The translations under genes and the position numbers were made by a program. DNA of 64,000 bases from NCBI RefSeq assembly GCF_018127785.1, contig NZ_CP072390.1:434001-498000 (forward strand). The letters are read 5' to 3'. Under the pieces are notes generated by a model, which saw only the letters and a program-made list of their open reading frames with translations, was not told the origin of the DNA and did no database searches. Source of the DNA: Prevotella scopos JCM 17725 (lineage in GTDB: Bacteria > Bacteroidota > Bacteroidia > Bacteroidales > Bacteroidaceae). Shown one piece after another: positions 1-64,000 of the stretch (position 1 is its first letter; each line of letters begins with the position of its first letter).

Positions 1-324
1 GCTCCCATTAAGGCAGATGAACCACAAAGTCATACATTCATCTTGCAGAATATTTCTAACAAGAGCATGATCCAAGACAAGTCTAAATTAAGCGTATGTA
101 TATTCCTGATTAATACGGAAACTGGGTACATTGAGAACGCTACTAAGTGTGCTATCTCTGATTTTAATACCACAGGAATTTCTTCATTGTCACAGGGAGA
201 GGGCCGAGTTGTTGAGACAGCACGCTATGCCCTTGATGGTCGTCGTATTACGGCTCCACAAAAGGGTATTAATCTTGTGAAGTTTAGTGATGGAAGTGTT
301 CGTAAAGAGGTAGTGACACAGTAA
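1..324 (+). CDS. C-terminal end of a T9SS-exported protein (partial)
   Basis: The reading frame is open from base 1, so only the last 107 codons are in the window. The final ~55 residues look like a type A T9SS C-terminal sorting domain: a VVETARYALDGRRI segment, then a PQKGINLVKFSDG segment and a short VRKEVVTQ end. In known systems this domain is recognised and removed by the T9SS at the cell surface. The part before it is beta-rich and could belong to an Omp28-like surface protein, but that is a guess. An internal TTG at 43 is not a real start because the frame continues upstream. The stop overlaps an ATG at 324 by one base. Confidence 0.75.
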   Translation, partial: APIKADEPQSHTFILQNISNKSMIQDKSKLSVCIFLINTETGYIENATKCAISDFNTTGISSLSQGEGRVVETARYALDGRRITAPQKGINLVKFSDGSVRKEVVTQ

Positions 325-353
325 TGTCCTCGGGTTTGATATATGTTTACATT

Positions 354-2171
354 ATGAACAAGCGTTTGAGAGAATCGTACCAGCAGAAGGCAGAAGAGAC
401 GAGCAAGCTACTCGTCTCTCTCCGTAATCGAAGTCGTGTTTTTATCCTATCAGAGATAGGTTCTTTTTTAGTAGCCATTGGTTTTGTAGTTCTCTACACC
501 TTAATAGATAATGCAGCTTGGACGCTTCTTTGCGCCTTAGCTGCATTGTTGTTTTATCTTTATATTCGTCGTCGTGACGTGCTGAACGACCGAAAGATAA
601 AGACGGCAGAGGCTCTGCTGCGAGTTTATCAGAATGAGATAGACTATCTAAATGGCTACTTCTCTGGCTTTGATGCTGGCGAACAATATGTTAATCCGCA
701 ACATCCTTATACCTTTGATATGGATGTTTTCGGCACAGGTTCGTTGTTTCAAAGAATGAATCGCACCATCTCAACTGGTGGTAGTGACCAGTTGGCAGCT
801 TGTCTATCTACGGAGTGGGGAAGTGCAAAGAGAGAGGAACTTGTTGGGCAAATACGTCAACGAATGGCTTCTGTTGACGAATTGGGGAAGGCAGAACTAT
901 TCTTGTCAGAATTCAAATCTTTAGGTGTAAAGGAACGAATCAATACGGAAGAAGTGCTGAAAGCATTGACGGATGTTCATTGCCAGAGCTTTCCAAAGTT
1001 TTTTCATAGCTCTCTTTTACGTTATTTCTGTTATGCTGATTTACTCGGTTTCTATGTGAGTATTGTGCTTTCCATTGTGGGATTGGTTCCTTTCTTATTA
1101 CCTGTATGGTGGGGAATATTTAACTTTATGTTCTCTTTCCTTTGTGGGCATAAGCACATGCGTGTCATTTCTGAACTGATAGCAAAGGTACATACGCAGG
1201 TAGATGGCTACTTACGTGTATTGAAATTGGTTAATAAGACTGAGTTTAAGTCTGCCGAACTACAAGCTTTGAAAAAGAAACTTGCGGGTGCGGAGGAGTC
1301 TTTTGAACAATTAGAACTTATCTTACAAAAGATTGATAACAGAAGTAACGAGGTGGGTGTCTTTGTCTTTAACAGTTTTGCTTTGATTGACATTGCAATC
1401 GTAAGACTCTTCCTTCGTTGGCAACATACTTATGAGCAGCGCACGAATGAGTGGATAGATAGTCTAAATCTCTTTGATGCTTTGGTGTCAATGGGTAACT
1501 TCCGATTGAATGAAGATAGGGCAGTACAGGCAGAAATCAGCGAGGAGAATAAGGTGGTTTATGATGCGAAAAATCTTTATCATCCCTTCCTTGGCGAGAA
1601 GGCTGTTGCAAACGACTTCACAATCCATGATCATGAGTATTATATTGTTACGGGTGCGAATATGGCAGGTAAGAGTACTTTCCTGCGCTCGTTGGGTATA
1701 AATTACCTCTTGGCGATGAATGGTTTGCCAGTCTTTGCTAAGCAGTTGAAGGTCTCAGTATTCCATCTCTTTACGAGTATGCGTACGACAGACGACCTTA
1801 CGCATGGCATCTCTTATTTCAATGCTGAGTTGCTTCGTTTGAAAAAGTTGTTAGGATCGCTGCGTGATGATGTACCAAGTCTGATTATTTTGGACGAGAT
1901 TTTGAAGGGAACAAACTCTCTCGATAAGTTGAATGGCTCTCGTCTTTTCTTACAATATATCGCTGAACGCAATGTAACAGGCGTTATTGCTACTCACGAC
2001 CTTGAACTTTCAAAGATGGAAGAGGAATACGCAGGGCGTTTTCATAATTATTGTTTTGAGATCGAGTTAGGCGAGGATATCACTTATTCGTATAAGATTA
2101 CAAAGGGAGTAGCACGTAATCAGAATGCTACATTCTTGTTGAAAGGAATCTTAAACCCCAATCGTATTTGA
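354..2171 (+). CDS. MutS-related membrane ATPase
   Basis: This is a MutS family V ATPase without the mismatch-binding and connector domains. Two predicted membrane segments lie near residues 30-75 and another pair near 230-265. The C-terminal ATPase carries Walker A GANMAGKST (residues 434-442 from this start) and Walker B SLIILDE followed by LKGTN. The frame is open to an ATG at 324 that overlaps the upstream stop; the ATG at 354 (MNKRLRESYQQ) looks more natural because the extra ten residues are atypical. Such membrane-anchored MutS-like proteins are common in Bacteroidota and their role is not established; classical mismatch repair is unlikely without domain I. It is followed by a repeat array. 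Confidence 0.8.
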   Translation: MNKRLRESYQQKAEETSKLLVSLRNRSRVFILSEIGSFLVAIGFVVLYTLIDNAAWTLLCALAALLFYLYIRRRDVLNDRKIKTAEALLRVYQNEIDYLNGYFSGFDAGEQYVNPQHPYTFDMDVFGTGSLFQRMNRTISTGGSDQLAACLSTEWGSAKREELVGQIRQRMASVDELGKAELFLSEFKSLGVKERINTEEVLKALTDVHCQSFPKFFHSSLLRYFCYADLLGFYVSIVLSIVGLVPFLLPVWWGIFNFMFSFLCGHKHMRVISELIAKVHTQVDGYLRVLKLVNKTEFKSAELQALKKKLAGAEESFEQLELILQKIDNRSNEVGVFVFNSFALIDIAIVRLFLRWQHTYEQRTNEWIDSLNLFDALVSMGNFRLNEDRAVQAEISEENKVVYDAKNLYHPFLGEKAVANDFTIHDHEYYIVTGANMAGKSTFLRSLGINYLLAMNGLPVFAKQLKVSVFHLFTSMRTTDDLTHGISYFNAELLRLKKLLGSLRDDVPSLIILDEILKGTNSLDKLNGSRLFLQYIAERNVTGVIATHDLELSKMEEEYAGRFHNYCFEIELGEDITYSYKITKGVARNQNATFLLKGILNPNRI

Positions 2172-2330
2172 GTGATAACCCTTTCAGATCGTAGTTTAAA
2201 CGCTTGTTTGTTTAGAAATTTATTTACAATCCAATAGCCGTTTTTACCTTATTTTTAGGGTAAAAATGGCTATTTTTGTTGCTTTTGTAAGTATCATGTA
2301 TTCAATTAGTTACAAAACCGTAAAGTAAAA

Positions 2331-2440
2331 GGTGCTTAATTGGACTTCAAAAGGGCGTTACTTAGACTCCTAAAGGGCATCTTTTGCAAGCCAATTAGGC
2401 GTCTTTTGGAAGCCAAAAGAGCATGTGTTAGTTTTGAACT
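2331..2440. repeat. 22-bp tandem array, family A copy 1
   Basis: Five degenerate units recur at exactly 22 bp. The anchor GGTGC/GGGC/AGGC/GAGC falls at 2331, 2353, 2375, 2397 and 2419. A shared unit core is GAAGCCAAAAGGGCGTCTTT. The array lies between two convergent genes. A copy about 85% identical is at 21227 and a more diverged inverted copy at about 30150. The rest of the 330-bp gap holds only AT-rich sequence. Confidence 0.85.
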
Positions 2441-2501
2441 ATGTGAAAATAGTTTACAATACGGCTAATAATCAGATGAGTTGTTCGTAGAAGATATCCT
2501 C

Positions 2502-3326
2502 TTAATTCATGTTCTCTGGTGAGAGGATAAAGTGTTCAATGACGTGTGCAACACCATCTTCTTCATTTGATAAAGTAACGAAGTCAGCTTCACTTTTAAT
2601 GTCTTCTGCTGCGTTAGCCATAGCAACACCAAGTCCCGCAAAGCGAATCATGCTAAGGTCGTTATAGCCATCGCCACAGGCAATAACCTTTTCGCGGCTG
2701 ATACCGAGTGATGAGATGAGACGGTCAAGAGAGCGTGCCTTGTCGATACCAAGTGGTACACATTCAAGGAAGAAGTCGGCAGAACGATATACATCCATCT
2801 TCCCTTCCAACTCTTTGGCCAATCTTATCTCCAACTTGTGGAGAGGGGTAGGGTCGCCAACAATCAAGCATTTGTTGATAGGATAGACCAACTGATTGAG
2901 GAAATCGTCATATTGCGTGACAGGCATCTTGTTGATAAAAGCCTCGTGTTGTACGTATTCGTCATCTTTATTAGTAGCAGCAATACCCTCACCTTGATAG
3001 GTTAGGATTTCCATTCCAGCTTTTTTGGCTTCTTGAAAGAGGATAGGTACAAGCTGTTCGTTCAATTTCTGTTCAAAAAGAACTTCGTTGTTAGTGCAAT
3101 CAATAATCTTTCCGCCATTGAAAGCGAGGATGAAACCGCCATTTTCTTTTAGTTTCAATTCTTCTGCTAAAGGGACGATGCCGTATGTAGGTCGTCCAGA
3201 TGCCAATACGACATGTACCCCAGCAGCCTGTGCTTGCATGAGAGCTTGTTTTGTACGTGGGGTAATCTCCTTTTTATTATTGGTCAGTGTGCCGTCCAAA
3301 TCGAGCACAATCATCTTATACTTCAT
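2502..3326 (-). CDS. Cof-type HAD-superfamily phosphatase
   Basis: The protein begins MKYKMIVLDLDGTLTNN, the HAD motif I (DxDGT) with nucleophile and acid/base aspartates. VLASGRPTYG is motif II, a lysine near ...GIDKARSLDRLI is motif III, and ACGDGYNDLSMIRFAG is motif IV. The C2B cap and length of about 274 aa fit the Cof/YbiV group, which dephosphorylates sugar or nucleotide phosphates or flavin/PLP intermediates; the substrate cannot be read. The frame continues upstream to 3392, but the residues before MKYK are not family-like, so the ATG at 3326 is chosen. A -7 box at 3404-3411 would also allow the longer start. Confidence 0.85.
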   Translation of the reverse strand: MKYKMIVLDLDGTLTNNKKEITPRTKQALMQAQAAGVHVVLASGRPTYGIVPLAEELKLKENGGFILAFNGGKIIDCTNNEVLFEQKLNEQLVPILFQEAKKAGMEILTYQGEGIAATNKDDEYVQHEAFINKMPVTQYDDFLNQLVYPINKCLIVGDPTPLHKLEIRLAKELEGKMDVYRSADFFLECVPLGIDKARSLDRLISSLGISREKVIACGDGYNDLSMIRFAGLGVAMANAAEDIKSEADFVTLSNEEDGVAHVIEHFILSPENMN

Positions 3327-3403
3327 CTTGTTTGTCTTCTTATTACTTTGTAATTCCCATATGGATAATGACTTATATTTATCGAAAACCATTAATCCTT
3401 GTG

Positions 3404-3411
3404 CAAAGGTA
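3404..3411 (-). promoter_or_regulatory. -7 box for the HAD gene
   Basis: The minus strand reads TACCTTTG, a match to the Bacteroidota -7 consensus TAnnTTTG. No clear TTTG -33 element is present at the usual spacing. Confidence 0.45.
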
Positions 3412-3466
3412 CGGCTTTTTATGGACTAAAGGTTGTGTTTGCCTTGATATAAAATGATAAGTATGA

Positions 3467-3607
3467 AAAAAAATTAGATGCGATACAATAAATCGCAAAC
3501 GTTTACGTGAAGGATTAACTTTCCTTTGGGTCTTTATCGTAGGCCCATTTGCTGGTGGTGTACTTGCATCAGTAATTTGGCGTGTTATTGAGCCATCTGA
3601 GAAGTAA
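3467..3607 (+). pseudogene. 3' remnant of an aquaporin (MIP family) gene
   Basis: A stop-bounded frame with no start codon encodes about 46 residues ending in LWVFIVGPFAGGVLASVIW plus a short charged tail and TAA. This resembles the last transmembrane helix of aquaporin/glycerol-facilitator proteins (W-x-F-x-V-x-P-x-x-G). Nothing upstream restores the rest of a MIP protein, and the region upstream encodes the divergent HAD promoter. It is best read as the tail left after deletion. It is followed by a strong terminator hairpin that may be the original one. Confidence 0.5.
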
Positions 3608-3631
3608 TTAATTTATCAAATAAATGTTTGG

Positions 3632-3667
3632 TTAGGCTTATTAGGCAGTCATGTCTAATAAGCCTAA
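3632..3667 (+). terminator. Hairpin after the aquaporin remnant
   Basis: A perfect 13-bp stem (TTAGGCTTATTAG with its complement) closes a 10-base loop and is followed by a T-rich tract. It lies directly downstream of the remnant stop. Confidence 0.6.
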
Positions 3668-3742
3668 TTATCTTTTATTCCAAAAACTATTGTCTTTTAT
3701 TACGGATTTTAACACTTTAGGTTTATTAAATATGTACGATGT

Positions 3743-3774
3743 TTTGGCTATCAGAAAATAAAACCGTACTTTTG
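3743..3774 (+). promoter_or_regulatory. Promoter of fba
   Basis: TTTG at 3743-3746 is followed after 20 bp by TACTTTTG at 3767-3774, matching both elements of the Bacteroidota housekeeping promoter. The predicted leader is about 45 nt. Confidence 0.7.
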
Positions 3775-3824
3775 CATGTGTAAATAGGTATAGAGTTATT
3801 AATTTTTAAAAGATAAAAGAAATT

Positions 3825-4835
3825 ATGGTAGATTACAAGAAATTAGGTCTCGTGAACACCCGTGAGATGTTTAAGAGAGCAATTGACGGCGGTTACGCTA
3901 TTCCAGCGTTCAACTTCAATAACCTTGAGCAGCTTCAGGCTATCATCAAGGCTTCTTCTGATTTGAAGTCACCAGTTATCCTTCAGGTTTCTAAGGGTGC
4001 CCGTAAGTATGCTAACCAGACTCTTCTCCGTTACCTCGCAGAGGGAGCAGTAGAGTATGCTAAGGAGTTGGGTTGCCATCATCCAGAGATTGCACTTCAC
4101 CTTGATCATGGTGATAGCTTCGAGACTTGCAAGAGCTGTGTAGACTTCGGTTTCTCTTCTGTAATGATTGACGGTTCTTCTCTTCCATATGAGGAGAATA
4201 TCGCTTTGACAAAGAAGGTTGTTGAGTATGCTCACCAGTTCGACGTAACTGTTGAGGCTGAGCTCGGCGTCCTCGCTGGTGTTGAGGATGACGTTGTAGC
4301 TGAGGTTTCTCACTATACAAAGCCAGAAGAGGTTGTTGACTTCGCTACTCGCACAGGTTGTGACTCTTTGGCTATCTCAATCGGTACTTCTCATGGTGCT
4401 TACAAGTTCACTCCAGAGCAGTGTACACGTGACCCAAAGAGTGGTCGTCTTGTTCCTCCTCCATTGGCATTCGATGTTCTCGCAGCTATCGAGAAGCAGC
4501 TTCCAGGTTTCCCAATCGTTCTCCACGGTTCTTCTTCAGTTCCTCAGGAGTATGTTGATATCATCAACGAGCATGGTGGTAAGATGCCTAACGCTGTTGG
4601 TATTCCAGAGGAGCAGCTCCGTCAGGCAGCTAAGAGTGCTGTTTGTAAGATTAACATCGACTCTGACTCTCGTCTTGCATTCACCGCTGGTGTTCGTGAG
4701 ACATTTGATGAGCACCCAGAGTACTTCGATCCACGTCAGTACTGCGGTAAGGCTCGTGAGTACATGGAGCAACTTTACAAGCACAAGATCATTGACGTTC
4801 TTGGTTCTGAGAACAAGCTTGCTAACCTCGACTAA
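3825..4835 (+). CDS. fba: Class II fructose-1,6-bisphosphate aldolase
   Basis: This Zn-dependent aldolase interconverts fructose-1,6-bisphosphate with DHAP and glyceraldehyde-3-phosphate in glycolysis and gluconeogenesis. Visible signatures are AIPAFNFNNLEQLQA near residue 25, the metal-binding LHLDHGDSF near residue 85, VMIDGSSLPYEEN near 110, VEAELGVLAG near 145, and the phosphate-binding LHGSSSVPQEY near 235. The length of 336 aa fits the class IIA/B family. Codon use is strongly biased, as expected for a highly expressed gene. It is a single-gene unit with its own promoter and terminator. Confidence 0.95.
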   Translation: MVDYKKLGLVNTREMFKRAIDGGYAIPAFNFNNLEQLQAIIKASSDLKSPVILQVSKGARKYANQTLLRYLAEGAVEYAKELGCHHPEIALHLDHGDSFETCKSCVDFGFSSVMIDGSSLPYEENIALTKKVVEYAHQFDVTVEAELGVLAGVEDDVVAEVSHYTKPEEVVDFATRTGCDSLAISIGTSHGAYKFTPEQCTRDPKSGRLVPPPLAFDVLAAIEKQLPGFPIVLHGSSSVPQEYVDIINEHGGKMPNAVGIPEEQLRQAAKSAVCKINIDSDSRLAFTAGVRETFDEHPEYFDPRQYCGKAREYMEQLYKHKIIDVLGSENKLANLD

Positions 4836-4872
4836 TCATTTGTTGAGGTCGGCTTGACAGAATAAAACAATA

Positions 4873-4905
4873 GCGGCAGTTTCCTTTTGGGAGCTGCCGC
4901 TTTTT
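4873..4905 (+). terminator. Intrinsic terminator of fba
   Basis: The stem GCGGCAG/CTGCCGC encloses a 14-base loop and is followed by TTTTTG. Confidence 0.9.
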
Positions 4906-4957
4906 GTTTTTACGAGGCAGTGCTTCGTAGGGCTTCGTAGGGTAGAGCAGGAAATGT

Positions 4958-4993
4958 CGCAGCCCCGCATGGGTTGAACCATACGGGGCTGCG
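4958..4993. terminator. GC-rich hairpin between fba and nnr
   Basis: A 15-bp stem with one mismatch (CGCAGCCCCGCATGG and its near-complement) closes a 6-base loop. It lies downstream of the minus-strand nnr stop and could end that transcript, although no long T-run follows on that side. Confidence 0.5.
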
Positions 4994-5035
4994 GTGTGCT
5001 TTGGTTGAGTTGCTGTTTATGCTTTTGGTAGGCGA

Positions 5036-6553
5036 TTAATCGTCCAGAAGCTTGAAAGCCTTAGGCAGATAATTGATAATATCTCCTGCAATAAGGCTTT
5101 CCTTACCTAATTCTTTCGCTGCTAAGTCGCCAGCAAGACCATGGAGGTACATTCCCACCATACAAGCGTTCTGCTGATGATAGCCACGAGCTAGGAGTGC
5201 TGTGATGATACCCGTGAGTACATCACCACTACCAGCTGTTGCCATACCACTATTACCTGTTGAATTAAAGATAACGTTGCCATTAGGTAAGCAGAGTGCG
5301 CTGTTATGTCCCTTAAGGATGATATAAGCCTGTAAGGACTTTGCCAACTCACGTGTACGATGGAGACGCTCATAGTCCGCATTAGCAGGAGAGCCTGTAA
5401 GACGGTCGAGTTCCTTTGCATGAGGCGTCATAATGATTCCCTTTGGCAGTTGCTGCATCCATGCACGATGGCTTGCAAGAATGTTCAAGGCATCAGCGTC
5501 CGCAACGATAGGACATTGTGCACGTCTTATCTGCGTTATCATTGCTGTAGCAGTAGGCTCCTGTCTGCCTAATCCTGGACCAATAGCAAGTGCATCGAAA
5601 TCATCTGTATCAACGGCTTCAGTGAAAGCAGTCTCCTCATGGTCCATCTGCAAGATTGCCTCTGGTACAGAAATCTGCATGATATCATAATTCTTCTTTG
5701 GCGTATGTACTATAGCCTTGCCCACACCGCTACGCAAACAGGCACGTGTGGCCAGTATAGCAGCACCTGACATGCCATAACTACCAGCAATGATAAGGGC
5801 ATTACCCATATTACCTTTGTGTGAGAAGTCATCGCGATGAAGAAGACGTGATCGAATGTCGTTCTCTTCTAAGATGTAATATTGTGCATCCGTCTTTCTG
5901 ATGAATTCCTGGCTTAAGCGAATGTCGAGCACTTTCAATCTACCAATGAATTGCTGTGCATCAGCGAAGAGAAAGGATAGTTTCCGCTCGTGTAGCGTTA
6001 GGGTGAGAGTAGCGTGAATGATATTTGCACGTACATTATACGTGTTGTCCTCTGTCATCAGACCAGATGGAACGTCAATACTCACAATCTTTGCAGGACT
6101 TTGATTGATATATTTCACCAAAGAGGCAAAACCACCAGCCAATGGCTTGTTGAGTCCAGAGCCAAATAAACCATCTATCACCAATGTGTCTGCGGTCAAT
6201 TCAGGTGGATCAAACTTTGCTGTGATTTCTGTAAAGTCTTTTGCATGTTTGCCTTCGAGCAGACGTTGACGATTTGTTATGCAGTCTTCTGACAGGTGAT
6301 TGGTAATATTAAAGAGAAATGTACTTACCTTATAGCCTTCGTTGATTAGCAAGCGTGCCACAGCAAGGGCATCGCCACCATTGTTGCCAGGTCCTGCAAA
6401 GACAACAATCGGCGTGTGTATAGACCATTCCTCCATGATAGCACGGGTAATGGCTTTTGCTGCACGCTCCATCAAATCAATCGACTTGATTGGTTCGTGT
6501 TCTATAGTGTATCTGTCCAGTTCGTGAATCTGGGCACTTGTAAATATCTTCAT
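5036..6553 (-). CDS. nnr: Bifunctional NAD(P)H-hydrate epimerase / ADP-dependent dehydratase
   Basis: This two-domain enzyme repairs hydrated NADH and NADPH. The N-terminal YjeF epimerase domain (about 1-215) shows VFAGPGNNGGDALAVARLL and IDGLFGSGLNKP. The C-terminal ribokinase-like dehydratase domain (about 225-505) shows NMGNALIIAGSYGMSGAAIL, MTPHAKELDRL and TAGSGDVLTGIITALLARG. The fused length of 505 aa is typical. A -7 box sits 8 bp before the ATG, implying a very short or absent leader. It is divergent from hpt. Confidence 0.95.
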   Translation of the reverse strand: MKIFTSAQIHELDRYTIEHEPIKSIDLMERAAKAITRAIMEEWSIHTPIVVFAGPGNNGGDALAVARLLINEGYKVSTFLFNITNHLSEDCITNRQRLLEGKHAKDFTEITAKFDPPELTADTLVIDGLFGSGLNKPLAGGFASLVKYINQSPAKIVSIDVPSGLMTEDNTYNVRANIIHATLTLTLHERKLSFLFADAQQFIGRLKVLDIRLSQEFIRKTDAQYYILEENDIRSRLLHRDDFSHKGNMGNALIIAGSYGMSGAAILATRACLRSGVGKAIVHTPKKNYDIMQISVPEAILQMDHEETAFTEAVDTDDFDALAIGPGLGRQEPTATAMITQIRRAQCPIVADADALNILASHRAWMQQLPKGIIMTPHAKELDRLTGSPANADYERLHRTRELAKSLQAYIILKGHNSALCLPNGNVIFNSTGNSGMATAGSGDVLTGIITALLARGYHQQNACMVGMYLHGLAGDLAAKELGKESLIAGDIINYLPKAFKLLDD

Positions 6554-6561
6554 AACGATGG

Positions 6562-6569
6562 CAAATTTA
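6562..6569 (-). promoter_or_regulatory. -7 box of nnr
   Basis: The minus strand reads TAAATTTG, ending 8 bp before the nnr ATG. Transcription would start at or next to the start codon. Confidence 0.5.
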
Positions 6570-6603
6570 CAAAATAAATGCGGATAGTTTGGTATTATTT
6601 TCG

Positions 6604-6611
6604 TAATTTTG
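6604..6611 (+). promoter_or_regulatory. -7 box of the hpt-adk operon
   Basis: TAATTTTG lies 23 bp upstream of the hpt ATG. The only TTTG upstream (6588) is too close to serve as -33. Confidence 0.5.
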
Positions 6612-6634
6612 CGCTAAATTATAATTAAACAAGC

Positions 6635-7174
6635 ATGAGCCGAGTAACAATTAAGGATAAAACGTTTGAGACTTCTATTCCTGAAGCCGAGATTCTGAAG
6701 AGAGTAAAGAAGGTAGCTGATCGTATAAACAAGGATTTTGAAGGTAAGACTCCACTCTTTCTTGCGGTGCTGAATGGTTCGTTCATGTATGCCTCTGACT
6801 TGATGAAGCATATCACAATCCCATGTGAGATTTCATTTGTAAAGTTGGCTTCTTATCAGGGTGTTACCTCTACGGGTACGATTAAGGAGATTATCGGTTT
6901 GAACGAAGATATCCGTGGTAGAGAGGTGATTATTGTTGAGGATATTGTTGATACAGGTGCAACTATGAAGCGTATGCTCGAGACATTAGGTACACGTGAG
7001 CCTGCAGGCTTGCATATCAGCACCTTATTGTTAAAACCTGGTAAGCTTACTGTTCCTTTGAATATTGAGTATGCAGCAATGGAGATACCAAATGACTTCA
7101 TTGTTGGCTATGGACTTGACTATGACCAGCAGGGTCGTAACTTAAGAGATATTTATACTTTAGTACAAGAATAA
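6635..7174 (+). CDS. hpt: Hypoxanthine phosphoribosyltransferase
   Basis: This purine-salvage enzyme makes IMP or GMP from hypoxanthine or guanine and PRPP. The PRPP-binding loop VIIVEDIVDTGATM is near residues 99-112, the flexible-loop region near LASYQGVTSTG, and the purine-binding YGLDYDQQGRNLRDI near the C-terminus. The 179-aa length is normal. The stop overlaps the adk ATG by one base, so the two genes are co-translated and form a nucleotide-supply unit. Confidence 0.95.
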   Translation: MSRVTIKDKTFETSIPEAEILKRVKKVADRINKDFEGKTPLFLAVLNGSFMYASDLMKHITIPCEISFVKLASYQGVTSTGTIKEIIGLNEDIRGREVIIVEDIVDTGATMKRMLETLGTREPAGLHISTLLLKPGKLTVPLNIEYAAMEIPNDFIVGYGLDYDQQGRNLRDIYTLVQE

Positions 7175-7746
7175 TGAAGAATATTGTAATTTTCGGTGCG
7201 CCAGGTGCTGGTAAAGGTACTCAGAGCGACAAGATGATTGAGAAGTATGGTTTCGGTCATATTTCAACAGGTGACGTACTTCGTAATGAAATCAAGAATG
7301 GTACGGAACTTGGTAAGACTGCAAAAGGATACATTGACAATGGTCAGCTTATCCCAGATGAGTTGATGATTGATATTCTTGCAAGCGTTTATGATAGCTT
7401 TGGCAAGGATCACAAGGGTGTAATCTTCGATGGTTTCCCACGTACAATCCCACAGGCTGAGGCTTTGAAAAATATGTTGGCAGAACGTGGTCACAGCATT
7501 GCAGCGATGGTAGAACTCTTTGTTCCTGAGGATGAATTGATGAAGCGTCTGCTTCTCCGTGGACAGCAGAGCGGTCGTTCTGATGACAACGAGGAAACTA
7601 TCAAGAAACGTCTCAATGTTTACAACAACCAGACCTCTCCATTGATTGACTGGTATGAGGGTGAGAATATTCATCACCACGTAGAGGGGCTTGGTACTAT
7701 AGACGAAATCTTCGCACGTATAGAGTCTGTTATTGAAGCTCTGTAG
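7174..7746 (+). CDS. adk: Adenylate kinase
   Basis: The enzyme catalyses ATP + AMP to 2 ADP. The P-loop GAPGAGKGTQ is at residues 8-17. The AMP site shows ISTGDVLRNEI and IFDGFPRTIPQAEA. The LID is short (RGQQSGRSDDNEETIKKRL), so this is the short 190-aa form without the Cys4 zinc LID. It overlaps the hpt stop by one base. The four-helix-bundle remnant and its inverted repeats begin a few bases after the stop. Confidence 0.95.
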   Translation: MKNIVIFGAPGAGKGTQSDKMIEKYGFGHISTGDVLRNEIKNGTELGKTAKGYIDNGQLIPDELMIDILASVYDSFGKDHKGVIFDGFPRTIPQAEALKNMLAERGHSIAAMVELFVPEDELMKRLLLRGQQSGRSDDNEETIKKRLNVYNNQTSPLIDWYEGENIHHHVEGLGTIDEIFARIESVIEAL

Positions 7747-7748
7747 AC

Positions 7749-7790
7749 CTTTGACCTTTGAGGTTTGAACTTTGAACTTTATGATTTGTA
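7749..7790. repeat. Left inverted repeat of the four-helix-bundle element
   Basis: Bases 7764-7790 are the exact reverse complement of 8184-8210 (27 bp), and pairing continues imperfectly outward to about 7749. The segment is built from degenerate 7-bp units of the type ACCTTTG/AACTTTG. Confidence 0.85.
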
Positions 7791-7794
7791 CCGT

Positions 7795-8169
7795 ATGTTG
7801 GAGAGAAAAATCGTAGAGAATGATATCTATATCTTATCAAAAAGTTTTGCACTAAGGGTTGTACGGTTATATAAATACCTGACAGATGAGTATAAGGAGT
7901 ATGTCCTATCAAAGTAACTTCTTCGTTCTGGAACGAGTATTGGGGCTAATGTTCATGAAGGTAAGAACGGACAAAGTCGTGCAGACTTCTGTAGTAAGAT
8001 GAATATCGCTTTGAAAGAAGCAACAGAGTCAAACTATTGGATTGATTTATTAAGGGAAGCAGAATTTATTAATGAGTCAGAGTATAAATCCTTGTCAGAT
8101 GATTGTCGAAAGATTGAAGCGGTCTTGACGAAGATAGTTAAATCAACTCGTTCTACCCTTAATCAATAA
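7795..8169 (+). pseudogene. Four-helix-bundle protein (23S rRNA IVP-like), single nonsense mutation
   Basis: Read from the ATG at 7795 to the TAA at 8167, the frame of 125 codons is intact except for one in-frame TAA at 7915 (codon 41). It sits just before LLRSGTSIGANVHEG, where relatives of this family usually have Gln (CAA), so a single C-to-T change explains the break. The rest (SRADFCSKMNIALKEATES, WIDLLREAEFI) is the signature of the S23/IVP family, pentameric four-helix bundles related to Avd of diversity-generating retroelements. The gene lies between adk and obg, exactly inside a long inverted repeat. Readthrough or sequencing error cannot be excluded. Confidence 0.85.
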
Positions 8170-8183
8170 TACTTCTTACTCAA

Positions 8184-8225
8184 TACAAATCATAAAGTTC
8201 AAAGTTCAAAATTCAAAATTCAAAG
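8184..8225. repeat. Right inverted repeat of the four-helix-bundle element
   Basis: This is the partner of 7749-7790. The 7-bp units AAGTTCA, AAGTTCA, AAATTCA, AAATTCA run up to the obg start codon. Confidence 0.85.
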
Positions 8226-9395
8226 ATGGAAAGTAACTTCGTAGATTACGTAAAGATATACTGCCGCTCTGGTAAGGGTGGTAGAGGTTCTATGCACCTT
8301 CGTCATGTGAAGTATAACCCCAATGGTGGACCAGATGGTGGCGATGGTGGTAAGGGTGGAAGCGTTTACTTACGTGGTAACCACAATTATTGGACGCTGT
8401 TGCACTTGAAGTTTCAGCGTCATATCTATGCTGAGCATGGAGGTAATGGTGGGCGTGATAAGTGTCATGGAACGGATGGTAAGGATGTTTATATCGATGT
8501 TCCTTGTGGAACTGTAGCCTATGACGCCGAAACAGGTAAGTACGTTTGCGATGTTATGCACGACGGGCAAACAGTGATGCTACTGAAAGGTGGACGTGGT
8601 GGACTGGGAAACTTCCAGTTCCGTACAGCTACGAATCAGGCTCCTCGTTATGCACAGCCGGGTGAACCAATGCAAGAGATGACTGTCATCCTTGAATTGA
8701 AACTGCTGGCTGACGTCGGTCTTGTGGGCTTCCCAAATGCTGGAAAGTCAACATTGTTGTCAACGCTTTCAAGTGCGAAGCCAAAGATTGCAAACTATCC
8801 TTTTACGACGATGGAACCATCGTTAGGAATTGTCAGCTATCGTGACAACCAAAGTTTCGTTATGGCTGATATTCCTGGTATTATCGAAGGAGCCAGTGAA
8901 GGTAAGGGACTCGGCTTGCGTTTCCTGCGTCATATAGAACGAAACTCTCTTCTGCTTTTTATGGTACCAGGAGATGCCGACGATATCAAGCGCGAATACG
9001 AGGTGTTACTAAATGAGTTGCAGCAGTTTAATCCAGAGATGCTCGACAAACATCGTGTCTTAGCGGTAACTAAGAGCGACCTTCTTGATGATGAACTCAT
9101 TGAGATGCTACGTGAAACGTTGCCAACAGATCTTCCTGTTGTCTTCATATCAGCTGTTACAGGACAGGGAATTGATGACTTAAAGGATATTCTTTGGAAA
9201 GAACTTAATGCCGAAAGCAATAAGTTGCAGAGTATTCTTTCAGAAGATACACTTGTTCATCGTGACAAGGATATGTCGCATTTTGCTGCCGAGTTAGCCG
9301 CTGAGGATGCAGATATTGATGATGTTGAAGAGGTGGGTATAGACGAATTGGATGAGGTAGAAGACCTCGAAGATTTTGAATACACGAATGATTAA
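8226..9395 (+). CDS. obg: GTPase Obg
   Basis: This is a ribosome-assembly and stress GTPase. The glycine-rich Obg domain covers about 1-158. The G domain follows with G1 GFPNAGKST, switch [19 protein letters not shown]4 TKSD and G5 ISA. The C-terminus is a strongly acidic tail of about 50 residues instead of a typical OCT domain, as is usual in Bacteroidota. The ATG directly follows the right inverted repeat of the IVP-like element. The last 8 bases overlap the next gene. Confidence 0.95.
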
Positions 9396-10167
9396 GCCTG
9401 TTCTACATTACTTTAATCTTGCCGACGAGGTAGTTAGCTTTAGCACTACCCGTCATGGCGGTGTTAGCAAAGGAAAGCTTGCTACGCTCAACATCAACCC
9501 TCATAGGGGTGATGAACCATCTGCTGTAGCCGAGAATTTACACGCTGTGGCTACTGAGATTGGTGTTGAGGCTGATAAGATTATCCGTTTGCATCAGATA
9601 CATGAAACGCATTGTCTGACCGTGACGGATGATTTTCTCCGTCTTTCAGCAGTAGAGCAGTACGAGATGGAAGAAGGAAAAGATGCTGTCATTACCAATT
9701 GTCGTAACGTCTGCATCGGTGTTCATACGGCTGATTGTGTTCCTATTCTTTTTTATGACTCAGTTCATCATGCCATTGGTGCAGCCCATGCTGGTTGGCG
9801 TGGTACGGTGCAGCGTATCGCACAGCACACACTTCGCAAGATGACAGAACTATATGGTACTGACCCAAAAGAACTCAAGGCGGTTGTTGGTCCATGTATT
9901 TCGCTGAAGAACTTTGAGGTAGGTCAGGAGGTTTATGATGCTTTTTCGGCTGCAGGCTTCCCTATGGAACGCATTGCACGTATGTGTGAGAAATGGCATA
10001 TCGACCTTCCGCTCTGCAATCAACTCCAATTAGAAGAACTCGGTGTTCCGTCTGCTAATATCTTTCAGTCCGCTATTTGCACCTACGACAACGCTTCCGA
10101 CTTCTTCTCAGCACGTATTCTTAAAGAAGGATTTGGCACTATCTATACAGGTATTGCTCTGAAATAA
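9388..10167 (+). CDS. pgeF: YfiH/LACC1-family purine nucleoside phosphorylase
   Basis: This is a DUF152 family protein, formerly called polyphenol oxidase or laccase domain and now known in several bacteria as a Zn-dependent purine nucleoside phosphorylase/adenosine deaminase. The zinc ligands appear in a LHQIHE segment, in [13 protein letters not shown] and in [27 protein letters not shown] is the usual C-terminal block. A TTG at 9376 opens the frame, but the ATG at 9388 gives the family-typical start MIKPVLHYF; it overlaps obg by 8 bp, so coupling to obg is likely. Confidence 0.85.
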
Positions 10168-10196
10168 ATCTCTATTTTATGCTCTTTACGGAATTA

Positions 10197-10284
10197 TTTT
10201 CACGTAAATAAATATTTCTTGTCGTGAAAATAAATATTTCTTTTCATGAATATAATTCTTTTTTTTCATGAATATAATTCGAAA
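10197..10284. repeat. 22-bp tandem array, family C copy 1
   Basis: Four AT-rich units occur at exactly 22-bp spacing (TTTTCACG 10197, TTGTCGTG 10219, TTTTCATG 10241, TTTTCATG 10263). The interior of the units is AAATAAATATTTC or AATATAATTC. The array is related to the one at 61695. It lies in the gap between pgeF and the lipoprotein gene. Confidence 0.85.
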
Positions 10285-10376
10285 AGACGTTCTTTGCAAT
10301 ACTTTTATACCTTCTATTTGGAAGGTAATTAGATGAAGAAAAGAGATTGAAAAGCATGTTTTTATCAATAATTTAG

Positions 10377-10384
10377 TACCTTTG
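10377..10384 (+). promoter_or_regulatory. -7 box of the lipoprotein gene
   Basis: TACCTTTG lies about 47 bp before the ATG at 10432. Confidence 0.4.
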
Positions 10385-10431
10385 TTGTCTTCGGAAGCGT
10401 TTATTCTGTGCAAAGATATTTATTGTGTAGT

Positions 10432-11499
10432 ATGAAGAAAATCCTGTTTTTCCTTTCAATATGTATGCTGTTGGTTGCTTGTACAGACAAGCGACAGGAG
10501 CAGATAGCGAAGGTTCTCTTTCTGTTGAATAGAACTGGAACATACAATGAAATGCAAAATACTAACGGTAGACAGTATTATCTGAATGTGGATAGTCTGT
10601 TGGATTGTATTGATACGACTTATATTAAAACATGCAAAAGACCAAGAGCCTTTCCTGTGGTGCAGTCTTTATTAGATTCATTATGTACTACGAAAGAACT
10701 TTGCGAACTCACTAATAGGAGTTATTCTGTGGGTGTTCGACTTGCAGCTACAGATGCTTTGATACGTCGAAAGTATGCACATTTAGAGGAAATATTACGC
10801 TCGAATTATACTGATACGACGAAGATTTATGTGCGTTCAGATGATGTAATAGAAGAGGAGTATGCTGGTAGTGTGTTCTTACGTAATGTTCAGTCATGCA
10901 GAGAAAAGACGGTTATTAGTAAGGAAGATTCATTGCGTAATGACTCTTTAGCACTCTATACACCTGGATTATCCAAATATCAATATACAAAGAAACTTTT
11001 ATTGCGACTTTCACCGAAAAAAAACTATTACCCAAGGATAAAGGAGATAGTTCTTAAAGAACGAACCTATCAAGCACTGAAAGCTTTAGCTTCCTATCGT
11101 AGAGAGGAGGATAAAGCTATCTTATTAGATGCTTTATCAAACTATGATAATGAGTATGAAGATGTTGATAGTGAAGATGATGAAACCAATAATGCCTTGC
11201 TGGCAGTTACGGTTTGGCCTTGTCAAGATTTCATACCTTTACTAATGCACATCCGAGACTATGAAATAAAGAAGCATGATTGTAGCATGCTGCCTCGTAG
11301 GAAATACTTATTTGAGGCTATAATGGCATATAATAATCAGTGGTCATACAACTTCATTGACGCAACACTTGCCTTATCTTCAAAAAAGAAAGACCATGAG
11401 TCTGCATCTGATATAACGATGGCAACAAGCTTTCATTCGGCTATGTTGTCTCATTATAATCCTCGTTTTTATAGTTTGGTTAGGGAAGTATCCTGGTGA
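10432..11499 (+). CDS. Lipoprotein of unknown function
   Basis: The N-terminus MKKILFFLSICMLLVAC is a lipoprotein signal with the lipobox LVAC. I do not recognise the rest, about 340 residues. It is charged, alpha-helical in appearance, and the segment near TYQALKALASYRREEDKAIL suggests helical (HEAT-like) repeats. The frame opens at a GTG at 10408, but the ATG at 10432 starts the signal peptide properly. It stands alone between a repeat array and a bidirectional terminator. Confidence 0.75.
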   Translation: MKKILFFLSICMLLVACTDKRQEQIAKVLFLLNRTGTYNEMQNTNGRQYYLNVDSLLDCIDTTYIKTCKRPRAFPVVQSLLDSLCTTKELCELTNRSYSVGVRLAATDALIRRKYAHLEEILRSNYTDTTKIYVRSDDVIEEEYAGSVFLRNVQSCREKTVISKEDSLRNDSLALYTPGLSKYQYTKKLLLRLSPKKNYYPRIKEIVLKERTYQALKALASYRREEDKAILLDALSNYDNEYEDVDSEDDETNNALLAVTVWPCQDFIPLLMHIRDYEIKKHDCSMLPRRKYLFEAIMAYNNQWSYNFIDATLALSSKKKDHESASDITMATSFHSAMLSHYNPRFYSLVREVSW

Positions 11500-11545
11500 A
11501 AACTTTGGTGATGGATATGAGTAAATAGCTGCATCATCAATAACA

Positions 11546-11598
11546 AATGCCCTCATTTGTCCGTCTCTATCAAAGAGAACTGGAGAAATGAGGGCATT
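11546..11598. terminator. Bidirectional terminator
   Basis: A perfect 13-bp stem (AATGCCCTCATTT) with a 27-base loop lies between two convergent genes, with T- and A-rich flanks. Confidence 0.7.
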
Positions 11599-11609
11599 CG
11601 TTGTTTTCT

Positions 11610-11795
11610 TTACTTGTGTCGGTTGGCACGTTGCTGACGATATTTCGCCTTCTGCTTTGCACTGCCAGAGCCGTGTGCACCAGTAATATACTTCTTTTTC
11701 TTGGCTTTGGTTTTTACCTTGCCATCATCGTTTTTGGGCTTCGAGGCACTTCTGAAGACCATTCCGGTTTCAATAATATCGTCTATTTCAGTCAT
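11610..11795 (-). CDS. Small basic protein of unknown function
   Basis: This is a 61-aa frame starting MTEIDDIIETGMVFRSASK. The second half is rich in Lys, Gln and Arg with a KTKAKKKKYITGAHGSG stretch, so it probably binds nucleic acid or is partly disordered. The frame extends upstream into purH to 11864, but the ATG at 11795, 11 bp after the purH-type stop, is a better start. It ends just before the bidirectional terminator, so it is likely the second gene of a two-gene operon. I know no function. Confidence 0.55.
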   Translation of the reverse strand: MTEIDDIIETGMVFRSASKPKNDDGKVKTKAKKKKYITGAHGSGSAKQKAKYRQQRANRHK

Positions 11796-11806
11796 ATACA
11801 ATCTTT

Positions 11807-12988
11807 TTAATGATGGAATAAGCGGACGCCAGTAAATGCCATTGCGATATTGTATTTGTCGCAAGTATCAATAACATGGTCGTCACGAATGCTGCCACCA
11901 GCCTGTGCTATATATTCTACACCACTCTTATGCGCACGCTCAATGTTGTCGCCAAATGGGAAGAAAGCATCAGAACCGAGTGCAACACCTATGTTCTTAG
12001 CTATCCACTCCTTACGTTCTTCACGAGTTAGAGGCTCTGGACATTCTGTGAAGAACTGCTGCCATACGCCATCCTGCAGTACATCCTCATACTCATCAGA
12101 TATATAGATGTTAATGGTGTTGTCTCTGTCGGCACGACGGATATCCTTTTTGAATGGGAGGCTCATCACCTTTGGACACTGGCGCAACCACCATTCGTCA
12201 GCCTTACTACCAGCTAAGCGAGTGCAGTGGATGCGGCTCTGTTGTCCTGCTCCGATACCAATAGCTTGTCCATCCTTAGCATAGCAGACAGAGTTGCTCT
12301 GAGTATATTTCAATGTAATCAATGAAATAATCAAATCACGCTTTGCATCCTCGGTGAATGTCTTGTTCTTTGTAGGTACATTCTCAAAGAGTGCTGGGTC
12401 ATCCAACTTCACTTCGTTGCGGCCTTGTTCAAAGGTAATGCCGAAAACTTGCTTCTTTTCGATAGGAGCAGGCACATAGTTAGGGTCAATCTTAATGACG
12501 TTGTAAGCACCTTTACGCTTGTCCTTCAGTATCTCCAAAGCCTCTGGGGTATAGTCAGGTGCAATCACACCATCGCTGACCTCACGTTTGATGAGTAAGG
12601 CTGTTTCCTTGTCGCAGGTATCACTAAGAGCACAGAAGTCGCCATAAGAACACATGCGGTCGGCTCCACGCGCACGAGCGTATGCACTTGCAAGCGGTGT
12701 AAGCTCGAAGTCAACATCATCGACAAAGTAAATCTTCTTAAGAGTATCACTCAAAGGAAGACCAACTGCAGCACCAGCAGGGCTGACATGCTTGAACGAT
12801 GCTGCAGCAGGCAGACCAGTAGCGGCCTTCAACTCCTTAACGAGTTGCCAGCTGTTGAGTGCATCAAGAAAGTTAATGTAGCCGGGACGGCCACTGAGAA
12901 CTGTGATTGGGAGTTCGCCTTCCTCCATATAGATACGTGAAGGCTTCTGGTTCGGATTACATCCGTACTTAAGAGCTAATTCTTTCAT
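11807..12988 (-). CDS. Stand-alone AICAR transformylase (PurH C-terminal activity)
   Basis: The protein covers only the AICARFT half of PurH and formylates AICAR with 10-formyl-THF in the penultimate step of IMP synthesis. The active-site block ASFKHVSPAGAAVGLPL (Lys-His) and YTQSNSVCYAKDGQAIGIGAGQQSR are present, as is GSDAFFPFGDNI near the end. No IMP cyclohydrolase domain precedes it; that domain is encoded separately at 42006-42602. The ATG at 12988 gives MKELALKYGCNPNQKPSRIY, the usual domain beginning. A -7 box lies at 13021-13028. Confidence 0.92.
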   Translation of the reverse strand: MKELALKYGCNPNQKPSRIYMEEGELPITVLSGRPGYINFLDALNSWQLVKELKAATGLPAAASFKHVSPAGAAVGLPLSDTLKKIYFVDDVDFELTPLASAYARARGADRMCSYGDFCALSDTCDKETALLIKREVSDGVIAPDYTPEALEILKDKRKGAYNVIKIDPNYVPAPIEKKQVFGITFEQGRNEVKLDDPALFENVPTKNKTFTEDAKRDLIISLITLKYTQSNSVCYAKDGQAIGIGAGQQSRIHCTRLAGSKADEWWLRQCPKVMSLPFKKDIRRADRDNTINIYISDEYEDVLQDGVWQQFFTECPEPLTREERKEWIAKNIGVALGSDAFFPFGDNIERAHKSGVEYIAQAGGSIRDDHVIDTCDKYNIAMAFTGVRLFHH

Positions 12989-13020
12989 ATAACTTATGTG
13001 GTATATGTAAATTGGTAGTG

Positions 13021-13028
13021 CAAAGATA
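13021..13028 (-). promoter_or_regulatory. -7 box of the AICAR transformylase gene
   Basis: The minus strand reads TATCTTTG, 32 bp before the ATG. Confidence 0.45.
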
Positions 13029-13217
13029 AGGAAAAATAATGGAATACGTCGATACGCTTGTTGTTTTTAAGTAAATTAGCTATAGAGGTTTGTTTCTTTT
13101 GAAGAAAAGCATTACTTTTACACTCGAATAGAAAACAATCTATGGAGTGAGAGAACTATCTTCTTGTTAGACAAACATAATATAGCCTCCTTTTACTCCT
13201 ATAAAATTCTTAAATAT

Positions 13218-13592
13218 ATGCAAGCATTACACACAGACAAGGCACCTGCAGCTGTAGGTCCTTACAGTCAGGCTATCGAAGCCAATGGTTTCATCTTCGC
13301 ATCTGGTCAGCTCCCTATTGACCCTGCTACTAACGCTTTCGCTGAAGGTGGAGTGAAAGAGCAGACGCGTCAGTCGCTCACAAACGCACGCAACGTATTG
13401 GCTGCAGCAGGCGTTGATCTTTCTCATGTTGTAAAGACAACCGTTTTCCTTTCTGATATGGAGAACTTCGCAGCAATGAATGAAGTCTATGCAGAGTTTT
13501 TCAAGGAGCCTTATCCAGCTCGTTCAGCTTTTGCTGTTAAGGCTTTGCCAAAGGGTGCACTTGTAGAGATTGAGTGCATTGCAGTGAAGTAA
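13218..13592 (+). CDS. ridA: RidA family reactive enamine/imine deaminase
   Basis: The protein hydrolyses reactive 2-aminoacrylate-type intermediates released by PLP enzymes. The RidA blocks are KAPAAVGPYSQAIEANGF, FASGQLPIDPATN, VKTTVFLSDMENFAAMN, PARSAFAVKALPKGALVEIE. The catalytic Arg is in PARSAF and the Glu in VEIECIA. The frame is open from 13164, but the ATG at 13218 (MQALHTDKAPAAVG) fits the 124-aa family length exactly. Confidence 0.93.
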   Translation: MQALHTDKAPAAVGPYSQAIEANGFIFASGQLPIDPATNAFAEGGVKEQTRQSLTNARNVLAAAGVDLSHVVKTTVFLSDMENFAAMNEVYAEFFKEPYPARSAFAVKALPKGALVEIECIAVK

Positions 13593-13657
13593 ATGCTGAG
13601 ATGAAGTTGGGACAACAAGCTCAAGTTATCCTTTCCTTGTCTGATTCAGACTAATTT

Positions 13658-13710
13658 AGAATCCCTTTATCATGGTAAGTGTAATGTTCTTATCATCATA
13701 AAGGGATTCT
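13658..13710 (+). terminator. Intrinsic terminator of ridA
   Basis: A perfect 13-bp stem (AGAATCCCTTTAT) with a long loop is followed by TCTTTATTTT. The remaining ~300 bases up to the next gene are AT-rich and show no clear gene. Confidence 0.75.
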
Positions 13711-13979
13711 TCTTTATTTTAAATAAACGGATTGTAATCTTCTTCTGTAGTGTTAATGATTTTTACGTGGTTTTTTTAGAATCCCATGTGATTACGCTTC
13801 TTCCTATTCAGTTTCTTTTTCTCAATTATAAACTTGTCTTTATATTCTGGTGACAGTAGAAGATATTCAAAAGGATTGACTTCTTTCTTTCACTATGATA
13901 CCTATTGGAAGAAACTTTAATTAACAATCGAAAAGGTAAGAAAAGTCGGTGGATATTACATAATTACACAATCTTTCGT

Positions 13980-13987
13980 TACTTTTG
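13980..13987 (+). promoter_or_regulatory. -7 box of the small DNA-binding-like gene
   Basis: TACTTTTG lies 31 bp before the ATG at 14019; no good -33 element is seen. Confidence 0.4.
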
Positions 13988-14018
13988 CACTACGTTAGTA
14001 TATGTTGAAAATTGTGGT

Positions 14019-14303
14019 ATGAAGAAGAAGCTTAGAACCATTATCGAGGAGCTTGGTCAAAAGGCGCATATCCGCAAAGAACTGGCTTCAGATCTAGAGA
14101 GATTGTCAGGCAGATTGGCTCTTTATCACATCCACTTGGAATCGTCTTCTTTGAAGAAGTTGATAGGTTATTTCAAGGGGAAGGAGAAACCTTCTAAAAA
14201 GACTTTGGATAGACTGGCTCTTTTTGCTGGTTTTCAAAACTGGAAGGATTTGAGTGCTGCTTTGCATGGTGAGAACGACGCAGGGTTGAATTATGATGAT
14301 TAA
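14019..14303 (+). CDS. Small HTH-like protein
   Basis: The 94-aa protein starts MKKKLRTIIEELGQKAHI. Its second half (SLKKLIGYFKGKEKPSKKT, then LDRLALFAGFQNWKDLSAAL) resembles the N-terminal helical domain found in many Bacteroidota proteins, in which the motif TLkRlwGy...psr.TLd.LakflGy.sW precedes a variable C-terminal domain. Here the C-terminal domain is absent and the protein ends in an acidic DDAGLNYDD-like tail. A DNA-binding role is inferred from this resemblance only. The frame is open upstream to 13905, but the -7 box at 13980 rules out the long form. Confidence 0.65.
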   Translation: MKKKLRTIIEELGQKAHIRKELASDLERLSGRLALYHIHLESSSLKKLIGYFKGKEKPSKKTLDRLALFAGFQNWKDLSAALHGENDAGLNYDD

Positions 14304-14374
14304 TCGCTCAGTGCGTGTAAGGAGTAAGGGGTAGTCTTGAAAGGGAATCCCTGGATAGATTATCAGAGAAAAAT

Positions 14375-14445
14375 TATAGGGATATACGTTATGTTTATCA
14401 GTAGGTAACATAAGCCATAAGATAAATAAAGTGTATGTCCCTATA
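14375..14445 (+). terminator. Long hairpin after the HTH-like gene
   Basis: A 13-bp outer stem (TATAGGGATATAC with one G-U pair) encloses a second stem TTATGTT/AACATAA. It may terminate the upstream gene, although no T-run follows directly. Confidence 0.4.
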
Positions 14446-14471
14446 TTGTTTATATGGCTCATTGACCAGCA

Positions 14472-14504
14472 AACAAAAAAGCCCGAAACTGATAGTCTCG
14501 GACT
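14472..14504 (-). terminator. Intrinsic terminator of rplS
   Basis: On the minus strand a 9-bp stem (AGTCCGAGA with TTTCGGGCT) is followed by a run of six T. Confidence 0.85.
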
Positions 14505-14529
14505 TTTATTTTCTTGGATTTCCAAGGGC

Positions 14530-14889
14530 TTACTTTGCAGTAACGTTTCTCTTTTCCTTGATACGTGCAGCCTTACCTGTAAGATCACGGAGGTAGTAGA
14601 GTTTTGCACGACGAACCTTACCACGCTTGTTCACCTCGATAGAATCGATGTTTGGTGACTCGATTGGGAAGATACGCTCAACACCGATGGTGCCTGACAT
14701 CTTACGAACTGTGAAACGCTTCTTCTCACCATGACCAGAAATCTTGATAACTACGCCACGGTAGAGCTGAATACGCTGTTTGTTACCCTCGACGATTTTG
14801 TAAGCGACAGTGATTGTGTCACCAGCCTTGAACTCTGGGAACTGTTTGCCGGTTGCAAATGCTTCTTCAGCAACTTTAATTAAATCCAT
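14530..14889 (-). CDS. rplS: 50S ribosomal protein L19
   Basis: L19 lies at the interface of the 30S and 50S subunits. The characteristic blocks are [58 protein letters not shown] and [20 protein letters not shown]. The length of 119 aa is normal. It forms a single-gene unit with a strong two-element promoter, an 80-90 nt leader and an intrinsic terminator. Confidence 0.97.
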
Positions 14890-14977
14890 TGTTTTTATTA
14901 ATTAAATATTGTTTGTCGTTCCAACGTAACATAATCCATGACTCTTCCACAATCAGCGGTTACGCCGAAAAGCGGTG

Positions 14978-15008
14978 CAAAGTTACTGCTTTTTTCTGAA
15001 CCAACAAA
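14978..15008 (-). promoter_or_regulatory. Promoter of rplS
   Basis: On the minus strand TTTG (15005-15008) and TAACTTTG (14978-14985) are separated by 19 bp, an almost ideal Bacteroidota promoter. The leader of about 80 nt includes a GCGGTTACGCCGAAAAGCGG-type segment that could be structured. Confidence 0.75.
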
Positions 15009-15022
15009 GTAATTGTCTGCTT

Positions 15023-15112
15023 TTATTTCTCCTTTGCAGACAAGATGTTAGTAATCTCTTTCTTTGCTTTTGCCATTTGTTTCTGGAAAGCTTCAGATGT
15101 ATGAACGGCGGT
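15023..15112 (-). pseudogene. Short orphan coding remnant
   Basis: A minus-strand frame of 29 codons between two stops ends in SEAFQKQMAKAKKEITNIL plus SAKEK. It lacks a good start and looks like the helical tail of a lost gene. It could also be chance. Confidence 0.2.
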
Positions 15113-15154
15113 TTAGCCTGCACTCATCACAAAACTTTGGGTGTTGTCACTATA

Positions 15155-15192
15155 AAAGCCTTTGTATATTTCAGAGCATATACAAAGGCTTT
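15155..15192 (-). terminator. Terminator of the TonB-dependent receptor gene
   Basis: A perfect 14-bp stem (AAAGCCTTTGTATA) with a 10-base loop lies about 75 bp past the receptor stop codon. Confidence 0.75.
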
Positions 15193-15265
15193 ATCGTAAA
15201 AGTTGTTTTAAATGTTTATTCTGATCTGATTTTATCTAACGAAGTCGTTTGTCGTATAGCTTGTA

Positions 15266-17401
15266 TCAATATTTAAAGATAGCCGTGAGGGTTACTTTTC
15301 TACCATCACCATGTGCATACTCTGCATTACGCGCCATTAGCATAGATGAAGGTGTGTAATATGTGTAATTGAAAAGATTAGATACTGCCAAACTGAGATC
15401 ACATACTTTCAACTTTACACCAGCTGTCAGATTGACTAGGTTGATTCTGTTGATAGGTCCTTCTCCCTCTTGGTATATTCCTGCAGCATTTGGTGAAAAG
15501 CGATCGCGCTTTCCTGTGTGCAGATATTGCAATTGGATATATGTGTTTCTGATTGGAGTGTAGTTGACATACATTGAAAGTTTTGAGGCTGGGATAGATA
15601 TATTTGACATGTAAGTATCCCATTCTCCAGAAGCCGACTTAATCTTTCCTTCTAACCAAGAGAAATTTGCTCCAGCTTTTAAGTTGTTTGTTAGTCTTGC
15701 ATCTGCACTGAACTCAACTCCATAAACCTTCTGCGGAGTACGATTAACAACCCAGAAGCCATTTTCTATTTTGAGGTCGCTACCTAATTTAGAGTAGGTG
15801 TAGAAGAACGACCCATTGAGTTGTAGCCAATTGCCTATGTTAGAGTAGGCTCCAATCTCGTAGTTGTTTGTTTTTACAGGTTCTGTTGATATCTTAGAGA
15901 GTACATCGGCCTTAGCAGCACGTAGTGTACGACCTAAATCAAAGATAGAAAAACCTTGAGAATAGGCTACGAAGGGTTGAAAAGCAGGATATTTGTTATA
16001 AGAAATACCCACATTAAAAGACATATTATTATACTTTAGCTTTCCACCCTTGACCTGAACCTGTGGGTCAGAAAGCTTATTGCGCAATACATCATAGTCT
16101 GGTACGTTCACATTAATGAAGTCGTAACGTCCTCCAAGTTTGACGTTAAGGTGCTGCCAAAGCGTAGTCTTCATTTGAACAAAGGGTGCATGGTTGTTAC
16201 TTGTCAGCCATGGCATCCAATATCTACCATCTACCAATGGTTGTGACGTCTTATTATAAAGGTAGTCATAACCATAAGCTAAACGTGCAAACGCATTCTC
16301 TGAGAAAATAAGTCGGGTATTAAACTGGGTGCGGAAACCAAACTTGTGGTCTTTAACAGCCGACTGTCCGCTTGTTTCTTCCCATCTTGGTTGTGCTGGG
16401 TTAGCCTTACGGAAGTCGAAAATAGTATATATTCCCGAGCCATAAACAGATGCTTCTAAGTCGGTATGTTTGAATATATCCTTTGAAGTAAATTTGAGGT
16501 AAGCATTGTGGTTGTATCTTGTTCCCTCGTCAACTGCCTGTGGATCCTTGTTTCCAATTATACCAATTGAAGGACTTTGGAGGTACTTTCCGCCGAAAGG
16601 AATCAATTTCGTATCTTGCAAACTACGATAGAAATTATACATCAATTCGATTCTGTTCTTTGGAGATAGGGAATAACCGAGATTAACAAGTACGTTTGTT
16701 GTATAGGTATCACCGAGTCCGTAGCGCGGAGAGATAAACTTTCCATCACCATCAATAGCACTACCTGTACGTCCGAAAGCACCATTTACGAGATAATCAA
16801 ACTGTCCCACACGACCATAAACTTGCTGGTTGATGCGATAACCTTGCCCTTTTCCGTGACGGAAGAAGTTATAAGTTGAACCCGAGAGAGTCGTCTCTCC
16901 AGCAATAGCCTTGTTGGTGGTGTTCTTCTTAGTTATGATGTTTATCAATCCTCCAATAGCACCATTACCATAGAGGGCGGTAGAACCTTTTACCACTTCT
17001 ATATGGTCGATAGCAGCGATGTCAATGGTTCGGATATCACGATCTGTTGAACGCAAAGGAGTTGATTGAGGTATTCCATCAATCAAGATAAGTGCACTTC
17101 TTCCACGAAGTGATTGTGCGCGCGAGCTTGTAGTATTACTTGATAGAGCCATACCAGGCGTAAGCATACCCAAGAGGTGGGTGATATCGGGAGCCGATTT
17201 GCTCATTTCTGCTATTTGCTTTTGGTCAATAATCGTAACTGTAGCAGCCGCATTCTGCTTTATTTCAGGCATACGTGTGGTACTGATTGTTACTTCTTCG
17301 AGATGTAATGTGGAGTCTTTAATCTCTTCTGATTGTGCATTACAAGGTGTTGTTGCCATTGCAAGCATTGCGAGAGATAGATAAATTGTTTCTTTCTTCA
17401 T
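15266..17401 (-). CDS. TonB-dependent outer-membrane receptor
   Basis: The 711-aa protein starts with a signal peptide (MKKETIYLSLAMLAMATTPC then NAQ). A plug domain follows with LEEVTISTTRMPE, LRGRSALILIDGIPQS and IEVVKGSTALYGNGAIGG. The remaining ~560 residues form the beta-barrel and end in the aromatic KVTLTAIFKY. There is no SusC-type carboxypeptidase-like leader and no SusD neighbour, so a siderophore, heme, cobalamin or metal receptor is more likely than a glycan one; the ligand cannot be read. The TTG at 17410 is not used; the ATG at 17401 lies 34 bp from a good -7 box. Confidence 0.92.
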   Translation of the reverse strand: MKKETIYLSLAMLAMATTPCNAQSEEIKDSTLHLEEVTISTTRMPEIKQNAAATVTIIDQKQIAEMSKSAPDITHLLGMLTPGMALSSNTTSSRAQSLRGRSALILIDGIPQSTPLRSTDRDIRTIDIAAIDHIEVVKGSTALYGNGAIGGLINIITKKNTTNKAIAGETTLSGSTYNFFRHGKGQGYRINQQVYGRVGQFDYLVNGAFGRTGSAIDGDGKFISPRYGLGDTYTTNVLVNLGYSLSPKNRIELMYNFYRSLQDTKLIPFGGKYLQSPSIGIIGNKDPQAVDEGTRYNHNAYLKFTSKDIFKHTDLEASVYGSGIYTIFDFRKANPAQPRWEETSGQSAVKDHKFGFRTQFNTRLIFSENAFARLAYGYDYLYNKTSQPLVDGRYWMPWLTSNNHAPFVQMKTTLWQHLNVKLGGRYDFINVNVPDYDVLRNKLSDPQVQVKGGKLKYNNMSFNVGISYNKYPAFQPFVAYSQGFSIFDLGRTLRAAKADVLSKISTEPVKTNNYEIGAYSNIGNWLQLNGSFFYTYSKLGSDLKIENGFWVVNRTPQKVYGVEFSADARLTNNLKAGANFSWLEGKIKSASGEWDTYMSNISIPASKLSMYVNYTPIRNTYIQLQYLHTGKRDRFSPNAAGIYQEGEGPINRINLVNLTAGVKLKVCDLSLAVSNLFNYTYYTPSSMLMARNAEYAHGDGRKVTLTAIFKY

Positions 17402-17435
17402 ATAATACAATCCTATGAGTGTTAATTAACATCTG

Positions 17436-17467
17436 CAAAAGTATTAATATTCTTTATGATATGCAAT
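17436..17467 (-). promoter_or_regulatory. Promoter of the TonB-dependent receptor gene
   Basis: The minus strand reads TACTTTTG at 17436-17443 with a near-consensus ATTG at 17464-17467, a 20-bp spacing. Confidence 0.55.
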
Positions 17468-17556
17468 ACCTAAAATGAGGTATATGTAGTTCTATGCACT
17501 TTGTTTTTGAACGTGTTTTTCACTCTGGCAGTATATCTTTAATAATGTGACAAGCA

Positions 17557-17584
17557 TTTGATTCGTTTTTTTTTCTTACTTTTG
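17557..17584 (+). promoter_or_regulatory. Promoter of the split 5'-nucleotidase operon
   Basis: TACTTTTG at 17577-17584 with TTTG at 17557-17560. The spacing of 16 bp is shorter than usual. Confidence 0.45.
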
Positions 17585-17596
17585 CATTATCTTTTT

Positions 17597-17679
17597 GAAC
17601 GTTGTCGGCTTGTGATGTAACCTATACATAACAGGATGAGCGACGTTCGAAGTTAATCAAAGTAGGGCTATTTCCTACT
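17597..17679 (+). promoter_or_regulatory. Structured 5' leader of the 5'-nucleotidase operon
   Basis: The ~130-nt leader contains a 9-bp stem (GAACGTTGT paired with GCGACGTTC, two G-U pairs) enclosing ~30 bases, followed by a 6-bp hairpin AGTAGG/CCTACT. No T-run follows. This could be a regulatory leader; I recognise no known riboswitch class. Confidence 0.35.
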
Positions 17680-17717
17680 CTGATAAATATTTATGAGAAC
17701 TATAAAAGTCATTATAT

Positions 17718-18482
17718 ATGTATAAAAAAACGGTTTATCTGTCTGGATTAACAGCATTATTAGCGTTGACGGGCTGTGCTTCTCATTATGAGTTAGCAGG
17801 CATTCAGCGTACACGTGTGCTGGTTGATAATCGATATGATGCTACTCCTGATGCAGGGGCTGCAAAGTTTATGGAACCATTTAAGCACAAGGTTGACTCG
17901 GTGATGGGACCTGTTGTGGGAGAGGTTGACCACGATATGGTGGCACACCGCCCAGAGAGCGATCTCTCTAATCTGTTGGCAGACATCATGGTGTGGGCTG
18001 CACGCGATTATAATGAGAAGGTTGACTTTGGTGTTTATAATATGGGTGGTATCCGTGCAGCCCTTTCTAAGGGTAAGATTACCTTTGGTGACGTGTTGGA
18101 TATCGCACCTTTCGAGAATAAAATTTGCTTCGTAACACTTTCTGGTGAGAAACTTTTAGAGCTGTTCTCACAGATGGCTCATACTGGTGGTGAGGCTGTT
18201 AGCCATGGCGTAGAACTTGTTTTCACACGCGACCATAAGCTTAAATCTGCTCGTTTGCATGGTAAGGAGATTGATCCAAAGGCAAGTTATCGTATTGCTA
18301 CGCTCGATTACTTAGCACAGGGTAATGATAAGATGGAGGCGTTTAAGTCGGCAACAAGTGTTGTTTCACCACAAGAAAGCAGTAACAATACACGTTTTAT
18401 AATTATGAACTATTTCAAGGAGCAGACAGCTCAAGGTAAGGTGGTTAATGCTCACACAGAAGGACGTATCCGTGTGGAATAA
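17718..18482 (+). CDS. Lipoprotein with 5'-nucleotidase C-terminal domain
   Basis: The N-terminus MYKKTVYLSGLTALLALTGC is a lipoprotein signal. The body is the substrate-binding 5'-nucleotidase C-terminal domain (UshA/CD73 family), with ESDLSNLLADIMVWAAR, NMGGIRAALSKGKITFGDV, PFENKICFVTLSGEKLLELF and DYLAQGNDKM. It has no metallophosphatase domain; that is supplied by the next gene, 20 bp downstream. Together they probably dephosphorylate extracytoplasmic nucleotides. The order is the reverse of that in one-chain enzymes. Confidence 0.9.
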   Translation: MYKKTVYLSGLTALLALTGCASHYELAGIQRTRVLVDNRYDATPDAGAAKFMEPFKHKVDSVMGPVVGEVDHDMVAHRPESDLSNLLADIMVWAARDYNEKVDFGVYNMGGIRAALSKGKITFGDVLDIAPFENKICFVTLSGEKLLELFSQMAHTGGEAVSHGVELVFTRDHKLKSARLHGKEIDPKASYRIATLDYLAQGNDKMEAFKSATSVVSPQESSNNTRFIIMNYFKEQTAQGKVVNAHTEGRIRVE

Positions 18483-18502
18483 ATATTTAAGGAGTTAGGA
18501 AA

Positions 18503-19342
18503 ATGAAAAGAAATATATTATTGATAATGTTCTGTTTCATGGCTGTTGTAGGTTTTGGACAGGACAAGAAACTGACAATTCTCCATACAAACGATACGCA
18601 TAGTCAGATTTATCCGCTCAGTCCTAATCTTGCTGATACGATGAAGGCTGATCGTGGTGGTTTTGTGCGTCGTATTGCAATGCTTAAAGAGGAGCGTGCA
18701 AAGAACCCTGACTTGCTACTCTTTGATAGTGGTGACTTCTCGCAAGGCTCGCCTTATTACACAATGTTTAAGGGTGATGTTGAAGTGGGACTGATGAATC
18801 AGATGCACTATGATGCTGCTACGATTGGTAATCATGAATTTGACTTTGGTTTGGATAATATGGTGCGCCTCTTTAAGAAGGCAAACTTCCCAATCGTTTG
18901 TGCAAACTATGATTTTAAAGGAACTGAATTAGCAAAGTTGGTTAAGCCATACATTATTTTGAAGCGTAACGGACTGAAGATTGGTGTCTTTGGTCTTGCT
19001 CCAAAATTGGATGGTTTGGTAGTGAAAGCTAACTATGGTCCAATTGTTTATAACGACCCTGTCGCTTGTGCACAGAAGGTTATCAACGAATTAAAGGCAA
19101 AGAAGTGCGACCTTATTATCTGTATTTCTCACCTTGGTTGGAACATAGAAGGGGTCAGTGATGAGGAGGTTATCGCAGGAACTCGTGGTCTTGACCTTGT
19201 ATTAGGCGGTCACTCACATACCTATCTTACAAAGTTAGAGTACGTGAAAGACCTTGACGGCAAGATGGTTGGCGAAGATCAGAATGGTAAGCATGCTATT
19301 TACGTAGGTAAGTTGGTGCTTGATATGAAGAAGAAAAAGTAG
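18503..19342 (+). CDS. Metallophosphatase, 5'-nucleotidase N-terminal domain
   Basis: A signal peptide (MKRNILLIMFCFMAVVGFG then QDK) precedes the calcineurin-like domain. The di-metal ligands are in LTILHTNDTHSQI, LLFDSGDFSQGSP, ATIGNHEFDFGL and LVLGGHSHTYL. The 279-aa protein ends where the C-terminal domain of UshA-like enzymes would begin. It probably works with the upstream lipoprotein in the periplasm or at the outer membrane. A strong hairpin follows. Confidence 0.92.
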   Translation: MKRNILLIMFCFMAVVGFGQDKKLTILHTNDTHSQIYPLSPNLADTMKADRGGFVRRIAMLKEERAKNPDLLLFDSGDFSQGSPYYTMFKGDVEVGLMNQMHYDAATIGNHEFDFGLDNMVRLFKKANFPIVCANYDFKGTELAKLVKPYIILKRNGLKIGVFGLAPKLDGLVVKANYGPIVYNDPVACAQKVINELKAKKCDLIICISHLGWNIEGVSDEEVIAGTRGLDLVLGGHSHTYLTKLEYVKDLDGKMVGEDQNGKHAIYVGKLVLDMKKKK

Positions 19343-19374
19343 GTCTTTCGTTCGATAGACTTATATAGAATAAA

Positions 19375-19435
19375 GTGGGCTGTATCAGTATGATTGCCAA
19401 TAGCAATCTTATTGATGCAGCCCACAGTCTTTTAT
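19375..19435 (+). terminator. Terminator of the 5'-nucleotidase operon
   Basis: The arms GTGGGCTGTATCA and TGATGCAGCCCAC pair almost fully across a ~35-base loop and are followed by TCTTTTAT. About 290 AT-rich bases with no gene follow, up to orfA of the IS. Confidence 0.65.
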
Positions 19436-19724
19436 ACTTCCTAAAACGTTGTTGAAAGTTAATCATTAAGCGAATACATAGCTAAAACTGTCCACTGTCT
19501 ATTCTATTATCATCTTTCGACACAGAAAACCCCTTCTTTTAATATGTTGAAAATTACGCAAATAAGGAATTGAAAAATCATTATATAAATTCAAATAAAA
19601 CTTCCATAAATAAGGGAGAAAATACGTATTAAGAACAAGTTTGCAACCAACAGAAAATCAATCAGTTATAAAATTTGTCTTATAGCAGATTTACTTCACA
19701 TCATTTTAACATTTAAAATTCAAA

Positions 19725-20123
19725 ATGGGAAGTAAACATTCTAAACACAGAACATTCAGTGAGGACTTTATTCTCACTTTACTTCGTGAGTATTACTCAT
19801 CAGAAGTGTCAATTAATTTCATCTGTCGTAAGTACGGCATTAATAGTGCCAGCTTTTATCAATGGCAAAAAAAGTATGATTTAGATGAAAAAAAGCTATC
19901 TTTGTCGCATGATATTATTACTAAAGTAAAAGCTATGCGTAGTAAGAAAGCTATGGAGAAAGCCCCTCTAACTCGTGAGGAAGAGCTTGAAGAACAAGTA
20001 TCGAATTTGAAGAAAGCTTTGGAGTATTCTGAACTTCGCAATCAAGGTTTGATGAAAGTCATAGAGATAAGCAGTAAGGAATATGGTGAGGATTTGCTAA
20101 AAAAAGCTGGCGCCAAGCAGTAG
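19725..20123 (+). CDS. IS3-family transposase OrfA
   Basis: The protein starts MGSKHSKHRTFSEDFILTL. It carries a helix-turn-helix (NFICRKYGINSASFYQWQKK) that binds the terminal repeats, and a leucine-zipper-like coiled coil toward the end (EEELEEQVSNLKKALEYSEL). The 132-aa frame ends 18 bp after an A7 run where a -1 shift would enter the OrfB frame. Confidence 0.9.
   Translation: MGSKHSKHRTFSEDFILTLLREYYSSEVSINFICRKYGINSASFYQWQKKYDLDEKKLSLSHDIITKVKAMRSKKAMEKAPLTREEELEEQVSNLKKALEYSELRNQGLMKVIEISSKEYGEDLLKKAGAKQ
20099..20107 (+). other. Programmed -1 frameshift site (A7G)
   Basis: A run of seven A followed by G occurs in the OrfA frame as ctA AAA AAA G. A -1 slip continues KKSWRQAVDSL... straight into the OrfB frame with no stop, as in other IS3-family OrfAB fusions. 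Confidence 0.75.
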
Positions 20124-20206
20124 ACAGCCTTCGAGTCAGCAACCCTTGTTTATCAATTGGGCTGCTGAGTGGACTGTTTGGCAAGACTCGTGAAGGCTAT
20201 TACTCT

Positions 20207-20983
20207 GTGAGTAAAGAGAAGAGGGAGCATCGTAAACTTACTGAGAAAATTGTCGTACGTGCAGTAATGGATGTTCGTGCAGATGCTCCTCGAATAGGTG
20301 CACAGAAACTTTTGCACATGCTTATGGATATCTATCCTGGCTTAATGCTTGGGCGCGACAGGTTCTACCAGCTAATGCACAAGCATCACCTTATGCTGAA
20401 GCCATCCAGATGTCGCCACACCACGAACTCCAATCACAACTATTTCAAGTATAAGAACACGGCAAAAGGAATGGTTCTTACACGTCCTGCACAACTCTGG
20501 GTAGCAGACATCACATATATAGATACTGAGGATGGTGTGGTCTATCTTCACCTCATAACCGATGCATTCACTCATGAGATAATCGGATGGAAGCTTTCTG
20601 ACAGTCTGCAGGCTGTCAATACGCTTGCTGCCCTAGACATGGCAATAGAACATTCACAGGGTATGAATCTCTCGCTGATGACGCACCACTCTGATCGTGG
20701 GGTTCAATACTGCAGCAACGCCTACGTGGCAAGGCTGGAGAGTATACACTCGGGCATAAGCATGACTGAAGACTACAACCCTACAGATAATGCAATCGCC
20801 GAAAGAGTGAACGGAATAATAAAGCAAGAGTGGCTCTACCACATGAAACGACCGAAGAACCTCGATGATGCACGATGCACTATTGCTGGTATCATAGACT
20901 TCTACAACAATAAGAGACCCCATATGAGCAACGGCATGCTTACGCCAAGACAAATGAGAGAAAAGCACTGCAATGTAGCATAA
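20207..20983 (+). CDS. IS3-family transposase OrfB (DDE integrase)
   Basis: The catalytic DDE residues are visible in WVADITYIDTEDG (first D), THHSDRGVQYCSN (second D) and DNAIAERVNGIIKQEW (E). The frame is open upstream of the GTG at 20207 to the A7 slip site, encoding SIGLLSGLFGKTREGYYSVS, typical of the OrfB start, so the working protein is probably the OrfAB fusion. It ends in the usual PHMSNGMLTPRQ-type tail. Confidence 0.93.
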   Translation: MSKEKREHRKLTEKIVVRAVMDVRADAPRIGAQKLLHMLMDIYPGLMLGRDRFYQLMHKHHLMLKPSRCRHTTNSNHNYFKYKNTAKGMVLTRPAQLWVADITYIDTEDGVVYLHLITDAFTHEIIGWKLSDSLQAVNTLAALDMAIEHSQGMNLSLMTHHSDRGVQYCSNAYVARLESIHSGISMTEDYNPTDNAIAERVNGIIKQEWLYHMKRPKNLDDARCTIAGIIDFYNNKRPHMSNGMLTPRQMREKHCNVA

Positions 20984-21226
20984 GGGTTTCTGTGCGTTTC
21001 ATGGTATTAAATTTTGTAAGTTGAAGGAAAAATACTAACTTTGAACATGTGCTACACACGTTCAGACTTCATTGTCAAGATTTATGACTATGTAAAGCGA
21101 ATCAGTAAAGTTTCCATGGGGGTGTAAAGCTGTTCAGGAAGCAAGTAAAAAATGTGTAAACCAATTTAGTAACAATAACCAGAAAAGTGTGAAGTAAATT
21201 TAGGCATAGTCAATTGTAGAAGAAAA

Positions 21227-21336
21227 GGTGCTTAATTGGACTTCAAAAGGGCGTTAGTAAGACTTCAAAAGGGCACCTTTTGCAAGTCAATTAGGCGTCT
21301 TTTAGAAGCCAAAAGAGCATATATTAGATTTGATTT
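21227..21336. repeat. 22-bp tandem array, family A copy 2
   Basis: Five units occur at exactly 22 bp (anchors 21227, 21249, 21271, 21293, 21315). The array is roughly 85% identical to the one at 2331, and the similarity continues about 45 bp past the units. It begins 15 bp after the IS end. The rest of the gap to 21583 shows nothing recognisable. Confidence 0.85.
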
Positions 21337-21582
21337 GCGTGAAAATAGTTTACAAATAGTGTTTAATAAGGGAACAAGTTGTTTGTTGAAGCAGCTATCG
21401 TATCTATTTGTTTTTTGTTTTATGCATGGTATTAATTTGATGTAATCAATCTCGTTTATTTACAAGAACCAATCCCAATAGTAGCAGTTACGATTATTCA
21501 GCTACTATTGGACATTGATTACGATGTAAAAAGCTATAGCCTGATAGCGTTCTCGTATTATGAAAGGTGTTTGTGTGCACCT

Positions 21583-21915
21583 TTATCTTATGTAAATCTC
21601 ACCAGGCTTCCTGTCGCCCTTTGCTTTCTTCATATTTTCCTGATACTTTTGAATGATAGGCTTCAGATATTTTTTTGATTTTGTTGTAATCAGCATCACG
21701 CCGCCAGTACGTGGATAAAATAGCTTGTTGAAGTCACCGTTTTTGATAACATTCACACTAATGATGTCTTTTTGGTCAAGGTTATCGATGTTCTGTACCT
21801 CAACTCCATCTACAAGAAACACTGGTATGTTCAGACTATCTTGCTTTTCTTTAGTCTGTGCGCTGATGTTTATACTTGCAACGAGTGCACAAAGAAGGAT
21901 AATAAACTTTCTCAT
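21583..21915 (-). CDS. Small secreted TonB-plug-like protein
   Basis: A signal peptide (MRKFIILLCALVASINISAQ) precedes an ~90-residue domain. The core IPVFLVDGVEVQNIDNL, then DIISVNVIKNG and RTGGVMLITTK, resembles the plug domain of SusC/TonB-dependent receptors (DG...v..i...di.si.vlkg..a...g...GvI.I.TK). No barrel follows, so it cannot be a receptor. Its role is unknown. It is a single gene with a -7 box at 21946. Confidence 0.65.
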   Translation of the reverse strand: MRKFIILLCALVASINISAQTKEKQDSLNIPVFLVDGVEVQNIDNLDQKDIISVNVIKNGDFNKLFYPRTGGVMLITTKSKKYLKPIIQKYQENMKKAKGDRKPGEIYIR

Positions 21916-21945
21916 AACTACTTTTGTTTACGATTAGAAATGCAC

Positions 21946-21953
21946 CAAAGATA
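21946..21953 (-). promoter_or_regulatory. -7 box of the plug-like gene
   Basis: The minus strand reads TATCTTTG, 30 bp before the ATG. Confidence 0.45.
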
Positions 21954-22086
21954 CTGTTTTCTTTATATTGTGAAACTAAGCCCCCGTTTTTTTAACATCT
22001 TTTATTATCTACCTGTTTGGCATAGAGAAAAGAAGAGGAGAGCCTCTGTAACAGAGAAATAGTACCTTGTCTTGAATAATAAAGAC

Positions 22087-23250
22087 TCAGAGAATGGAAG
22101 AAATATGGCGATAGTTGATAAGGTTGATGTTGCCACTCGTGTTCTCAAAGTCGCCAGAGTAGACTATAGTCTTCTTACTTATGGGGGTCTTTATCCATCC
22201 TTCAATCTGCGTGAGTGCCTTCTCGAAAGATGAACTATAAGTCATAGAAGACTTCACTTCAATGGCTGTTAGTTCCCCTTCCTGCTTGATTAAGAGGTCA
22301 ACTTCATTCTGATTAGAGTCGCGATAGAAGAATACTCCACCCTCTAATCCCATGTTATAGCGATGCTTGATAGCCTCCATAACAATCATATTCTCAAAGA
22401 TAGCACCACGCATCTTATCCCTGTCTAACTGTTGAGGACTCTCGATGTCGAGTAGATAACAGGCCAGTCCTGGGTCGTTGAAATAGAGTTTAGGGCTCTT
22501 CACCAGTCTTTTTGGAATGTTCTCATAGTAGGGTGGGAGGAGCGTTATGAGGTAAGAAGCCTGTAAGACAGAAAGCCAGTGGCTGATAGTCTTGGAACTT
22601 ACGCCTACCTCTGCACCTAATTCAGAAGCGTTGAAGAGTGAGCCTATTCGTGCTGCACACAGTTTCAAGAACTTTGTGAAGCGTATTTGGTCTTTTATCT
22701 GTAGGAGATCTCTTACGTCTTTCTCCAAGTATGTCCTAACATAAGAGGGGTAAAAGAACTTAGCAATATTCTTCTTTGCACAGATAGAAGGGTAGAGCCC
22801 GTTGTAAAGGATTTGATTTAGATTGTCTAAATCAACCTTTCCTGTAACCTCCTGTATGGACATTGGCAACAGTTCGAACACCCCTGCACGACCAGCAAGA
22901 GATTCTGATAAGTTCTTCATTACCTCGAAATTCGAACTTCCTGACAATGCGAAATGTCTCTTGGAATTGTTATCTACAATGCCTTGTATGTAGTCTAATA
23001 GTTGAGGACACCTTTGTATCTCGTCAATAAACATTCCTTCATCTGTCTGATTAAGGAAGGCTATGGGATCATTCTTTGCGTAATCAAGAATGTTGAGATC
23101 CTTTAGACTGTATTTCTCGTAGAGTGGGAATAATTGAGTTAACAATGTACTCTTGCCTGATTGACGTGGTCCAGAGACAGCTATCACGGAGAAGTATTTT
23201 GATGCCTCAAGTATCGTTTCCTCTATTTTGCGATGTATATAATCGGTCAT
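22087..23250 (-). CDS. AAA-type ATPase with DUF4143
   Basis: The 387-aa protein has Walker A AVSGPRQSGKSTLLTQLF (about residues 24-41), Walker B EGMFIDEIQRCPQLL and sensor LSGSSNFEVMKNLSESLAGR. A DUF4143 C-terminal domain follows, with a winged-helix-like part (LGAEVGVSSKTISHWLSVLQ) and a nuclease-like core ENMIVMEAIKH...FYRDSNQNEVDLLI...AIEVKSS. The D-E-K arrangement is PD-(D/E)xK-like. These ATPases are multicopy in Bacteroidota and have no settled function. Two 33-bp palindromes lie just upstream, the nearer overlapping the predicted -7 box, so the gene may be autoregulated. Confidence 0.9.
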   Translation of the reverse strand: MTDYIHRKIEETILEASKYFSVIAVSGPRQSGKSTLLTQLFPLYEKYSLKDLNILDYAKNDPIAFLNQTDEGMFIDEIQRCPQLLDYIQGIVDNNSKRHFALSGSSNFEVMKNLSESLAGRAGVFELLPMSIQEVTGKVDLDNLNQILYNGLYPSICAKKNIAKFFYPSYVRTYLEKDVRDLLQIKDQIRFTKFLKLCAARIGSLFNASELGAEVGVSSKTISHWLSVLQASYLITLLPPYYENIPKRLVKSPKLYFNDPGLACYLLDIESPQQLDRDKMRGAIFENMIVMEAIKHRYNMGLEGGVFFYRDSNQNEVDLLIKQEGELTAIEVKSSMTYSSSFEKALTQIEGWIKTPISKKTIVYSGDFENTSGNINLINYRHISSIL

Positions 23251-23256
23251 AAGTTT

Positions 23257-23289
23257 ATGTAAATTTGAAGTTCAACTCCAAAATTACAT
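23257..23289. promoter_or_regulatory. 33-bp palindrome 1 (operator-like)
   Basis: An almost perfect dyad begins ATGTAA and ends TTACAT, centred on the C at 23273, with two internal non-pairing positions. It starts 7 bp before the ATPase ATG and contains a minus-strand -7 box (TAATTTTG, 23279-23286). Confidence 0.75.
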
Positions 23290-23337
23290 AAAAAAAAGCA
23301 TGTGTACAAGCGAAAAGTGTGTTTTAATAAAAAAACT

Positions 23338-23370
23338 ATGCAATTTTGGAGTTCAACTTCAAAATTGCAT
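23338..23370. promoter_or_regulatory. 33-bp palindrome 2 (operator-like)
   Basis: The second dyad has the same length and core (TTTTGGAGTTCAACTTCAAA) and begins ATGCAA and ends TTGCAT. The T-A to C-G swap in both arms keeps the symmetry. Its centre is 81 bp from that of palindrome 1. Confidence 0.75.
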
Positions 23371-23449
23371 AGATTCTGTTTGCTTTTGATAAGTCTTTCT
23401 TCGTTATAAATCTTTTATGCCATGTCTATTTGCTTGACAAATAAAGGAT

Positions 23450-24196
23450 TTACTCGAAGTAGAAAGTGAGCGCTATCATCTTTGCGCGAGTTTCGTTGAC
23501 AGAGTTGGTGTACATGAGCATATTCTTGTCTTGGAGATTCTTTGCATGACTCTTATCAAGACTGTTCATAAGACTGTACATGAACTTTAACTCTGGGCGT
23601 AGTTTAAAGTAAGGGAGGTAGAAGTCACATCCAAGTCCTACTTCTACGAAGACATCGCCCCGTTTGAGTTTGATATAATCATTGTTCTTACCTGAGAGAT
23701 TGAGCATAGGATTTAGTCCTAACATCACGTAAGGGCGATGATTATTAAAGCGTGGAGCAGCTGCAATGAGGTCGAAAGCACAAGAGACGTATGCTGTTTT
23801 GAGGTCTTGCACCTGCTCCGTAGGCTCTCCTTGCGCATTAAGGTCTGTGATATTTCGAAAGGTCAGATGTCGTGTACCAAAGTACATGGCAGGAGCCATA
23901 CGCAACTGAAAGGTAGAATTGAGTCGTAACTCACCCAATACTCCCACTGTAAATCCAGCGTCCCAGCGGTCTTGATCCGCCGAAACGACTTTCTGTACCA
24001 AACCATTACCATCGTCGAGATCGACCATCTGCGGTCCAATATTATTGAGTTCAAGGTCTTGTAGATGTGTACCAACGAGCACACCGAAATGGAAATCACG
24101 CAGATCCGTATAAGGGCGATTCTGCACTTTTCGTTCCTGTGCATGGCTTGTCAGCACGGAAGCCAATAGGGTGAGGGCTAATAATGTTCTTTTCAT
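23450..24196 (-). CDS. porT: T9SS outer-membrane protein PorT
   Basis: PorT (SprT) is an outer-membrane barrel protein required for type IX secretion. A signal peptide (MKRTLLALTLLASVLTSHAQ) is followed by blocks typical of the family: FHFGVLVGTHLQDLEL, GFTVGVLGELRLN, QDLKTAYVSCAFDL, APRFNNHRPYVMLGLNPML, KRGDVFVEVGLGCDFYLPYF and KLRPELKFMY. It ends in an aromatic residue pair (FYFE). The 248-aa size fits. The window also starts with a T9SS sorting domain, so the system is active in this organism. Confidence 0.85.
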   Translation of the reverse strand: MKRTLLALTLLASVLTSHAQERKVQNRPYTDLRDFHFGVLVGTHLQDLELNNIGPQMVDLDDGNGLVQKVVSADQDRWDAGFTVGVLGELRLNSTFQLRMAPAMYFGTRHLTFRNITDLNAQGEPTEQVQDLKTAYVSCAFDLIAAAPRFNNHRPYVMLGLNPMLNLSGKNNDYIKLKRGDVFVEVGLGCDFYLPYFKLRPELKFMYSLMNSLDKSHAKNLQDKNMLMYTNSVNETRAKMIALTFYFE

Positions 24197-24206
24197 AATT
24201 AATCTT

Positions 24207-24214
24207 CAAACGTA
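24207..24214 (-). promoter_or_regulatory. -7 box of porT
   Basis: The minus strand reads TACGTTTG, ending 10 bp before the ATG, so the leader would be only a few bases. Confidence 0.45.
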
Positions 24215-24447
24215 TAAGTTCTTGTTTTATTGTCTATATAAATGAAGTTATCATCCGCCTTTTCTGGCTACTCATCCTTTTTAGGTAGGCGTTGAGAATA
24301 ATTTTATTATTAAATGAGACCTTAATGGTCGCCATGTTGAGAAGTATATGTTTAGTTAGGTGTCTTTGTTTCAGTATTTTGTACGTTTTGTTTTTCGTTC
24401 ATTTCTATTTTTATGCTGTCTAAATATTTGTAATTTCTACTATTATG

Positions 24448-24479
24448 TTTAGGTATTTAAGAATTTATTTCTACCTTTG
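24448..24479 (+). promoter_or_regulatory. Promoter of the ferredoxin gene
   Basis: TACCTTTG (24472-24479) with a near-consensus TTTA (24448-24451), 20 bp apart. The leader is about 65 nt. Confidence 0.55.
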
Positions 24480-24549
24480 CATCATCAAATCTAGGTATTG
24501 AGGCCTATTTGTAATACAAGAACATTATTAACATTATAATTTTTATATT

Positions 24550-24717
24550 ATGGCTTACGTAATTGGTAATGATTGTATCGCTTGTGGTACATGTATCGAT
24601 GAGTGCCCAGTAGAGGCTATCTCTGAGGGTGAAATCTACAATATTGATGCAGATGCTTGCACTGAGTGTGGTACTTGTGCATCTGTTTGTCCAAGTGAGG
24701 CTATCTCCCTCCCATAA
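24550..24717 (+). CDS. 2[4Fe-4S] ferredoxin
   Basis: This 55-aa clostridial-type ferredoxin starts MAYVIGNDCIACGTCIDECP. Two CxxCxxCxxxCP motifs are complete: CIACGTCIDECP in the first half and CTECGTCASVCP in the second, each binding one cluster. It serves as an electron carrier, for example for pyruvate:ferredoxin oxidoreductase in anaerobes. Codon use is strongly biased, and it has its own promoter and terminator, so it is probably highly expressed. Confidence 0.96.
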   Translation: MAYVIGNDCIACGTCIDECPVEAISEGEIYNIDADACTECGTCASVCPSEAISLP

Positions 24718-24751
24718 GGTTTAATAACCTGTTACTGATTAAAATCACAAG

Positions 24752-24776
24752 GCGAGTCGTAAGGCTCGCTTTTTTT
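24752..24776 (+). terminator. Terminator of the ferredoxin gene
   Basis: The GCGAG/CTCGC stem is followed by a run of eight T. Confidence 0.85.
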
Positions 24777-24909
24777 ATTCTATAACGATTCCTATGGATG
24801 GTTTGAATTCCCAAATGTCCTCTGCATTTATGAACAAAAGTTATGTATTTTAACTGCTTGTCTGTTGTGAATGATTATCATCATTCGCTGTTATACAGAT
24901 TTCTTGTAG

Positions 24910-24953
24910 TTTGGTGCGGGTGCTTAGCACAAATGGTGCGGGTGCTTAATCTC
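24910..24953. repeat. 22-bp tandem array, family B copy 1
   Basis: Two units occur 22 bp apart (GGTGCGGGTGCTTA at 24913 and 24935). The same core in inverse orientation forms the array at 41766. The 600-bp gap between the ferredoxin and the tRNA has no gene; it also holds a 2-unit, 21-bp repeat at 25175. Confidence 0.8.
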
Positions 24954-25174
24954 TCTTTATATACGCATAATCCCGCAAAAGTTTACTAGACACCCAGTTC
25001 CGTATTTGGCCTAACAAGGTGTTGGGAGTTTATAGTTGACTAAATTCGGGACTTCCATCCATTAAACGATGCATAGGCTATGTTGGAAAAAGGTACGGAC
25101 AATTCTTTAATTGATATATTTTCTTCCATTTGTACCATGGAAAAAGAAGGGTCTTGAAGTATTTGGTATGACGA

Positions 25175-25216
25175 GTGTTAGGTGATGAGCGATTGGTGTT
25201 AGGTGAGTAAAATCGA
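25175..25216. repeat. Two-unit 21-bp direct repeat
   Basis: GTGTTAGGTGA occurs at 25175 and again at 25196. It may be a degraded relative of the 22-bp arrays. Confidence 0.4.
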
Positions 25217-25337
25217 TGATTACATAATGACACTTACTACATACATAAATTTCAATATTGAGAGAACTAATGGGCTCATTGCTCTAATTGAGAAATCCTG
25301 ATATGACAGATTGCCCGTAACTTCATATATAAACAAA

Positions 25338-25370
25338 AAAGGTTGGTAATCATTATGATTATCAACCTTT
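25338..25370 (-). terminator. Terminator of the tRNA gene
   Basis: On the minus strand AAAGGTTGATAATCA pairs with its near-complement over a short loop and is followed by a T-run. Confidence 0.8.
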
Positions 25371-25373
25371 CTG

Positions 25374-25447
25374 TAGCGGGACGGGGCTACGATCCCCGGA
25401 CCTCCGGATTATGAATCCGACGCTCTAACCAACTGAGCTATCCCGCC
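25374..25447 (-). tRNA. tRNA-Met (anticodon CAT)
   Basis: The 74-nt cloverleaf begins GGCGGGATAGCTCAGTTGG. The D-loop has AGCTCAGTTGGTTAGAGC, the anticodon stem-loop is CGGATTCATAATCCG with anticodon CAT, and the T-arm is CCGGGGATCGTAGCCCCG-like. The acceptor closes with TCCCGCT and discriminator A. CCA is not encoded. The first pair is G-U. Elongator Met is most likely; the CAT anticodon alone does not exclude tRNA-Ile2. Confidence 0.95.
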
Positions 25448-25885
25448 GTCCATTTGACTTTCGTTCTTGAAAGCGGGTGCAAAGGTATGAAGAAAATGTC
25501 ATACATGCAAATATTACGTCAATTTTTTAATGGATATCCGAGAAAAAGTTTTATATTTGCATTTGAAAAGAGGGGGAGTATGGTTGTATAACAAGTTGTA
25601 GCTTTGTATAAAATCAGTATTACGTAGGTCAAATAATATCTGTAGATTTAGCTTAGCGCAACAGATTAAGAGAATAAAACAGGAACTTTACTCCTATAAA
25701 GGTTGTCTTTCAGTCTTATCGGGTAGAGATATGACATGATGTACGTGATGAAATGGAAGTGGCTATTTTGCTGCTTATAGCAACTAACTTGTATGACGAA
25801 CGACTTTTAGTTTTGATGTCACAATAAGTTTGCTGGCACAAAAAGGTGAGTTAAGAATAGAATAATATTAAACGTAATATTTGAA

Positions 25886-26278
25886 ATGAGTAATAAGATA
25901 GAACTAGAATACGAATTGAAAACGCGGTCGGGCAGTGCTGTGTGGGCATTGATAAGTACACCAATTGGTTTAAAGAAGTGGTTGGCAGATGATGTAACGA
26001 TAGAGGAAGATTCGGCAACTTTTATTTGGGGAGATCCGCTTCGCGAACATGATACCCATACTGCAACGATTGTTGATATGGTGAAAAACAATTACATACG
26101 TTTTCATTGGGATTCTTCAGAGAGTGATTCTTTTTGGGAGATAAAGATGTTTCATAGTGAGATAGCTGGCAACTATCATCTCTTAGTTACTGATTTTGTA
26201 GAGGACGATGATGTAGAAGGATTGGAACAGTTTTGGAATAAGAAGATCGACCGCCTACATCGTATCACGGGTATGTAG
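25886..26278 (+). CDS. START-like (SRPBCC fold) protein
   Basis: The 130-aa protein starts MSNKIELEYELKTRSGSAVW. Its pattern (two N-terminal strands, a helix with TPIGLKKWLADDV, a beta-sheet with ATFIWGDPLREHDT and VKNNYIRFHWDS, and a long C-terminal helix WNKKIDRLHRI) fits the START-like/AHSA1 fold seen in Bacteroidota. Ligand and role are unknown. The 440 bases between the tRNA and this gene hold a TATATTTG box at 25552 and no gene that I can support. Confidence 0.75.
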   Translation: MSNKIELEYELKTRSGSAVWALISTPIGLKKWLADDVTIEEDSATFIWGDPLREHDTHTATIVDMVKNNYIRFHWDSSESDSFWEIKMFHSEIAGNYHLLVTDFVEDDDVEGLEQFWNKKIDRLHRITGM

Positions 26279-26304
26279 TGTGGTCTAAAAAAACTTTGCG
26301 AAAA

Positions 26305-26404
26305 TTAGCATGCGTGGTGCGTTGTTGATGCGGTTGCTCATGTATGCCATGCAGTAGTTCTGACAGCATGTGCGTTATCGGGTTTTATAATGCATGCATG
26401 CTAA
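26305..26404. repeat. Inverted repeat around a GCATGC-rich segment
   Basis: TTAGCATGC (26305-26313) and GCATGCTAA (26396-26404) are perfect complements. The interior has several GCATG/TGCG words. It lies directly after the START-like gene and may act as a terminator or be a degraded repeat. The rest of the gap to 26667 shows only a promoter. Confidence 0.35.
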
Positions 26405-26553
26405 AAGAGTCTCTTTTTAAATTTTCTTCTTCGTAATAAGACAGAAGAGTAAAATGAGAATAAAATATCTGATGCAGGTTTGTATTCTTAGAGGAAAGAC
26501 TCAGGTTAAAGAATAAAAATACTAAAAAAGACCATTACTCTGATATTTTTATG

Positions 26554-26561
26554 TAATTTTG
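26554..26561 (+). promoter_or_regulatory. -7 box of the lptF/G gene
   Basis: TAATTTTG lies about 105 bp before the ATG; no TTTG is present at the -33 spacing. Confidence 0.4.
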
Positions 26562-26666
26562 CAAAAGGTAAGATGCAGTTTACAAATTGAAAACAAGATT
26601 TCTTTGTTTTTATTTGTTATAGCTTTACGCATAAAATAAGAGAGAAAACGTCTCGTTTTTTATATC

Positions 26667-28589
26667 ATGTTTCGAATCAAGAAGTTAGATATCTTCATTG
26701 CCAAGCAGTTTGGCATGCTTTTCATGGGAACATTCTTCATCAGCTTGTTTGTGTTGATGATGCAGTTCTTGTGGCGATATGTTGACGACTTGATTGGAAA
26801 AGGATTGTCAATGGACGTTCTTGGACAATTCTTTTGGTATATGAGCTTGATGATGGTGCCACAAGCACTTCCTTTGGCGATTCTTCTTTCATCGCTTATT
26901 TCCTATGGTAACCTTGGCGAGAGTTCAGAGTTGACAGCTATTAAGGCTGCTGGTATCTCGTTGATTCAGTCGTTTAGAGGACTGATAGTTATTAGTATTT
27001 TTATTGCTTTTGGTTCTTTTTACTTCCAGAATAATGTAGGACCAATCGCGCATAAACACATAGCCCAGCTACTTATCTCTATGAAACAGAAGAGTCCTGA
27101 ACTGGAAATCCCAGAAGGAATCTTCTATGATGGTATTCCACAAACAAATCTCTACGTAGAGAAGAAAGACTTGAAGACAGGACACCTATATAATATTATG
27201 GTGTATCGAATGACGGATAGCTATGAAGATCAAGCTATTATCCTCGCCGACTCGGGCATGTTGCAGTCAACAGTAGATAAGAAACACCTTGTACTTAACC
27301 TCTGGAGTGGAGAGTGGTTTGAGAACATGCGTTCGCAAGAAATGGGTAATAGTGCCAGTGTACCTTATCGTCGAGAAACCTTTGCACATAAGCATATTGT
27401 CCTTGATTTCGATGGCGATTTCAACCTTACGGATATGGCAGGTATCACAAATGATGCTCGAACGAAAAGCATTCAGAAGATACAGCATGATAAGGACTCC
27501 TTAGTGCATGTCTATGATAGTGTGGGTAAAGCCTTCTATAAAGATGCGCAGACGATTTATTACCACGATCCTTATCTCAAAGCCGCACAAAGGAAAGAAG
27601 CTATAAAGTTATCAAAAGCAAAGGCTTTCAATGTAGATTCGGTATTTAATAAGTTGCCCGCAGATCAACGACGTTACGTTGTTGATCAAGCTTTGTCAAC
27701 TGTTCAGCAAGAAGTTAGCGACCTAGATTTTAAGAGTATGATCACCACTGATGGTGACAAGATCATCCGCTTGCATGATATAGAGACTATTAACAAGTTT
27801 ACATTGGCACTGATATGTATCATCTTCTTCTTTATCGGTGCGCCGCTCGGTGCAATTATTCGAAAAGGAGGATTGGGTATTCCTATCATTATCAGTGTTA
27901 TTGTGTTCATCATTTTTTATATCCTAGATAATACAGGATATCGAATGGCACGTCAGGGAGACTGGGCAATATGGTTTGGTAAAGGATTGTCTATGGCTGT
28001 TCTCATTCCGATGGCAGTGTTCTTTACCTATAAGGCAAATAACGACTCTACAGTATTCAATGCTGATATGTACAGAAATCTGTTGATGAGGATGTTTGGA
28101 ATACGCATTAAGCGTAGTATTGCAAGTAAGGAAGTTATCTTGCATGACCCTGACTATCGTACAGATGCAGAGAAACTCAACGAATTGAATGTAAGAATTG
28201 CAGACTACGCTAAGACGCGCAGGCTGAAGTCTGCTCCTAATATAATAAAGGTATTTTTCCGTTATCATGCGGATCATGTAATAGAGAAGATTAATGATGA
28301 ACTTGAGAATGTTATTGAAGACTTGAGCAATACACGTAACAAAGTCATCATGACAGAACTAAACAAATACCCGATATTGGCAGTAAAAGCGCATACAAGA
28401 CCCTTTGACCATAAGTGGTTAAATATTTTTGCAGCAATTATTTTACCAGCAGGTATCTTCTTCTATTTCCGTATGTGGCGTTTCCGTTTACGTCTTTATC
28501 GCGATCTTCGTACGATTACGAACTGTAACGAGACGATTATGACAGAGATTCAACGTCTAAAGGAAAAGAAGGAAGCAAAGAGCCTTTGA
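26667..28589 (+). CDS. LptF/LptG family permease
   Basis: This is the inner-membrane permease of the LPS export ABC machine. The N-terminal half has three membrane helices ([20 protein letters not shown], then [20 protein letters not shown] with [19 protein letters not shown]) and a periplasmic jellyroll follows (about 140-380). Three further helices lie near [40 protein letters not shown] and [18 protein letters not shown]. An extra ~170-residue C-terminal part ends with another helix pair, giving 640 aa rather than the usual ~370. Bacteroidota often use one LptF/G protein instead of two. Confidence 0.9.
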
Positions 28590-28617
28590 TATAGAAACCA
28601 TAAAAATCAGTAACAAT

Positions 28618-29823
28618 ATGGAAGATTTTAAACTCGATAGCATCGAAGATGCATTGAAAGACTTTCGGGAAGGAAAGTTTGTTATTGTAGTAGATGACGA
28701 AGACCGAGAGAATGAGGGTGACCTTATTATGGCAGCAGAGATGATAACGCCAGATAAGGTGAACTTTATGTTGAAGAATGCACGAGGCGTTCTTTGTGTG
28801 CCAATTACGCTCTCACGTGCAGAAGAGCTGGACCTACCTCATCAAGTTTCTGATAACACTTCAGTACTTGGGACACCATTCACTGTTACGGTTGACAAGT
28901 TGGAAGGATGTTCAACGGGTGTGTCAACTCATGATCGCGCAGAGACAATCAAAGCCTTAGCCGACCCAACTTCAACCCCACAAACCTTTGGACGCCCTGG
29001 GCATATCAATCCACTTTATGCTCAAGATAATGGTGTCCTGCGTCGTTCGGGTCATACGGAAGCGGCAGTCGATCTGTGTAAACTTTCTGGCTGTTACCCT
29101 GCTGGTGTGCTGATGGAGATTATGAACGAAGATGGTACCATGGCGCGTATGCCCGATTTGCAGAAATGTGCAAAGGAGTGGAATATGAGGATTATCAGTA
29201 TCAAAGATATTATAGCCTACCGCCTGAAGAACGAGTCAAGTATTGTCGTTGGTGAGGAAGTAGAACTACCGACGGAATATGGCATGTTCCACCTGATTCC
29301 TTTCCGTCAAGCAAATGGTTTGGAACACATGGCACTTGTTAAGGGTACCTGGAAAGAGGATGAGCCAGTCCTTGTACGTGTTCATTCATCATGTGCAACG
29401 GGTGATATTCTTGGAAGTAAGCGTTGCGATTGTGGAGAGCAACTTCATAAGGCAATGGAAATGATTGAGAAAGAAGGTAAGGGTGTTATCATCTATATGC
29501 AGCAGGAAGGACGTGGCATTGGCTTGATGAATAAGATTGCTGCCTATAAGTTGCAAGAACAGGGACTTGACACAGTTGAGGCTAACCTTCACCTTGGTTT
29601 CCGACCAGATGAGCGCGATTATGGTTCTGGTGCACAGATGTTGCGCCATCTTGGTATTCATAAGATGCGTTTGATAACGAATAATCCAACGAAGCGAGTT
29701 GGCCTTGAAGCTTATGGTTTGGAGATTGAGGAGAATGTTCCAATTGAGATTACTCCTAATACGTTTGATTATCGTTATTTGAAGACTAAACGTGATCGTA
29801 TGGGGCACGATTTGCACCTATAA
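28618..29823 (+). CDS. ribBA: Bifunctional 3,4-DHBP synthase / GTP cyclohydrolase II
   Basis: This enzyme starts both branches of riboflavin synthesis. Residues 1-205 are RibB, with [31 protein letters not shown] and [17 protein letters not shown]. Residues 206-401 are RibA, with the zinc ligands in [20 protein letters not shown], then [13 protein letters not shown] and [14 protein letters not shown]. It follows lptF/G by 28 bp and is probably co-transcribed with it. A very strong terminator follows. Confidence 0.96.
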
Positions 29824-29866
29824 GTGATATGAAAACAATAGAATGGTTCTAAATTGAACCTTGTAT

Positions 29867-29909
29867 AAAATCCCACAAAAGAGAGTTGTCATCTCTTTTG
29901 TGGGATTTT
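29867..29909 (+). terminator. Strong terminator after ribBA
   Basis: A perfect 18-bp stem (AAAATCCCACAAAAGAGA) with a 7-base loop is followed by TTTTATTTTT. Confidence 0.9.
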
Positions 29910-30127
29910 ATTTTTGGCTCTAAGAATTTTTTGCTTATCTGCTAATTGAAACACACAAAATAAAGACACATATTGAGTAGAACTTGACATCAGAAATGAT
30001 AAGCCTTCCATAAATGAATTGCAAAATGATAGCTTCGGTCTTTATCTTCGATGATGTCAGAAAAGAGTGGAGTAGAGCCTTTTGGTAAAGTGTTTTGTCC
30101 TAATATTTCGTCAAACGGTTTTTTGGC

Positions 30128-30216
30128 GGTTAACAGACTTATAAAAGATGCCCAGTTGAGTTGCAAAAGACGCCCTTTAAAGCTCTAATAGTCGCTCTTT
30201 AGGAAGCCAACTTTTT
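30128..30216. repeat. 22-bp tandem array, family A copy 3 (inverted, diverged)
   Basis: On the minus strand the units carry GGGC or GAGC anchors exactly 22 bp apart (plus-strand GCCC at 30150 and 30172, GCTC at 30194), with TCTTTTGCAA as in copies 1 and 2. The remainder of the ~690-bp gap between ribBA and the aminotransferase gene shows no gene. Confidence 0.7.
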
Positions 30217-30557
30217 AGGTGCTGTTTTGTAATGCGTTGATAATATGATGGTTATTGTTATACGTTTTCATTCTTGATTGATGATTTTGCTTAACTTTAA
30301 TGACACTCTTTGTTAAGACAATTCTTAATCTTTGGACCTTAGTTATGGCTTCAGGCTCATTACAATAATGATATTTAAATATAAGTTTTATAGAAGCAAG
30401 AAGCTATTTTTATTTTAGATGTGCATAATCTCACTTTATGAATTTGAAGCTCATAATCTTTCGATTGTTCCTAATTCATCAAATGACAAATCGGTACTAA
30501 AAATGTTATATAGATAAAATAAAGAAAGGAAAATTGCGTTATTAAAATGAATTTACG

Positions 30558-30565
30558 TAATTTTG
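30558..30565 (+). promoter_or_regulatory. -7 box of the aminotransferase gene
   Basis: TAATTTTG lies 37 bp before the ATG, with a partial TTG 21 bp upstream. Confidence 0.45.
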
Positions 30566-30602
30566 TGAATGAAATCATACACAAAGAAAGATAAAGTTTA
30601 AA

Positions 30603-31796
30603 ATGGCACAACTATCAGATCGTTTAAAGCGATTGGCACCTTCTGAAACATTAGCTATGTCGCAGAAGAGTAGTGAATTGAAAGCTCAGGGGATTGATGT
30701 TATCAACATGAGTGTGGGCGAACCAGACTTCATGACTCCTAATCATGTAAAGGAGGCAGGCAAAAAAGCTATTGATGATAACTACTCAAAGTATTCTCCT
30801 GTTCCTGGCTACCTGATTTTGAGAGAAGCCATTTCAAGAAAACTGAAGAAGGAAAATAATCTTGATTATACTCCCTCGGAGATTATCGTTGGTACCGGCG
30901 GTAAGCAAGGTGTTTGTAACACAGTTTTAGCTTTGGTTAATCCTGGTGATGAGGTAATCATCCCAGCTCCATATTGGGTAAGCTACCCACAAATGGTGAA
31001 ACTTGCCAGTGGTGTTCCTGTCGTTGTGCCTGCTGGTATCGAACAGGATTTCAAGATTACAGCTGAACAATTAGAGGAAGCGATTACTCCTAAGACAAAG
31101 TTGATTATTCTTTGTTCACCAAGTAATCCTACAGGAAGTGTCTATTCTTCAGAGGAATTAGAGGCCTTAGCAAAAGTTGTTTTGGCTCATGAGGACTTGT
31201 TTATCCTTTCAGATGAGATCTATGAGTACATTAATTATATAGGTGGACATAGCAGTATTGCATCTTGTTCAGGGATGAAAGAGCGAACGATCATCTGCAA
31301 TGGAGTTAGTAAGGCTTATGCGATGACGGGGTGGCGTATTGGATGGGTGGCTGCACCAGAATGGATTGCGAAGGGACTCAATAAACTACAAGGCCAATAT
31401 ACGTCAGGCACATGCAGTGTTAGTCAGATGGCTGCTGTTGGGGCATACGAGGGTGATCAAACCTGTGTAGCTGGGTTTCGTGAAGCATTCCAACGTCGTC
31501 GTGACTTGATTGTAAGTTTGGCAAAAGAGATTCCTGGACTTGAGGTAAATGTGCCACAAGGTGCTTTTTATCTTTTCCCCAAATGTTCTAGCTTCTTTGG
31601 AAAGTCTTACGGGAGGCATGTTATTAATACTTCTTCTGATCTTGCAATGTATATTCTTGAAGAAGGAGGCGTTGCAATCGTGGGAGGAGATGCTTTCGGC
31701 TCACCAGATTGCTTCCGATTGAGTTATGCGACAAGTGATGAGAATATAAAAGAAGCACTTCGTCGGATTAAAGAAGTACTCTCAAAACTAAAATAA
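30603..31796 (+). CDS. PLP-dependent aminotransferase, class I (AspAT-like)
   Basis: This fold-type I aminotransferase is most like class I-beta/gamma aspartate aminotransferases. Key parts are NMSVGEPDF (substrate Arg region), GTGGKQGVCN and PYWVSYPQM (PLP phosphate and ring contacts), LCSPSNPTGSVY (Asn), LSDEIYEYI (Asp, Tyr), NGVSKAYAMTGWRIGW (Schiff-base Lys) and FRLSYATSDENI (carboxylate-binding Arg). The 397-aa length is typical. Aspartate with 2-oxoglutarate is the likely pair, but other substrates are possible. Confidence 0.9.
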   Translation: MAQLSDRLKRLAPSETLAMSQKSSELKAQGIDVINMSVGEPDFMTPNHVKEAGKKAIDDNYSKYSPVPGYLILREAISRKLKKENNLDYTPSEIIVGTGGKQGVCNTVLALVNPGDEVIIPAPYWVSYPQMVKLASGVPVVVPAGIEQDFKITAEQLEEAITPKTKLIILCSPSNPTGSVYSSEELEALAKVVLAHEDLFILSDEIYEYINYIGGHSSIASCSGMKERTIICNGVSKAYAMTGWRIGWVAAPEWIAKGLNKLQGQYTSGTCSVSQMAAVGAYEGDQTCVAGFREAFQRRRDLIVSLAKEIPGLEVNVPQGAFYLFPKCSSFFGKSYGRHVINTSSDLAMYILEEGGVAIVGGDAFGSPDCFRLSYATSDENIKEALRRIKEVLSKLK

Positions 31797-31897
31797 GTGT
31801 CAAATAGCTGCGCTGATAGTAATATAAAGATGAGAGAAACTGTGAATTTCTAATTGTTAAATGTTATTAATCGTGTCTGTAGTTTTCTTTTAATTAC

Positions 31898-31905
31898 TAT
31901 CTTTG
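31898..31905 (+). promoter_or_regulatory. -7 box of the exbB-tonB operon
   Basis: TATCTTTG lies about 125 bp before the exbB ATG, leaving a long AT-rich leader. Confidence 0.45.
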
Positions 31906-32029
31906 CGGAGATAAAGTAGCTATGGTCATTCTCCGTTTATGGTAATGATTACACACAAAGAGTTATAAATCAGAAAGATATTAACAAATTAATTCAATAA
32001 TAACCTAAAAATTAAAATTTTATCAAATT

Positions 32030-32869
32030 ATGGCAACTACACAACAAAAACCAGCCCCAAAGAAACAGTCTGAGGGCTTCACAGGAGTTAGAGGCGCATT
32101 TTGGATTATCGTCGTTTGCGCTGTCGTTGCGTTCACATTGTTCTACACATGGTTCGGCAATCCAATGCACTTCCAGGATGGAGCTGCACGTGAAAACCCA
32201 GCTGACGTATGGGGTACAATCTTTAAGGGTGGCGTAGTCGTACCTGTTATCCACACACTCTTGTTAACAGTGCTCGCTATGTCTATCGAACGCTGGATGG
32301 CTTTGAAGACTGCTTTCGGTAAGGGTTCACTTCCAAAGTTCGTTGCAAACATCAAGGCTGCTCTTAACGCTAATGACCTTGCTAAGGCTAATCAGCTATG
32401 CGATCAGCAGAAGGGTTCTGTAGCAAATGTTGTTAAGGCTTCATTGAATGCTTACAAGGATATGGAGAGTGGTGCTAATGTAAACTTGAAGAAGGCTCAG
32501 AAGGTAGCTAAGATTCAGCAGGCTCACGAAGAGGCAACACAGCTTGAGATGCCAACTCTGACAATGAACCTCCCTATCATTGCTACTCTTGTAACTCTTG
32601 GTACACTTACTGGTCTTCTCGGTACTGTAACCGGTATGATCAAGTCGTTCTCTGCTCTTGCTGCAGGTGGTGGTGCTGACTCAGCTGCACTTTCTGCTGG
32701 TATTTCTGAGGCGTTGATCAACACTGCATTCGGTATCGCAACATCTTGGTGTGCAGTAGTATCTTATGGCTACTACTCTAACAAGGTTGACAAGTTGACT
32801 TTCGCCCTCGACGAGGTTGGTTATTCTATCGCTCAGACATACGAAGTAAACCACACAGACGAGGCTTAA
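32030..32869 (+). CDS. exbB: ExbB/TolQ-type proton channel subunit
   Basis: This is an inner-membrane proton channel that powers TonB. Membrane helices are near residues 23-44 (FWIIVVCAVVAFTLFYTWFG), 66-88, 178-203 (LPIIATLVTLGTLTGLLGTV, then TGMIKSF) and 228-250 (ALINTAFGIATSWCAVVSYG). The GLLGTVTGMI and ALINTAFG motifs define the MotA/TolQ/ExbB family. The extra N-terminal helix is usual in Bacteroidota. It is the first gene of exbB-exbD-exbD-tonB-PstS-like-TPR. Confidence 0.93.
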   Translation: MATTQQKPAPKKQSEGFTGVRGAFWIIVVCAVVAFTLFYTWFGNPMHFQDGAARENPADVWGTIFKGGVVVPVIHTLLLTVLAMSIERWMALKTAFGKGSLPKFVANIKAALNANDLAKANQLCDQQKGSVANVVKASLNAYKDMESGANVNLKKAQKVAKIQQAHEEATQLEMPTLTMNLPIIATLVTLGTLTGLLGTVTGMIKSFSALAAGGGADSAALSAGISEALINTAFGIATSWCAVVSYGYYSNKVDKLTFALDEVGYSIAQTYEVNHTDEA

Positions 32870-32899
32870 TTTTTGCTGACCCTTTAAAAATTTATCGCT

Positions 32900-33550
32900 A
32901 TGGGTAAAGTAAAAGTTAAGAAGAGTGACACTTTTATCGACATGACGCCTATGTCAGACGTTATGACCCTGTTGCTTACCTTCTTTATGCTGACATCTAC
33001 ATTCGTTAAGAATGAGCCAGTGAAGGTAAATACTCCAGGTTCAGTGTCTGAATTAAAGGTGCCTGAGAATGGTGTCCTGACAATTCTCGTTAGTCCTGAA
33101 AAAGGACCTAATGGTACGCCTACAGGTGAAGGCCAGGTCTTTTTAAGCTACGATAATACTAATGAATTAGGTCAAATCGTAGATAATATGGGCATAACAT
33201 TGACTCCTGCACAAAAGAAGACTTTTGTTGCTGAGTCCACATTTGGTGCTCCACTCGACAAGCTGGCTGCTTATTTGTCAAAGCCAGCAGCAGAGCGTGG
33301 CAAAGAACTCCCTAAAATGGGTATTCCTCTCGATAGTATCCAAGGACAGGAGATGACAGAGTTCCAACAGTGGGTTAACGCAGCCCGCCAGGTGAACCCT
33401 AAGGTTAGACTTGCTATCAAGTCCGACGCTGATTCTCCTTATGGTACCGTTAAGAAGGTAATGAGCGAACTCCAGGATATGGATGAGAGCCATTACTACA
33501 TGATCACACAGTTGGACGCTAAAAAGGCTGCACAGGCAGCTAATAAGTAA
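32900..33550 (+). CDS. exbD: ExbD/TolR biopolymer transport protein (first copy)
   Basis: The short cytoplasmic start is followed by FIDMTPMSDVMTLLLTFFML, with the conserved Asp of the ExbD helix that carries the proton pathway. A periplasmic domain of about 180 residues follows and contains inserts that the short enteric ExbD lacks. It is 30 bp after exbB and 12 bp before a second exbD. Confidence 0.9.
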   Translation: MGKVKVKKSDTFIDMTPMSDVMTLLLTFFMLTSTFVKNEPVKVNTPGSVSELKVPENGVLTILVSPEKGPNGTPTGEGQVFLSYDNTNELGQIVDNMGITLTPAQKKTFVAESTFGAPLDKLAAYLSKPAAERGKELPKMGIPLDSIQGQEMTEFQQWVNAARQVNPKVRLAIKSDADSPYGTVKKVMSELQDMDESHYYMITQLDAKKAAQAANK

Positions 33551-33562
33551 GGAGATCAAAGT

Positions 33563-34249
33563 ATGGAAATGATGGATACAGGAAAAGAAGGCGGCAAGCA
33601 GAAGAAGATGACCGTCCGCGTAGATTTTACGCCGATGGTGGATATGCTTATGTTGCTGATTACCTTCTTCATGCTTTGTACTTCACTTAGCAAGCCTTCA
33701 ACTATGGAGTTGACGATGCCAAGTAATGATAAGACGCAGAATGAACAGCAGAAGAATGAAGCCAAAGAGTCACACTCTATTACTATTTACATTGCTGATG
33801 GAGATAAAATCTTCTATGGTAATGGTAAACCAGAGTATGATAACGCTAATTGGCTGAAGCCTGCCGATTGGAGTAACACCGAAAAAGGCATTCGCTACGT
33901 TCTTCAGCATAAGGAAGTGGGTGACCCTTCTACAGGTGAGGCTATCACTATCCCTTATAAGGATATGGATATCGCTGTGAAGGAACTGACTCGTAAGAAG
34001 CAGGCTAACCCAAAGACTTATCCAGATAGTCTTTATCAGGCTGATATTGCTGCTATTAAAGCTGGTTTAATTAATGGCAAGAAGGTTTCTACCATGACTG
34101 TCATTATCAAGCCAACTGATAAAGCATCTTATCGTCATTTGGTTGACATCCTCGATGAAATGCAGATTTCATATATTGGAACTTACGTCATTGACAAGCT
34201 GACAGACCAAGACAAGGCTCTCTTAGCCAAGAAGGGTATCAAGGCTTAA
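33563..34249 (+). CDS. exbD: ExbD/TolR biopolymer transport protein (second copy)
   Basis: The second ExbD is distinct from the first. The helix region is VDFTPMVDMLMLLITFFMLC, again with the essential Asp. The periplasmic part of about 190 residues ends in a TMTVIIKPTDKASYRHLVDI domain similar to the ExbD/TolR fold. Two ExbD paralogues in tandem are usual in Bacteroidota and may form a heteromeric dimer in the ExbB pentamer. Confidence 0.9.
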   Translation: MEMMDTGKEGGKQKKMTVRVDFTPMVDMLMLLITFFMLCTSLSKPSTMELTMPSNDKTQNEQQKNEAKESHSITIYIADGDKIFYGNGKPEYDNANWLKPADWSNTEKGIRYVLQHKEVGDPSTGEAITIPYKDMDIAVKELTRKKQANPKTYPDSLYQADIAAIKAGLINGKKVSTMTVIIKPTDKASYRHLVDILDEMQISYIGTYVIDKLTDQDKALLAKKGIKA

Positions 34250-34282
34250 TCACTGATTCGTAAACAATTAAAGAAAAAAACA

Positions 34283-35164
34283 ATGGCAAAAATAGATTTA
34301 TGCGATCCTAAATGGGTTGACATGGTGTTCGCCGACAGAAATAAGGAGTACGGTGCATATAAGCTTCGTAAAACAGTTTCTCAGCGTAACATCAAAGCTT
34401 TAGCTATTCTGCTTTGTGCTGCATTCCTCGGTGGTGGTTACTTAGCTTATCAGATTAAGAAGCACAACGACGAATTGGCTGCTCAAGCTGAGTATGCTGC
34501 AAAGATGGAGTTGGCTGCATTAGAACAAGCTAAGAAGGAACAAGCTGAACGTAAAAAGCAGCAGAAGAAGGAAGAACCAAAGAAGATTGAACCAGAAAAG
34601 GTGGTTCCAGAAACTCGTGCAACTGTTAAGTTTACTGCACCTGTCATCAAGGATGATAAGGACGTAAAGGAAGAGATGCCTCCAATGGTCAAGATGAACA
34701 AGGAAACCAAGGCTGTAGGTGTTGAGAACAAGGAAGGTACGGAAGATCGTACTGAAGTTGCTGCTCGTAGCACTGTAGCTACTCCTGAACAGATTGTACC
34801 AAAGATTGAAAAGCCTGTTGTCGAAGCTCCAAAACCAGAGCCAAAGCAAGAGGTTGAAAATAAGGTCTTCACAGTAGCAGAGGTAATGCCTTCATTCCCT
34901 AATGTAAATGCGTGGTTGGCTTCACATATCCAATACCCAGCAGTAGCAGCAGAGAATGGTGTGCAGGGACGAGTTATCGTTAAGTTCGTTGTAGGACGTG
35001 ATGGTAGTGTTAGTCAGGCGCAGATTGTTCGCGGTGTTGATCAAGCACTCGACCGTGAGGCTCTTCGTGTTGTTAACAGCATGCCAAAGTGGTCTCCAGG
35101 TATGAACAATGGTCAGCCTGCAAACGTTTGGTTTACTCTTCCAATTACCTTCAAACTGCAATAA
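34283..35164 (+). CDS. tonB: TonB energy transducer
   Basis: The cytoplasmic start of about 34 residues precedes one membrane helix (NIKALAILLCAAFLGGGYLA). A Lys/Glu/Pro-rich periplasmic linker follows (about 70-200), then the C-terminal TonB domain (about 205-293: MPSFPNVNAWLASHIQYPAV, GRVIVKFVVGRDGSV, LDREALRVVNSMPKW, PITFKLQ). It transmits the proton motive force to TonB-dependent receptors such as that at 15266-17401. Confidence 0.95.
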   Translation: MAKIDLCDPKWVDMVFADRNKEYGAYKLRKTVSQRNIKALAILLCAAFLGGGYLAYQIKKHNDELAAQAEYAAKMELAALEQAKKEQAERKKQQKKEEPKKIEPEKVVPETRATVKFTAPVIKDDKDVKEEMPPMVKMNKETKAVGVENKEGTEDRTEVAARSTVATPEQIVPKIEKPVVEAPKPEPKQEVENKVFTVAEVMPSFPNVNAWLASHIQYPAVAAENGVQGRVIVKFVVGRDGSVSQAQIVRGVDQALDREALRVVNSMPKWSPGMNNGQPANVWFTLPITFKLQ

Positions 35165-35177
35165 AAAGCAAATTTAT

Positions 35178-36152
35178 ATGAATAGATCCAGATTCTACAT
35201 AGCAGTAGGATTGATGTTATCCTTTGTTTTTCTTCTGTCCTCTTGTGGACAGAAGAAAAATAAGGATGGCAGAACAGATACACCGACGTCAGGGACGATT
35301 AAGTTCGCCTCTGACGAAAGTTTTAGTCCTATTATCGAGGAATTGTTACAGAATTATCAGTTCCGCTACCCATTAGCTCACTTGTTGCCTATCTATACAG
35401 ATGACAATAAGGGCATGCAACTTCTTCTTGATCAGAAAGTGAATCTTTTCTTCACTTCTCACGTATTGACAAAGGGCGAAGATGCACTTTTACAAGAAAA
35501 AGGTCCTATCCCTGCGGTTTTCCCGATAGGATATGATGGAATTGCTTTCATTGTTAACAATACAAATGTAGACTCTTGCATAACCGTTACCAATGTTAAG
35601 AAAATTCTAAGTGGTCAGATTACAAAATGGAATCAGTTGAACCCAAAGAATGAAAAGGGGAATATTGAAGTTGTTTTTGATAATAAAGCATCAGCAACTT
35701 TGCATTATGTAGTTGACTCTATTTTAGGTGGAAAAAATATCAAGAGTGAGAACATTGTTGCTGCAAGTAACAGTAAGTCGGTTATTGACTATGTTCATAA
35801 AACTCCTAACGCTATAGGTGTTATTGGGTCAAACTGGTTGAATGACCATCGTGACTCTACCAACACAACTTTTAAGAAAGATATTAGAGTAGTAGGTCTC
35901 TCACAAGCCTCTGTTGCCCAACCTGCTAATAGCTGGCAGCCTTATCAGGCTTACTTGTTGGATGGTAGATATCCTTTTGTAAGGACTATCTATGCTCTTG
36001 TGGCAGACCCGCACAAAGCTCTGCCTTGGGCATTTGCAAATTTCGTCACTAATCCTATTGGTCAGAAGATTATCTTTAGGGCTGGTCTCTTACCATATCG
36101 AGGTGACATTACTATTCGTGATGTTCATGTCTCGACTGCAACAGATCAATAA
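35178..36152 (+). CDS. PstS-like substrate-binding lipoprotein
   Basis: The protein starts MNRSRFYIAVGLMLSFVFLL with lipobox SSC. It has the phosphate-binding-protein fold: GTIKFASDESFSPIIEELLQ, PIGYDGIAFIVNNTNVD, LSGQITKWNQLNP, and NAIGVIGSNWLND. No pstCAB genes are present, so here it is a lipoprotein partner of the TonB operon and not part of a phosphate importer. The track of open bases goes back to 35109 inside tonB, but the ATG at 35178 starts the signal peptide. Confidence 0.88.
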   Translation: MNRSRFYIAVGLMLSFVFLLSSCGQKKNKDGRTDTPTSGTIKFASDESFSPIIEELLQNYQFRYPLAHLLPIYTDDNKGMQLLLDQKVNLFFTSHVLTKGEDALLQEKGPIPAVFPIGYDGIAFIVNNTNVDSCITVTNVKKILSGQITKWNQLNPKNEKGNIEVVFDNKASATLHYVVDSILGGKNIKSENIVAASNSKSVIDYVHKTPNAIGVIGSNWLNDHRDSTNTTFKKDIRVVGLSQASVAQPANSWQPYQAYLLDGRYPFVRTIYALVADPHKALPWAFANFVTNPIGQKIIFRAGLLPYRGDITIRDVHVSTATDQ

Positions 36153-36332
36153 GTGATAGCTAATAGTTTAAGCATCATAAGCGATTCATGAATTAAAAGT
36201 GTAACTTTTAGTTATGTAAGGTTAGCATTGCTTATAATATAAATTTTAACATACTTATTTTATTAAACGATTTTTCATTATAAGCGTCTTATTATAAAGG
36301 TTCACAGAAATATAAATTATAGGGATAGAATT

Positions 36333-37748
36333 ATGAAGACAAAGAAATATTTGATAGCTGGAGCTTTGATGTTGGCAATGTCAACTCCGGCATTGGCACA
36401 GGAGGTAAATTATGCAGTTGCACTTAAACCTATTGTTGCTGCCATCGAAGCTGCACCTAATGATCCAAAAGCAGCAAAGGATTTGATCAAAGAGTATCAG
36501 AAGAATTTTAAGAAGAGTGAAGAAGCTATTGTTGCTTTAGGTAACGTTTATCTTTTGCAGCATAATTACGATGCAGCAACAGAGATTGCTAATAACGTTA
36601 TTAACAATAAGAAATTTAATGGTAGTTTAGCCTATGTACTTCTTGGTGACATTGCTGCGCTTAAAGACTCTATCGGAAACGCAGGTGCTGCTGCTACACA
36701 GTATCAGAATGCAATCACTGTAGATCCACAGAACGTAACAGCTTACGAGCGTTATGCAAAGGTTTTCCGTCATGTTAATGCAAAGGTTGCCGTTCAGAAA
36801 CTTGAAGAGTTGAGAAAGGTTAAGCCTGACTACCCAGTAGAAGCAACTGCTGCTGAAATCATGCTTGGCGATGGTAAGTATAAAGAGGCATTAGAGTGGT
36901 ATGCAAAGGCTAATCCAGCTAATATGTCTGAGGACAACTTCTATAATTATGGTTTTGCGGCTTACATCACAAAGGACTATCAAAGAGCTTTGGATGTTGC
37001 GAAGCAGGGTTTGCAAAAGTTCCCAAATAGTGAGTATCTGAGTCGTATTGCTATGATGGCATCAGTTGAGTTGAAGGATTATGCTTCAGCGATTGACTAT
37101 GGTAAGACTGTGTTTGCCGGTTCTGGTAAGAAAGTTGCTAATGACTACGATGTTTGTGCAAAGGCCCTCTGTGGTGCTCAGCAGTACGATGAGGCCATTA
37201 GCACCATTAATAAGGCACTTGAGCTTGATAAAAACAATATAGAGCCTTTGAAGACATTGGCAGCAATTTATGCTGCACAGGGAAATGAGGATAAGTCACT
37301 TGAAGTTCAGCAAGAGTATCTTTCAAAGAGCAAGAAGGCCACAAACAATGACTGGGCAACACTTGCTAACACTTATGTTGCTAAGGCTGAGGGCATAACA
37401 GATCGTGCAGCCAAGAATGCTGTTCTTGCAAAGGCACTTGATGTTTACGAGCAGATGGTTGCAAAGTTTCCAACAATCTCTGACTGGGTATGGTTGAATC
37501 AGGCTAATGTAGCTCAATTGATGAACGATCCTGATAAGGTAGCTGATATTTATCAGAAGGTGGCTGCTTATGAAGAAGCTAAACCAACTCTCGATGAGGA
37601 TAGCAAGAGTTACTTGGAGAACGTTTACTACGGTCTCGGTTATTATCACTCAAAGAAGGGTAACAAGCAGCTTGCTGATGAATACTTTAACAAAGTGCTG
37701 AAGGTTAATCCTAACAACGAAGGAGCAAAGAAGGCATTGGGTATGTAA
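36333..37748 (+). CDS. Secreted tetratricopeptide-repeat protein
   Basis: A signal peptide (MKTKKYLIAGALMLAMSTPA then LAQ) precedes 11-12 predicted TPR-type helical pairs covering the remaining 450 residues; clear ones are near EEAIVALGNVYLLQHNYDAA, AAATQYQNAITVDPQNVTAY, DEAISTINKALELDKNNIEP and LGYYHSKKGNKQLADEYFNK. It is the last gene after exbBDD-tonB, about 180 bp after the PstS-like gene, and probably acts as a periplasmic scaffold. The exact function is unknown. Confidence 0.85.
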   Translation: MKTKKYLIAGALMLAMSTPALAQEVNYAVALKPIVAAIEAAPNDPKAAKDLIKEYQKNFKKSEEAIVALGNVYLLQHNYDAATEIANNVINNKKFNGSLAYVLLGDIAALKDSIGNAGAAATQYQNAITVDPQNVTAYERYAKVFRHVNAKVAVQKLEELRKVKPDYPVEATAAEIMLGDGKYKEALEWYAKANPANMSEDNFYNYGFAAYITKDYQRALDVAKQGLQKFPNSEYLSRIAMMASVELKDYASAIDYGKTVFAGSGKKVANDYDVCAKALCGAQQYDEAISTINKALELDKNNIEPLKTLAAIYAAQGNEDKSLEVQQEYLSKSKKATNNDWATLANTYVAKAEGITDRAAKNAVLAKALDVYEQMVAKFPTISDWVWLNQANVAQLMNDPDKVADIYQKVAAYEEAKPTLDEDSKSYLENVYYGLGYYHSKKGNKQLADEYFNKVLKVNPNNEGAKKALGM

Positions 37749-37771
37749 TTATCTGAAGCATTCATAATAGA

Positions 37772-37804
37772 AAAGGGCGATGGTCATAATGACTATTGCC
37801 CTTT
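37772..37804 (+). terminator. Terminator of the tonB-TPR operon
   Basis: AAAGGGCGATGGTCAT and ATGACTATTGCCCTTT pair over up to 16 bp with two G-U pairs. Confidence 0.8.
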
Positions 37805-38061
37805 ATCTATTAATCCTCAGTTCTTTCAAGGCTTCCTTTTCTTTTATAACTAACCATATTTGATAGCTCTTTTAGGAGTTTATATTTAAGAAAAGCTTTT
37901 TCATTTTTGCAGTCTATATTTGGCTCGAGTGTGATTAAACGAGACAGATAAATCGTTTCTCTGTTAGAATTCATTTGATATGAATTGCTAATATGTGAAT
38001 GACAATTGAGAATGCATAAAACTAGACTATGAATCTTGATATTTTTCATTTTTATATGAAG

Positions 38062-38122
38062 AAGGAAGCATGTCACTTTGGTTTACTATCGTATATCACC
38101 TTTGTCAGTGTTATGCTTCCTT
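38062..38122. other. Hairpin in a gene-poor 770-bp gap
   Basis: AAGGAAGCAT and ATGCTTCCTT are perfect complements 41 bp apart. The gap 37805-38572 also contains an 88-codon minus-strand frame that I do not support as a gene, and the -7 box at 38385. Confidence 0.35.
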
Positions 38123-38384
38123 ATCGTGTTACTCTAGGTTTCTCTATGTGCAATAGAGGGGGTAGAGTGTATTAGAGTCATCTTGTTGCAAGATATTAAG
38201 TCCAAAGAAATGGACGAGGTTGGTAAATGAAACAAAATTAAGTTTCAATACTTTCGTTCACAAAGATAAGATATTTGTTTCATTTCATCTTTCAAGAAAT
38301 GCGAAAATCATTCATTTATACTGTATAAATCGTCTTTAATTTTATTCCACACCGATATCCTATGTGATTTTCGTTATTTTTATG

Positions 38385-38392
38385 TATCTTTG
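38385..38392 (+). promoter_or_regulatory. -7 box of the MFS gene
   Basis: TATCTTTG lies about 180 bp before the TTG start. Confidence 0.35.
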
Positions 38393-38572
38393 TCATCGTT
38401 TGAAAAGACACAAAAGTAAATAAGTTTTGCTATTTGTTTTGTCAACATCATTTTGTAAATCCTTTGCTTACATGTATCGTGTATTTTGTGAAGGCATCTT
38501 GTCGTTGACTATACATAGCTGACAGCTCACTACTATTGGTGACAACAACAGAATTCATAAACGCCACAGAAA

Positions 38573-39844
38573 TTGAAAACAGAACGAAAGATTAGTCCGT
38601 GGGCATGGATACCTTCACTTTATTTTGCAGAAGGCTTACCTTATATTGCCGTAACTATTTTGTCCCTTCAAGTCTATATGCAGATGGGACTGTCAGATGC
38701 TGAAGTCACCTTTTATACGTCTTGGCTTTATCTCCCATGGGTCATAAAACCATTATGGAGTCCGTTCCTTGACTTGGTAAAAACCAAACGTTGGTGGATA
38801 ATTATAATGCAAGTGCTTGTGGGTGCAGCTTTTGCAGGTGTTGCCTTTACGGTAAATACCTCATTATGGCTTCAGGGAACAATCTGTTTCTTTTGGTTAT
38901 TAGCGTTTAGTAGTGCTACACACGATGTTGTTGCTGATGGATTCTATATGATGGGACTTGATCAACATGAACAAGCTTTTTTTGTAGGTATTCGTTCAAC
39001 GTTTTATCGGATTTCGATGGTTGTGGGAAAGGGAGGATTAATTGCACTTGCAGGTTTCCTACATAAGACGTTTGATATACAATGGACATGGTCACTTGTC
39101 TTTTATGGCTTGACTGGGCTTTTTATCGGCCTCGCCCTCTATCATCGTATAATTCTTCCGCGTCCCTCCGAAGATACAGATAAGGAACAAGTTTCAGCTA
39201 GTCAGTTGTTTTGCAGTTTTGGAAAAACTTTTGTTTCTTTCTTCAAGAAGGAACAAGCATTAACGACAATCTGTTTCTTATTGCTTTTCCGTTTACCAGA
39301 GGCTTTGATTATTCCTATTTCTCAGCTTTTCCTACAAGCACCTGTAAGTAAAGGAGGATTGGCACTTTCTGAAATAGAATATGGTACGGTGAATGGTGTC
39401 GTTGGCGTAGCAGGTCTTCTGATAGGTGGTATTATTGGAGGTATGGTAATCAGTCGCGATGGTCTGAAACGTTGGATATGGTCGATGACAGCTGCCATAA
39501 CTTTGCCTAACATAGCCTATGTTTATCTTGCTTATATGCTTCCTGATAATATTATTGCAATAAGCTTGGCGGTATTTATTGAGAATTTTGGTTATGGTTT
39601 CGGCTTTAGTGCTTATATGCTCTTTATGATTTATTTCAGTCAAGGTGAACATAAAACTAGCCATTATGCGCTTTGTACAGGTTTTATGGCGTTGTCAATG
39701 ATGGTTCCAGGCTTATTTGCGGGTGCTTTGGCACAGGCAGTGGGTTATAAATGGTTTTTCGTTATCGTGATGATTGTTTGTGTCTTCCCTTTCTTGGTTG
39801 CTCATCGGCTGCGTATAGATGGGGATTTTGGGAAGAAGGCATAG
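38573..39844 (+). CDS. AmpG-like MFS permease
   Basis: This is a 423-aa membrane protein with about 12 helices. It has the AmpG/SLC33 pattern: WIPSLYFAEGLPYIAVTILS, WLYLPWVIKPLWSPFLD, SSATHDVVADGFYM and the second-half LIGGIIGGMVISRDGLKRW. AmpG imports anhydro-muropeptides; related proteins in Bacteroidota transport other substrates, so the substrate is open. The only suitable start is TTG at 38573; the next in-frame ATG would remove the first helix. Confidence 0.82.
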   Translation: MKTERKISPWAWIPSLYFAEGLPYIAVTILSLQVYMQMGLSDAEVTFYTSWLYLPWVIKPLWSPFLDLVKTKRWWIIIMQVLVGAAFAGVAFTVNTSLWLQGTICFFWLLAFSSATHDVVADGFYMMGLDQHEQAFFVGIRSTFYRISMVVGKGGLIALAGFLHKTFDIQWTWSLVFYGLTGLFIGLALYHRIILPRPSEDTDKEQVSASQLFCSFGKTFVSFFKKEQALTTICFLLLFRLPEALIIPISQLFLQAPVSKGGLALSEIEYGTVNGVVGVAGLLIGGIIGGMVISRDGLKRWIWSMTAAITLPNIAYVYLAYMLPDNIIAISLAVFIENFGYGFGFSAYMLFMIYFSQGEHKTSHYALCTGFMALSMMVPGLFAGALAQAVGYKWFFVIVMIVCVFPFLVAHRLRIDGDFGKKA

Positions 39845-39932
39845 CTGGAAGTGGGCTGGACTAGAAGCCTAGGTTACGAGTCGGTGTCTTGTTGTAGCGA
39901 ACCATGGGGATATATTGCTTGCCGCTAGGGGA

Positions 39933-40940
39933 CTATTGGGTGGAAATCTCTTTTAGAAGAATCTCAATGAGGCGAGGTAAAGCATAATTGTCGATATCTT
40001 GTTTGTTAATCCAGATGAAGTCTGAGGGAAGTTGTGGACGTACCTTTGGCAGCCAAAGATAGATATCAGCTAGGAGAATCTGATGGGTCAGTATGTGTTT
40101 TACTCCTTTTCGTAAAAGCAGAGCATCTTTAGCCCAAACCGATTCTTTAGAAGATGCAAGCTGTTGTGCTTCTGGTAGTTCCCATAATCCTTGCCAAATG
40201 TCTCCTGCACCTCGTTGATGGATGGCTATTTCCCCTTCTACTTCAATGTATAGATAAGTGAAATGACGTTCTCGTTGTTTCACTTTTTTTATTTTTACAG
40301 GTAGTTCGTTAATGCGTTGTTCACGAAAGGCTATACAGCTTTCGCATAGCGGGCAAGTTGTGCAGCGGGGGGAAGTAGGTGTACATTGAATGGCACCAAA
40401 GTCCATGATTGCTTCGTTGTAATTTGCAGGTTCATTTATCGGTAAAAGAGACTGAGCTAATACTTGAAACTCCTTTTTCCCTTTGGTGCTGTCAATAGGT
40501 GTTTCAATTCCATAATAGCGGGAAAGTACACGATAGACATTGCCATCTACCACAGCCTCTGGTTTACCAAAAGCGATAGAAGCTATGGCAGCTGCAGTAT
40601 AGTCGCCAACACCTTTTAGCATCTTTAGTTCCTTAAAAGTTTGTGGGAACCCACCCATCTTAACAACCTGCTGTGCGGCAGAATGTAGGTTCCTAGCACG
40701 AGAATAGTAGCCCAAGCCTTGCCAAGCTTTCAATACGTCATCCTCTGCGGCGGCAGCAAGTTCGTTGACGGTAGGCCATTGTGCCATAAATCGTTTCCAA
40801 TAACTCATTCCTTGTGAGATGCGCGTTTGCTGTAAAATAATCTCACTAAGCCAAATAGCATAAGGATTTTCTGTTTCGCGCCAAGGTAAAGAGCGCCCGT
40901 TACTTTTGAACCATTTAAGTAGAGTTGCTGCAAAATTCAT
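39933..40940 (-). CDS. mutY: A/G-specific adenine glycosylase
   Basis: MutY removes adenine mispaired with 8-oxoG. Visible are SEIILQQTRIS (catalytic Glu), the HhH motif LKGVGDYTAAAIAS, VVDGNVYRVLSRYYG (catalytic Asp), and the [4Fe-4S] motif CTPTSPRCTTCPLCESC (C-x6-C-x2-C-x5-C). The C-terminal domain is NUDIX-like and recognises 8-oxoG. A -7 box 3 bp before the ATG suggests a leaderless message. Confidence 0.95.
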   Translation of the reverse strand: MNFAATLLKWFKSNGRSLPWRETENPYAIWLSEIILQQTRISQGMSYWKRFMAQWPTVNELAAAAEDDVLKAWQGLGYYSRARNLHSAAQQVVKMGGFPQTFKELKMLKGVGDYTAAAIASIAFGKPEAVVDGNVYRVLSRYYGIETPIDSTKGKKEFQVLAQSLLPINEPANYNEAIMDFGAIQCTPTSPRCTTCPLCESCIAFREQRINELPVKIKKVKQRERHFTYLYIEVEGEIAIHQRGAGDIWQGLWELPEAQQLASSKESVWAKDALLLRKGVKHILTHQILLADIYLWLPKVRPQLPSDFIWINKQDIDNYALPRLIEILLKEISTQ

Positions 40941-40943
40941 AAC

Positions 40944-40972
40944 GCAAAGGTAGTTAAAAAGTGGAAAACAAA
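40944..40972 (-). promoter_or_regulatory. Promoter of mutY
   Basis: The minus strand reads TTTG (40969-40972) and TACCTTTG (40944-40951), 17 bp apart. The -7 box ends 3 bp before the ATG. Confidence 0.5.
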
Positions 40973-40990
40973 TGAAAAGTTATGTCGAGT

Positions 40991-41025
40991 TTTGTTGGTG
41001 AAATCATTATTATTTCCTATTTTTG
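40991..41025 (+). promoter_or_regulatory. Promoter of the small lipoprotein gene
   Basis: TTTG (40991-40994) and TATTTTTG (41018-41025). The spacing of 23 bp is slightly long. A leader of about 105 nt follows. Confidence 0.4.
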
Positions 41026-41137
41026 CCATGACTATTATCCTTAAAAGGCGTAACTTGACGCTACTTCTGAAGTAAACTGTATTATAAATACAAGTTAAGG
41101 ATAAGGATTTTTATTGTAAAAATAGCGGGTATAAAAG

Positions 41138-41509
41138 ATGAGAAAAAAGGTAAAGAAAGTACTAATGGGACTTGCTCTTATTGTAGCAATGCTAACAGTA
41201 AGCTCATGTGCAACACGTGAGTCAGCTATTAACGACTTAGAGAGATTTTCATACGAACTGCGTGATAACAGTCAGTACTATACTGCTAGGAAGTGGCGTA
41301 GAGCCATCGATAAGTTCGGAAGTATTCGTCGTGAGATTTCACGCCATGACTATACTGTTGCTGAACGCCAGCGCATTGGTAAGCTTGAGGGCGATTGTGC
41401 TCGTTATATGGTACGAGGTGCTAAGGATGGCGTAATGAATAGTGTGTTTGGTCTTGGAAGTGAGATACAAGGGATATTAGATGCATTTGGTGTCAAAGTG
41501 AAAGAATAA
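41138..41509 (+). CDS. Small lipoprotein of unknown function
   Basis: The lipoprotein signal has a LTVSSC lipobox near residue 24. The ~100-residue mature part is charged and helical (SAINDLERFSYELRDNSQYY, TARKWRRAIDKFG) and ends with a small hydrophobic segment (NSVFGLGSEIQGILDAFGV). I recall similar short lipoproteins in Bacteroidota but know no function. It is a single gene with a promoter and a terminator hairpin. Confidence 0.75.
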   Translation: MRKKVKKVLMGLALIVAMLTVSSCATRESAINDLERFSYELRDNSQYYTARKWRRAIDKFGSIRREISRHDYTVAERQRIGKLEGDCARYMVRGAKDGVMNSVFGLGSEIQGILDAFGVKVKE

Positions 41510-41585
41510 GGATTGATAGAATTATATAAGGGCACCAGAAAATGCACTTTAGTTCATAAGAAGTACAACTTTAAGAAGATAAAAT

Positions 41586-41625
41586 GGCTCTATAACGAAT
41601 CGTGTGAGTAATTTGTTATAGAGCC
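41586..41625 (+). terminator. Terminator of the small lipoprotein gene
   Basis: A perfect 11-bp stem (GGCTCTATAAC) closes an 18-base loop. Confidence 0.6.
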
Positions 41626-41744
41626 TAAAATGTTGTCGAAAAGTATAGCCTCGAACTAAACAAAACTCTAGACGGACCTTAGTTTTAAAACGCTTAACTC
41701 ACATTAAATCCCTACCCTTCCATATACAGTAATGGTGTTAACCC

Positions 41745-41830
41745 TTCGCACATGTGGTGCATACCATCCGCACCATAAGTGTTAAGCACCCGCACCATAT
41801 GTGCTAAGCACCCGCACCAAACATGTGGAA
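41745..41830. repeat. 22-bp tandem array, family B copy 2
   Basis: TAAGCACCCGCACCA-type units have CCGCACC anchors at 41769, 41790 and 41812 (spacings 21 and 22). ACATGTGG occurs near both ends, giving partial dyad symmetry. It lies between the lipoprotein gene and purH. Confidence 0.8.
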
Positions 41831-41970
41831 TATCAACACATAACCCATGCAATGCGTTATAGATCCGATAAAATAAAACAAAAGGTAGAAGCTTATTAGA
41901 CATTAATCAATTAGTTGACAACCTTTTGTTTTTTTTTGATTTAAAATATTGTTTAGTCGCTTATAATTAG

Positions 41971-41978
41971 TAACTTTG
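41971..41978 (+). promoter_or_regulatory. -7 box of the purH-mre operon
   Basis: TAACTTTG lies 27 bp before the ATG at 42006. Its presence rules out a TTG start at 41976. Confidence 0.55.
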
Positions 41979-42005
41979 CAAATCAAATCCATAAAATGTT
42001 TTACA

Positions 42006-42602
42006 ATGGCTGGTAAAAAACAAATTAAGACTGCTCTTATTTCGGTCTTTCACAAAGATGGACTTGAGGATTTGCTCAAGAAGTTAGACGAAGAAGAGGT
42101 GAAGTTTCTTAGTACAGGTGGTACACACGAATTCATAGAATCATTAGGTTATCCATGTCAGAAGGTTGAAGACCTTACTTCTTATCCTTCAATTCTCGGT
42201 GGACGTGTAAAGACCCTTCATCCAAAGGTCTTTGGAGGTATTCTTTCTCGCCGTGATAATGAAGGTGATCAGGCACAGATGCAGAAATATGAAATACCTT
42301 TCATTGATCTTGTTATCGTAGATCTTTATCCTTTTGAGCAGACAGTTGCCAGTGGTGCCAGCGCTGACGAAATCATTGAGAAGATAGATATTGGTGGCAT
42401 ATCGTTAATTCGTGCAGGAGCAAAGAACTTTAAGGATGTTGTTATCGTGCCAAGTAAGGCTGAGTATCCTGTGTTGCTACAAATTTTAAATACGAATGGT
42501 GCACAGACAGATATTGAAGATCGTAAGATGTTCGCAGAGCGTGCATTTGGTGTTAGTAGCCACTACGATGCTGCAATTCATAGTTGGTTTGCAACTGAAT
42601 AA
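42006..42602 (+). CDS. IMP cyclohydrolase (PurH N-terminal domain only)
   Basis: The protein closes FAICAR to IMP, the last step of purine synthesis. The MGS-like domain has KTALISVFHKDG, FLSTGGTHEFIES, YPSILGGRVKTLHPKVFGGI, and IDIGGISLIRAGAKNFKDVV. It stops at about residue 198, where the AICAR transformylase domain of ordinary PurH would begin; that domain is the separate gene at 11807-12988. In related Bacteroidota a full-length purH occupies this place before mreB, so this is probably a shortened purH. Confidence 0.93.
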   Translation: MAGKKQIKTALISVFHKDGLEDLLKKLDEEEVKFLSTGGTHEFIESLGYPCQKVEDLTSYPSILGGRVKTLHPKVFGGILSRRDNEGDQAQMQKYEIPFIDLVIVDLYPFEQTVASGASADEIIEKIDIGGISLIRAGAKNFKDVVIVPSKAEYPVLLQILNTNGAQTDIEDRKMFAERAFGVSSHYDAAIHSWFATE

Positions 42603-42648
42603 GAGCAAATAAACAAGAAATAAACATTTACAAAATACACATATATTA

Positions 42649-43671
42649 ATGGGATTATTTTCATTTATCCAGGAAATTGCTATGGACCTTGGGACGGCAA
42701 ACACAATTATTATCAGTGATGATAAGATTGTTGTTGATGAGCCGTCAGTAGTAGCACTGGACCGTCGCACAGATAAGATGATTGCTGTGGGTGGTGATGC
42801 AAAGATGATGTACGAGAAGGAACATCCCAATATTCGTACAATCCGCCCTTTGCGCGACGGAGTTATCGCTGACTTTACAGCTTGTGAGCAGATGATGCGT
42901 GGACTTATAAAGATGGTTCACAGCGGTAATCGTTTCTTCTCACCTTCATTGCGTATGGTAATTGGTGTTCCATCAGGTTCTACTGAAGTGGAGCTTCGTG
43001 CCGTTCGTGATTCAGCAGAGCATGCAGATGGTCGTGATGTTTACCTTATATTTGAGCCAATGGCAGCTGCTCTTGGTATGGGGCTTGATGTAGAGGCCCC
43101 AGAGGGTAACATGATTGTTGATATCGGTGGTGGTAGCACTGAGATTGCTGTAATCTCTTTGGGTGGTATTGTATGTAATAACTCTATCCGTGTAGCTGGT
43201 GATGACCTCACTGCAGATATTCAGGAATATATGAGTCGTCAGCACAATGTGAAGGTCAGTGAGCGTATGGCAGAGCGTATTAAGCTCCATGTAGGTTCTG
43301 CGCTGACAGACCTTGGTGATGAAGCTCCAGAGGATTACATTGTACATGGTCCTAATCGCATCACAGCTCTTCCTATGGAGGTTCCTGTATGCTATCAGGA
43401 GATTGCTCATTGTCTTGATAAGACCGTTGCAAAGATTGAGAATGCTGTTCTTTCAGCATTGGAGAACACTCCACCTGAGCTTTATGCTGACATCGTAAAG
43501 AATGGTATCTATCTCAGTGGAGGTGGTGCTTTGCTTCGTGGTGTCGACAAGCGTCTGACTGATAAGATTAATATTCCATTCCATATTGCTGAAGACCCAT
43601 TGCACAGTGTGGCTAAGGGTGCAGGCATTGCATTGAAGAACGTAGATCGCTTCTCGTTCTTGATGAGATAA
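42649..43671 (+). CDS. mreB: Rod-shape determining protein MreB
   Basis: MreB is an actin homologue that positions the elongasome. The nucleotide-binding signatures are AMDLGTANTIIISDD, a VIADFTACEQMMR block, GVPSGSTEVELRAVRDSAE, MIVDIGGGSTEIAVISLGG and GIYLSGGGALLRGVDKRL. The 340-aa length is standard. It starts 47 bp after the IMP cyclohydrolase gene and is followed at 12 bp by mreC. Confidence 0.97.
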   Translation: MGLFSFIQEIAMDLGTANTIIISDDKIVVDEPSVVALDRRTDKMIAVGGDAKMMYEKEHPNIRTIRPLRDGVIADFTACEQMMRGLIKMVHSGNRFFSPSLRMVIGVPSGSTEVELRAVRDSAEHADGRDVYLIFEPMAAALGMGLDVEAPEGNMIVDIGGGSTEIAVISLGGIVCNNSIRVAGDDLTADIQEYMSRQHNVKVSERMAERIKLHVGSALTDLGDEAPEDYIVHGPNRITALPMEVPVCYQEIAHCLDKTVAKIENAVLSALENTPPELYADIVKNGIYLSGGGALLRGVDKRLTDKINIPFHIAEDPLHSVAKGAGIALKNVDRFSFLMR

Positions 43672-43682
43672 AACTATCGTTC

Positions 43683-44567
43683 ATGCACAATCTGACTGAG
43701 TTCCTTGCTAAGTACAAGCATTGGTTCTTGTTCGTTGCCCTGGAAGTCTTGAGTATGGTTCTTCTGTTCCGATTCAATGACTATCAGGGCAGTGTGTGGT
43801 TCACATCAGCGAACTATGTGGCAGGTTTGGCCTATGAAGGTAGTTCAAAGGTTACGTCTTATTTGACGATGGGTGAGGTGAATGAAGCCTTGACTAAGCG
43901 TAACCTCGAGCTGGAGCGTCAGGTGAAGGAGTTGTCAGTCCAGCTGTATGATAAGACGAAGGATTCTACCTTTCTCCACAAGGGCCAGTATCGTTTTCTT
44001 TCACAGTTTCGATTGATACAAGCTAAGGTAGTCTCCAACTCATTGGACAAACCTAATAACTTTATTACCATCAATAAAGGAACATGGGATGGTGTTCGTA
44101 AAGATATGGGTGTTGCTTGTGGTAATGGAGTAGTGGGTATTGTCTATATGGCGGGTATTCATTACGCTGTTGTTATTCCTGTGCTGAACTCGAAGTCGAA
44201 TATCAGCTGTTCTATTCAGGGACGTGATTACTTTGGTTATCTGCATTGGAATGGTGGTGCAAGTGATGTGGCCTACCTAGATGACGTTCCTCGTCATGCT
44301 AAATTTAAGTTGGGTGATCGTGTTGTGACGAGTGGCTATTCTTCTGTCTTCCCCGCTGGTGTCTTGGTAGGTAAGATAAAGCATGTCTATAATTCAGAGG
44401 ATGGACTGTCTTATCGTTTACAGATACAACTCTCAACAAACTTTGGTAATCTTCGTGATGTCTGCGTGATAGATGATGCTTCAATTAGAGACCAACGTCA
44501 AGTTATTAAGGCTGCACAAGATTCTATCAAACCGCTTGAGAGTCAGATTGGAAGTAAAGAGCAATAA
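43683..44567 (+). CDS. mreC: Rod-shape determining protein MreC
   Basis: A cytoplasmic start, one membrane helix (WFLFVALEVLSMVLLFRF), a coiled coil (about 80-110) and the periplasmic beta-domain (FITINKGTWDGVRKDMGVAC, GNGVVGIVYMAGIHYAVVIP, LGDRVVTSGYSSVFPAGVLV) define MreC, which links MreB to PBP2 and RodA. The 294-aa length is normal. Confidence 0.95.
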   Translation: MHNLTEFLAKYKHWFLFVALEVLSMVLLFRFNDYQGSVWFTSANYVAGLAYEGSSKVTSYLTMGEVNEALTKRNLELERQVKELSVQLYDKTKDSTFLHKGQYRFLSQFRLIQAKVVSNSLDKPNNFITINKGTWDGVRKDMGVACGNGVVGIVYMAGIHYAVVIPVLNSKSNISCSIQGRDYFGYLHWNGGASDVAYLDDVPRHAKFKLGDRVVTSGYSSVFPAGVLVGKIKHVYNSEDGLSYRLQIQLSTNFGNLRDVCVIDDASIRDQRQVIKAAQDSIKPLESQIGSKEQ

Positions 44568-44679
44568 GCGAACATTAGCCAATCGGATTTAGTTAGAATG
44601 GAAATCGGATAACTTCACTTGTCGGTTCTTGAAACCACGGTGTTTACTAATTCCTTGTTTTGGATTACGAATAGAAAGA

Positions 44680-45180
44680 ATGAATATAGATTTTCTCAAA
44701 CGTTTACTTTGGTTTGTTGTTTTAACAGTAGCGCAGGTGTTTGTACTCAATAACATCCATCTGTTTACTGTTGCTACGCCATTACTTTACATCTATTTTG
44801 TTCTTTTATTCCCACGTAATTATCCACAATGGGCCATTCTTCTATGGGCGTTTTTCATGGGTTTTATAATCGATACCTTTTCAAATACGCCCGGAGTATC
44901 CGCTGCTTCTATGACCTTGATAGCAGCGTTGCAACCTTATGTGCTACAACTTTTCATTCCACGTGATAGTAGCGATAATTTCCAAGCAGGGTTGGATACA
45001 CTTAGCTTACCACAATATACGTGGTATGTGTCTATTCTTACTCTGGTTTATAGTGTAGTCTTCTTTACCTTAGAGATGTTCAGTTTCTTTAATGTTTTTG
45101 AATGGTTACAGTGTGTTGTAGGTAGTTTTCTGCTCACGTTTATTCTTATTCTTGTTGTTGAGAACGTAAGGAGGCGATAA
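44680..45180 (+). CDS. mreD: Rod-shape determining protein MreD
   Basis: This is a small membrane protein of about 166 aa with five predicted helices (LLWFVVLTVAQVFVLNNIHL, PLLYIYFVLLF, WAILLWAFFMGFIIDTFS, ILTLVYSVVFFTLEMFSF, VGSFLLTFILILVVE). The open frame goes back to 44629, but the ATG at 44680 (MNIDFLKRLLWF) starts it naturally. The 112-bp gap after mreC holds two AATCGGAT words 22 bp apart. Confidence 0.9.
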   Translation: MNIDFLKRLLWFVVLTVAQVFVLNNIHLFTVATPLLYIYFVLLFPRNYPQWAILLWAFFMGFIIDTFSNTPGVSAASMTLIAALQPYVLQLFIPRDSSDNFQAGLDTLSLPQYTWYVSILTLVYSVVFFTLEMFSFFNVFEWLQCVVGSFLLTFILILVVENVRRR

Positions 45181-45183
45181 GAA

Positions 45184-47505
45184 ATGAAGAATTATGATTT
45201 AGAGAAACGTCGCCTCGTACTTAGTGCTGTTGCAATAGGTATTGTGGTGATATATACCATACGTCTTTTTGCTCTTCAGATAGCCAGTGATGATTATCGG
45301 AAGAGCGCAGACTCTAATGCTTTCTTAAAAAAGATTGAGTTCCCTTCTCGTGGCTCTATCACGGATAGAAAAGGTAAGCTGTTGGTTTTTAATCAACCTG
45401 CTTATGACATAATGGTTGTAACCAACGAGATGAAAGGACACCTTGATACGCTTGAGTTTTGTAAAGCTTTGAACATAACTAAAGCTGACTTCATTAACCG
45501 AATGAATAATATCAAGGATAGGAGCAAGAATCCTGGTTATTCTCGATTTACTCAACAACTTTTTTTCAGTCAGTTGAGTGACAAAGATTTTAGTGCTTTC
45601 CAGGAGAAACTCTATCGTTTCCCAGGCTTTTATGTCCAAAAACGCAGTGTGCGTCAATATCAACGTCCTATTGCTGCACATGTACTTGGTGATGTGGCTG
45701 AGGTGAGTCAAAGCGACATCGAAGACGATGAGTATTATCAGCCTGGTGATTATATTGGAAAGATGGGCATCGAGCGTGAGTATGAGAAGGACTTACGTGG
45801 CGTTAAGGGTGTACAAATTCTTCTGCGTGATGCTCATGGACAGATACAAGGTCGTTACCAAGATGGGAAGTATGACCAACGTCCTCACCCAGGGCGTGAC
45901 ATACAGTTGGGTATTGATGCTGATCTTCAGGAACTCGGCGAGCGTCTGATGGAAGGAAAACTTGGTGCAGTTGTGGCAATAGAGCCTAAGACTGGTCAAA
46001 TCTTAGCAATGGTTTCTTCGCCAACTTTTGACCCACGTTCAATGATCGGCAAGTTGCGTGGAAAGTATCAGCGTGAGATGACACTTGACCCAGCAAAGCC
46101 TTTACTCAATCGAGCTATTATGGGACAATATCCTCCGGGATCAACGTTTAAGACGGGACAAGCTGTCACTTATTATTCTGAAGGAGTTGTTTCAGATTCG
46201 ACACGTTATCCGTGTCATCGTGGATTCTATTTTAAGGGACTTCATGTAGGTTGTCACCCTCATGCTGCTCCAATCTCATTGGTGCCAGCTATAAGTACCT
46301 CTTGTAATAGTTATTTCTGTTGGGGATTGTATCACATGCTCTCCAATCGTAAGAAGTATAAGACGCTGGAGGATGCTATGGATGTGTGGCGTGACTACAT
46401 GGTGTCTATGGGATTCGGTTATAAGTTGGGTATTGACCTTCCTGGCGAGAAACGAGGAATGATTCCAAATGCTAAATTCTATGATAATGCTTTTAAGCGA
46501 TGGAATCCATTGTCAGTTATCTCTATCTCTATAGGACAAGGCGAAGTCAACCTTACGCCATTACAGATAGCCAATCTTGGTGCTACTATAGCCAATCGTG
46601 GTTATTATTATACTCCACATGTTGTGCGTAGTATTCAAGGTAAGAAACTCGATAAGAAGTATTTGGAGAAACACAAATCGAAGGGAACGTATAGGTCTTA
46701 TCAGGAAGTTATTGCAGGTATGGTGTCTTCTGTGCGTGGTGGAACTTGTGCTCGTGCGGTACATCCAGGTTATACTTTAGCTGGAAAAACGGGTACAGCT
46801 CAAAACCGTGGTAAAGACCACTCTGTGTTTATGGGTTTTGCACCTGTTGATACTCCGAAGATTGCTATTGCTGTCTATGTTGAAAATGGTGGATTTGGTG
46901 CTGACTTTGGTGTGCCTATCGGTTCATTGATGATAGAGCAGTACATAAACGGAAAGCTTACTCCTGGTGACGCAGCTCGTGCAACAGCTCTTCAGAGTCG
47001 CCATATCTCTTATTCTTTCAAGCGCCCTCTAACTCATGCTGATTCTGTCCGACTTGATTCAATTAAGCGTGTAAATATAATTAGAGACTCTTTGAAGAGG
47101 GTTAAGGAAAAGCAAGACCTTATAGAAGAAGAGAAGGTCAAGCAGGCAGAAGCTAAACGAGAAGCTGATGAAAAGGAAAAAAAGAAGCAACCTCAGAATG
47201 AACCTGCCATCCGTGTTGAACCCGAATTAAAGGTGAAGTCGGAGAAAGACGAAAAGGATAAGGGAGGTGATAAGAAAGAAAAAGAAAAGAACAAAGATAA
47301 TAAAGACTCTCGGAAGGATACGAAAGATAAACCTACTATTAAGGAAAAGCAAAAAGAACCTCCCAAAGACAAGCATAAGGAGCGACAAAAGGAGAAATCC
47401 AAGGATCCAATAAAAGATAAACAGAAGGAACAAAGCAAGGATAAAGCTAAGGTCCAATCAAAAGATAAACAAAGAAACAAGGAGAACGTACATCGTGCCA
47501 AGTAA
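45184..47505 (+). CDS. mrdA: Penicillin-binding protein 2 with long charged tail
   Basis: This is the elongasome transpeptidase. The N-terminal helix is VLSAVAIGIVVIYTIRLFAL and the dimerisation domain covers about 50-230. The catalytic motifs are S320-TFK, S373-C-N and K535-TG (GKTGTAQNRG). Residues ~640-773 are an unusual low-complexity tail, almost only Lys, Glu, Asp, Gln and Ser (for example KEKNKDNKDSRKDTKDK), exposed in the periplasm. The tail is absent from typical PBP2 (~620 aa). The last 11 bases overlap rodA. Confidence 0.95.
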   Translation: MKNYDLEKRRLVLSAVAIGIVVIYTIRLFALQIASDDYRKSADSNAFLKKIEFPSRGSITDRKGKLLVFNQPAYDIMVVTNEMKGHLDTLEFCKALNITKADFINRMNNIKDRSKNPGYSRFTQQLFFSQLSDKDFSAFQEKLYRFPGFYVQKRSVRQYQRPIAAHVLGDVAEVSQSDIEDDEYYQPGDYIGKMGIEREYEKDLRGVKGVQILLRDAHGQIQGRYQDGKYDQRPHPGRDIQLGIDADLQELGERLMEGKLGAVVAIEPKTGQILAMVSSPTFDPRSMIGKLRGKYQREMTLDPAKPLLNRAIMGQYPPGSTFKTGQAVTYYSEGVVSDSTRYPCHRGFYFKGLHVGCHPHAAPISLVPAISTSCNSYFCWGLYHMLSNRKKYKTLEDAMDVWRDYMVSMGFGYKLGIDLPGEKRGMIPNAKFYDNAFKRWNPLSVISISIGQGEVNLTPLQIANLGATIANRGYYYTPHVVRSIQGKKLDKKYLEKHKSKGTYRSYQEVIAGMVSSVRGGTCARAVHPGYTLAGKTGTAQNRGKDHSVFMGFAPVDTPKIAIAVYVENGGFGADFGVPIGSLMIEQYINGKLTPGDAARATALQSRHISYSFKRPLTHADSVRLDSIKRVNIIRDSLKRVKEKQDLIEEEKVKQAEAKREADEKEKKKQPQNEPAIRVEPELKVKSEKDEKDKGGDKKEKEKNKDNKDSRKDTKDKPTIKEKQKEPPKDKHKERQKEKSKDPIKDKQKEQSKDKAKVQSKDKQRNKENVHRAK

Positions 47506-48970
47506 TTATACAGCAGACAGACAACCAGGAGTACTTCGTTCATTAGATTGGTGGACAATTGGTATCTACATTGCGTTGCTCACCTTTGGGTGGGTGAGCG
47601 TCTGTGGTGCTAGTTATACTTATGGTGATACAGAGATTTTCTCTCTTTCATCACGCTCGGGTATGCAGATTGTATGGATAGGAACTTCCATTTGCTTGGG
47701 TTTTGTTATTCTAATGATGGACGACCGCTTCTTTGATACTTTTGCTTATGTCATCTATGGTCTGTTGGTGCTCCTACTCTTTGCCACCATTTTTAACCCT
47801 CATAGCATTAAAGGTTCACGATCATGGCTTGTTTTTGGACCGCTACGACTACAGCCTGCCGAGTTCGCCAAGTTTGCTACAGCCTTAGCCATCGCTAAGT
47901 TTATGTCGGCTTATGGCTTTACAATGAAGAATTGGAAGCATTTTGCTGGAACCTGTGGTATCATCTTCCTGCCGATGCTATGTATTGTAGGGCAGCGTGA
48001 GACAGGTTCTGCCTTGGTTTATTTATCTTTCTTCCTCATGCTCTATCGTGAAGGAATGTCTGGTGGCTTCCTTTTCACGGGGCTGGCGATGGTCATTTAC
48101 TTCGTTGTTGGCATCAAGTATGAAGAGATAATGCTCTTGGATACGCCCACTTCCTTAGGAAAGTTTGTTGTTCTCTTACTCGTGCAGATATTCTCTTCAG
48201 TGATGGTATGGGTTTATGTGGGAGACAAGGGACGTACTCGTTTGTTGCTGACTTATGTATTTGGTATTACTGGACTAGCCTTACTCTTCTCAGAGTTTGT
48301 AATTCCATTCGATATTGTCTGGGTGCAGTTGGTATTATCAGCGTGTGTCATAGGTTATTTGGTCTATAATGCAATGAATACCCGCTTTTCTAACTACTTT
48401 TACATAGCCTTGTTTGCTTTGGGTTCAATTGCCTTCTTCTATTCGGCTGACTATGTACTGAATGACGTTATGCAACCACACCAGCGTGTGCGTATCAACG
48501 TACTTTTAGGACTAGATGAAGACCTAGCAGGAGCGGGATATAATGTACATCAGAGTGAGATTGCCATTGGTTCTGGTGGTCTGCAGGGTAAGGGCTTCTT
48601 GAACGGCACGCAGACAAAGTTGAAGTTTGTTCCTGAACAGGATACTGACTTTATCTTCTGTACGGTAGGTGAGGAGGAAGGCTTCCTTGGTTCAGCATCA
48701 GTACTTGTGCTTTTCCTCTGTCTTATACTCCGGCTGATGTACCTTGCTGATCGGCAACCCTTTAAGTTTGGACGTGTTTATGGTTATTGTGTTGCGGGAA
48801 TCTTCTTGTTCCATGTCTTTATAAATGTTGGAATGGTACTTGGTTTGACGCCTGTTATCGGTATCCCATTACCTTTCTTTAGTTACGGAGGTTCGTCGTT
48901 GTGGGGCTTTACAATACTCCTTTTCATTTTCCTCCGTATAGACGCTGGGCGTAATCTTATACGTCAGTAA
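47495..48970 (+). CDS. rodA: RodA peptidoglycan glycosyltransferase
   Basis: RodA is a SEDS-family polymerase that pairs with PBP2. Ten membrane helices are predicted. SEDS signatures are SRSWLVFGPLRLQPAEFAKF, QRETGSALVYLSFFLMLYRE, the loop with VHQSEIAIGSGGLQGKGFLN, PEQDTDFIFCTVGEEEGFLG, and PVIGIPLPFFSYGGSSLWGF near the end. The catalytic Asp is in the EQDTDFIF loop region. It starts at GTG and overlaps mrdA by 11 bp, consistent with coupled translation. The 491-aa length exceeds the usual ~370-420 because of an extra central hydrophobic segment. Confidence 0.95.
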   Translation: MPSNYTADRQPGVLRSLDWWTIGIYIALLTFGWVSVCGASYTYGDTEIFSLSSRSGMQIVWIGTSICLGFVILMMDDRFFDTFAYVIYGLLVLLLFATIFNPHSIKGSRSWLVFGPLRLQPAEFAKFATALAIAKFMSAYGFTMKNWKHFAGTCGIIFLPMLCIVGQRETGSALVYLSFFLMLYREGMSGGFLFTGLAMVIYFVVGIKYEEIMLLDTPTSLGKFVVLLLVQIFSSVMVWVYVGDKGRTRLLLTYVFGITGLALLFSEFVIPFDIVWVQLVLSACVIGYLVYNAMNTRFSNYFYIALFALGSIAFFYSADYVLNDVMQPHQRVRINVLLGLDEDLAGAGYNVHQSEIAIGSGGLQGKGFLNGTQTKLKFVPEQDTDFIFCTVGEEEGFLGSASVLVLFLCLILRLMYLADRQPFKFGRVYGYCVAGIFLFHVFINVGMVLGLTPVIGIPLPFFSYGGSSLWGFTILLFIFLRIDAGRNLIRQ

Positions 48971-49120
48971 CGAACAAAAGTACACTCTGTTTGTTTACTC
49001 TTTACGACTTGTTTTATAAAAAGAAAACATTAGCATAATAGTGGTTTATCCACGATATGGAGCGATGAATGATGAAGCCATAGATGCTTATAAGTTCTAC
49101 AGCTCTCTTATATTATCTGA

Positions 49121-49168
49121 TAAAGGCTGCTTCACTATTCCTATGTCTGGAAGGTGAGACAGCCTTTA
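49121..49168. terminator. Bidirectional terminator between rodA and gldH
   Basis: TAAAGGCTGCTTCAC pairs with GTGAGACAGCCTTTA (one mismatch, one G-U) and is followed by TTTCTTTTAT. Confidence 0.75.
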
Positions 49169-49184
49169 TTTCTTTTATTGAATG

Positions 49185-49697
49185 TTAGTGCTTCTGGTCA
49201 TGTTTATTTTTGAGAAGTCGAATACCAACATCACTGATACCTGGGAGTGATTCCCGATTCATTATATGATGTATCTTGACTTGTAAAGAATCATTGCGGT
49301 TAAGGCGGAACGAAGTTACAGCCTGAAGAATTTCAGTGCTTGTTATGCCTTTATGTCCCACCAATGTACCCTTTACATTAATAACCTCGCAATTAACAGT
49401 GTCGTTGTAAGTTTTCTCCAACTTCTTACGTTGTCTAAAGTAAATCAATTTACGTTCTATAATCACGCTTAGGTTGCGGTAAGGATAAGTCTGTGCAGCA
49501 CGTAAGCAGAGGTCTAATTGATAGTTTCCCTCCCATTGGCGAGGAATATCAAAAGTGAGTGTGTCATTGCGTTGCCAACCCTGTAATGACACACTTTTGT
49601 ATTGGTCGTATGTGCGTGGATCGCTACATGAAGTAGCACTCATGATTGTCGTCATGAGTGCTATGATATAAAATAAGGTGGAAACCTTATGTTTCAT
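49185..49697 (-). CDS. gldH: Gliding motility lipoprotein GldH
   Basis: The lipobox SATSC lies near residue 24. The ~146-residue mature domain shows DQYKSVSLQGWQRNDTLTFD, YQLDLCLRAAQTYPYRNLSV and SLPGISDVGIRLLK, the GldH pattern. GldH is an outer-membrane lipoprotein needed for gliding in Flavobacterium and kept in many non-gliding Bacteroidota. It overlaps the upstream ricT gene by 4 bp and is the last gene of metF-holB-ricT-gldH. Confidence 0.85.
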   Translation of the reverse strand: MKHKVSTLFYIIALMTTIMSATSCSDPRTYDQYKSVSLQGWQRNDTLTFDIPRQWEGNYQLDLCLRAAQTYPYRNLSVIIERKLIYFRQRKKLEKTYNDTVNCEVINVKGTLVGHKGITSTEILQAVTSFRLNRNDSLQVKIHHIMNRESLPGISDVGIRLLKNKHDQKH

Positions 49698-51046
49698 TCT
49701 TGCGTCTTTTCAGTTTGTTGAGGCTGTCTGCCTTCATTTCTATTGCTTTGTGGAGTTCCTTCGTTCTGCTGTTGTGCAGGGCGAGGACCATTATATGGAC
49801 GGCGACTACCATTCTGTGGGCGACGGTTGTCGTTCGTTGGACGGCGATTGTCATTTGCCTGTCGGTAGTTGTCTTGTCCATCACGCTGATAACGACGGTT
49901 CTCACGTTGAGGTCTGCTACCTTGCTGACCATTATTATTGCGTGGTTGATTATTCTTTTTACGTTTCTTTGCCTTGTCAAATCGGCTAAGGTCAGCACCA
50001 GCAAGAAGGTCAACAGGCTTTTTAGCTGGTTTTGCTTTACCATCATCGAGCAATGAGAGAGGTTTCTCACCACGTCTATTCAGTTCGATAATCTCCTTTG
50101 CACGTTCAGCGCTGATGGTTTCGAGATTTGCAGCGAGATTCTTATCAGTAGAGTAGGTGCATAGCCCGTTGAGAATATCCGTCTTAAAGAGATAGTATTC
50201 GCCATCCATTGTCTCCAAGACCACTTCTTTGCTTGGAAGCTTCCTACTTGCTTCCATGTAGTCATCAACTTCATAATTCAGACAGCATTTCAGTTTAGCA
50301 CACATACCAGCCAGTTTGGTTGGGTTGAGTGAGAGGTCCTGAATACGTGCTGCCGTGGTTGAGACACTTGAGAAATTCTTCATCCATGTAGAACAGCAAA
50401 GTTCACGTCCACATGGTCCGGTACCAGCGATACGGCCTGCTTCCTGTCGTGCTCCAATCTGTTTCATTTCGATTCTTACATGGAATGCAGCTGCAAGGTC
50501 CTTGATAAGTTGGCGGAAGTCAACACGCTCATCTGCAATGTAGTAGAAGATGGCTTTGTTACCATCGCCCTGATACTCTACGTCACCAATCTTCATCTTC
50601 AAGCCTAATCCTTTTGCTATCTGTCGGCTCTCAATCATCGTTGCGTGTTCACGTGCTTTTGCCTCATGATACTTCTGCATGTCAACGTCTTTCGCAAGTC
50701 GGTAAACACGTTTAATGTCGTCTGGTGATTTGACACTCGTTGATTTCTTTATCTGTAGTTTGACAAGACGACCAGTCAGTGTAACTACTCCTATATCGTG
50801 CCCAGGATTTGCTTCTACAGCCACGATGTCACCTTTCTTTAAGTCAAGGTTGTTGACGTTGTGATAATATCCCTTACGTGTGTTTTTGAATTGAACTTCA
50901 ACAAGGTCAGTAGTCTGGTTGTTTCCAGGCACATCAGCCAACCAGTCGAACGTATTCAACTGGCGCTCCTGTCTGCCACAGCCTTTGTGGCATAAGCCTC
51001 GGTCACAACCATGCCAGACCTTAAATTTCATATCTTTGTAATCCAT
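49694..51046 (-). CDS. ricT: RicT/PSP1-domain protein with disordered tail
   Basis: The PSP1 C-terminal-type domain covers about 35-260. Conserved cysteines are HGCDRGLCHKGC near the start, GTGPCGRELCCSTWM, and GMCAKLKCCLNYEVD, resembling the B. subtilis YaaT/RicT protein that binds [4Fe-4S] clusters and controls mRNA maturation. Residues ~340-450 are rich in Asn, Arg, Gln and Pro (QRENRRYQRDGQDNYRQA) and probably disordered and RNA-binding. It overlaps gldH by 4 bp. Confidence 0.85.
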   Translation of the reverse strand: MDYKDMKFKVWHGCDRGLCHKGCGRQERQLNTFDWLADVPGNNQTTDLVEVQFKNTRKGYYHNVNNLDLKKGDIVAVEANPGHDIGVVTLTGRLVKLQIKKSTSVKSPDDIKRVYRLAKDVDMQKYHEAKAREHATMIESRQIAKGLGLKMKIGDVEYQGDGNKAIFYYIADERVDFRQLIKDLAAAFHVRIEMKQIGARQEAGRIAGTGPCGRELCCSTWMKNFSSVSTTAARIQDLSLNPTKLAGMCAKLKCCLNYEVDDYMEASRKLPSKEVVLETMDGEYYLFKTDILNGLCTYSTDKNLAANLETISAERAKEIIELNRRGEKPLSLLDDGKAKPAKKPVDLLAGADLSRFDKAKKRKKNNQPRNNNGQQGSRPQRENRRYQRDGQDNYRQANDNRRPTNDNRRPQNGSRRPYNGPRPAQQQNEGTPQSNRNEGRQPQQTEKTQE

Positions 51047-51211
51047 TGATAGTAATCTTATTGTTTATATATATTGAAAGCCTTCATCATATTCTCTTTT
51101 AGGAGAGGATGATAGGCTGTGTGATAAGCAATGATAAAGTTTATTTTATAAAACTCAAACAGCTACTGGTTAACTTGTCAACTTGTCAACCCCTCAACTA
51201 ACAAATCTCGT

Positions 51212-52351
51212 TCACTTCCTAAGCAATAGTACAATGAGTGTCAATGCCATGTCGTAGAATACAATCTTAGCGTTGGCATTCTGTCCGATGTCTCGATTAG
51301 CGCGTTGGAAAAGTTCGTTAATCTCAATGACATTTGCTTCGTTGATAAATCGTGCGAAGTTCTTTGCAAAGTTCTCTTCCTCCAAAGTCATGTAGTTGAG
51401 TTCTGGATTTCGGAAGTTGAACATAAAATTTTCACGCACCTGTTGTTGGAAGTAAGTGAGCATACGGCGCTCTTTCTCGCGTCCATAGCTTGCCACAACC
51501 TCACTCCAACGCTTAAGCTCTTTTACGTTACGAAGGTAGCACAGACGCATAAGCATCTGGAACATGTTGTGGAACTCACGGTTTTCATTACCAGCGTCCA
51601 ATGATTCCAATGCTTTCAACCAGCTACCATGCGCAATTCGAGCAATGCGGTGTGCTGCGTCAGCGTCAATTCCCCTTTTATTGATGAGTGCCTGTTCGAT
51701 GTCTTTATCTTCGATTCGTTTGACATCGATACGCTGTGTACGACTAATAATAGTCTCGAGAAGTTTCTCAGGCTCCTCACTTACCATGAGGAAGATTGTT
51801 TCCTGTGGTGGCTCCTCTAAAAGCTTCAATAGTTTATTAGCGGAGGTGAGGTTCATTCGCTCTGGCAACCAAATGATTGAAATCTTATATCCACCCTGAC
51901 TTGACTTCAATGCCAGCACACGTGACAATTCGTCACTTTCTGCACCCGTAATGATAGCCTGCTGTGTGGTGGCTCCCATCTCCTTCATCCATTGGTTCAT
52001 GGTGAAGTAAGTTCCTTGCATGATGAGTTCATGCCACTCCTTTGCAAAGTCGGTACTTACAGGCTGATGGTCGCTACTCATACTGGGTAGCTTTATCGTA
52101 GGATAAGAGAAATGAAGATCAGGGTGTTCCCACTTTTGAAGCATGGCACGCGCATTGGCAACGGACGGTGAGGTAGCGTCTTCCACTTCGTCACCTGCAA
52201 GCAAATAGCTGGCAAAGGACATTGCAAGAGCCATCTTACCCGTTCCATGAGGTCCGCAGAAGAGCAAGGCATGTGGCAGATGGCCTTCTTTGACCATTTG
52301 TGAGAGCCGTTCCTTGACCGCCTCTTGTCCTATGACTTCTGAAAAGTTCAT
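51212..52351 (-). CDS. holB: DNA polymerase III delta' subunit
   Basis: This is a clamp-loader subunit. The AAA+ fold shows ALLFCGPHGTGKMALAMSFA; the P-loop Ser/Thr is replaced by Met, consistent with a delta' subunit that does not hydrolyse ATP. Other blocks are ISIIWLPERMNLTSANKLLK, LLEEPPQETIFLMVSEEPEK and LETIISRTQRIDVK. The 379-aa length suits the family. The ATG is 17 bp after the metF stop. Confidence 0.88.
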   Translation of the reverse strand: MNFSEVIGQEAVKERLSQMVKEGHLPHALLFCGPHGTGKMALAMSFASYLLAGDEVEDATSPSVANARAMLQKWEHPDLHFSYPTIKLPSMSSDHQPVSTDFAKEWHELIMQGTYFTMNQWMKEMGATTQQAIITGAESDELSRVLALKSSQGGYKISIIWLPERMNLTSANKLLKLLEEPPQETIFLMVSEEPEKLLETIISRTQRIDVKRIEDKDIEQALINKRGIDADAAHRIARIAHGSWLKALESLDAGNENREFHNMFQMLMRLCYLRNVKELKRWSEVVASYGREKERRMLTYFQQQVRENFMFNFRNPELNYMTLEEENFAKNFARFINEANVIEINELFQRANRDIGQNANAKIVFYDMALTLIVLLLRK

Positions 52352-52368
52352 CTTCTCTTGTTCTCTGT

Positions 52369-53370
52369 TTATTTATTATTCTTCTGCAGGAGACCCGTCT
52401 CAACCAGTCGTTTCATCACCTCATGCACACTATTAACAGCTGAAACAGTGTAGAAATGTACATTGTTGAAGCCATGTGCATAAAGATCTTTCACCTGTTT
52501 GACAGCCCAATCAATTCCTAAAAGGCATGCCTCCTCATCCGACTTGCACATTAATGCTAATTCTGCAAGTTCCTCAGGGATATCGCAATGGAATGTCTTT
52601 GGAACGACAGTTAACTGAGATAACTTCGCAAAAGGCTTTATTCCAGGTATGATAGGGATTGTTATACCTTTTTTGCGAGCTAAATCAACGAAATTGTAGA
52701 ACTTCTCATTATCGTAGAAAAGTTGTGTAACGGCAAATGTTGCACCAAGGTCCTGTTTCTTTTTGAGGTGGCGTAAGTCCTGTTCAAGATTAGGTGCTTC
52801 CTCATGTTTCTCAGGGTAACATGCTACACCATACACGAAAGGTTTACCAGGATGCTTCATCGTTGAACCATCAATAAAAACACCTTCGTTGAAGAGATTC
52901 ACCTGCTTAATAAGTCCTGTAGTGTGACGATGGCCACCCTTTGAAGGCTTGAATATTTTGTCTTCTTGTGCCTTGTCGCCACGCAGAAGCATTAAGTTTT
53001 CTATGCCAAGGAATTGTAAATCGAGTAGTTCGTACTCAATATCCTCTTTTGTTGCACCCGAGCATATTACATGAGGGATGACAGGAATACCATACGTTTG
53101 CTGGATAGCAGCCGCAATGGCTACTGTTCCTGGTCTGCGACGTATTCTTTTGCGTTCGATGAGTCCGTCTTCCCGCTCATGATAAACAAACTCACTATGG
53201 TGGGTGGTAATATTTATGAAGCTTGGATTAAACTCCTTAAGCTTATCAATATTGCGGAAGAGAGACGCTGCTCCATTACCCTTCAAAGGGGGAAGAACCT
53301 CAAAAGAGAAATGCTTTTCTCCTGTCTCATCGTTCAGCAGATGCTTTATGTTTGCTATGTTGTTGTCCAT
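52369..53370 (-). CDS. metF: Methylenetetrahydrofolate reductase
   Basis: The enzyme reduces 5,10-methylene-THF to 5-methyl-THF for methionine synthesis. The TIM barrel shows HFSFEVLPPLKGN, PSFINITTHHSEF, VIPHVICSGATKEDIE, GIENLMLLRGDKAQ, GVACYPEKHEEAP, GATFAVTQLFYDNEKFYNF and IPIIPGIKPFAK. FAD-contact residues lie in LLRGD and the following loop. The 333 aa are slightly longer than E. coli MetF. A -7 box 7 bp before the ATG indicates a leaderless message. Confidence 0.93.
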   Translation of the reverse strand: MDNNIANIKHLLNDETGEKHFSFEVLPPLKGNGAASLFRNIDKLKEFNPSFINITTHHSEFVYHEREDGLIERKRIRRRPGTVAIAAAIQQTYGIPVIPHVICSGATKEDIEYELLDLQFLGIENLMLLRGDKAQEDKIFKPSKGGHRHTTGLIKQVNLFNEGVFIDGSTMKHPGKPFVYGVACYPEKHEEAPNLEQDLRHLKKKQDLGATFAVTQLFYDNEKFYNFVDLARKKGITIPIIPGIKPFAKLSQLTVVPKTFHCDIPEELAELALMCKSDEEACLLGIDWAVKQVKDLYAHGFNNVHFYTVSAVNSVHEVMKRLVETGLLQKNNK

Positions 53371-53377
53371 TTGGCTA

Positions 53378-53385
53378 CAAAGTTA
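53378..53385 (-). promoter_or_regulatory. -7 box of the metF-holB-ricT-gldH operon
   Basis: The minus strand reads TAACTTTG, ending 7 bp before the ATG, where +1 is expected. Confidence 0.5.
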
Positions 53386-53585
53386 GTAAATAAATGTGAG
53401 AAAAGGGATGGAATAGAAGAGTAAAACGTTTAAAGAGTTAAAAAGTAAAAGTACTTGTCTTCTTACAAAAGTAGCTATATGAGTAAGGGAAAAGCTATCG
53501 TCAGATGTATTATTAAATAGTTACTTACCTCTTGAAAAGGGTGAGATGTTAAAAACGATAATTTTTTTTGATTTACTACTAATAT

Positions 53586-54863
53586 ATGAGAAGAATTTTT
53601 ATGGCAATTCTTGCCTTGACAATGGCTACAGCTATGATGGCTGGAAACTTTGTGAAAGTTAAAAACGGACGCTTTGTTCGTGGTGGGAAACCCTACTATT
53701 ATGTTGGGGCAAACTTCTGGTATGGAGCTGTTCTAGGTTCTGAAGGATCAGGCGGAAACCGCGCACGTCTTCGTCGAGAACTCGATGAGATGCAGCGTTT
53801 AGGTATAGATAACCTTCGAATCTTGGTTGGTGCAGATGGTTTGCCCGGTGTTGAGGATAAGATAGAACCTGTTTTACAGTCTCGTCCGGGTGTTTATAAC
53901 GATTCTATTCTTGCAGGATTAGACTATCTTTTAACTGAGATGAGCAAGCGAAAGATGGTTGCTGTGCTTTATCTCACCAACTCTTGGGAATGGAGTGGTG
54001 GCTATGGTGCTTATTTGGAGTGGGCTGATGAGGGACCTGCTTTGATACCACGTAGAGATGGTTATGGTGCTTACACAAAGTTTGCCAGCAAGTTTGCTTC
54101 TAATCAGAAAGCGCATTTAATGTTTTATGATCATATTCGCTTCATCCTTAGTCGTACCAACCGATACTCTGGACTAAAGTATGTTGATGACCCGACGATC
54201 ATGTCTTGGCAGATTTGTAATGAGCCTCGCGCTTTCTCAAAAGAGGCTCTACCAGAGTTTGAGAAGTGGCTTTCAGAGGCTACTGCCATTGTTCGCAGCC
54301 TTGATAAGAACCATCTTATCAGTCTTGGAAGCGAAGGAGCCTTTGGTTGTGAACGTGATTATGGAGTTTTTGAGCGTATCTGTGCTGATAAGAACGTAGA
54401 TTATTGTAATGTTCATATCTGGCCTTACAACTGGCAGTGGGCAAGAAAGACGCATCTGAAGGAGGATCTTGAAGCAAGTTTTAAATATACTCAGGAATAT
54501 ATCGATAGTCACTTGGCTATCTGCAATCGGCTTAATAAGCCCCTTGTACTTGAAGAGTTTGGTTATCCTCGCGATGGTTTCTCTTTCTCGTTGAAGAGTA
54601 CAACAAAGGCGCGCGATGCTTATTACAAGTACGTGTTGAATGCTGTTGCGGAGAATGCAGCGAAGGGAGGATTGCTGGTTGGTTGTAACTTCTGGGGTTG
54701 GGGTGGTTATGCAAAACCTCGTCACGAGCGTTGGCAAGCAGGAGATGATTTTACTAGCGATCCCGCACATGAGCCACAAGGCTTTTATAGTGTATATGTA
54801 TCTGACAAGTCAACACTTAAGATAATCCAGAAGGAAGCAAAACGCATGTCCGAGATTAAGTAG
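53586..54863 (+). CDS. Glycoside hydrolase family 5 endo-mannanase
   Basis: The secreted 425-aa enzyme has a signal peptide (MRRIFMAILALTMATAMMAG). GH5 signatures are YVGANFWYGAVLGSEG, LGIDNLRILVGADG, IMSWQICNEPRAF (acid/base E213), DYCNVHIWPYNW and PLVLEEFGYPRDG (nucleophile E324). The pattern fits subfamily 7, beta-1,4-mannanases. The nearby manA gene (mannose-6-phosphate isomerase) makes mannan use plausible. A long foldback follows the stop. Confidence 0.9.
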   Translation: MRRIFMAILALTMATAMMAGNFVKVKNGRFVRGGKPYYYVGANFWYGAVLGSEGSGGNRARLRRELDEMQRLGIDNLRILVGADGLPGVEDKIEPVLQSRPGVYNDSILAGLDYLLTEMSKRKMVAVLYLTNSWEWSGGYGAYLEWADEGPALIPRRDGYGAYTKFASKFASNQKAHLMFYDHIRFILSRTNRYSGLKYVDDPTIMSWQICNEPRAFSKEALPEFEKWLSEATAIVRSLDKNHLISLGSEGAFGCERDYGVFERICADKNVDYCNVHIWPYNWQWARKTHLKEDLEASFKYTQEYIDSHLAICNRLNKPLVLEEFGYPRDGFSFSLKSTTKARDAYYKYVLNAVAENAAKGGLLVGCNFWGWGGYAKPRHERWQAGDDFTSDPAHEPQGFYSVYVSDKSTLKIIQKEAKRMSEIK

Positions 54864-54874
54864 GAGACAATGTT

Positions 54875-54953
54875 AAAGCTGTTGTTTGATTTTGTAAAAC
54901 TATGGTCTAAGTCTATCTAAACCTAGCTTTTACAATTGTCAAGCAACAGCTTT
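54875..54953 (+). terminator. 79-nt near-complete foldback after the mannanase gene
   Basis: The outer 15-bp stem (AAAGCTGTTGTTTGA with one G-U) and inner stem TTGTAAAA/TTTTACAA make most of the segment self-complementary. It may be a terminator or a small palindromic element. The rest of the 338-bp gap has only the manA promoter. Confidence 0.6.
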
Positions 54954-55126
54954 ATTTATGCGAGGGTGTTTGATGTTCAAATGAGTAGAAAGTCTGTGAA
55001 GAGCCTAAATACAGCTTGGATATAGTGTAAAAGTATAGTTTGTTGACATAATGTTATCCTTACTTTTGAAGGTGTAGGATGCAGTGGCTTTCCTTCAAAT
55101 TTCTTGGTAATCTACTGATTTAAGTG

Positions 55127-55134
55127 TAACTTTG
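55127..55134 (+). promoter_or_regulatory. -7 box of manA
   Basis: TAACTTTG lies 67 bp before the ATG. Confidence 0.45.
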
Positions 55135-55201
55135 CAGTACAATTGAAGACCTGAGTTGGTTTCATTATTGGTAAGTTTGAGTAATTAAAAAGACAATAAA
55201 A

Positions 55202-56164
55202 ATGGAAATGTTTAAATTTAATCCTCTTTTGAAGTCTATTCTTTGGGGTGGAGAGAAGATTGTACCTTTCAAGCATTTGACTTCTGATCAGAAGCAGGTT
55301 GGCGAAAGTTGGGAGATGTCAGGTGTTAAGGACAACGAGAGTGTTGTCTCTGATGGCGAGTACAAAGGCTGGACACTGAACAAACTGGTTGAGACATTGA
55401 AGGATAAGTTAGTGGGTAAGGAGAACTATGCACGCTTTGGCAATGAGTTCCCTCTGCTTGTTAAGTTTATCGATGCACGCGAACAGCTTTCTATTCAGGT
55501 TCATCCAACAGACGAGCAGGCACAAGCACAAGGTTTGGGTCGTGGTAAGACAGAGATGTGGTATGTGATGGAAAGTGATGCTGATGCTTCTCTTCGTAGT
55601 GGTTTGAAGCAGAAGATTACGCCAGAGCAATACAAAGAAATGGTTGAGAATGATACTATCACAGAGGCTTTGTGTGAGTATCCTGTAAAAGATGGTGATG
55701 TCTTCTTCTTGCCAGCTGGTCGTATCCACTCTATTGGTGCAGGTTGTTTCTTAGCAGAGATTCAGGAGACGAGCGATGTTACTTATCGTATCTACGACTT
55801 CAAACGGCAGGATGCAGAGGGCAATTATCGCCAGTTGCATACAAAGGAAGCGGCTGAGTGTATTGATTATACGGTCTATCTAGACTATCGTACAAAATAT
55901 GAAGCCCATCAGAACGAGCCAATCGAGCTTGTTAGCTGTCCTTATTTCACTACTTCTGTTTACGACCTTACTGAGCCAATGACACTCGATTACAGTGACT
56001 TGGATTCTTTCGTTATCTTCGTTGGACTCAAAGGTGAGGGTGAGATTACCGATGCTGAGGGCAATACCATCTCTTTCTGTGAAGGTGAGAGCGTGTTACT
56101 TCCTGCAACAGCAACAACGGTCAAGGTTTCAGGCACTATTAAGTTCTTGGAGTCTTACGTATAA
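55202..56164 (+). CDS. manA: Mannose-6-phosphate isomerase, class I
   Basis: This zinc enzyme interconverts mannose-6-P and fructose-6-P. The cupin motifs are LKSILWGGEKI, GESWEMSGVKDNES, LSIQVHPTDEQAQ (zinc His), KTEMWYVMESDADA (zinc Glu), FFLPAGRIHSIGAG (zinc His) and EIQETSDVTYRIYDF (active-site Arg). The 320-aa length is that of the short bacterial form. It carries products of the upstream mannanase into glycolysis. Confidence 0.95.
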   Translation: MEMFKFNPLLKSILWGGEKIVPFKHLTSDQKQVGESWEMSGVKDNESVVSDGEYKGWTLNKLVETLKDKLVGKENYARFGNEFPLLVKFIDAREQLSIQVHPTDEQAQAQGLGRGKTEMWYVMESDADASLRSGLKQKITPEQYKEMVENDTITEALCEYPVKDGDVFFLPAGRIHSIGAGCFLAEIQETSDVTYRIYDFKRQDAEGNYRQLHTKEAAECIDYTVYLDYRTKYEAHQNEPIELVSCPYFTTSVYDLTEPMTLDYSDLDSFVIFVGLKGEGEITDAEGNTISFCEGESVLLPATATTVKVSGTIKFLESYV

Positions 56165-56195
56165 ACAAGATTGTTAGATGAACAGCATCGCTTGA

Positions 56196-56261
56196 TTTGA
56201 CACTATAGTGGTGCGTGTCTAGCACCATAGTGAACCAAGTCTGACACTATGGTGTTGTTTC
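56196..56261. repeat. 22-bp tandem array, family B/D
   Basis: Three units occur at exactly 22 bp (56196, 56218, 56240) with GACACTATAGTG or AGCACCATAGTG cores. TGGTGCGTGTCTAGCACCA is close to the family B unit. It lies between convergent manA and the AI-2E exporter gene. Confidence 0.75.
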
Positions 56262-56346
56262 CTTCTCTTTATACAGAGAAAAGTTCATAACCGCAATAGT
56301 AAATGTTTTTCTTTGAAGATAATCGAGCGAGTGCGATAGAGAATAA

Positions 56347-56390
56347 AGCAATCAGGCCTCCTTTCCAATTGGATAGGAGGCCTGATTGCT
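56347..56390. terminator. Bidirectional terminator between manA and the AI-2E gene
   Basis: AGCAATCAGGCCTCCTTTCC pairs with GGATAGGAGGCCTGATTGCT (19 of 20) over a 4-base loop and has A/T-rich flanks. Confidence 0.85.
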
Positions 56391-56409
56391 ATTTATAAAA
56401 TTCTAATCT

Positions 56410-57537
56410 TTATTTCTTCTTATTCTCCTGCTGTCCCTCAGCAAGAGCCGGTATGTCTTCGGCTTCTACTTCGGTTCCCTCCTTCGTGACATATTTTTGC
56501 CAATAAGCAATGATGAGCGTCGTGAGTGGTAGGGCTATGATCAATCCGATAAAGCCTAAGAGTGCGCCCCATACAGAGAGCGAAAGGAGTAGAATAGCTG
56601 GGTTTAAGCCCATCGCCTTACCCATAATCCTTGGCGTTATCACCATGTCCGACAGGACTTGTGCAATTGCAAAGACAGCTAATGCTGAAGCAAAGATAAC
56701 CCAAAAGTTCTGCCCAGTGTCAGCTGCTTTGAGTAATGCGAGGAAGACTGTTGGGATAAGAGCGAAGGTGTGAAGGTATGGAACGAGATTGAGGATGCCA
56801 ATGAGTATTCCCATACCAATTGCCATCGGGAAGTCTATGATGGTAAAACCAATACAGAATAAGATACCCAAACAGAGTGAAACCAAGCCCTGTCCACGGA
56901 TATAGTTGTTCAACTCTCGTTCAGCATCGACTGCTAATCCAGCCCAGAAAGGGCGTGCCTTCTTTGGGAATATCTTAATCCAATTGCTTGACAACATCTC
57001 ATAGTCAAGTAAGATAAAGAATGTATAGAGGAGTGTGATACATGAAGCGATGATAGAAATCACGATACTTGCTGTCTGGCCAATCACAGAGAAAATCTTT
57101 GGCATAGCACTCTTAATCGTTGCAGTGAAGTCCGGACTCTTCAGGAATCGTTCTATTTCTACCTGATTTTCCTTAATCCATCTCTGTACCATTGTTGAGA
57201 TACTATTGGTATGTGTCGTCTCATGTAGATAACGATTGATAATCGTCATAAGCTTGTCAAACTGATCAATCATCGGTGGAACGATGAACATGAAGATGCC
57301 TGCAAGGATTGCTGTGGCAAATATAAAGGTTACGACGATGCTTAATGCCCTACCGGGTACGTGAAGTTTATACTGTACGAATTTCACGATAGGGTAGAGA
57401 AGGTAGGCCAATAACCATGCTATAAAGAATGGCAAAAGAACCTCAGAGAGTGAGTTAATGATAAATCCTACTGTCAAAACAGCTAATGCTATCAAAGCCC
57501 AACGTATGAATTTGTCAAAAGTAATCGTTTGTTGCAT
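56410..57537 (-). CDS. AI-2E family (PerM/YdiK) membrane transporter
   Basis: The 375-aa membrane protein has about eight helices (WALIALAVLTVGFIINSLS, LPFFIAWLLAYLLYPIV, VVTFIFATAILAGIFMFIV, IVISIIASCITLLYTFFILL, LGILFCIGFTIIDFPMAIGM, GILIGILNLVPYLHTFALIP). The GILNLVPYLHT...IPTVF and MVITPRIMGKAMGLNPAILL blocks define the family, which exports AI-2 or other small molecules or ions. It is 6 bp after tdk and co-transcribed with it. Confidence 0.88.
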   Translation of the reverse strand: MQQTITFDKFIRWALIALAVLTVGFIINSLSEVLLPFFIAWLLAYLLYPIVKFVQYKLHVPGRALSIVVTFIFATAILAGIFMFIVPPMIDQFDKLMTIINRYLHETTHTNSISTMVQRWIKENQVEIERFLKSPDFTATIKSAMPKIFSVIGQTASIVISIIASCITLLYTFFILLDYEMLSSNWIKIFPKKARPFWAGLAVDAERELNNYIRGQGLVSLCLGILFCIGFTIIDFPMAIGMGILIGILNLVPYLHTFALIPTVFLALLKAADTGQNFWVIFASALAVFAIAQVLSDMVITPRIMGKAMGLNPAILLLSLSVWGALLGFIGLIIALPLTTLIIAYWQKYVTKEGTEVEAEDIPALAEGQQENKKK

Positions 57538-57543
57538 AGTGTT

Positions 57544-58143
57544 TTATTCTTTATTATTTGCTTCTTTCATTGTTGCCTTCTTGTAGCAATCACGGCACAA
57601 TGGCTCATATTCCTGCTGCTCACCAAGCATAACACGACGATCATCGGCAATGAGGCGGTGGCTTAGGTAGGCTAAAGCTCCGCATTTCACACAGATAGCA
57701 TGTACTTTCGTAACCTCATCAGCAATGGCACAAAGAGCAGGAATCGGACCGAAAGGTACACCCTTAAAGTCCATGTCGAGTCCTGCAACGATGACGCGTA
57801 CACCATTGTTTGCTAATTTGTTGCAAACTTCCGTGAGTCCTTCGTCTAAGAACTGTGCTTCGTCAATGCCTACGACGTCAATGTCTGAGGCAAGAAGGAG
57901 GATGTTGCCAGATGAGTCAATAGGTGTGGAATGGATAATGTTCTTGTCATGACTAACTACGTCCTCATCCGAATAGCGTGTGTCAAGAGAAGGTTTGAAA
58001 ATCTCAACTTTCTGTTTTGCAAACTTGGCACGTTTCATACGACGGATGAGTTCTTCTGTCTTACCAGAGAACATACTCCCACATATCACCTCAATGCGTC
58101 CTTGTTGACGTCTTTCACCGTTATGGTTGTCTAGCTTTGTCAT
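57544..58143 (-). CDS. tdk: Thymidine kinase
   Basis: This type II enzyme phosphorylates thymidine with ATP. The P-loop is [20 protein letters not shown], the Mg site [13 protein letters not shown], the substrate loop [12 protein letters not shown], and the zinc finger uses CVKCGA and CRDCYKK. An ATG at 58149 gives two more residues. The ATG at 58143 is preferred because the -7 box at 58152-58159 would place +1 near 58144. Confidence 0.95.
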
Positions 58144-58151
58144 AATCATTG

Positions 58152-58159
58152 CAAAGATA
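58152..58159 (-). promoter_or_regulatory. -7 box of tdk
   Basis: The minus strand reads TATCTTTG, 8 bp before the ATG at 58143. The 270 bases to rsmI have no other gene. Confidence 0.5.
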
Positions 58160-58381
58160 TATAATTTATAAAGAATAGATAAACGTTAAGCGTTAAAATT
58201 ATTGAGGAGGTGTTCACTTTGCTATATACTGCAATATTGAAGTGAGATAGAACAAGGATGTTTGCTAAAGTCTTTGTTTTTCGAAGATAATAGTTTTTAT
58301 TCTTAAATTTTAGGACATCATTGTTACTTTGTCTTATGCTTGCAAACGGAGATGATTGTTACGTAAAAAAAGCTAATTTAT

Positions 58382-58412
58382 TTTGTCCTTCTGTTCATTT
58401 ACTTTACATTTG
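58382..58412 (+). promoter_or_regulatory. Promoter of rsmI (nearly leaderless)
   Basis: TTTG (58382-58385) and TACATTTG (58405-58412) are 19 bp apart, a full consensus. The -7 box ends 9 bp before the ATG at 58422. Confidence 0.7.
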
Positions 58413-58421
58413 CAACCAACA

Positions 58422-59144
58422 ATGGGAACATTATATCTCGTACCGACACCGGTTGGAAATATGGAGGATATGACCCTCCGTGCTATCAGAATCCTGAAGG
58501 AAGCTGATTTGGTTTTGTGTGAGGATACTCGTACATCGGGTATTTTGTTGAAACATTTTGAGATAAAGAATCGTCTTATGTCTCATCATAAATTCAATGA
58601 ACATGCAAGTTCTGCTGGTATAGTCAATAGATTAAAGGCTGGTGAGACGGTTGCACTGATCTCAGATGCGGGAACTCCAGGTATCAGTGATCCAGGCTTC
58701 TTTCTCGCTCGTGAGGCGGCAGCCAATGGCATCACCGTTCAGACGCTTCCTGGTGCAACTGCTTTCGTTCCAGCTTTAGTATCAAGTGGCTTACCTTGCG
58801 ACCGATTCTGCTTTGAAGGTTTCCTCCCTCAGAAGAAGGGCCGTAAGACACATTTAGAGAGTTTAGCTGAAGAGACACGTACAATGATCTTCTATGAGTC
58901 ACCTTACAGAGTGGTGAAAACCTTAGAGCAATTTGCTGAAATCTTTGGGACAGAACGACAGATCAGTTGTTGTCGTGAGATCTCTAAGATACACGAGGAG
59001 AGTGTCCGAGGAACGTTGGCAGAGGTAATTGCTCACTTCAAAGAGACAGAACCACGTGGTGAGTTCGTCATTGTTGTGGCTGGAAAAGAAAAAATAAAGT
59101 CTTCTGATAGGAAGAAACAAACTGATAAAAATAATAATGTATGA
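58422..59144 (+). CDS. rsmI: 16S rRNA (cytidine-1402-2'-O)-methyltransferase
   Basis: RsmI 2'-O-methylates C1402 of 16S rRNA. The tetrapyrrole-methylase fold shows GTLYLVPTPVGNMEDMTLRA, EDTRTSGILLKHF, ISDAGTPGISDPG (SAM site), PGATAFVPALVSSGLP, FEGFLPQKKGRKTH, FYESPYRVVKTLE and REISKIHEE. The frame is open from 58383, but the promoter and family fit the ATG at 58422 (240 aa). It overlaps the next gene by 4 bp. Confidence 0.95.
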   Translation: MGTLYLVPTPVGNMEDMTLRAIRILKEADLVLCEDTRTSGILLKHFEIKNRLMSHHKFNEHASSAGIVNRLKAGETVALISDAGTPGISDPGFFLAREAAANGITVQTLPGATAFVPALVSSGLPCDRFCFEGFLPQKKGRKTHLESLAEETRTMIFYESPYRVVKTLEQFAEIFGTERQISCCREISKIHEESVRGTLAEVIAHFKETEPRGEFVIVVAGKEKIKSSDRKKQTDKNNNV

Positions 59145-60055
59145 ATAAACTATTAGTTCTCGCAGTATGTGGAGTTTTTGCACTGGCATCCTGCAATCAA
59201 GACAAGAAATCGGCATTGAACCCATCCGAAATACAGAGTGATTCTTTGCGCAGTGTTATTGATGCGCGTGATCATGAGATTAATGATATGATGGGAACCT
59301 TGAATGATATCCAGCAGGGCTTTGCTGCTATCAACGAGGCAGAGAATAGAGTAACTATCGCTAAGAATGGTGAGGCTGCTAACAAGGCAGAACAGATGAA
59401 GGAGAATATTCAGTTCATTGCTCAGCGTATGCAGGAAAACCGTGAGCTCATTAAGAAGTTGCAGCAACAGTTGCGTGAGACAGGGTTTAAGGGTGACGCA
59501 ATGAAGGAAACTCTTAGCCGTCTGACAAGTCAATTGAGCGCAAAGGAGACTGAGTTGAAGCAGTTGCGTGCTGAATTGGAGTCAAAGAATATTCATATTA
59601 AGGAACTTGATGAGACAATCACTGGTCTGAATACAGATGTTACTAATCTCAAGACTGATAAGGAGAACCTTACAGCAGAGAAAGAAAACCTCACCAAGGA
59701 GAAAGAGAATCTCCAGACAGAGAGCAATCAGAAGACTGAGACTATCAATACACAGGACAGGCAGTTGAATACTGGTTGGTATGTATTCGGTACTAAGAGC
59801 GAGTTGAAGGCACAGCGCATCCTTGACGGTGGCAAGGTTCTTCAGGGTTCTTTCAACAAGGGTTACTTCACAAAGATCGATATCCGTGTTAACAAGGAAA
59901 TCAAGCTTTACAGCAAGAGTGCACATCTGTTAACTGCTCACCCAAGCAGCAGCTACACGCTGACAACTGATACAAACGGACAGTATGTACTCCGTATCAC
60001 TGACCCGCAGACATTCTGGAGCACAAGTAAATACTTGGTTATTCAGGTTAGATAA
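59141..60055 (+). CDS. Coiled-coil lipoprotein of unknown function
   Basis: The lipobox LASC is at about residue 18. Residues ~30-205 form a long coiled coil (MKENIQFIAQRMQENRELIK, AKETELKQLRAELESKNIHI, with ENLTAEKENLTKEKENLQTE repeats). A ~95-residue globular C-terminal domain follows (NTGWYVFGTKSELKAQRIL, FTKIDIRVNKEIKLYSKSAH, TFWSTSKYLVIQV). It is translationally coupled to rsmI (ATGA overlap). I know no function; an envelope role is likely. Confidence 0.8.
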   Translation: MNKLLVLAVCGVFALASCNQDKKSALNPSEIQSDSLRSVIDARDHEINDMMGTLNDIQQGFAAINEAENRVTIAKNGEAANKAEQMKENIQFIAQRMQENRELIKKLQQQLRETGFKGDAMKETLSRLTSQLSAKETELKQLRAELESKNIHIKELDETITGLNTDVTNLKTDKENLTAEKENLTKEKENLQTESNQKTETINTQDRQLNTGWYVFGTKSELKAQRILDGGKVLQGSFNKGYFTKIDIRVNKEIKLYSKSAHLLTAHPSSSYTLTTDTNGQYVLRITDPQTFWSTSKYLVIQVR

Positions 60056-60073
60056 TCAAAGAAAACAAAATAA

Positions 60074-60110
60074 GAAAAGAGGCATTCTCATTGTAGGGAT
60101 GCCTCTTTTC
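60074..60110 (+). terminator. Terminator of the rsmI operon
   Basis: GAAAAGAGGCAT and ATGCCTCTTTTC form a perfect 12-bp stem followed by TTATGCCTTT. Confidence 0.8.
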
Positions 60111-60199
60111 TTATGCCTTTAAACCAAACTTGAACGGTTATTGTTGTTTTTGTAAGTTTTATTCTATTGTATCACTCACTACAACGCTCAAAGCAAGCC

Positions 60200-60589
60200 T
60201 TATGAATGTGGTGTTTCGTCTTTTAATTCTGCTAATTTTGTGCTAAATAACAAGCTGAGTGTGACGAAGCCTGCACCGATAGCCAATCCAATATACTGAA
60301 CGTTGTGCAGCAAAGTAAGGATGAACTCAGATTGCGTTCCGTCAATATAGCGGTCAAAGATGGTGGGCAGTGTGAAACTTGCAAGCGTCACAATACAGCC
60401 CAAAACAACACCGACAGCAAGCAGTTTTAGCGACATCAGTTTGTTCTTTCGGCTCTCCGCACGTTGATATGCCTTAACTTCTTCGATGAGTTCCATCTGT
60501 CGTTGCAGTCTTTGCATGAAGGCATTGTCATCCGACAGTTGTGGATGATAGTCCGAGAGCAAGTCTTTCAAGAATTTATCTTCGTTCAT
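60200..60589 (-). CDS. Two-helix membrane protein, probable anti-sigma partner
   Basis: The 129-aa protein starts MNEDKFLKDLLSDYHPQL and has an ~45-residue N-terminal cytoplasmic segment with DNAFMQRLQRQMELIEEVKA. Two membrane helices follow (LKLLAVGVVLGCIVTLASFT, VQYIGLAIGAGFVTLSLLFS). It overlaps the ECF sigma gene by 4 bp, so it is probably its regulator. It lacks a recognisable ZAS zinc motif. The function is inferred from position. Confidence 0.65.
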   Translation of the reverse strand: MNEDKFLKDLLSDYHPQLSDDNAFMQRLQRQMELIEEVKAYQRAESRKNKLMSLKLLAVGVVLGCIVTLASFTLPTIFDRYIDGTQSEFILTLLHNVQYIGLAIGAGFVTLSLLFSTKLAELKDETPHS

Positions 60590-61068
60590 CTTTCCAAAAT
60601 ATGTTTAAGTTCTTGCCGTCCACGTGAGAGTTGTTTCTTAATCGCATCCTCACTGTTTTCGGTTATCTCTGCAATCTCTTTTATCTGATAACCCTGCATA
60701 TAATAGAGCAGGATACTTGTGCGCATTGTCTCCGAGAGCGTTGCCAACGCAGTGTGTAGTTCCTGATAGCGGAAGGCATCATCACTCTTACTGTTCCCTT
60801 GGAGCGTGATAGCCTTCTCAAGGGGTAGTTCCTGTTGGTGTTTCTGTTTGCGACGTGAGTCGATGAAGACACGATAAGCAATTTTCATTAGCCAAGCCGA
60901 GAACTGTCCACGTTCGTCATATTGACTACTGCGAAGGTAGGCTTTGATGAGAGCCTCTTGAGCAATATCGTCAGCTTCAGCACCATTGCCGCAGCATAAA
61001 GCCGTCAGGAACCGGCGTAGATGTGCCTGCTCCCGACTGACCTGTTCGACGAATTGTTCTCTTGTCAT
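60586..61068 (-). CDS. ECF-type RNA polymerase sigma factor
   Basis: The 160-aa protein has region 2 (GNGAEADDIAQEALIKAYLR, GQFSAWLMKIAYRVFIDSRR) and region 4 (LATLSETMRTSILLYYMQGY then QIKEIAEITENSEDAIKKQL). Only these two regions are present, as in extracytoplasmic-function sigma factors. It sits between a DUF6249-like membrane protein (6 bp upstream) and the overlapping putative anti-sigma gene. Target promoters are unknown. Confidence 0.9.
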   Translation of the reverse strand: MTREQFVEQVSREQAHLRRFLTALCCGNGAEADDIAQEALIKAYLRSSQYDERGQFSAWLMKIAYRVFIDSRRKQKHQQELPLEKAITLQGNSKSDDAFRYQELHTALATLSETMRTSILLYYMQGYQIKEIAEITENSEDAIKKQLSRGRQELKHILER

Positions 61069-61074
61069 AATAAC

Positions 61075-61530
61075 CTAATCGTTGTCTTTCAAGTTTTCCA
61101 AAGTCTTTTTGGCATTGTTATAGGCAGCCAACAGCCCGCATCCTGCAGCTAATGGGACAACACCAAGTATAGAGCCTATAGGGATAAATTCTTCAGCAAA
61201 ACCTTGCAAGATGCTCAGAGCTATAATAACCAGGATGGTTATCGCTCCCCCGATAAGGCAAATTGTTCCCCAAAGTAGTTCTTGGTGCATTTTTGTCATC
61301 AGTTGCTCTTTATATGACTTTTTTGGAGGGTTCAGTTTGTTGAGGAACTCCTGCACGTCAACCTCAGGATTCTTTTCGATGACAGCCATAACAATCTCAC
61401 TCCTTTTGGTCGCTTCAAGTTGTTCGTTTCTATAGTAGAGCCAAACCATTACGATTGGAAGAACTACTCCACATGCTATTGGAACGAGACTATCAATAAT
61501 TGAATTTAATATTACATAATTCATAATCAT
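61075..61530 (-). CDS. DUF6249-like membrane protein
   Basis: The ~151-aa protein has an N-terminal helix (SLVPIACGVVLPIVMVWLYY), a cytoplasmic stretch (IVMAVIEKNPEVDVQEFLNK) and two further helices (GTICLIGGAITILVIIALSI, GSILGVVPLAAGCGLLAAYN). Similar proteins precede ECF sigma genes in Bacteroidota. An alternative ATG is 6 bp downstream at 61524. It is the first gene of the sigma operon; the role is not known. Confidence 0.7.
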   Translation of the reverse strand: MIMNYVILNSIIDSLVPIACGVVLPIVMVWLYYRNEQLEATKRSEIVMAVIEKNPEVDVQEFLNKLNPPKKSYKEQLMTKMHQELLWGTICLIGGAITILVIIALSILQGFAEEFIPIGSILGVVPLAAGCGLLAAYNNAKKTLENLKDND

Positions 61531-61694
61531 TTATTTTTAGTATGTTATACATTTGGTTTTCTTTCTGAACCGATTCACTTGTATAACGTTATTAGTTTGT
61601 AGAAGGTGACATCAAAGGCATAAATTTATTTGTTTTATGGTATTAATTGTATTCTTGATAATGGTTCTTTTTTATGCTTACAATAACTTTTGAG

Positions 61695-61786
61695 CGAATT
61701 ATTTACATGAAAAGAAATATTTATTGTCGTGTAAATAATTATTTTTCTTCATGAAAATAAATATTTCTTTTCATGTAAATAATTCG
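61695..61786. repeat. 22-bp tandem array, family C copy 2, with perfect 31-bp inverted repeat
   Basis: CATG/CGTG anchors fall at 61706, 61728, 61750 and 61772, exactly 22 bp apart. Bases 61695-61725 are the exact reverse complement of 61756-61786. The units match those at 10197. The rest of the 419-bp gap to tadA shows no gene. Confidence 0.88.
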
Positions 61787-61949
61787 TTGGAGTGTAGCTA
61801 TAAGAGGTTAAAAGGGCATCTATCAGCAGTTTATCTCTTACCTCTAATAATCGTAGAGAGCATCGGTAAAATCCTTCCTCCTTTCTTTCTATCTCTTTAT
61901 TAACATCAGCAACAGAGGTGATGTTTTAACTTCTTTCACTCCTTAATCC

Positions 61950-62402
61950 CTATCTTCTCTCTTGGAAGAATTGCTGCATCAAGGTGCGACATTCTTCTTC
62001 CATAACGCCATAGGTGACGTTAGCTTTTGGGTGAAAGGCTTTGGGTGCATACTCATGATAACCTCGTTTTTCATCAGGACAACCATAGACAATGCGTCGG
62101 AGCTGTGCCCAGCCTATAGCACCTGCACACATGATGCAAGGTTCTACAGTTACATATAGTGTGCAATCCTGCAGGTATTTACCTCCCAACTCATTGGCAG
62201 CCATGGTTATTGCTTGCATTTCTGCATGTGCAGTAACGTCGTTGAGTGTCTCTGTCAGGTTATGGGCACGAGCGATGATACGGTCACGGCATACAACAAT
62301 AGCTCCAACAGGGATTTCACCTGCTTTATAGGCAGCTTCAGCTTCAGCCAATGCACGCTGCATATAGTATAGGTCTTTCTTGGTTTGTTCTTCTGTACTC
62401 AT
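61950..62402 (-). CDS. tadA: tRNA-specific adenosine deaminase
   Basis: TadA converts A34 to inosine in tRNA-Arg(ACG). The zinc deaminase motifs are DVTAHAEMQAI (HAE) and VTVEPCIMCAGAIGWAQLRR (PCxxC). The substrate loop EIPVGAIVVCRDRIIARAHN is typical. The length is 150 aa. A -7 box TATTTTTG on the minus strand at 62407-62414 lies 4 bp before the ATG. Confidence 0.93.
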   Translation of the reverse strand: MSTEEQTKKDLYYMQRALAEAEAAYKAGEIPVGAIVVCRDRIIARAHNLTETLNDVTAHAEMQAITMAANELGGKYLQDCTLYVTVEPCIMCAGAIGWAQLRRIVYGCPDEKRGYHEYAPKAFHPKANVTYGVMEEECRTLMQQFFQERR

Positions 62403-62406
62403 GCTG

Positions 62407-62414
62407 CAAAAATA
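62407..62414 (-). promoter_or_regulatory. -7 box of tadA
   Basis: The minus strand reads TATTTTTG, 4 bp from the ATG. Confidence 0.4.
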
Positions 62415-62633
62415 CGGGTTTTATTTTGATTTTACGAAAGATTATTCTAACTTTGTGCTGTCAATATTAATTTATACAAAGCTTGATGGGGGTAATAATG
62501 TTTAAGGATTTAGAAGAAGTAGATTATACCTTTGTTTCATCTGAGAATTGATGCGATACGTCTAAAGAATTAACTATTCTTCTTCTAATCGTCTTAACGC
62601 TTCCAACTTCCGCAAGTAAGCAACGAAAGACGC

Positions 62634-62999
62634 ATGGCTTATCATAACGAACTGGGTAAATGGGGAGAGGATGTAGCTGTAAGCTATCTCCAGCAGTTGG
62701 GATATGTTATTCTTCATCGTGATTGGGATTATCATCATCGTGACTTAGACATTGTTGCAATAGATAATAGTGTGTTGGTCATCGTTGAGGTGAAGACACG
62801 TAAGAACGAGCAGTTTGCTGATGCCGATGAGGCTGTCACCGTACAGAAAGTGCGCTCACTCTCCATAGCTGCCAATGCATACGTCAAACGATATAGTATC
62901 AGTTTGGACATCCGTTTCGATATAATTACTGTCGTAGGGCAGCCAACAGGAACCAATGAGGTGCGCCATGTGAAGGATGCCTTTCTTCCATTCGTATAA
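62634..62999 (+). CDS. YraN family (UPF0102) nuclease-like protein
   Basis: The 121-aa protein has the PD-(D/E)xK-like pattern: NELGKWGEDVAVSYLQQLGY, HHRDLDIVAIDNSVLVIVEV, KTRKNEQFADADEAV and LDIRFDIITVVG. YraN proteins resemble Holliday-junction resolvases, but their role is not established. It starts a cluster with birA and pyrH; the gap to birA is 14 bp. Confidence 0.88.
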   Translation: MAYHNELGKWGEDVAVSYLQQLGYVILHRDWDYHHRDLDIVAIDNSVLVIVEVKTRKNEQFADADEAVTVQKVRSLSIAANAYVKRYSISLDIRFDIITVVGQPTGTNEVRHVKDAFLPFV

Positions 63000-63013
63000 A
63001 GAATAGATTGTAA

Positions 63014-63805
63014 ATGAAGATAATAGATGCCGTGTTAGGCTTTTTCAAGCCTACAGCTGTAGAAAAAGAAAGAGAAGTGAAGGTCGTAAGACTAGATTCT
63101 GTCGATAGTACAAACGCTTATCTGCGTACCTATACACCTGCTGAAGATGAGCCAATGACAGTCGTTGTTGCCGATTATCAGACTGCAGGAAAAGGGCAGG
63201 GGACGAACACTTGGGAGAGTGAAGCGGGTAAGAACCTGTTGTTCTCGGTGCTTGTACACCCGACGATGCTGCCTATTCGTAGTCAGTTTCTACTCTCTGA
63301 AGCTGGTGCCTTGGCTCTGAAAGAAGCTTTAGCAGACTATGTGAAAGAGGATATCCGCCTGAAATGGCCCAATGACATCTATTGGAAAGATAAGAAACTG
63401 AGCGGAACACTGATTGAAACAAAGCTTGCTGCAGGGCGTATAAAGGATTGCGTCTTTGGTGTGGGACTGAATGTAAATCAGGAAACGTTCCATAGTGATG
63501 CCCCTAACCCTGTTTCTCTCTGCCAGATTTTAGGGCATGAGGTTGATAAAGAAGAGCTATTGAAAAAGATTATCAAGAAGTTCTCAGAACTCTATCGGCT
63601 GTTAGAGATGGGCGGATATAATGATATCAGTGCAATGTATCACGAAGCCTTGTATCGCCGTGGAGGCTTTTATAAGTTCCGCGATGCTGATGGTGAGTTT
63701 GAAGGCGCTATCGTTGAAGTAGAAGACGATGGGCACCTCATCCTCCGTGACAGCAAGGGTATGATTCGTGAATATCAATTTAAAGAAGTAGAATTTATTA
63801 TATAA
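63014..63805 (+). CDS. birA: Biotin-[acetyl-CoA-carboxylase] ligase
   Basis: The enzyme attaches biotin to carrier proteins. The catalytic domain shows RLDSVDSTNAYLRTY, VVADYQTAGKGQGTNTW (a GKGQGTN variant of the usual GRGRRG loop), GKNLLFSVLVHP, IRLKWPNDIYWKDKKLSGTL and FGVGLNVNQETF. No N-terminal helix-turn-helix is present, so it is not a BirA repressor. The C-terminal SH3-like domain ends the protein. The length is 263 aa. Confidence 0.93.
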   Translation: MKIIDAVLGFFKPTAVEKEREVKVVRLDSVDSTNAYLRTYTPAEDEPMTVVVADYQTAGKGQGTNTWESEAGKNLLFSVLVHPTMLPIRSQFLLSEAGALALKEALADYVKEDIRLKWPNDIYWKDKKLSGTLIETKLAAGRIKDCVFGVGLNVNQETFHSDAPNPVSLCQILGHEVDKEELLKKIIKKFSELYRLLEMGGYNDISAMYHEALYRRGGFYKFRDADGEFEGAIVEVEDDGHLILRDSKGMIREYQFKEVEFII

Positions 63806-63859
63806 TAAGGTGTTTGGGAAAGTAAAGAAGTTCCTTCAACCCCTTCAACTCCAAAAATA

Positions 63860-64000
63860 ATGGCAAGATTTAAAAGAATTCTCTTGAAACTTTCGGGTGA
63901 GAGTTTGATGGGAAAACAGGGCTTCGGTATCGACCCTGAGCGTCTTAGCGATTATGCTAAGCAGATTAAGGAAGTACATGAAATGGGTGTACAGATTGGT
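63860..64000 (+). CDS. pyrH: UMP kinase (5' end, cut by window)
   Basis: The first 47 codons read [20 protein letters not shown], then [20 protein letters not shown], the N-terminal phosphate-binding region of hexameric bacterial UMP kinase. The gene runs off the window end. It is 54 bp after birA. Confidence 0.92.

What the first reader, a model, noticed from the sequence alone, without database searches (positions are those of the whole stretch)
2331..61786. Eight intergenic arrays share a 22-bp period across unrelated sequence families
At 2331, 10197, 21227, 24910, 30150, 41769, 56196 and 61706 the gaps contain 2-5 degenerate units whose anchor words recur every 22 bp (one 21-bp step at 41769). 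The families differ in sequence: GGGC-type (A), GGTGCGGGTGC-type (B), GACACTATAGTG (B/D) and TTTTCATGAAAA AT-rich (C). A common period without a common sequence suggests a shared constraint. 22 bp is about two turns of B-DNA, so a protein could bind the same helix face repeatedly, or a copying process could have a fixed step. All arrays avoid coding sequence and sit after gene ends. I know of no described family matching this.
Basis: seen in the sequence. Interest (0 to 1): 0.8.

Follow-up and report, generated by a model that had tools for sequence, protein, structure and literature searches.

The report
Prevotella's shared 22-base intergenic repeat arrays
Prevotella genomes carry many short repeat arrays between genes that differ completely in sequence yet very often repeat every 22 bases, which suggests that the spacing itself matters to the cell, although what reads it is not known.

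Summary
Lag 22 (with 44) is the strongest intergenic autocorrelation in the window, in 464 kb of its genome, and in pooled 20-kb pieces of 20 other Prevotella genomes, whose arrays look unrelated in sequence. It is weak in other genera of the family (z 2.0) and absent in other families of the order (z 0.5).

The arrays are parts of dispersed elements. Family B is the core of a MITE of about 280 bp (24-bp inverted ends, 8-bp target duplications, empty site in three sister species). Family A lies inside a MITE of about 590 bp sharing its ends with ISL3 insertion sequences. Family C is a 92-bp element, usually with exactly four 12-bp dyads at 22-bp steps. It is shared between species at the same sites, changes three times more slowly than its flanks, and reappears in another species with altered but still palindromic dyads.

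The closest known element is the 23-bp BrickBuilt MITE of Porphyromonas. My best explanation is helix-phased binding sites for an oligomeric protein (about 0.4). The phasing is inferred: no protein was identified. 'After gene ends' is only a tendency. A fixed copying step is disfavoured, though on small numbers.

The parts
2327..2436 (+). Family A array: five 22-bp units (AAAAGGTGCTTAATTGGACTTC / AAAAGGGCGTTACTTAGACTCC / ...)
   Evidence: present at the same place in G170 and G372
10190..10281 (.). Family C element: four dyads at 22-bp steps, ends GAATTA...TAATTCG
   Evidence: same place in G170 and G372
19675..21211 (+). Insertion sequence (rve integrase, ORF 20207-20983) inserted at the left edge of the second family A array; absent in G170, G156 and G372
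   Evidence: boundaries approximate, from BLAST ends
21223..21332 (+). Family A array: five 22-bp units
   Evidence: present in G170, G156 and G372
24912..24948 (+). Family B-type array, about 1.7 units (TGGTGCGGGTGCTTAGCACAAA); possibly a decayed MITE, since one degenerate B-like end (6 mismatches in the 24-bp pattern) lies at 24776
   Evidence: no pair of B ends; gap sequence differs in G170, G156 and G372
30144..30222 (-). Degenerate family A-like array on the reverse strand; gap absent or different in G170, G156 and G372
   Evidence: family assignment by eye
41578..41585 (+). Left target-site duplication GATAAAAT
41586..41866 (-). Family B MITE, 281 bp, terminal inverted repeats GGCTCTATAACGAATCGTGTGAGT / GGATCTATAACGCATTGCATGGGT
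   Evidence: empty site in G170, G156 and G372
41768..41819 (-). 22-bp array inside the MITE (CCGCACCATAAGTGCTAAGCAC on the + strand)
41867..41874 (+). Right target-site duplication GATAAAAT
56199..56254 (.). GACACTATAGTG-type array, about 2.5 units; sister species carry a B-like array in the same gap
61695..61786 (.). Family C element: four dyads, long complementary outer arms; its inner 34 bp is reverse-complemented in G170

Best explanation
The arrays are the working cores of several families of short, dispersed, non-coding intergenic elements. Two of them (A and B) are carried by MITEs with ISL3-type ends. The third (C) is an older, mostly fixed 92-bp element of four dyads. Shown: the families, their ends, dispersal, exact 22-bp register, dyads, base-level constraint in C, and recurrence of the period with unrelated-looking sequences across Prevotella. 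Inferred: each unit is a binding site for a dimeric, self-associating DNA-binding protein, and 22 bp (two turns at about 11 bp per turn in supercoiled DNA, recalled) puts successive units on one helix face, so that a stack of about 2-5 dimers forms a nucleoprotein patch between genes. Each lineage changes the recognised sequence and keeps the spacing.
For: Register: 94 of 110 neighbouring C dyads are exactly 22 bp apart, 11 are 44 apart and 5 are 20-21. Size: four dyads in 35 of 41 elements (G000), 28 of 32 (G170) and 12 of 15 (G108). Constraint: 50 of 1560 array positions substituted (3.2%) against 548 of 5665 flank positions (9.7%) in 21 ortholog pairs. By position in the unit the core of the first dyad and the outer AA/TTT of AAATATTT are slow (0-0.014), and the fastest are the free base between the dyads (0.106), the centre of AAATATTT (0.086), the second T (0.082) and the other free base (0.061). 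Dyads change but stay dyads in G108: TTTTCATGAAAA becomes TTTACACGTAAA / TTTACGTGTAAA at the same spacing. The dyad is not enriched outside arrays: 5 isolated copies at up to 1 mismatch in 464 kb against 0-5 for 11 control palindromes. The period is genus-wide with unrelated-looking units. Old degenerate arrays prefer 22 far more than exact two-copy duplications do. B shows no array orientation bias relative to tandem genes (5 same, 5 opposite) and A leans opposite (4, 10), which does not favour an RNA role.
Against: No protein was identified or tested. Indels are not clearly rarer in C arrays (3 in 1675 bp) than in flanks (17 in 5670 bp). Some period-22 arrays of other species show no obvious dyad (L240, L246, second array of L238). 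The self-complementarity excess of units is modest, and in the own genome it is no larger than for neighbouring periods (7 of 26 vs 4 of 11; other Prevotella 14 of 73 vs 4 of 55). The orthologous C elements were found by pattern in both genomes, which favours conserved ones. A conserved spacing read by one protein does not easily explain unrelated recognition sequences; one would need many proteins or recognition of structure. In G000 families A and B may simply be passengers of transposition.
Confidence: 0.4

Rival explanations
1. Selfish passengers: the 22-bp units are transposase or accessory binding sites that help MITEs and MITE-like elements move, and the period is a property of one transposase type common in Prevotella. 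They serve the element, not the cell.
For: B has 24-bp terminal repeats and 8-bp target duplications in 17 of 27 copies, 11 of them exact, plus an empty site in three sisters. A shares its terminal repeat with ISL3 elements of the same genome. Even the solo array at 24912 has one degenerate B-like end. Transposon ends with about 22-bp protein sites are known (Tn7 TnsB; recalled).
Against: C has no such ends beyond CGAATTA and no target duplication seen by eye, sits at the same places in different species (25 flank-matched pairs, 22 of them with at least 600 of 800 flank bases) and is more conserved than its flanks. The B-like arrays of G170, G156 and G372 in the 56196 gap, and of G156 and G372 in the 30150 gap, show no B ends at up to 8 mismatches.
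Confidence: 0.25
2. RNA-level structure: transcribed arrays fold into long hairpins (22 bp is two turns of an A-form duplex, recalled) that protect, terminate or process transcripts at gene ends.
For: The C element at 61694-61787 folds into a long hairpin (z -11.6), and the other five window arrays folded have z -2.2 to -4.4 (single-strand DNA energies). More period-22 arrays than expected fold better than unit-permuted versions: 13 of 24 (G000) and 15 of 39 (other Prevotella) at p<0.05. BrickBuilt is reported to have promoter activity and long predicted stems (PMC4596501).
Against: Arrays of other periods also often pass that test (5 of 15 and 15 of 45). Elements occur in divergent gaps too (C in G000 6 of 46). 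There is no favourable orientation bias. The C copy at 10190-10282 is not a clean hairpin although shared between species. No Rfam match in the window other than a tRNA.
Confidence: 0.15
3. Mutational step: a Prevotella replication or repair process duplicates DNA in 22-bp steps, and the arrays are neutral products.
For: The period is shared without sequence and is largely limited to one genus. Exact two-copy duplications show a slight peak at 22 (5, against 2 at 21 and 1 at 23). A whole-unit 22-bp deletion is seen between species (L023 vs L158).
Against: Only 5 of 36 exact two-copy duplications are 22 bp long and two of the five belong to longer arrays (a C element in L146 and the four-unit array of L238), whereas 82 of 233 degenerate arrays are. 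C arrays change more slowly than flanks. The number of C units is mostly four.
Confidence: 0.12
4. One ancestral 22-bp array diverged into all families, so the common period is only inheritance.
For: C in G000 and C-prime in G108 are clearly related by sequence and layout.
Against: Units of A, B, C and of the arrays in G026, L238, L244, L288 and L305 look unrelated on reading; at such divergence an unselected exact register would be expected to decay by small indels. No formal homology test was run.
Confidence: 0.08

Closest known systems
BrickBuilt MITE of Porphyromonas gingivalis (Klein et al. 2015, PMC4596501)
   Same: Intergenic minisatellite inside a MITE with leader and tail; 19 dispersed copies in one strain; species-limited; predicted stem-loops; period of about two helix turns.
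   Different: 23-bp unit, 1 to about 23 copies, IS5-like 12-bp ends, one family. Here: 22 bp, about 2-5 units, several unrelated-looking families, ISL3-like ends for A and B, and for C no MITE ends, a count of mostly four and conserved positions.
PINSR, 188-bp Prevotella intermedia/nigrescens group repeat (Naito et al. 2015, PMC4755523)
   Same: Prevotella, intergenic, 177-184 copies, lineage-specific, no terminal inverted repeats, about three quarters of the sites conserved between two strains.
   Different: 188 bp; no 22-bp periodicity reported in the section read. Its consensus is in a figure, so identity with any family here could not be tested.
MITEs of the ISL3 insertion sequence family (recalled hallmarks: GGnTCT ends, 8-bp target duplications)
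   Same: B and A have such ends, B has 8-bp duplications, and A's ends equal those of ISL3 transposase elements in the same genome.
   Different: The internal 22-bp arrays; and no transposase gene with B's ends was found.
REP/BIME elements of enterobacteria (recalled)
   Same: Species-specific palindromic intergenic repeats in clusters.
   Different: No 22-bp tandem register (recalled); REP units are longer hairpins tied to a RAYT transposase, which was not looked for here.
TAACTGA direct repeats of Beggiatoaceae, Cyanobacteria and a few Bacteroidetes (PMC4679880, passages seen)
   Same: Mostly intergenic arrays of two to six short units, of unexplained function.
   Different: One conserved heptamer; in the main genome mostly just upstream of start codons.

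Membership tests
MITE of ISL3 type (family B) | Terminal inverted repeats flanking a short non-coding body | tested here: met
   126 terminal-repeat matches against 0 control matches; 27 credible pairs, 26 of them 240-303 bp and one of 521 bp
MITE of ISL3 type (family B) | 8-bp target-site duplication and empty sites | tested here: met
   17 of 27 copies with 8 bp at up to 1 mismatch, 3 more with 7 bp, 7 without; empty site of the window copy in G170, G156 and G372
MITE of ISL3 type (family B) | Autonomous partner with the same ends | tested here: not met
   None of the 11 ISL3-transposase loci of this genome shows B-type ends at up to 5 mismatches; other transposase families were not searched
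MITE of ISL3 type (family A) | Ends equal to those of an ISL3 element in the genome | tested here: met
   GGTTCTTCCGTTAAATG ends bound both the ISL3 elements L111 and L113 and the array-bearing elements L080 (8-bp duplication, 0 mismatches) and L071 (3 mismatches). Only these two complete copies were found in the G000 loci held; three more are in sister species
MITE (family C) | Terminal repeats with target-site duplication | tested here: inconclusive
   Inverted ends CGAATTA/TAATTCG, no duplication seen by eye, no clean empty site found
BrickBuilt | 23-bp tandem unit | tested here: not met
   Period 22
BrickBuilt | IS5-like GAGACCTTTGCA ends | tested here: not met
   B and A ends differ (BrickBuilt ends)
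PINSR | 188-bp consensus sequence | not testable with these tools
   Consensus only in a figure
Known Rfam RNA family | Match at gathering score | tested here: not met
   Only a tRNA in the window

The most novel reading that the evidence does not exclude
Prevotella possesses a previously undescribed class of chromosomal nucleoprotein-array elements defined by geometry, not sequence: about 2-5 (in C mostly four) dyad units at 22 bp. A fast-evolving, self-associating DNA-binding system reads them and serves a chromosome-wide role. C elements lie almost only on the larger chromosome (37 of 39 in G170, 40 of 48 in G000), as chromosome organisation or segregation sites would.
Probability: 0.2. Interest if true: 0.9.

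Novelty: new variant of a known kind. Interest (0 to 1): 0.62.

Why it matters
If the spacing is what is conserved, Prevotella offers a natural series in which recognition sequence and geometry of a DNA array have been separated by evolution, so the rule that sets tandem-repeat periods becomes testable. The elements are also a sizeable, unannotated part of intergenic DNA in a major human-associated genus, and the MITE-borne ones supply new intergenic sequence to genes.

Tried and rejected
Tried without result: a B-type autonomous transposon among the ISL3 loci; empty sites for C elements (the one candidate alignment was too poor to show a junction); a gene-context rule (C elements in G000 31 tandem, 9 convergent and 6 divergent of 46, while gap bases in the sample are 56, 20 and 24%); indel depletion; GC skew as a map of origin and terminus (too few points, noisy).

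Considered and dropped: an invertible switch at 61706. The inner 34 bp is inverted in G170, but the loop of an ordinary terminator hairpin beside another C element is inverted between the same species too (L002 vs L153), so core inversion of palindromes looks generic. A resemblance of ATTTTCATGAAAAT to ParB/Noc-type boxes is recalled only and was not tested. A fixed four-copy rule for all families was dropped: copy numbers elsewhere spread from 2 to 6. 'Hairpin for every array' was dropped: arrays of other periods also pass the fold test.

Weak points: gene models are ORFs of at least 90 codons, not annotation. The chromosome counts (8 of 48 and 2 of 39 on the smaller chromosome) were made by hand from the listings (cut at about 100 places; some clusters are single hits); their probabilities were computed (7e-5 and 1e-7). 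A notebook entry and one search used a miscount (38 of 45) that is corrected here. The per-position table included the inverted pair; one search repeats it without. Pooled Prevotella stretches include syntenic regions of sister species, so they are not all independent. The TRF rows for 80 loci come from one orthologous region (mreB).
Full report
WHERE. The window is G000:C2:434001-498000 of a 3.30-Mb genome in three contigs, two of them 1.44 and 1.86 Mb.

THE OBSERVATION. TRF finds period 22 at five of the eight places and the other three show it on reading. Intergenic autocorrelation in the window peaks at lag 22 (z 5.1) and 44 (4.7) against 100 dinucleotide shuffles. In 20 further 20-kb pieces of the genome lag 22 has z 10.4, the highest of lags 8-120; lag 9 (8.0) and lag 44 (6.3) follow. 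Over window and pieces 26 of 83 intergenic TRF rows at score 40 or more have period 22, one has 21 and one 24. Unit words are dispersed genome-wide: C 104 forward and 109 reverse (control 2 and 2), B 107 and 89 (2 and 2), A 24 and 16 (7 and 0).

FAMILY B IS A MITE CORE. Aligning 27 oriented B loci (of 30 fetched, near-duplicates removed) shows conserved DNA far beyond the array, ending in GGCTCTATAACGAATCGTGTGGGT and its reverse complement. Those ends occur 126 times in the genome at up to 3 mismatches, against 0 for the control. Of 31 end pairs in the DNA held, I set aside four as spurious (239, 575, 638 and 755 bp). Of the other 27, 17 have an 8-bp target duplication with at most one mismatch (11 exact), 3 have 7 bp, and 7 have none. 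The window's copy is 41586-41866 with GATAAAAT on both sides. In G170, G156 and G372 the flanks run straight through (41578 and 41872 adjoin), a clean empty site. Such ends and duplications are those of the ISL3 family (recalled); none of the 11 ISL3-transposase loci in the genome has B's ends. The B-like arrays of sister species in the gaps at 56196 and 30150 show no B ends at up to 8 mismatches, while the window's short array at 24912 has one degenerate end at 24776 (6 mismatches) and may be a decayed copy. So an array of this type seems able to exist without the MITE, but this rests on few loci.

FAMILY A. Conserved DNA around A arrays reaches, in several copies, an end like GGTTCTTCCGTTAAATG, the same as the ends of the 1306-bp ISL3 elements L111 and L113. 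Complete A elements of 587 and 589 bp in G000 and of 652, 652 and 695 bp in three sisters were found; one (L080) has a perfect 8-bp duplication, the others have 2-4 mismatches. The arrays at 2327 and 21223 are present at the same places in sister species; an rve-type insertion sequence has entered the left edge of the second one in G000 and not in G170, G156 or G372.

FAMILY C. This one is different. Elements consist of a 12-bp dyad, one free base, AAATATTT, one free base, repeated, with ends CGAATTA and TAATTCG and little conserved beyond. The count is four dyads in 35 of 41 (G000), 28 of 32 (G170) and 12 of 15 (G108). Spacings are exactly 22 in 94 of 110 (G000), 75 of 91 (G170) and 43 of 51 (G108); most others are 44, where a unit is too degenerate to score. 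Of 46 elements in G000 and 39 in G170, 25 pair up by their flanks, 22 of them with at least 600 of 800 flank bases. In 21 of those (dropping the inverted one) substitutions are 50 of 1560 in arrays and 548 of 5665 in flanks. Slow positions are the core of the first dyad and the outer AA/TTT of AAATATTT (0-0.014); fast ones are the free base between the dyads (0.106), the centre of AAATATTT (0.086), the second T (0.082) and the other free base (0.061). Caveat: both members of a pair had to match the search word, which favours conserved elements. Indels are 3 in 1675 array bases and 17 in 5670 flank bases, not clearly different. Outside arrays the dyad is no commoner than 11 control palindromes.

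THE SAME LAYOUT, OTHER LETTERS. Unit counts with up to 3 mismatches in nine relatives: G170 185, G156 197, G372 215, G334 468, G108 41, G403 11, G148 10, G026 4, G187 4; reversed-pattern controls 1-4 each. In G108 the word is TTTACACGTAAA or TTTACGTGTAAA, with the same second dyad and very similar ends. G026, which lacks these families above background, has other 22-bp arrays in the syntenic 60 kb: 8 rows of period 22 at score 40, 5 of 10 intergenic rows at score 50.

HOW WIDE. With one method: own genome z22=7.3, 26 of 62 TRF rows; 20 other Prevotella genomes, one 20-kb stretch each, z22=8.1 (top lag), 14 of 33 rows, 9 of 20 stretches; G026 z22=9.3; 20 genomes from other genera of the family z22=2.0, 4 of 14 rows, 4 of 20 stretches; 20 genomes from other families of the order z22=0.5, 1 of 11 rows, 1 of 20 stretches. 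In 80 named Prevotellaceae loci around mreB, period 22 has 29 intergenic rows, 21 has 14, 23 has 10, in 20 of 80 loci; the short periods 7 (43) and 14 (28) are a separate class. The units of different species look unrelated, and several carry alternating dyads 11 bp apart (L288 of Hoylesella loescheii, L305, L238). Self-complementarity is enriched but not universal: in other Prevotella 14 of 73 units at p<0.05 against 4 of 55 for neighbouring periods, but in the own genome 7 of 26 against 4 of 11; fold test 28 of 63 period-22 arrays against 20 of 60 others in Prevotella.

MECHANISM. Period, dyads, base-level constraint on C and lack of isolated dyads together point to multi-site protein binding with helical phasing; this is inference. 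On a copying step: exact duplications of two copies are 5 at 22 bp of 36 with units of 12-44 bp (2 at 21, 1 at 23), whereas degenerate arrays of three or more copies are 82 of 233 at 22, with 2 at 20, 22 at 21, 3 at 23 and 6 at 24 (stretches not all independent). Against a purely RNA role: no favourable orientation (B 5 same and 5 opposite, A 4 and 10) and presence in divergent gaps. A selfish role is plain for B in this genome and remains possible for the rest.

LITERATURE. Full text searched (open-licence PubMed Central only). BrickBuilt (PMC4596501: outline with abstract and sections 5, 7 part 1 and 8 read) is the nearest kind; the paper notes that 22-, 23- and 41-nt tandem repeats had been reported in P. 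gingivalis W83. PINSR (PMC4755523: outline with abstract and section 3.4 read) is another Prevotella intergenic repeat. PMC5771137 and PMC4679880 were seen as passages only. None of the listings showed a description of 22-bp arrays of several sequences in Prevotella; subscription papers were not covered.

Noticed in passing
window 61695-61786 vs L135 (G170) around 2803: The inner 34 bp of a C element is exactly reverse-complemented between species; the loop of an ordinary terminator hairpin next to the C element of L002/L153 is inverted as well.
   Followed up: partly
window 19675-21211 (= L069); also loci L061, L074-L077, L079, L082, L087: One insertion sequence (rve integrase in the window copy; end TGACTATGCCTAAATTTACTTCACAC) lies directly beside the family A array in nine of the 28 A loci listed, as if it targets them.
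   Followed up: partly
G170 and G000, listings: C elements sit almost only on the larger chromosome: 37 of 39 in G170 (p 1e-7) and 40 of 48 in G000 (p 7e-5); hand counts, probabilities.
   Followed up: partly
L244 (G099) 2108, 5836, 9442, 12472, 17339: A 22-bp unit family (AAGATTGCGTTGCATTCTTCGC) recurs at five places in one 20-kb stretch, so it may be present in hundreds of copies in that genome.
   Followed up: no
loci L256-L335: Intergenic repeats of period 7 and 14 are also common in Prevotellaceae (43 and 28 TRF rows), a second periodic class.
   Followed up: no
window 47365-47480: A 24/48-bp tandem repeat inside the end of a long ORF (45184-47505); repeats of period 24 with different copy number lie at the syntenic place in sister species.
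   Followed up: no
window 56196 gap vs G170, G156 and G372: The same intergenic gap holds a GACACTATAGTG-type array in this genome and a B-like array in three sister species.
   Followed up: partly
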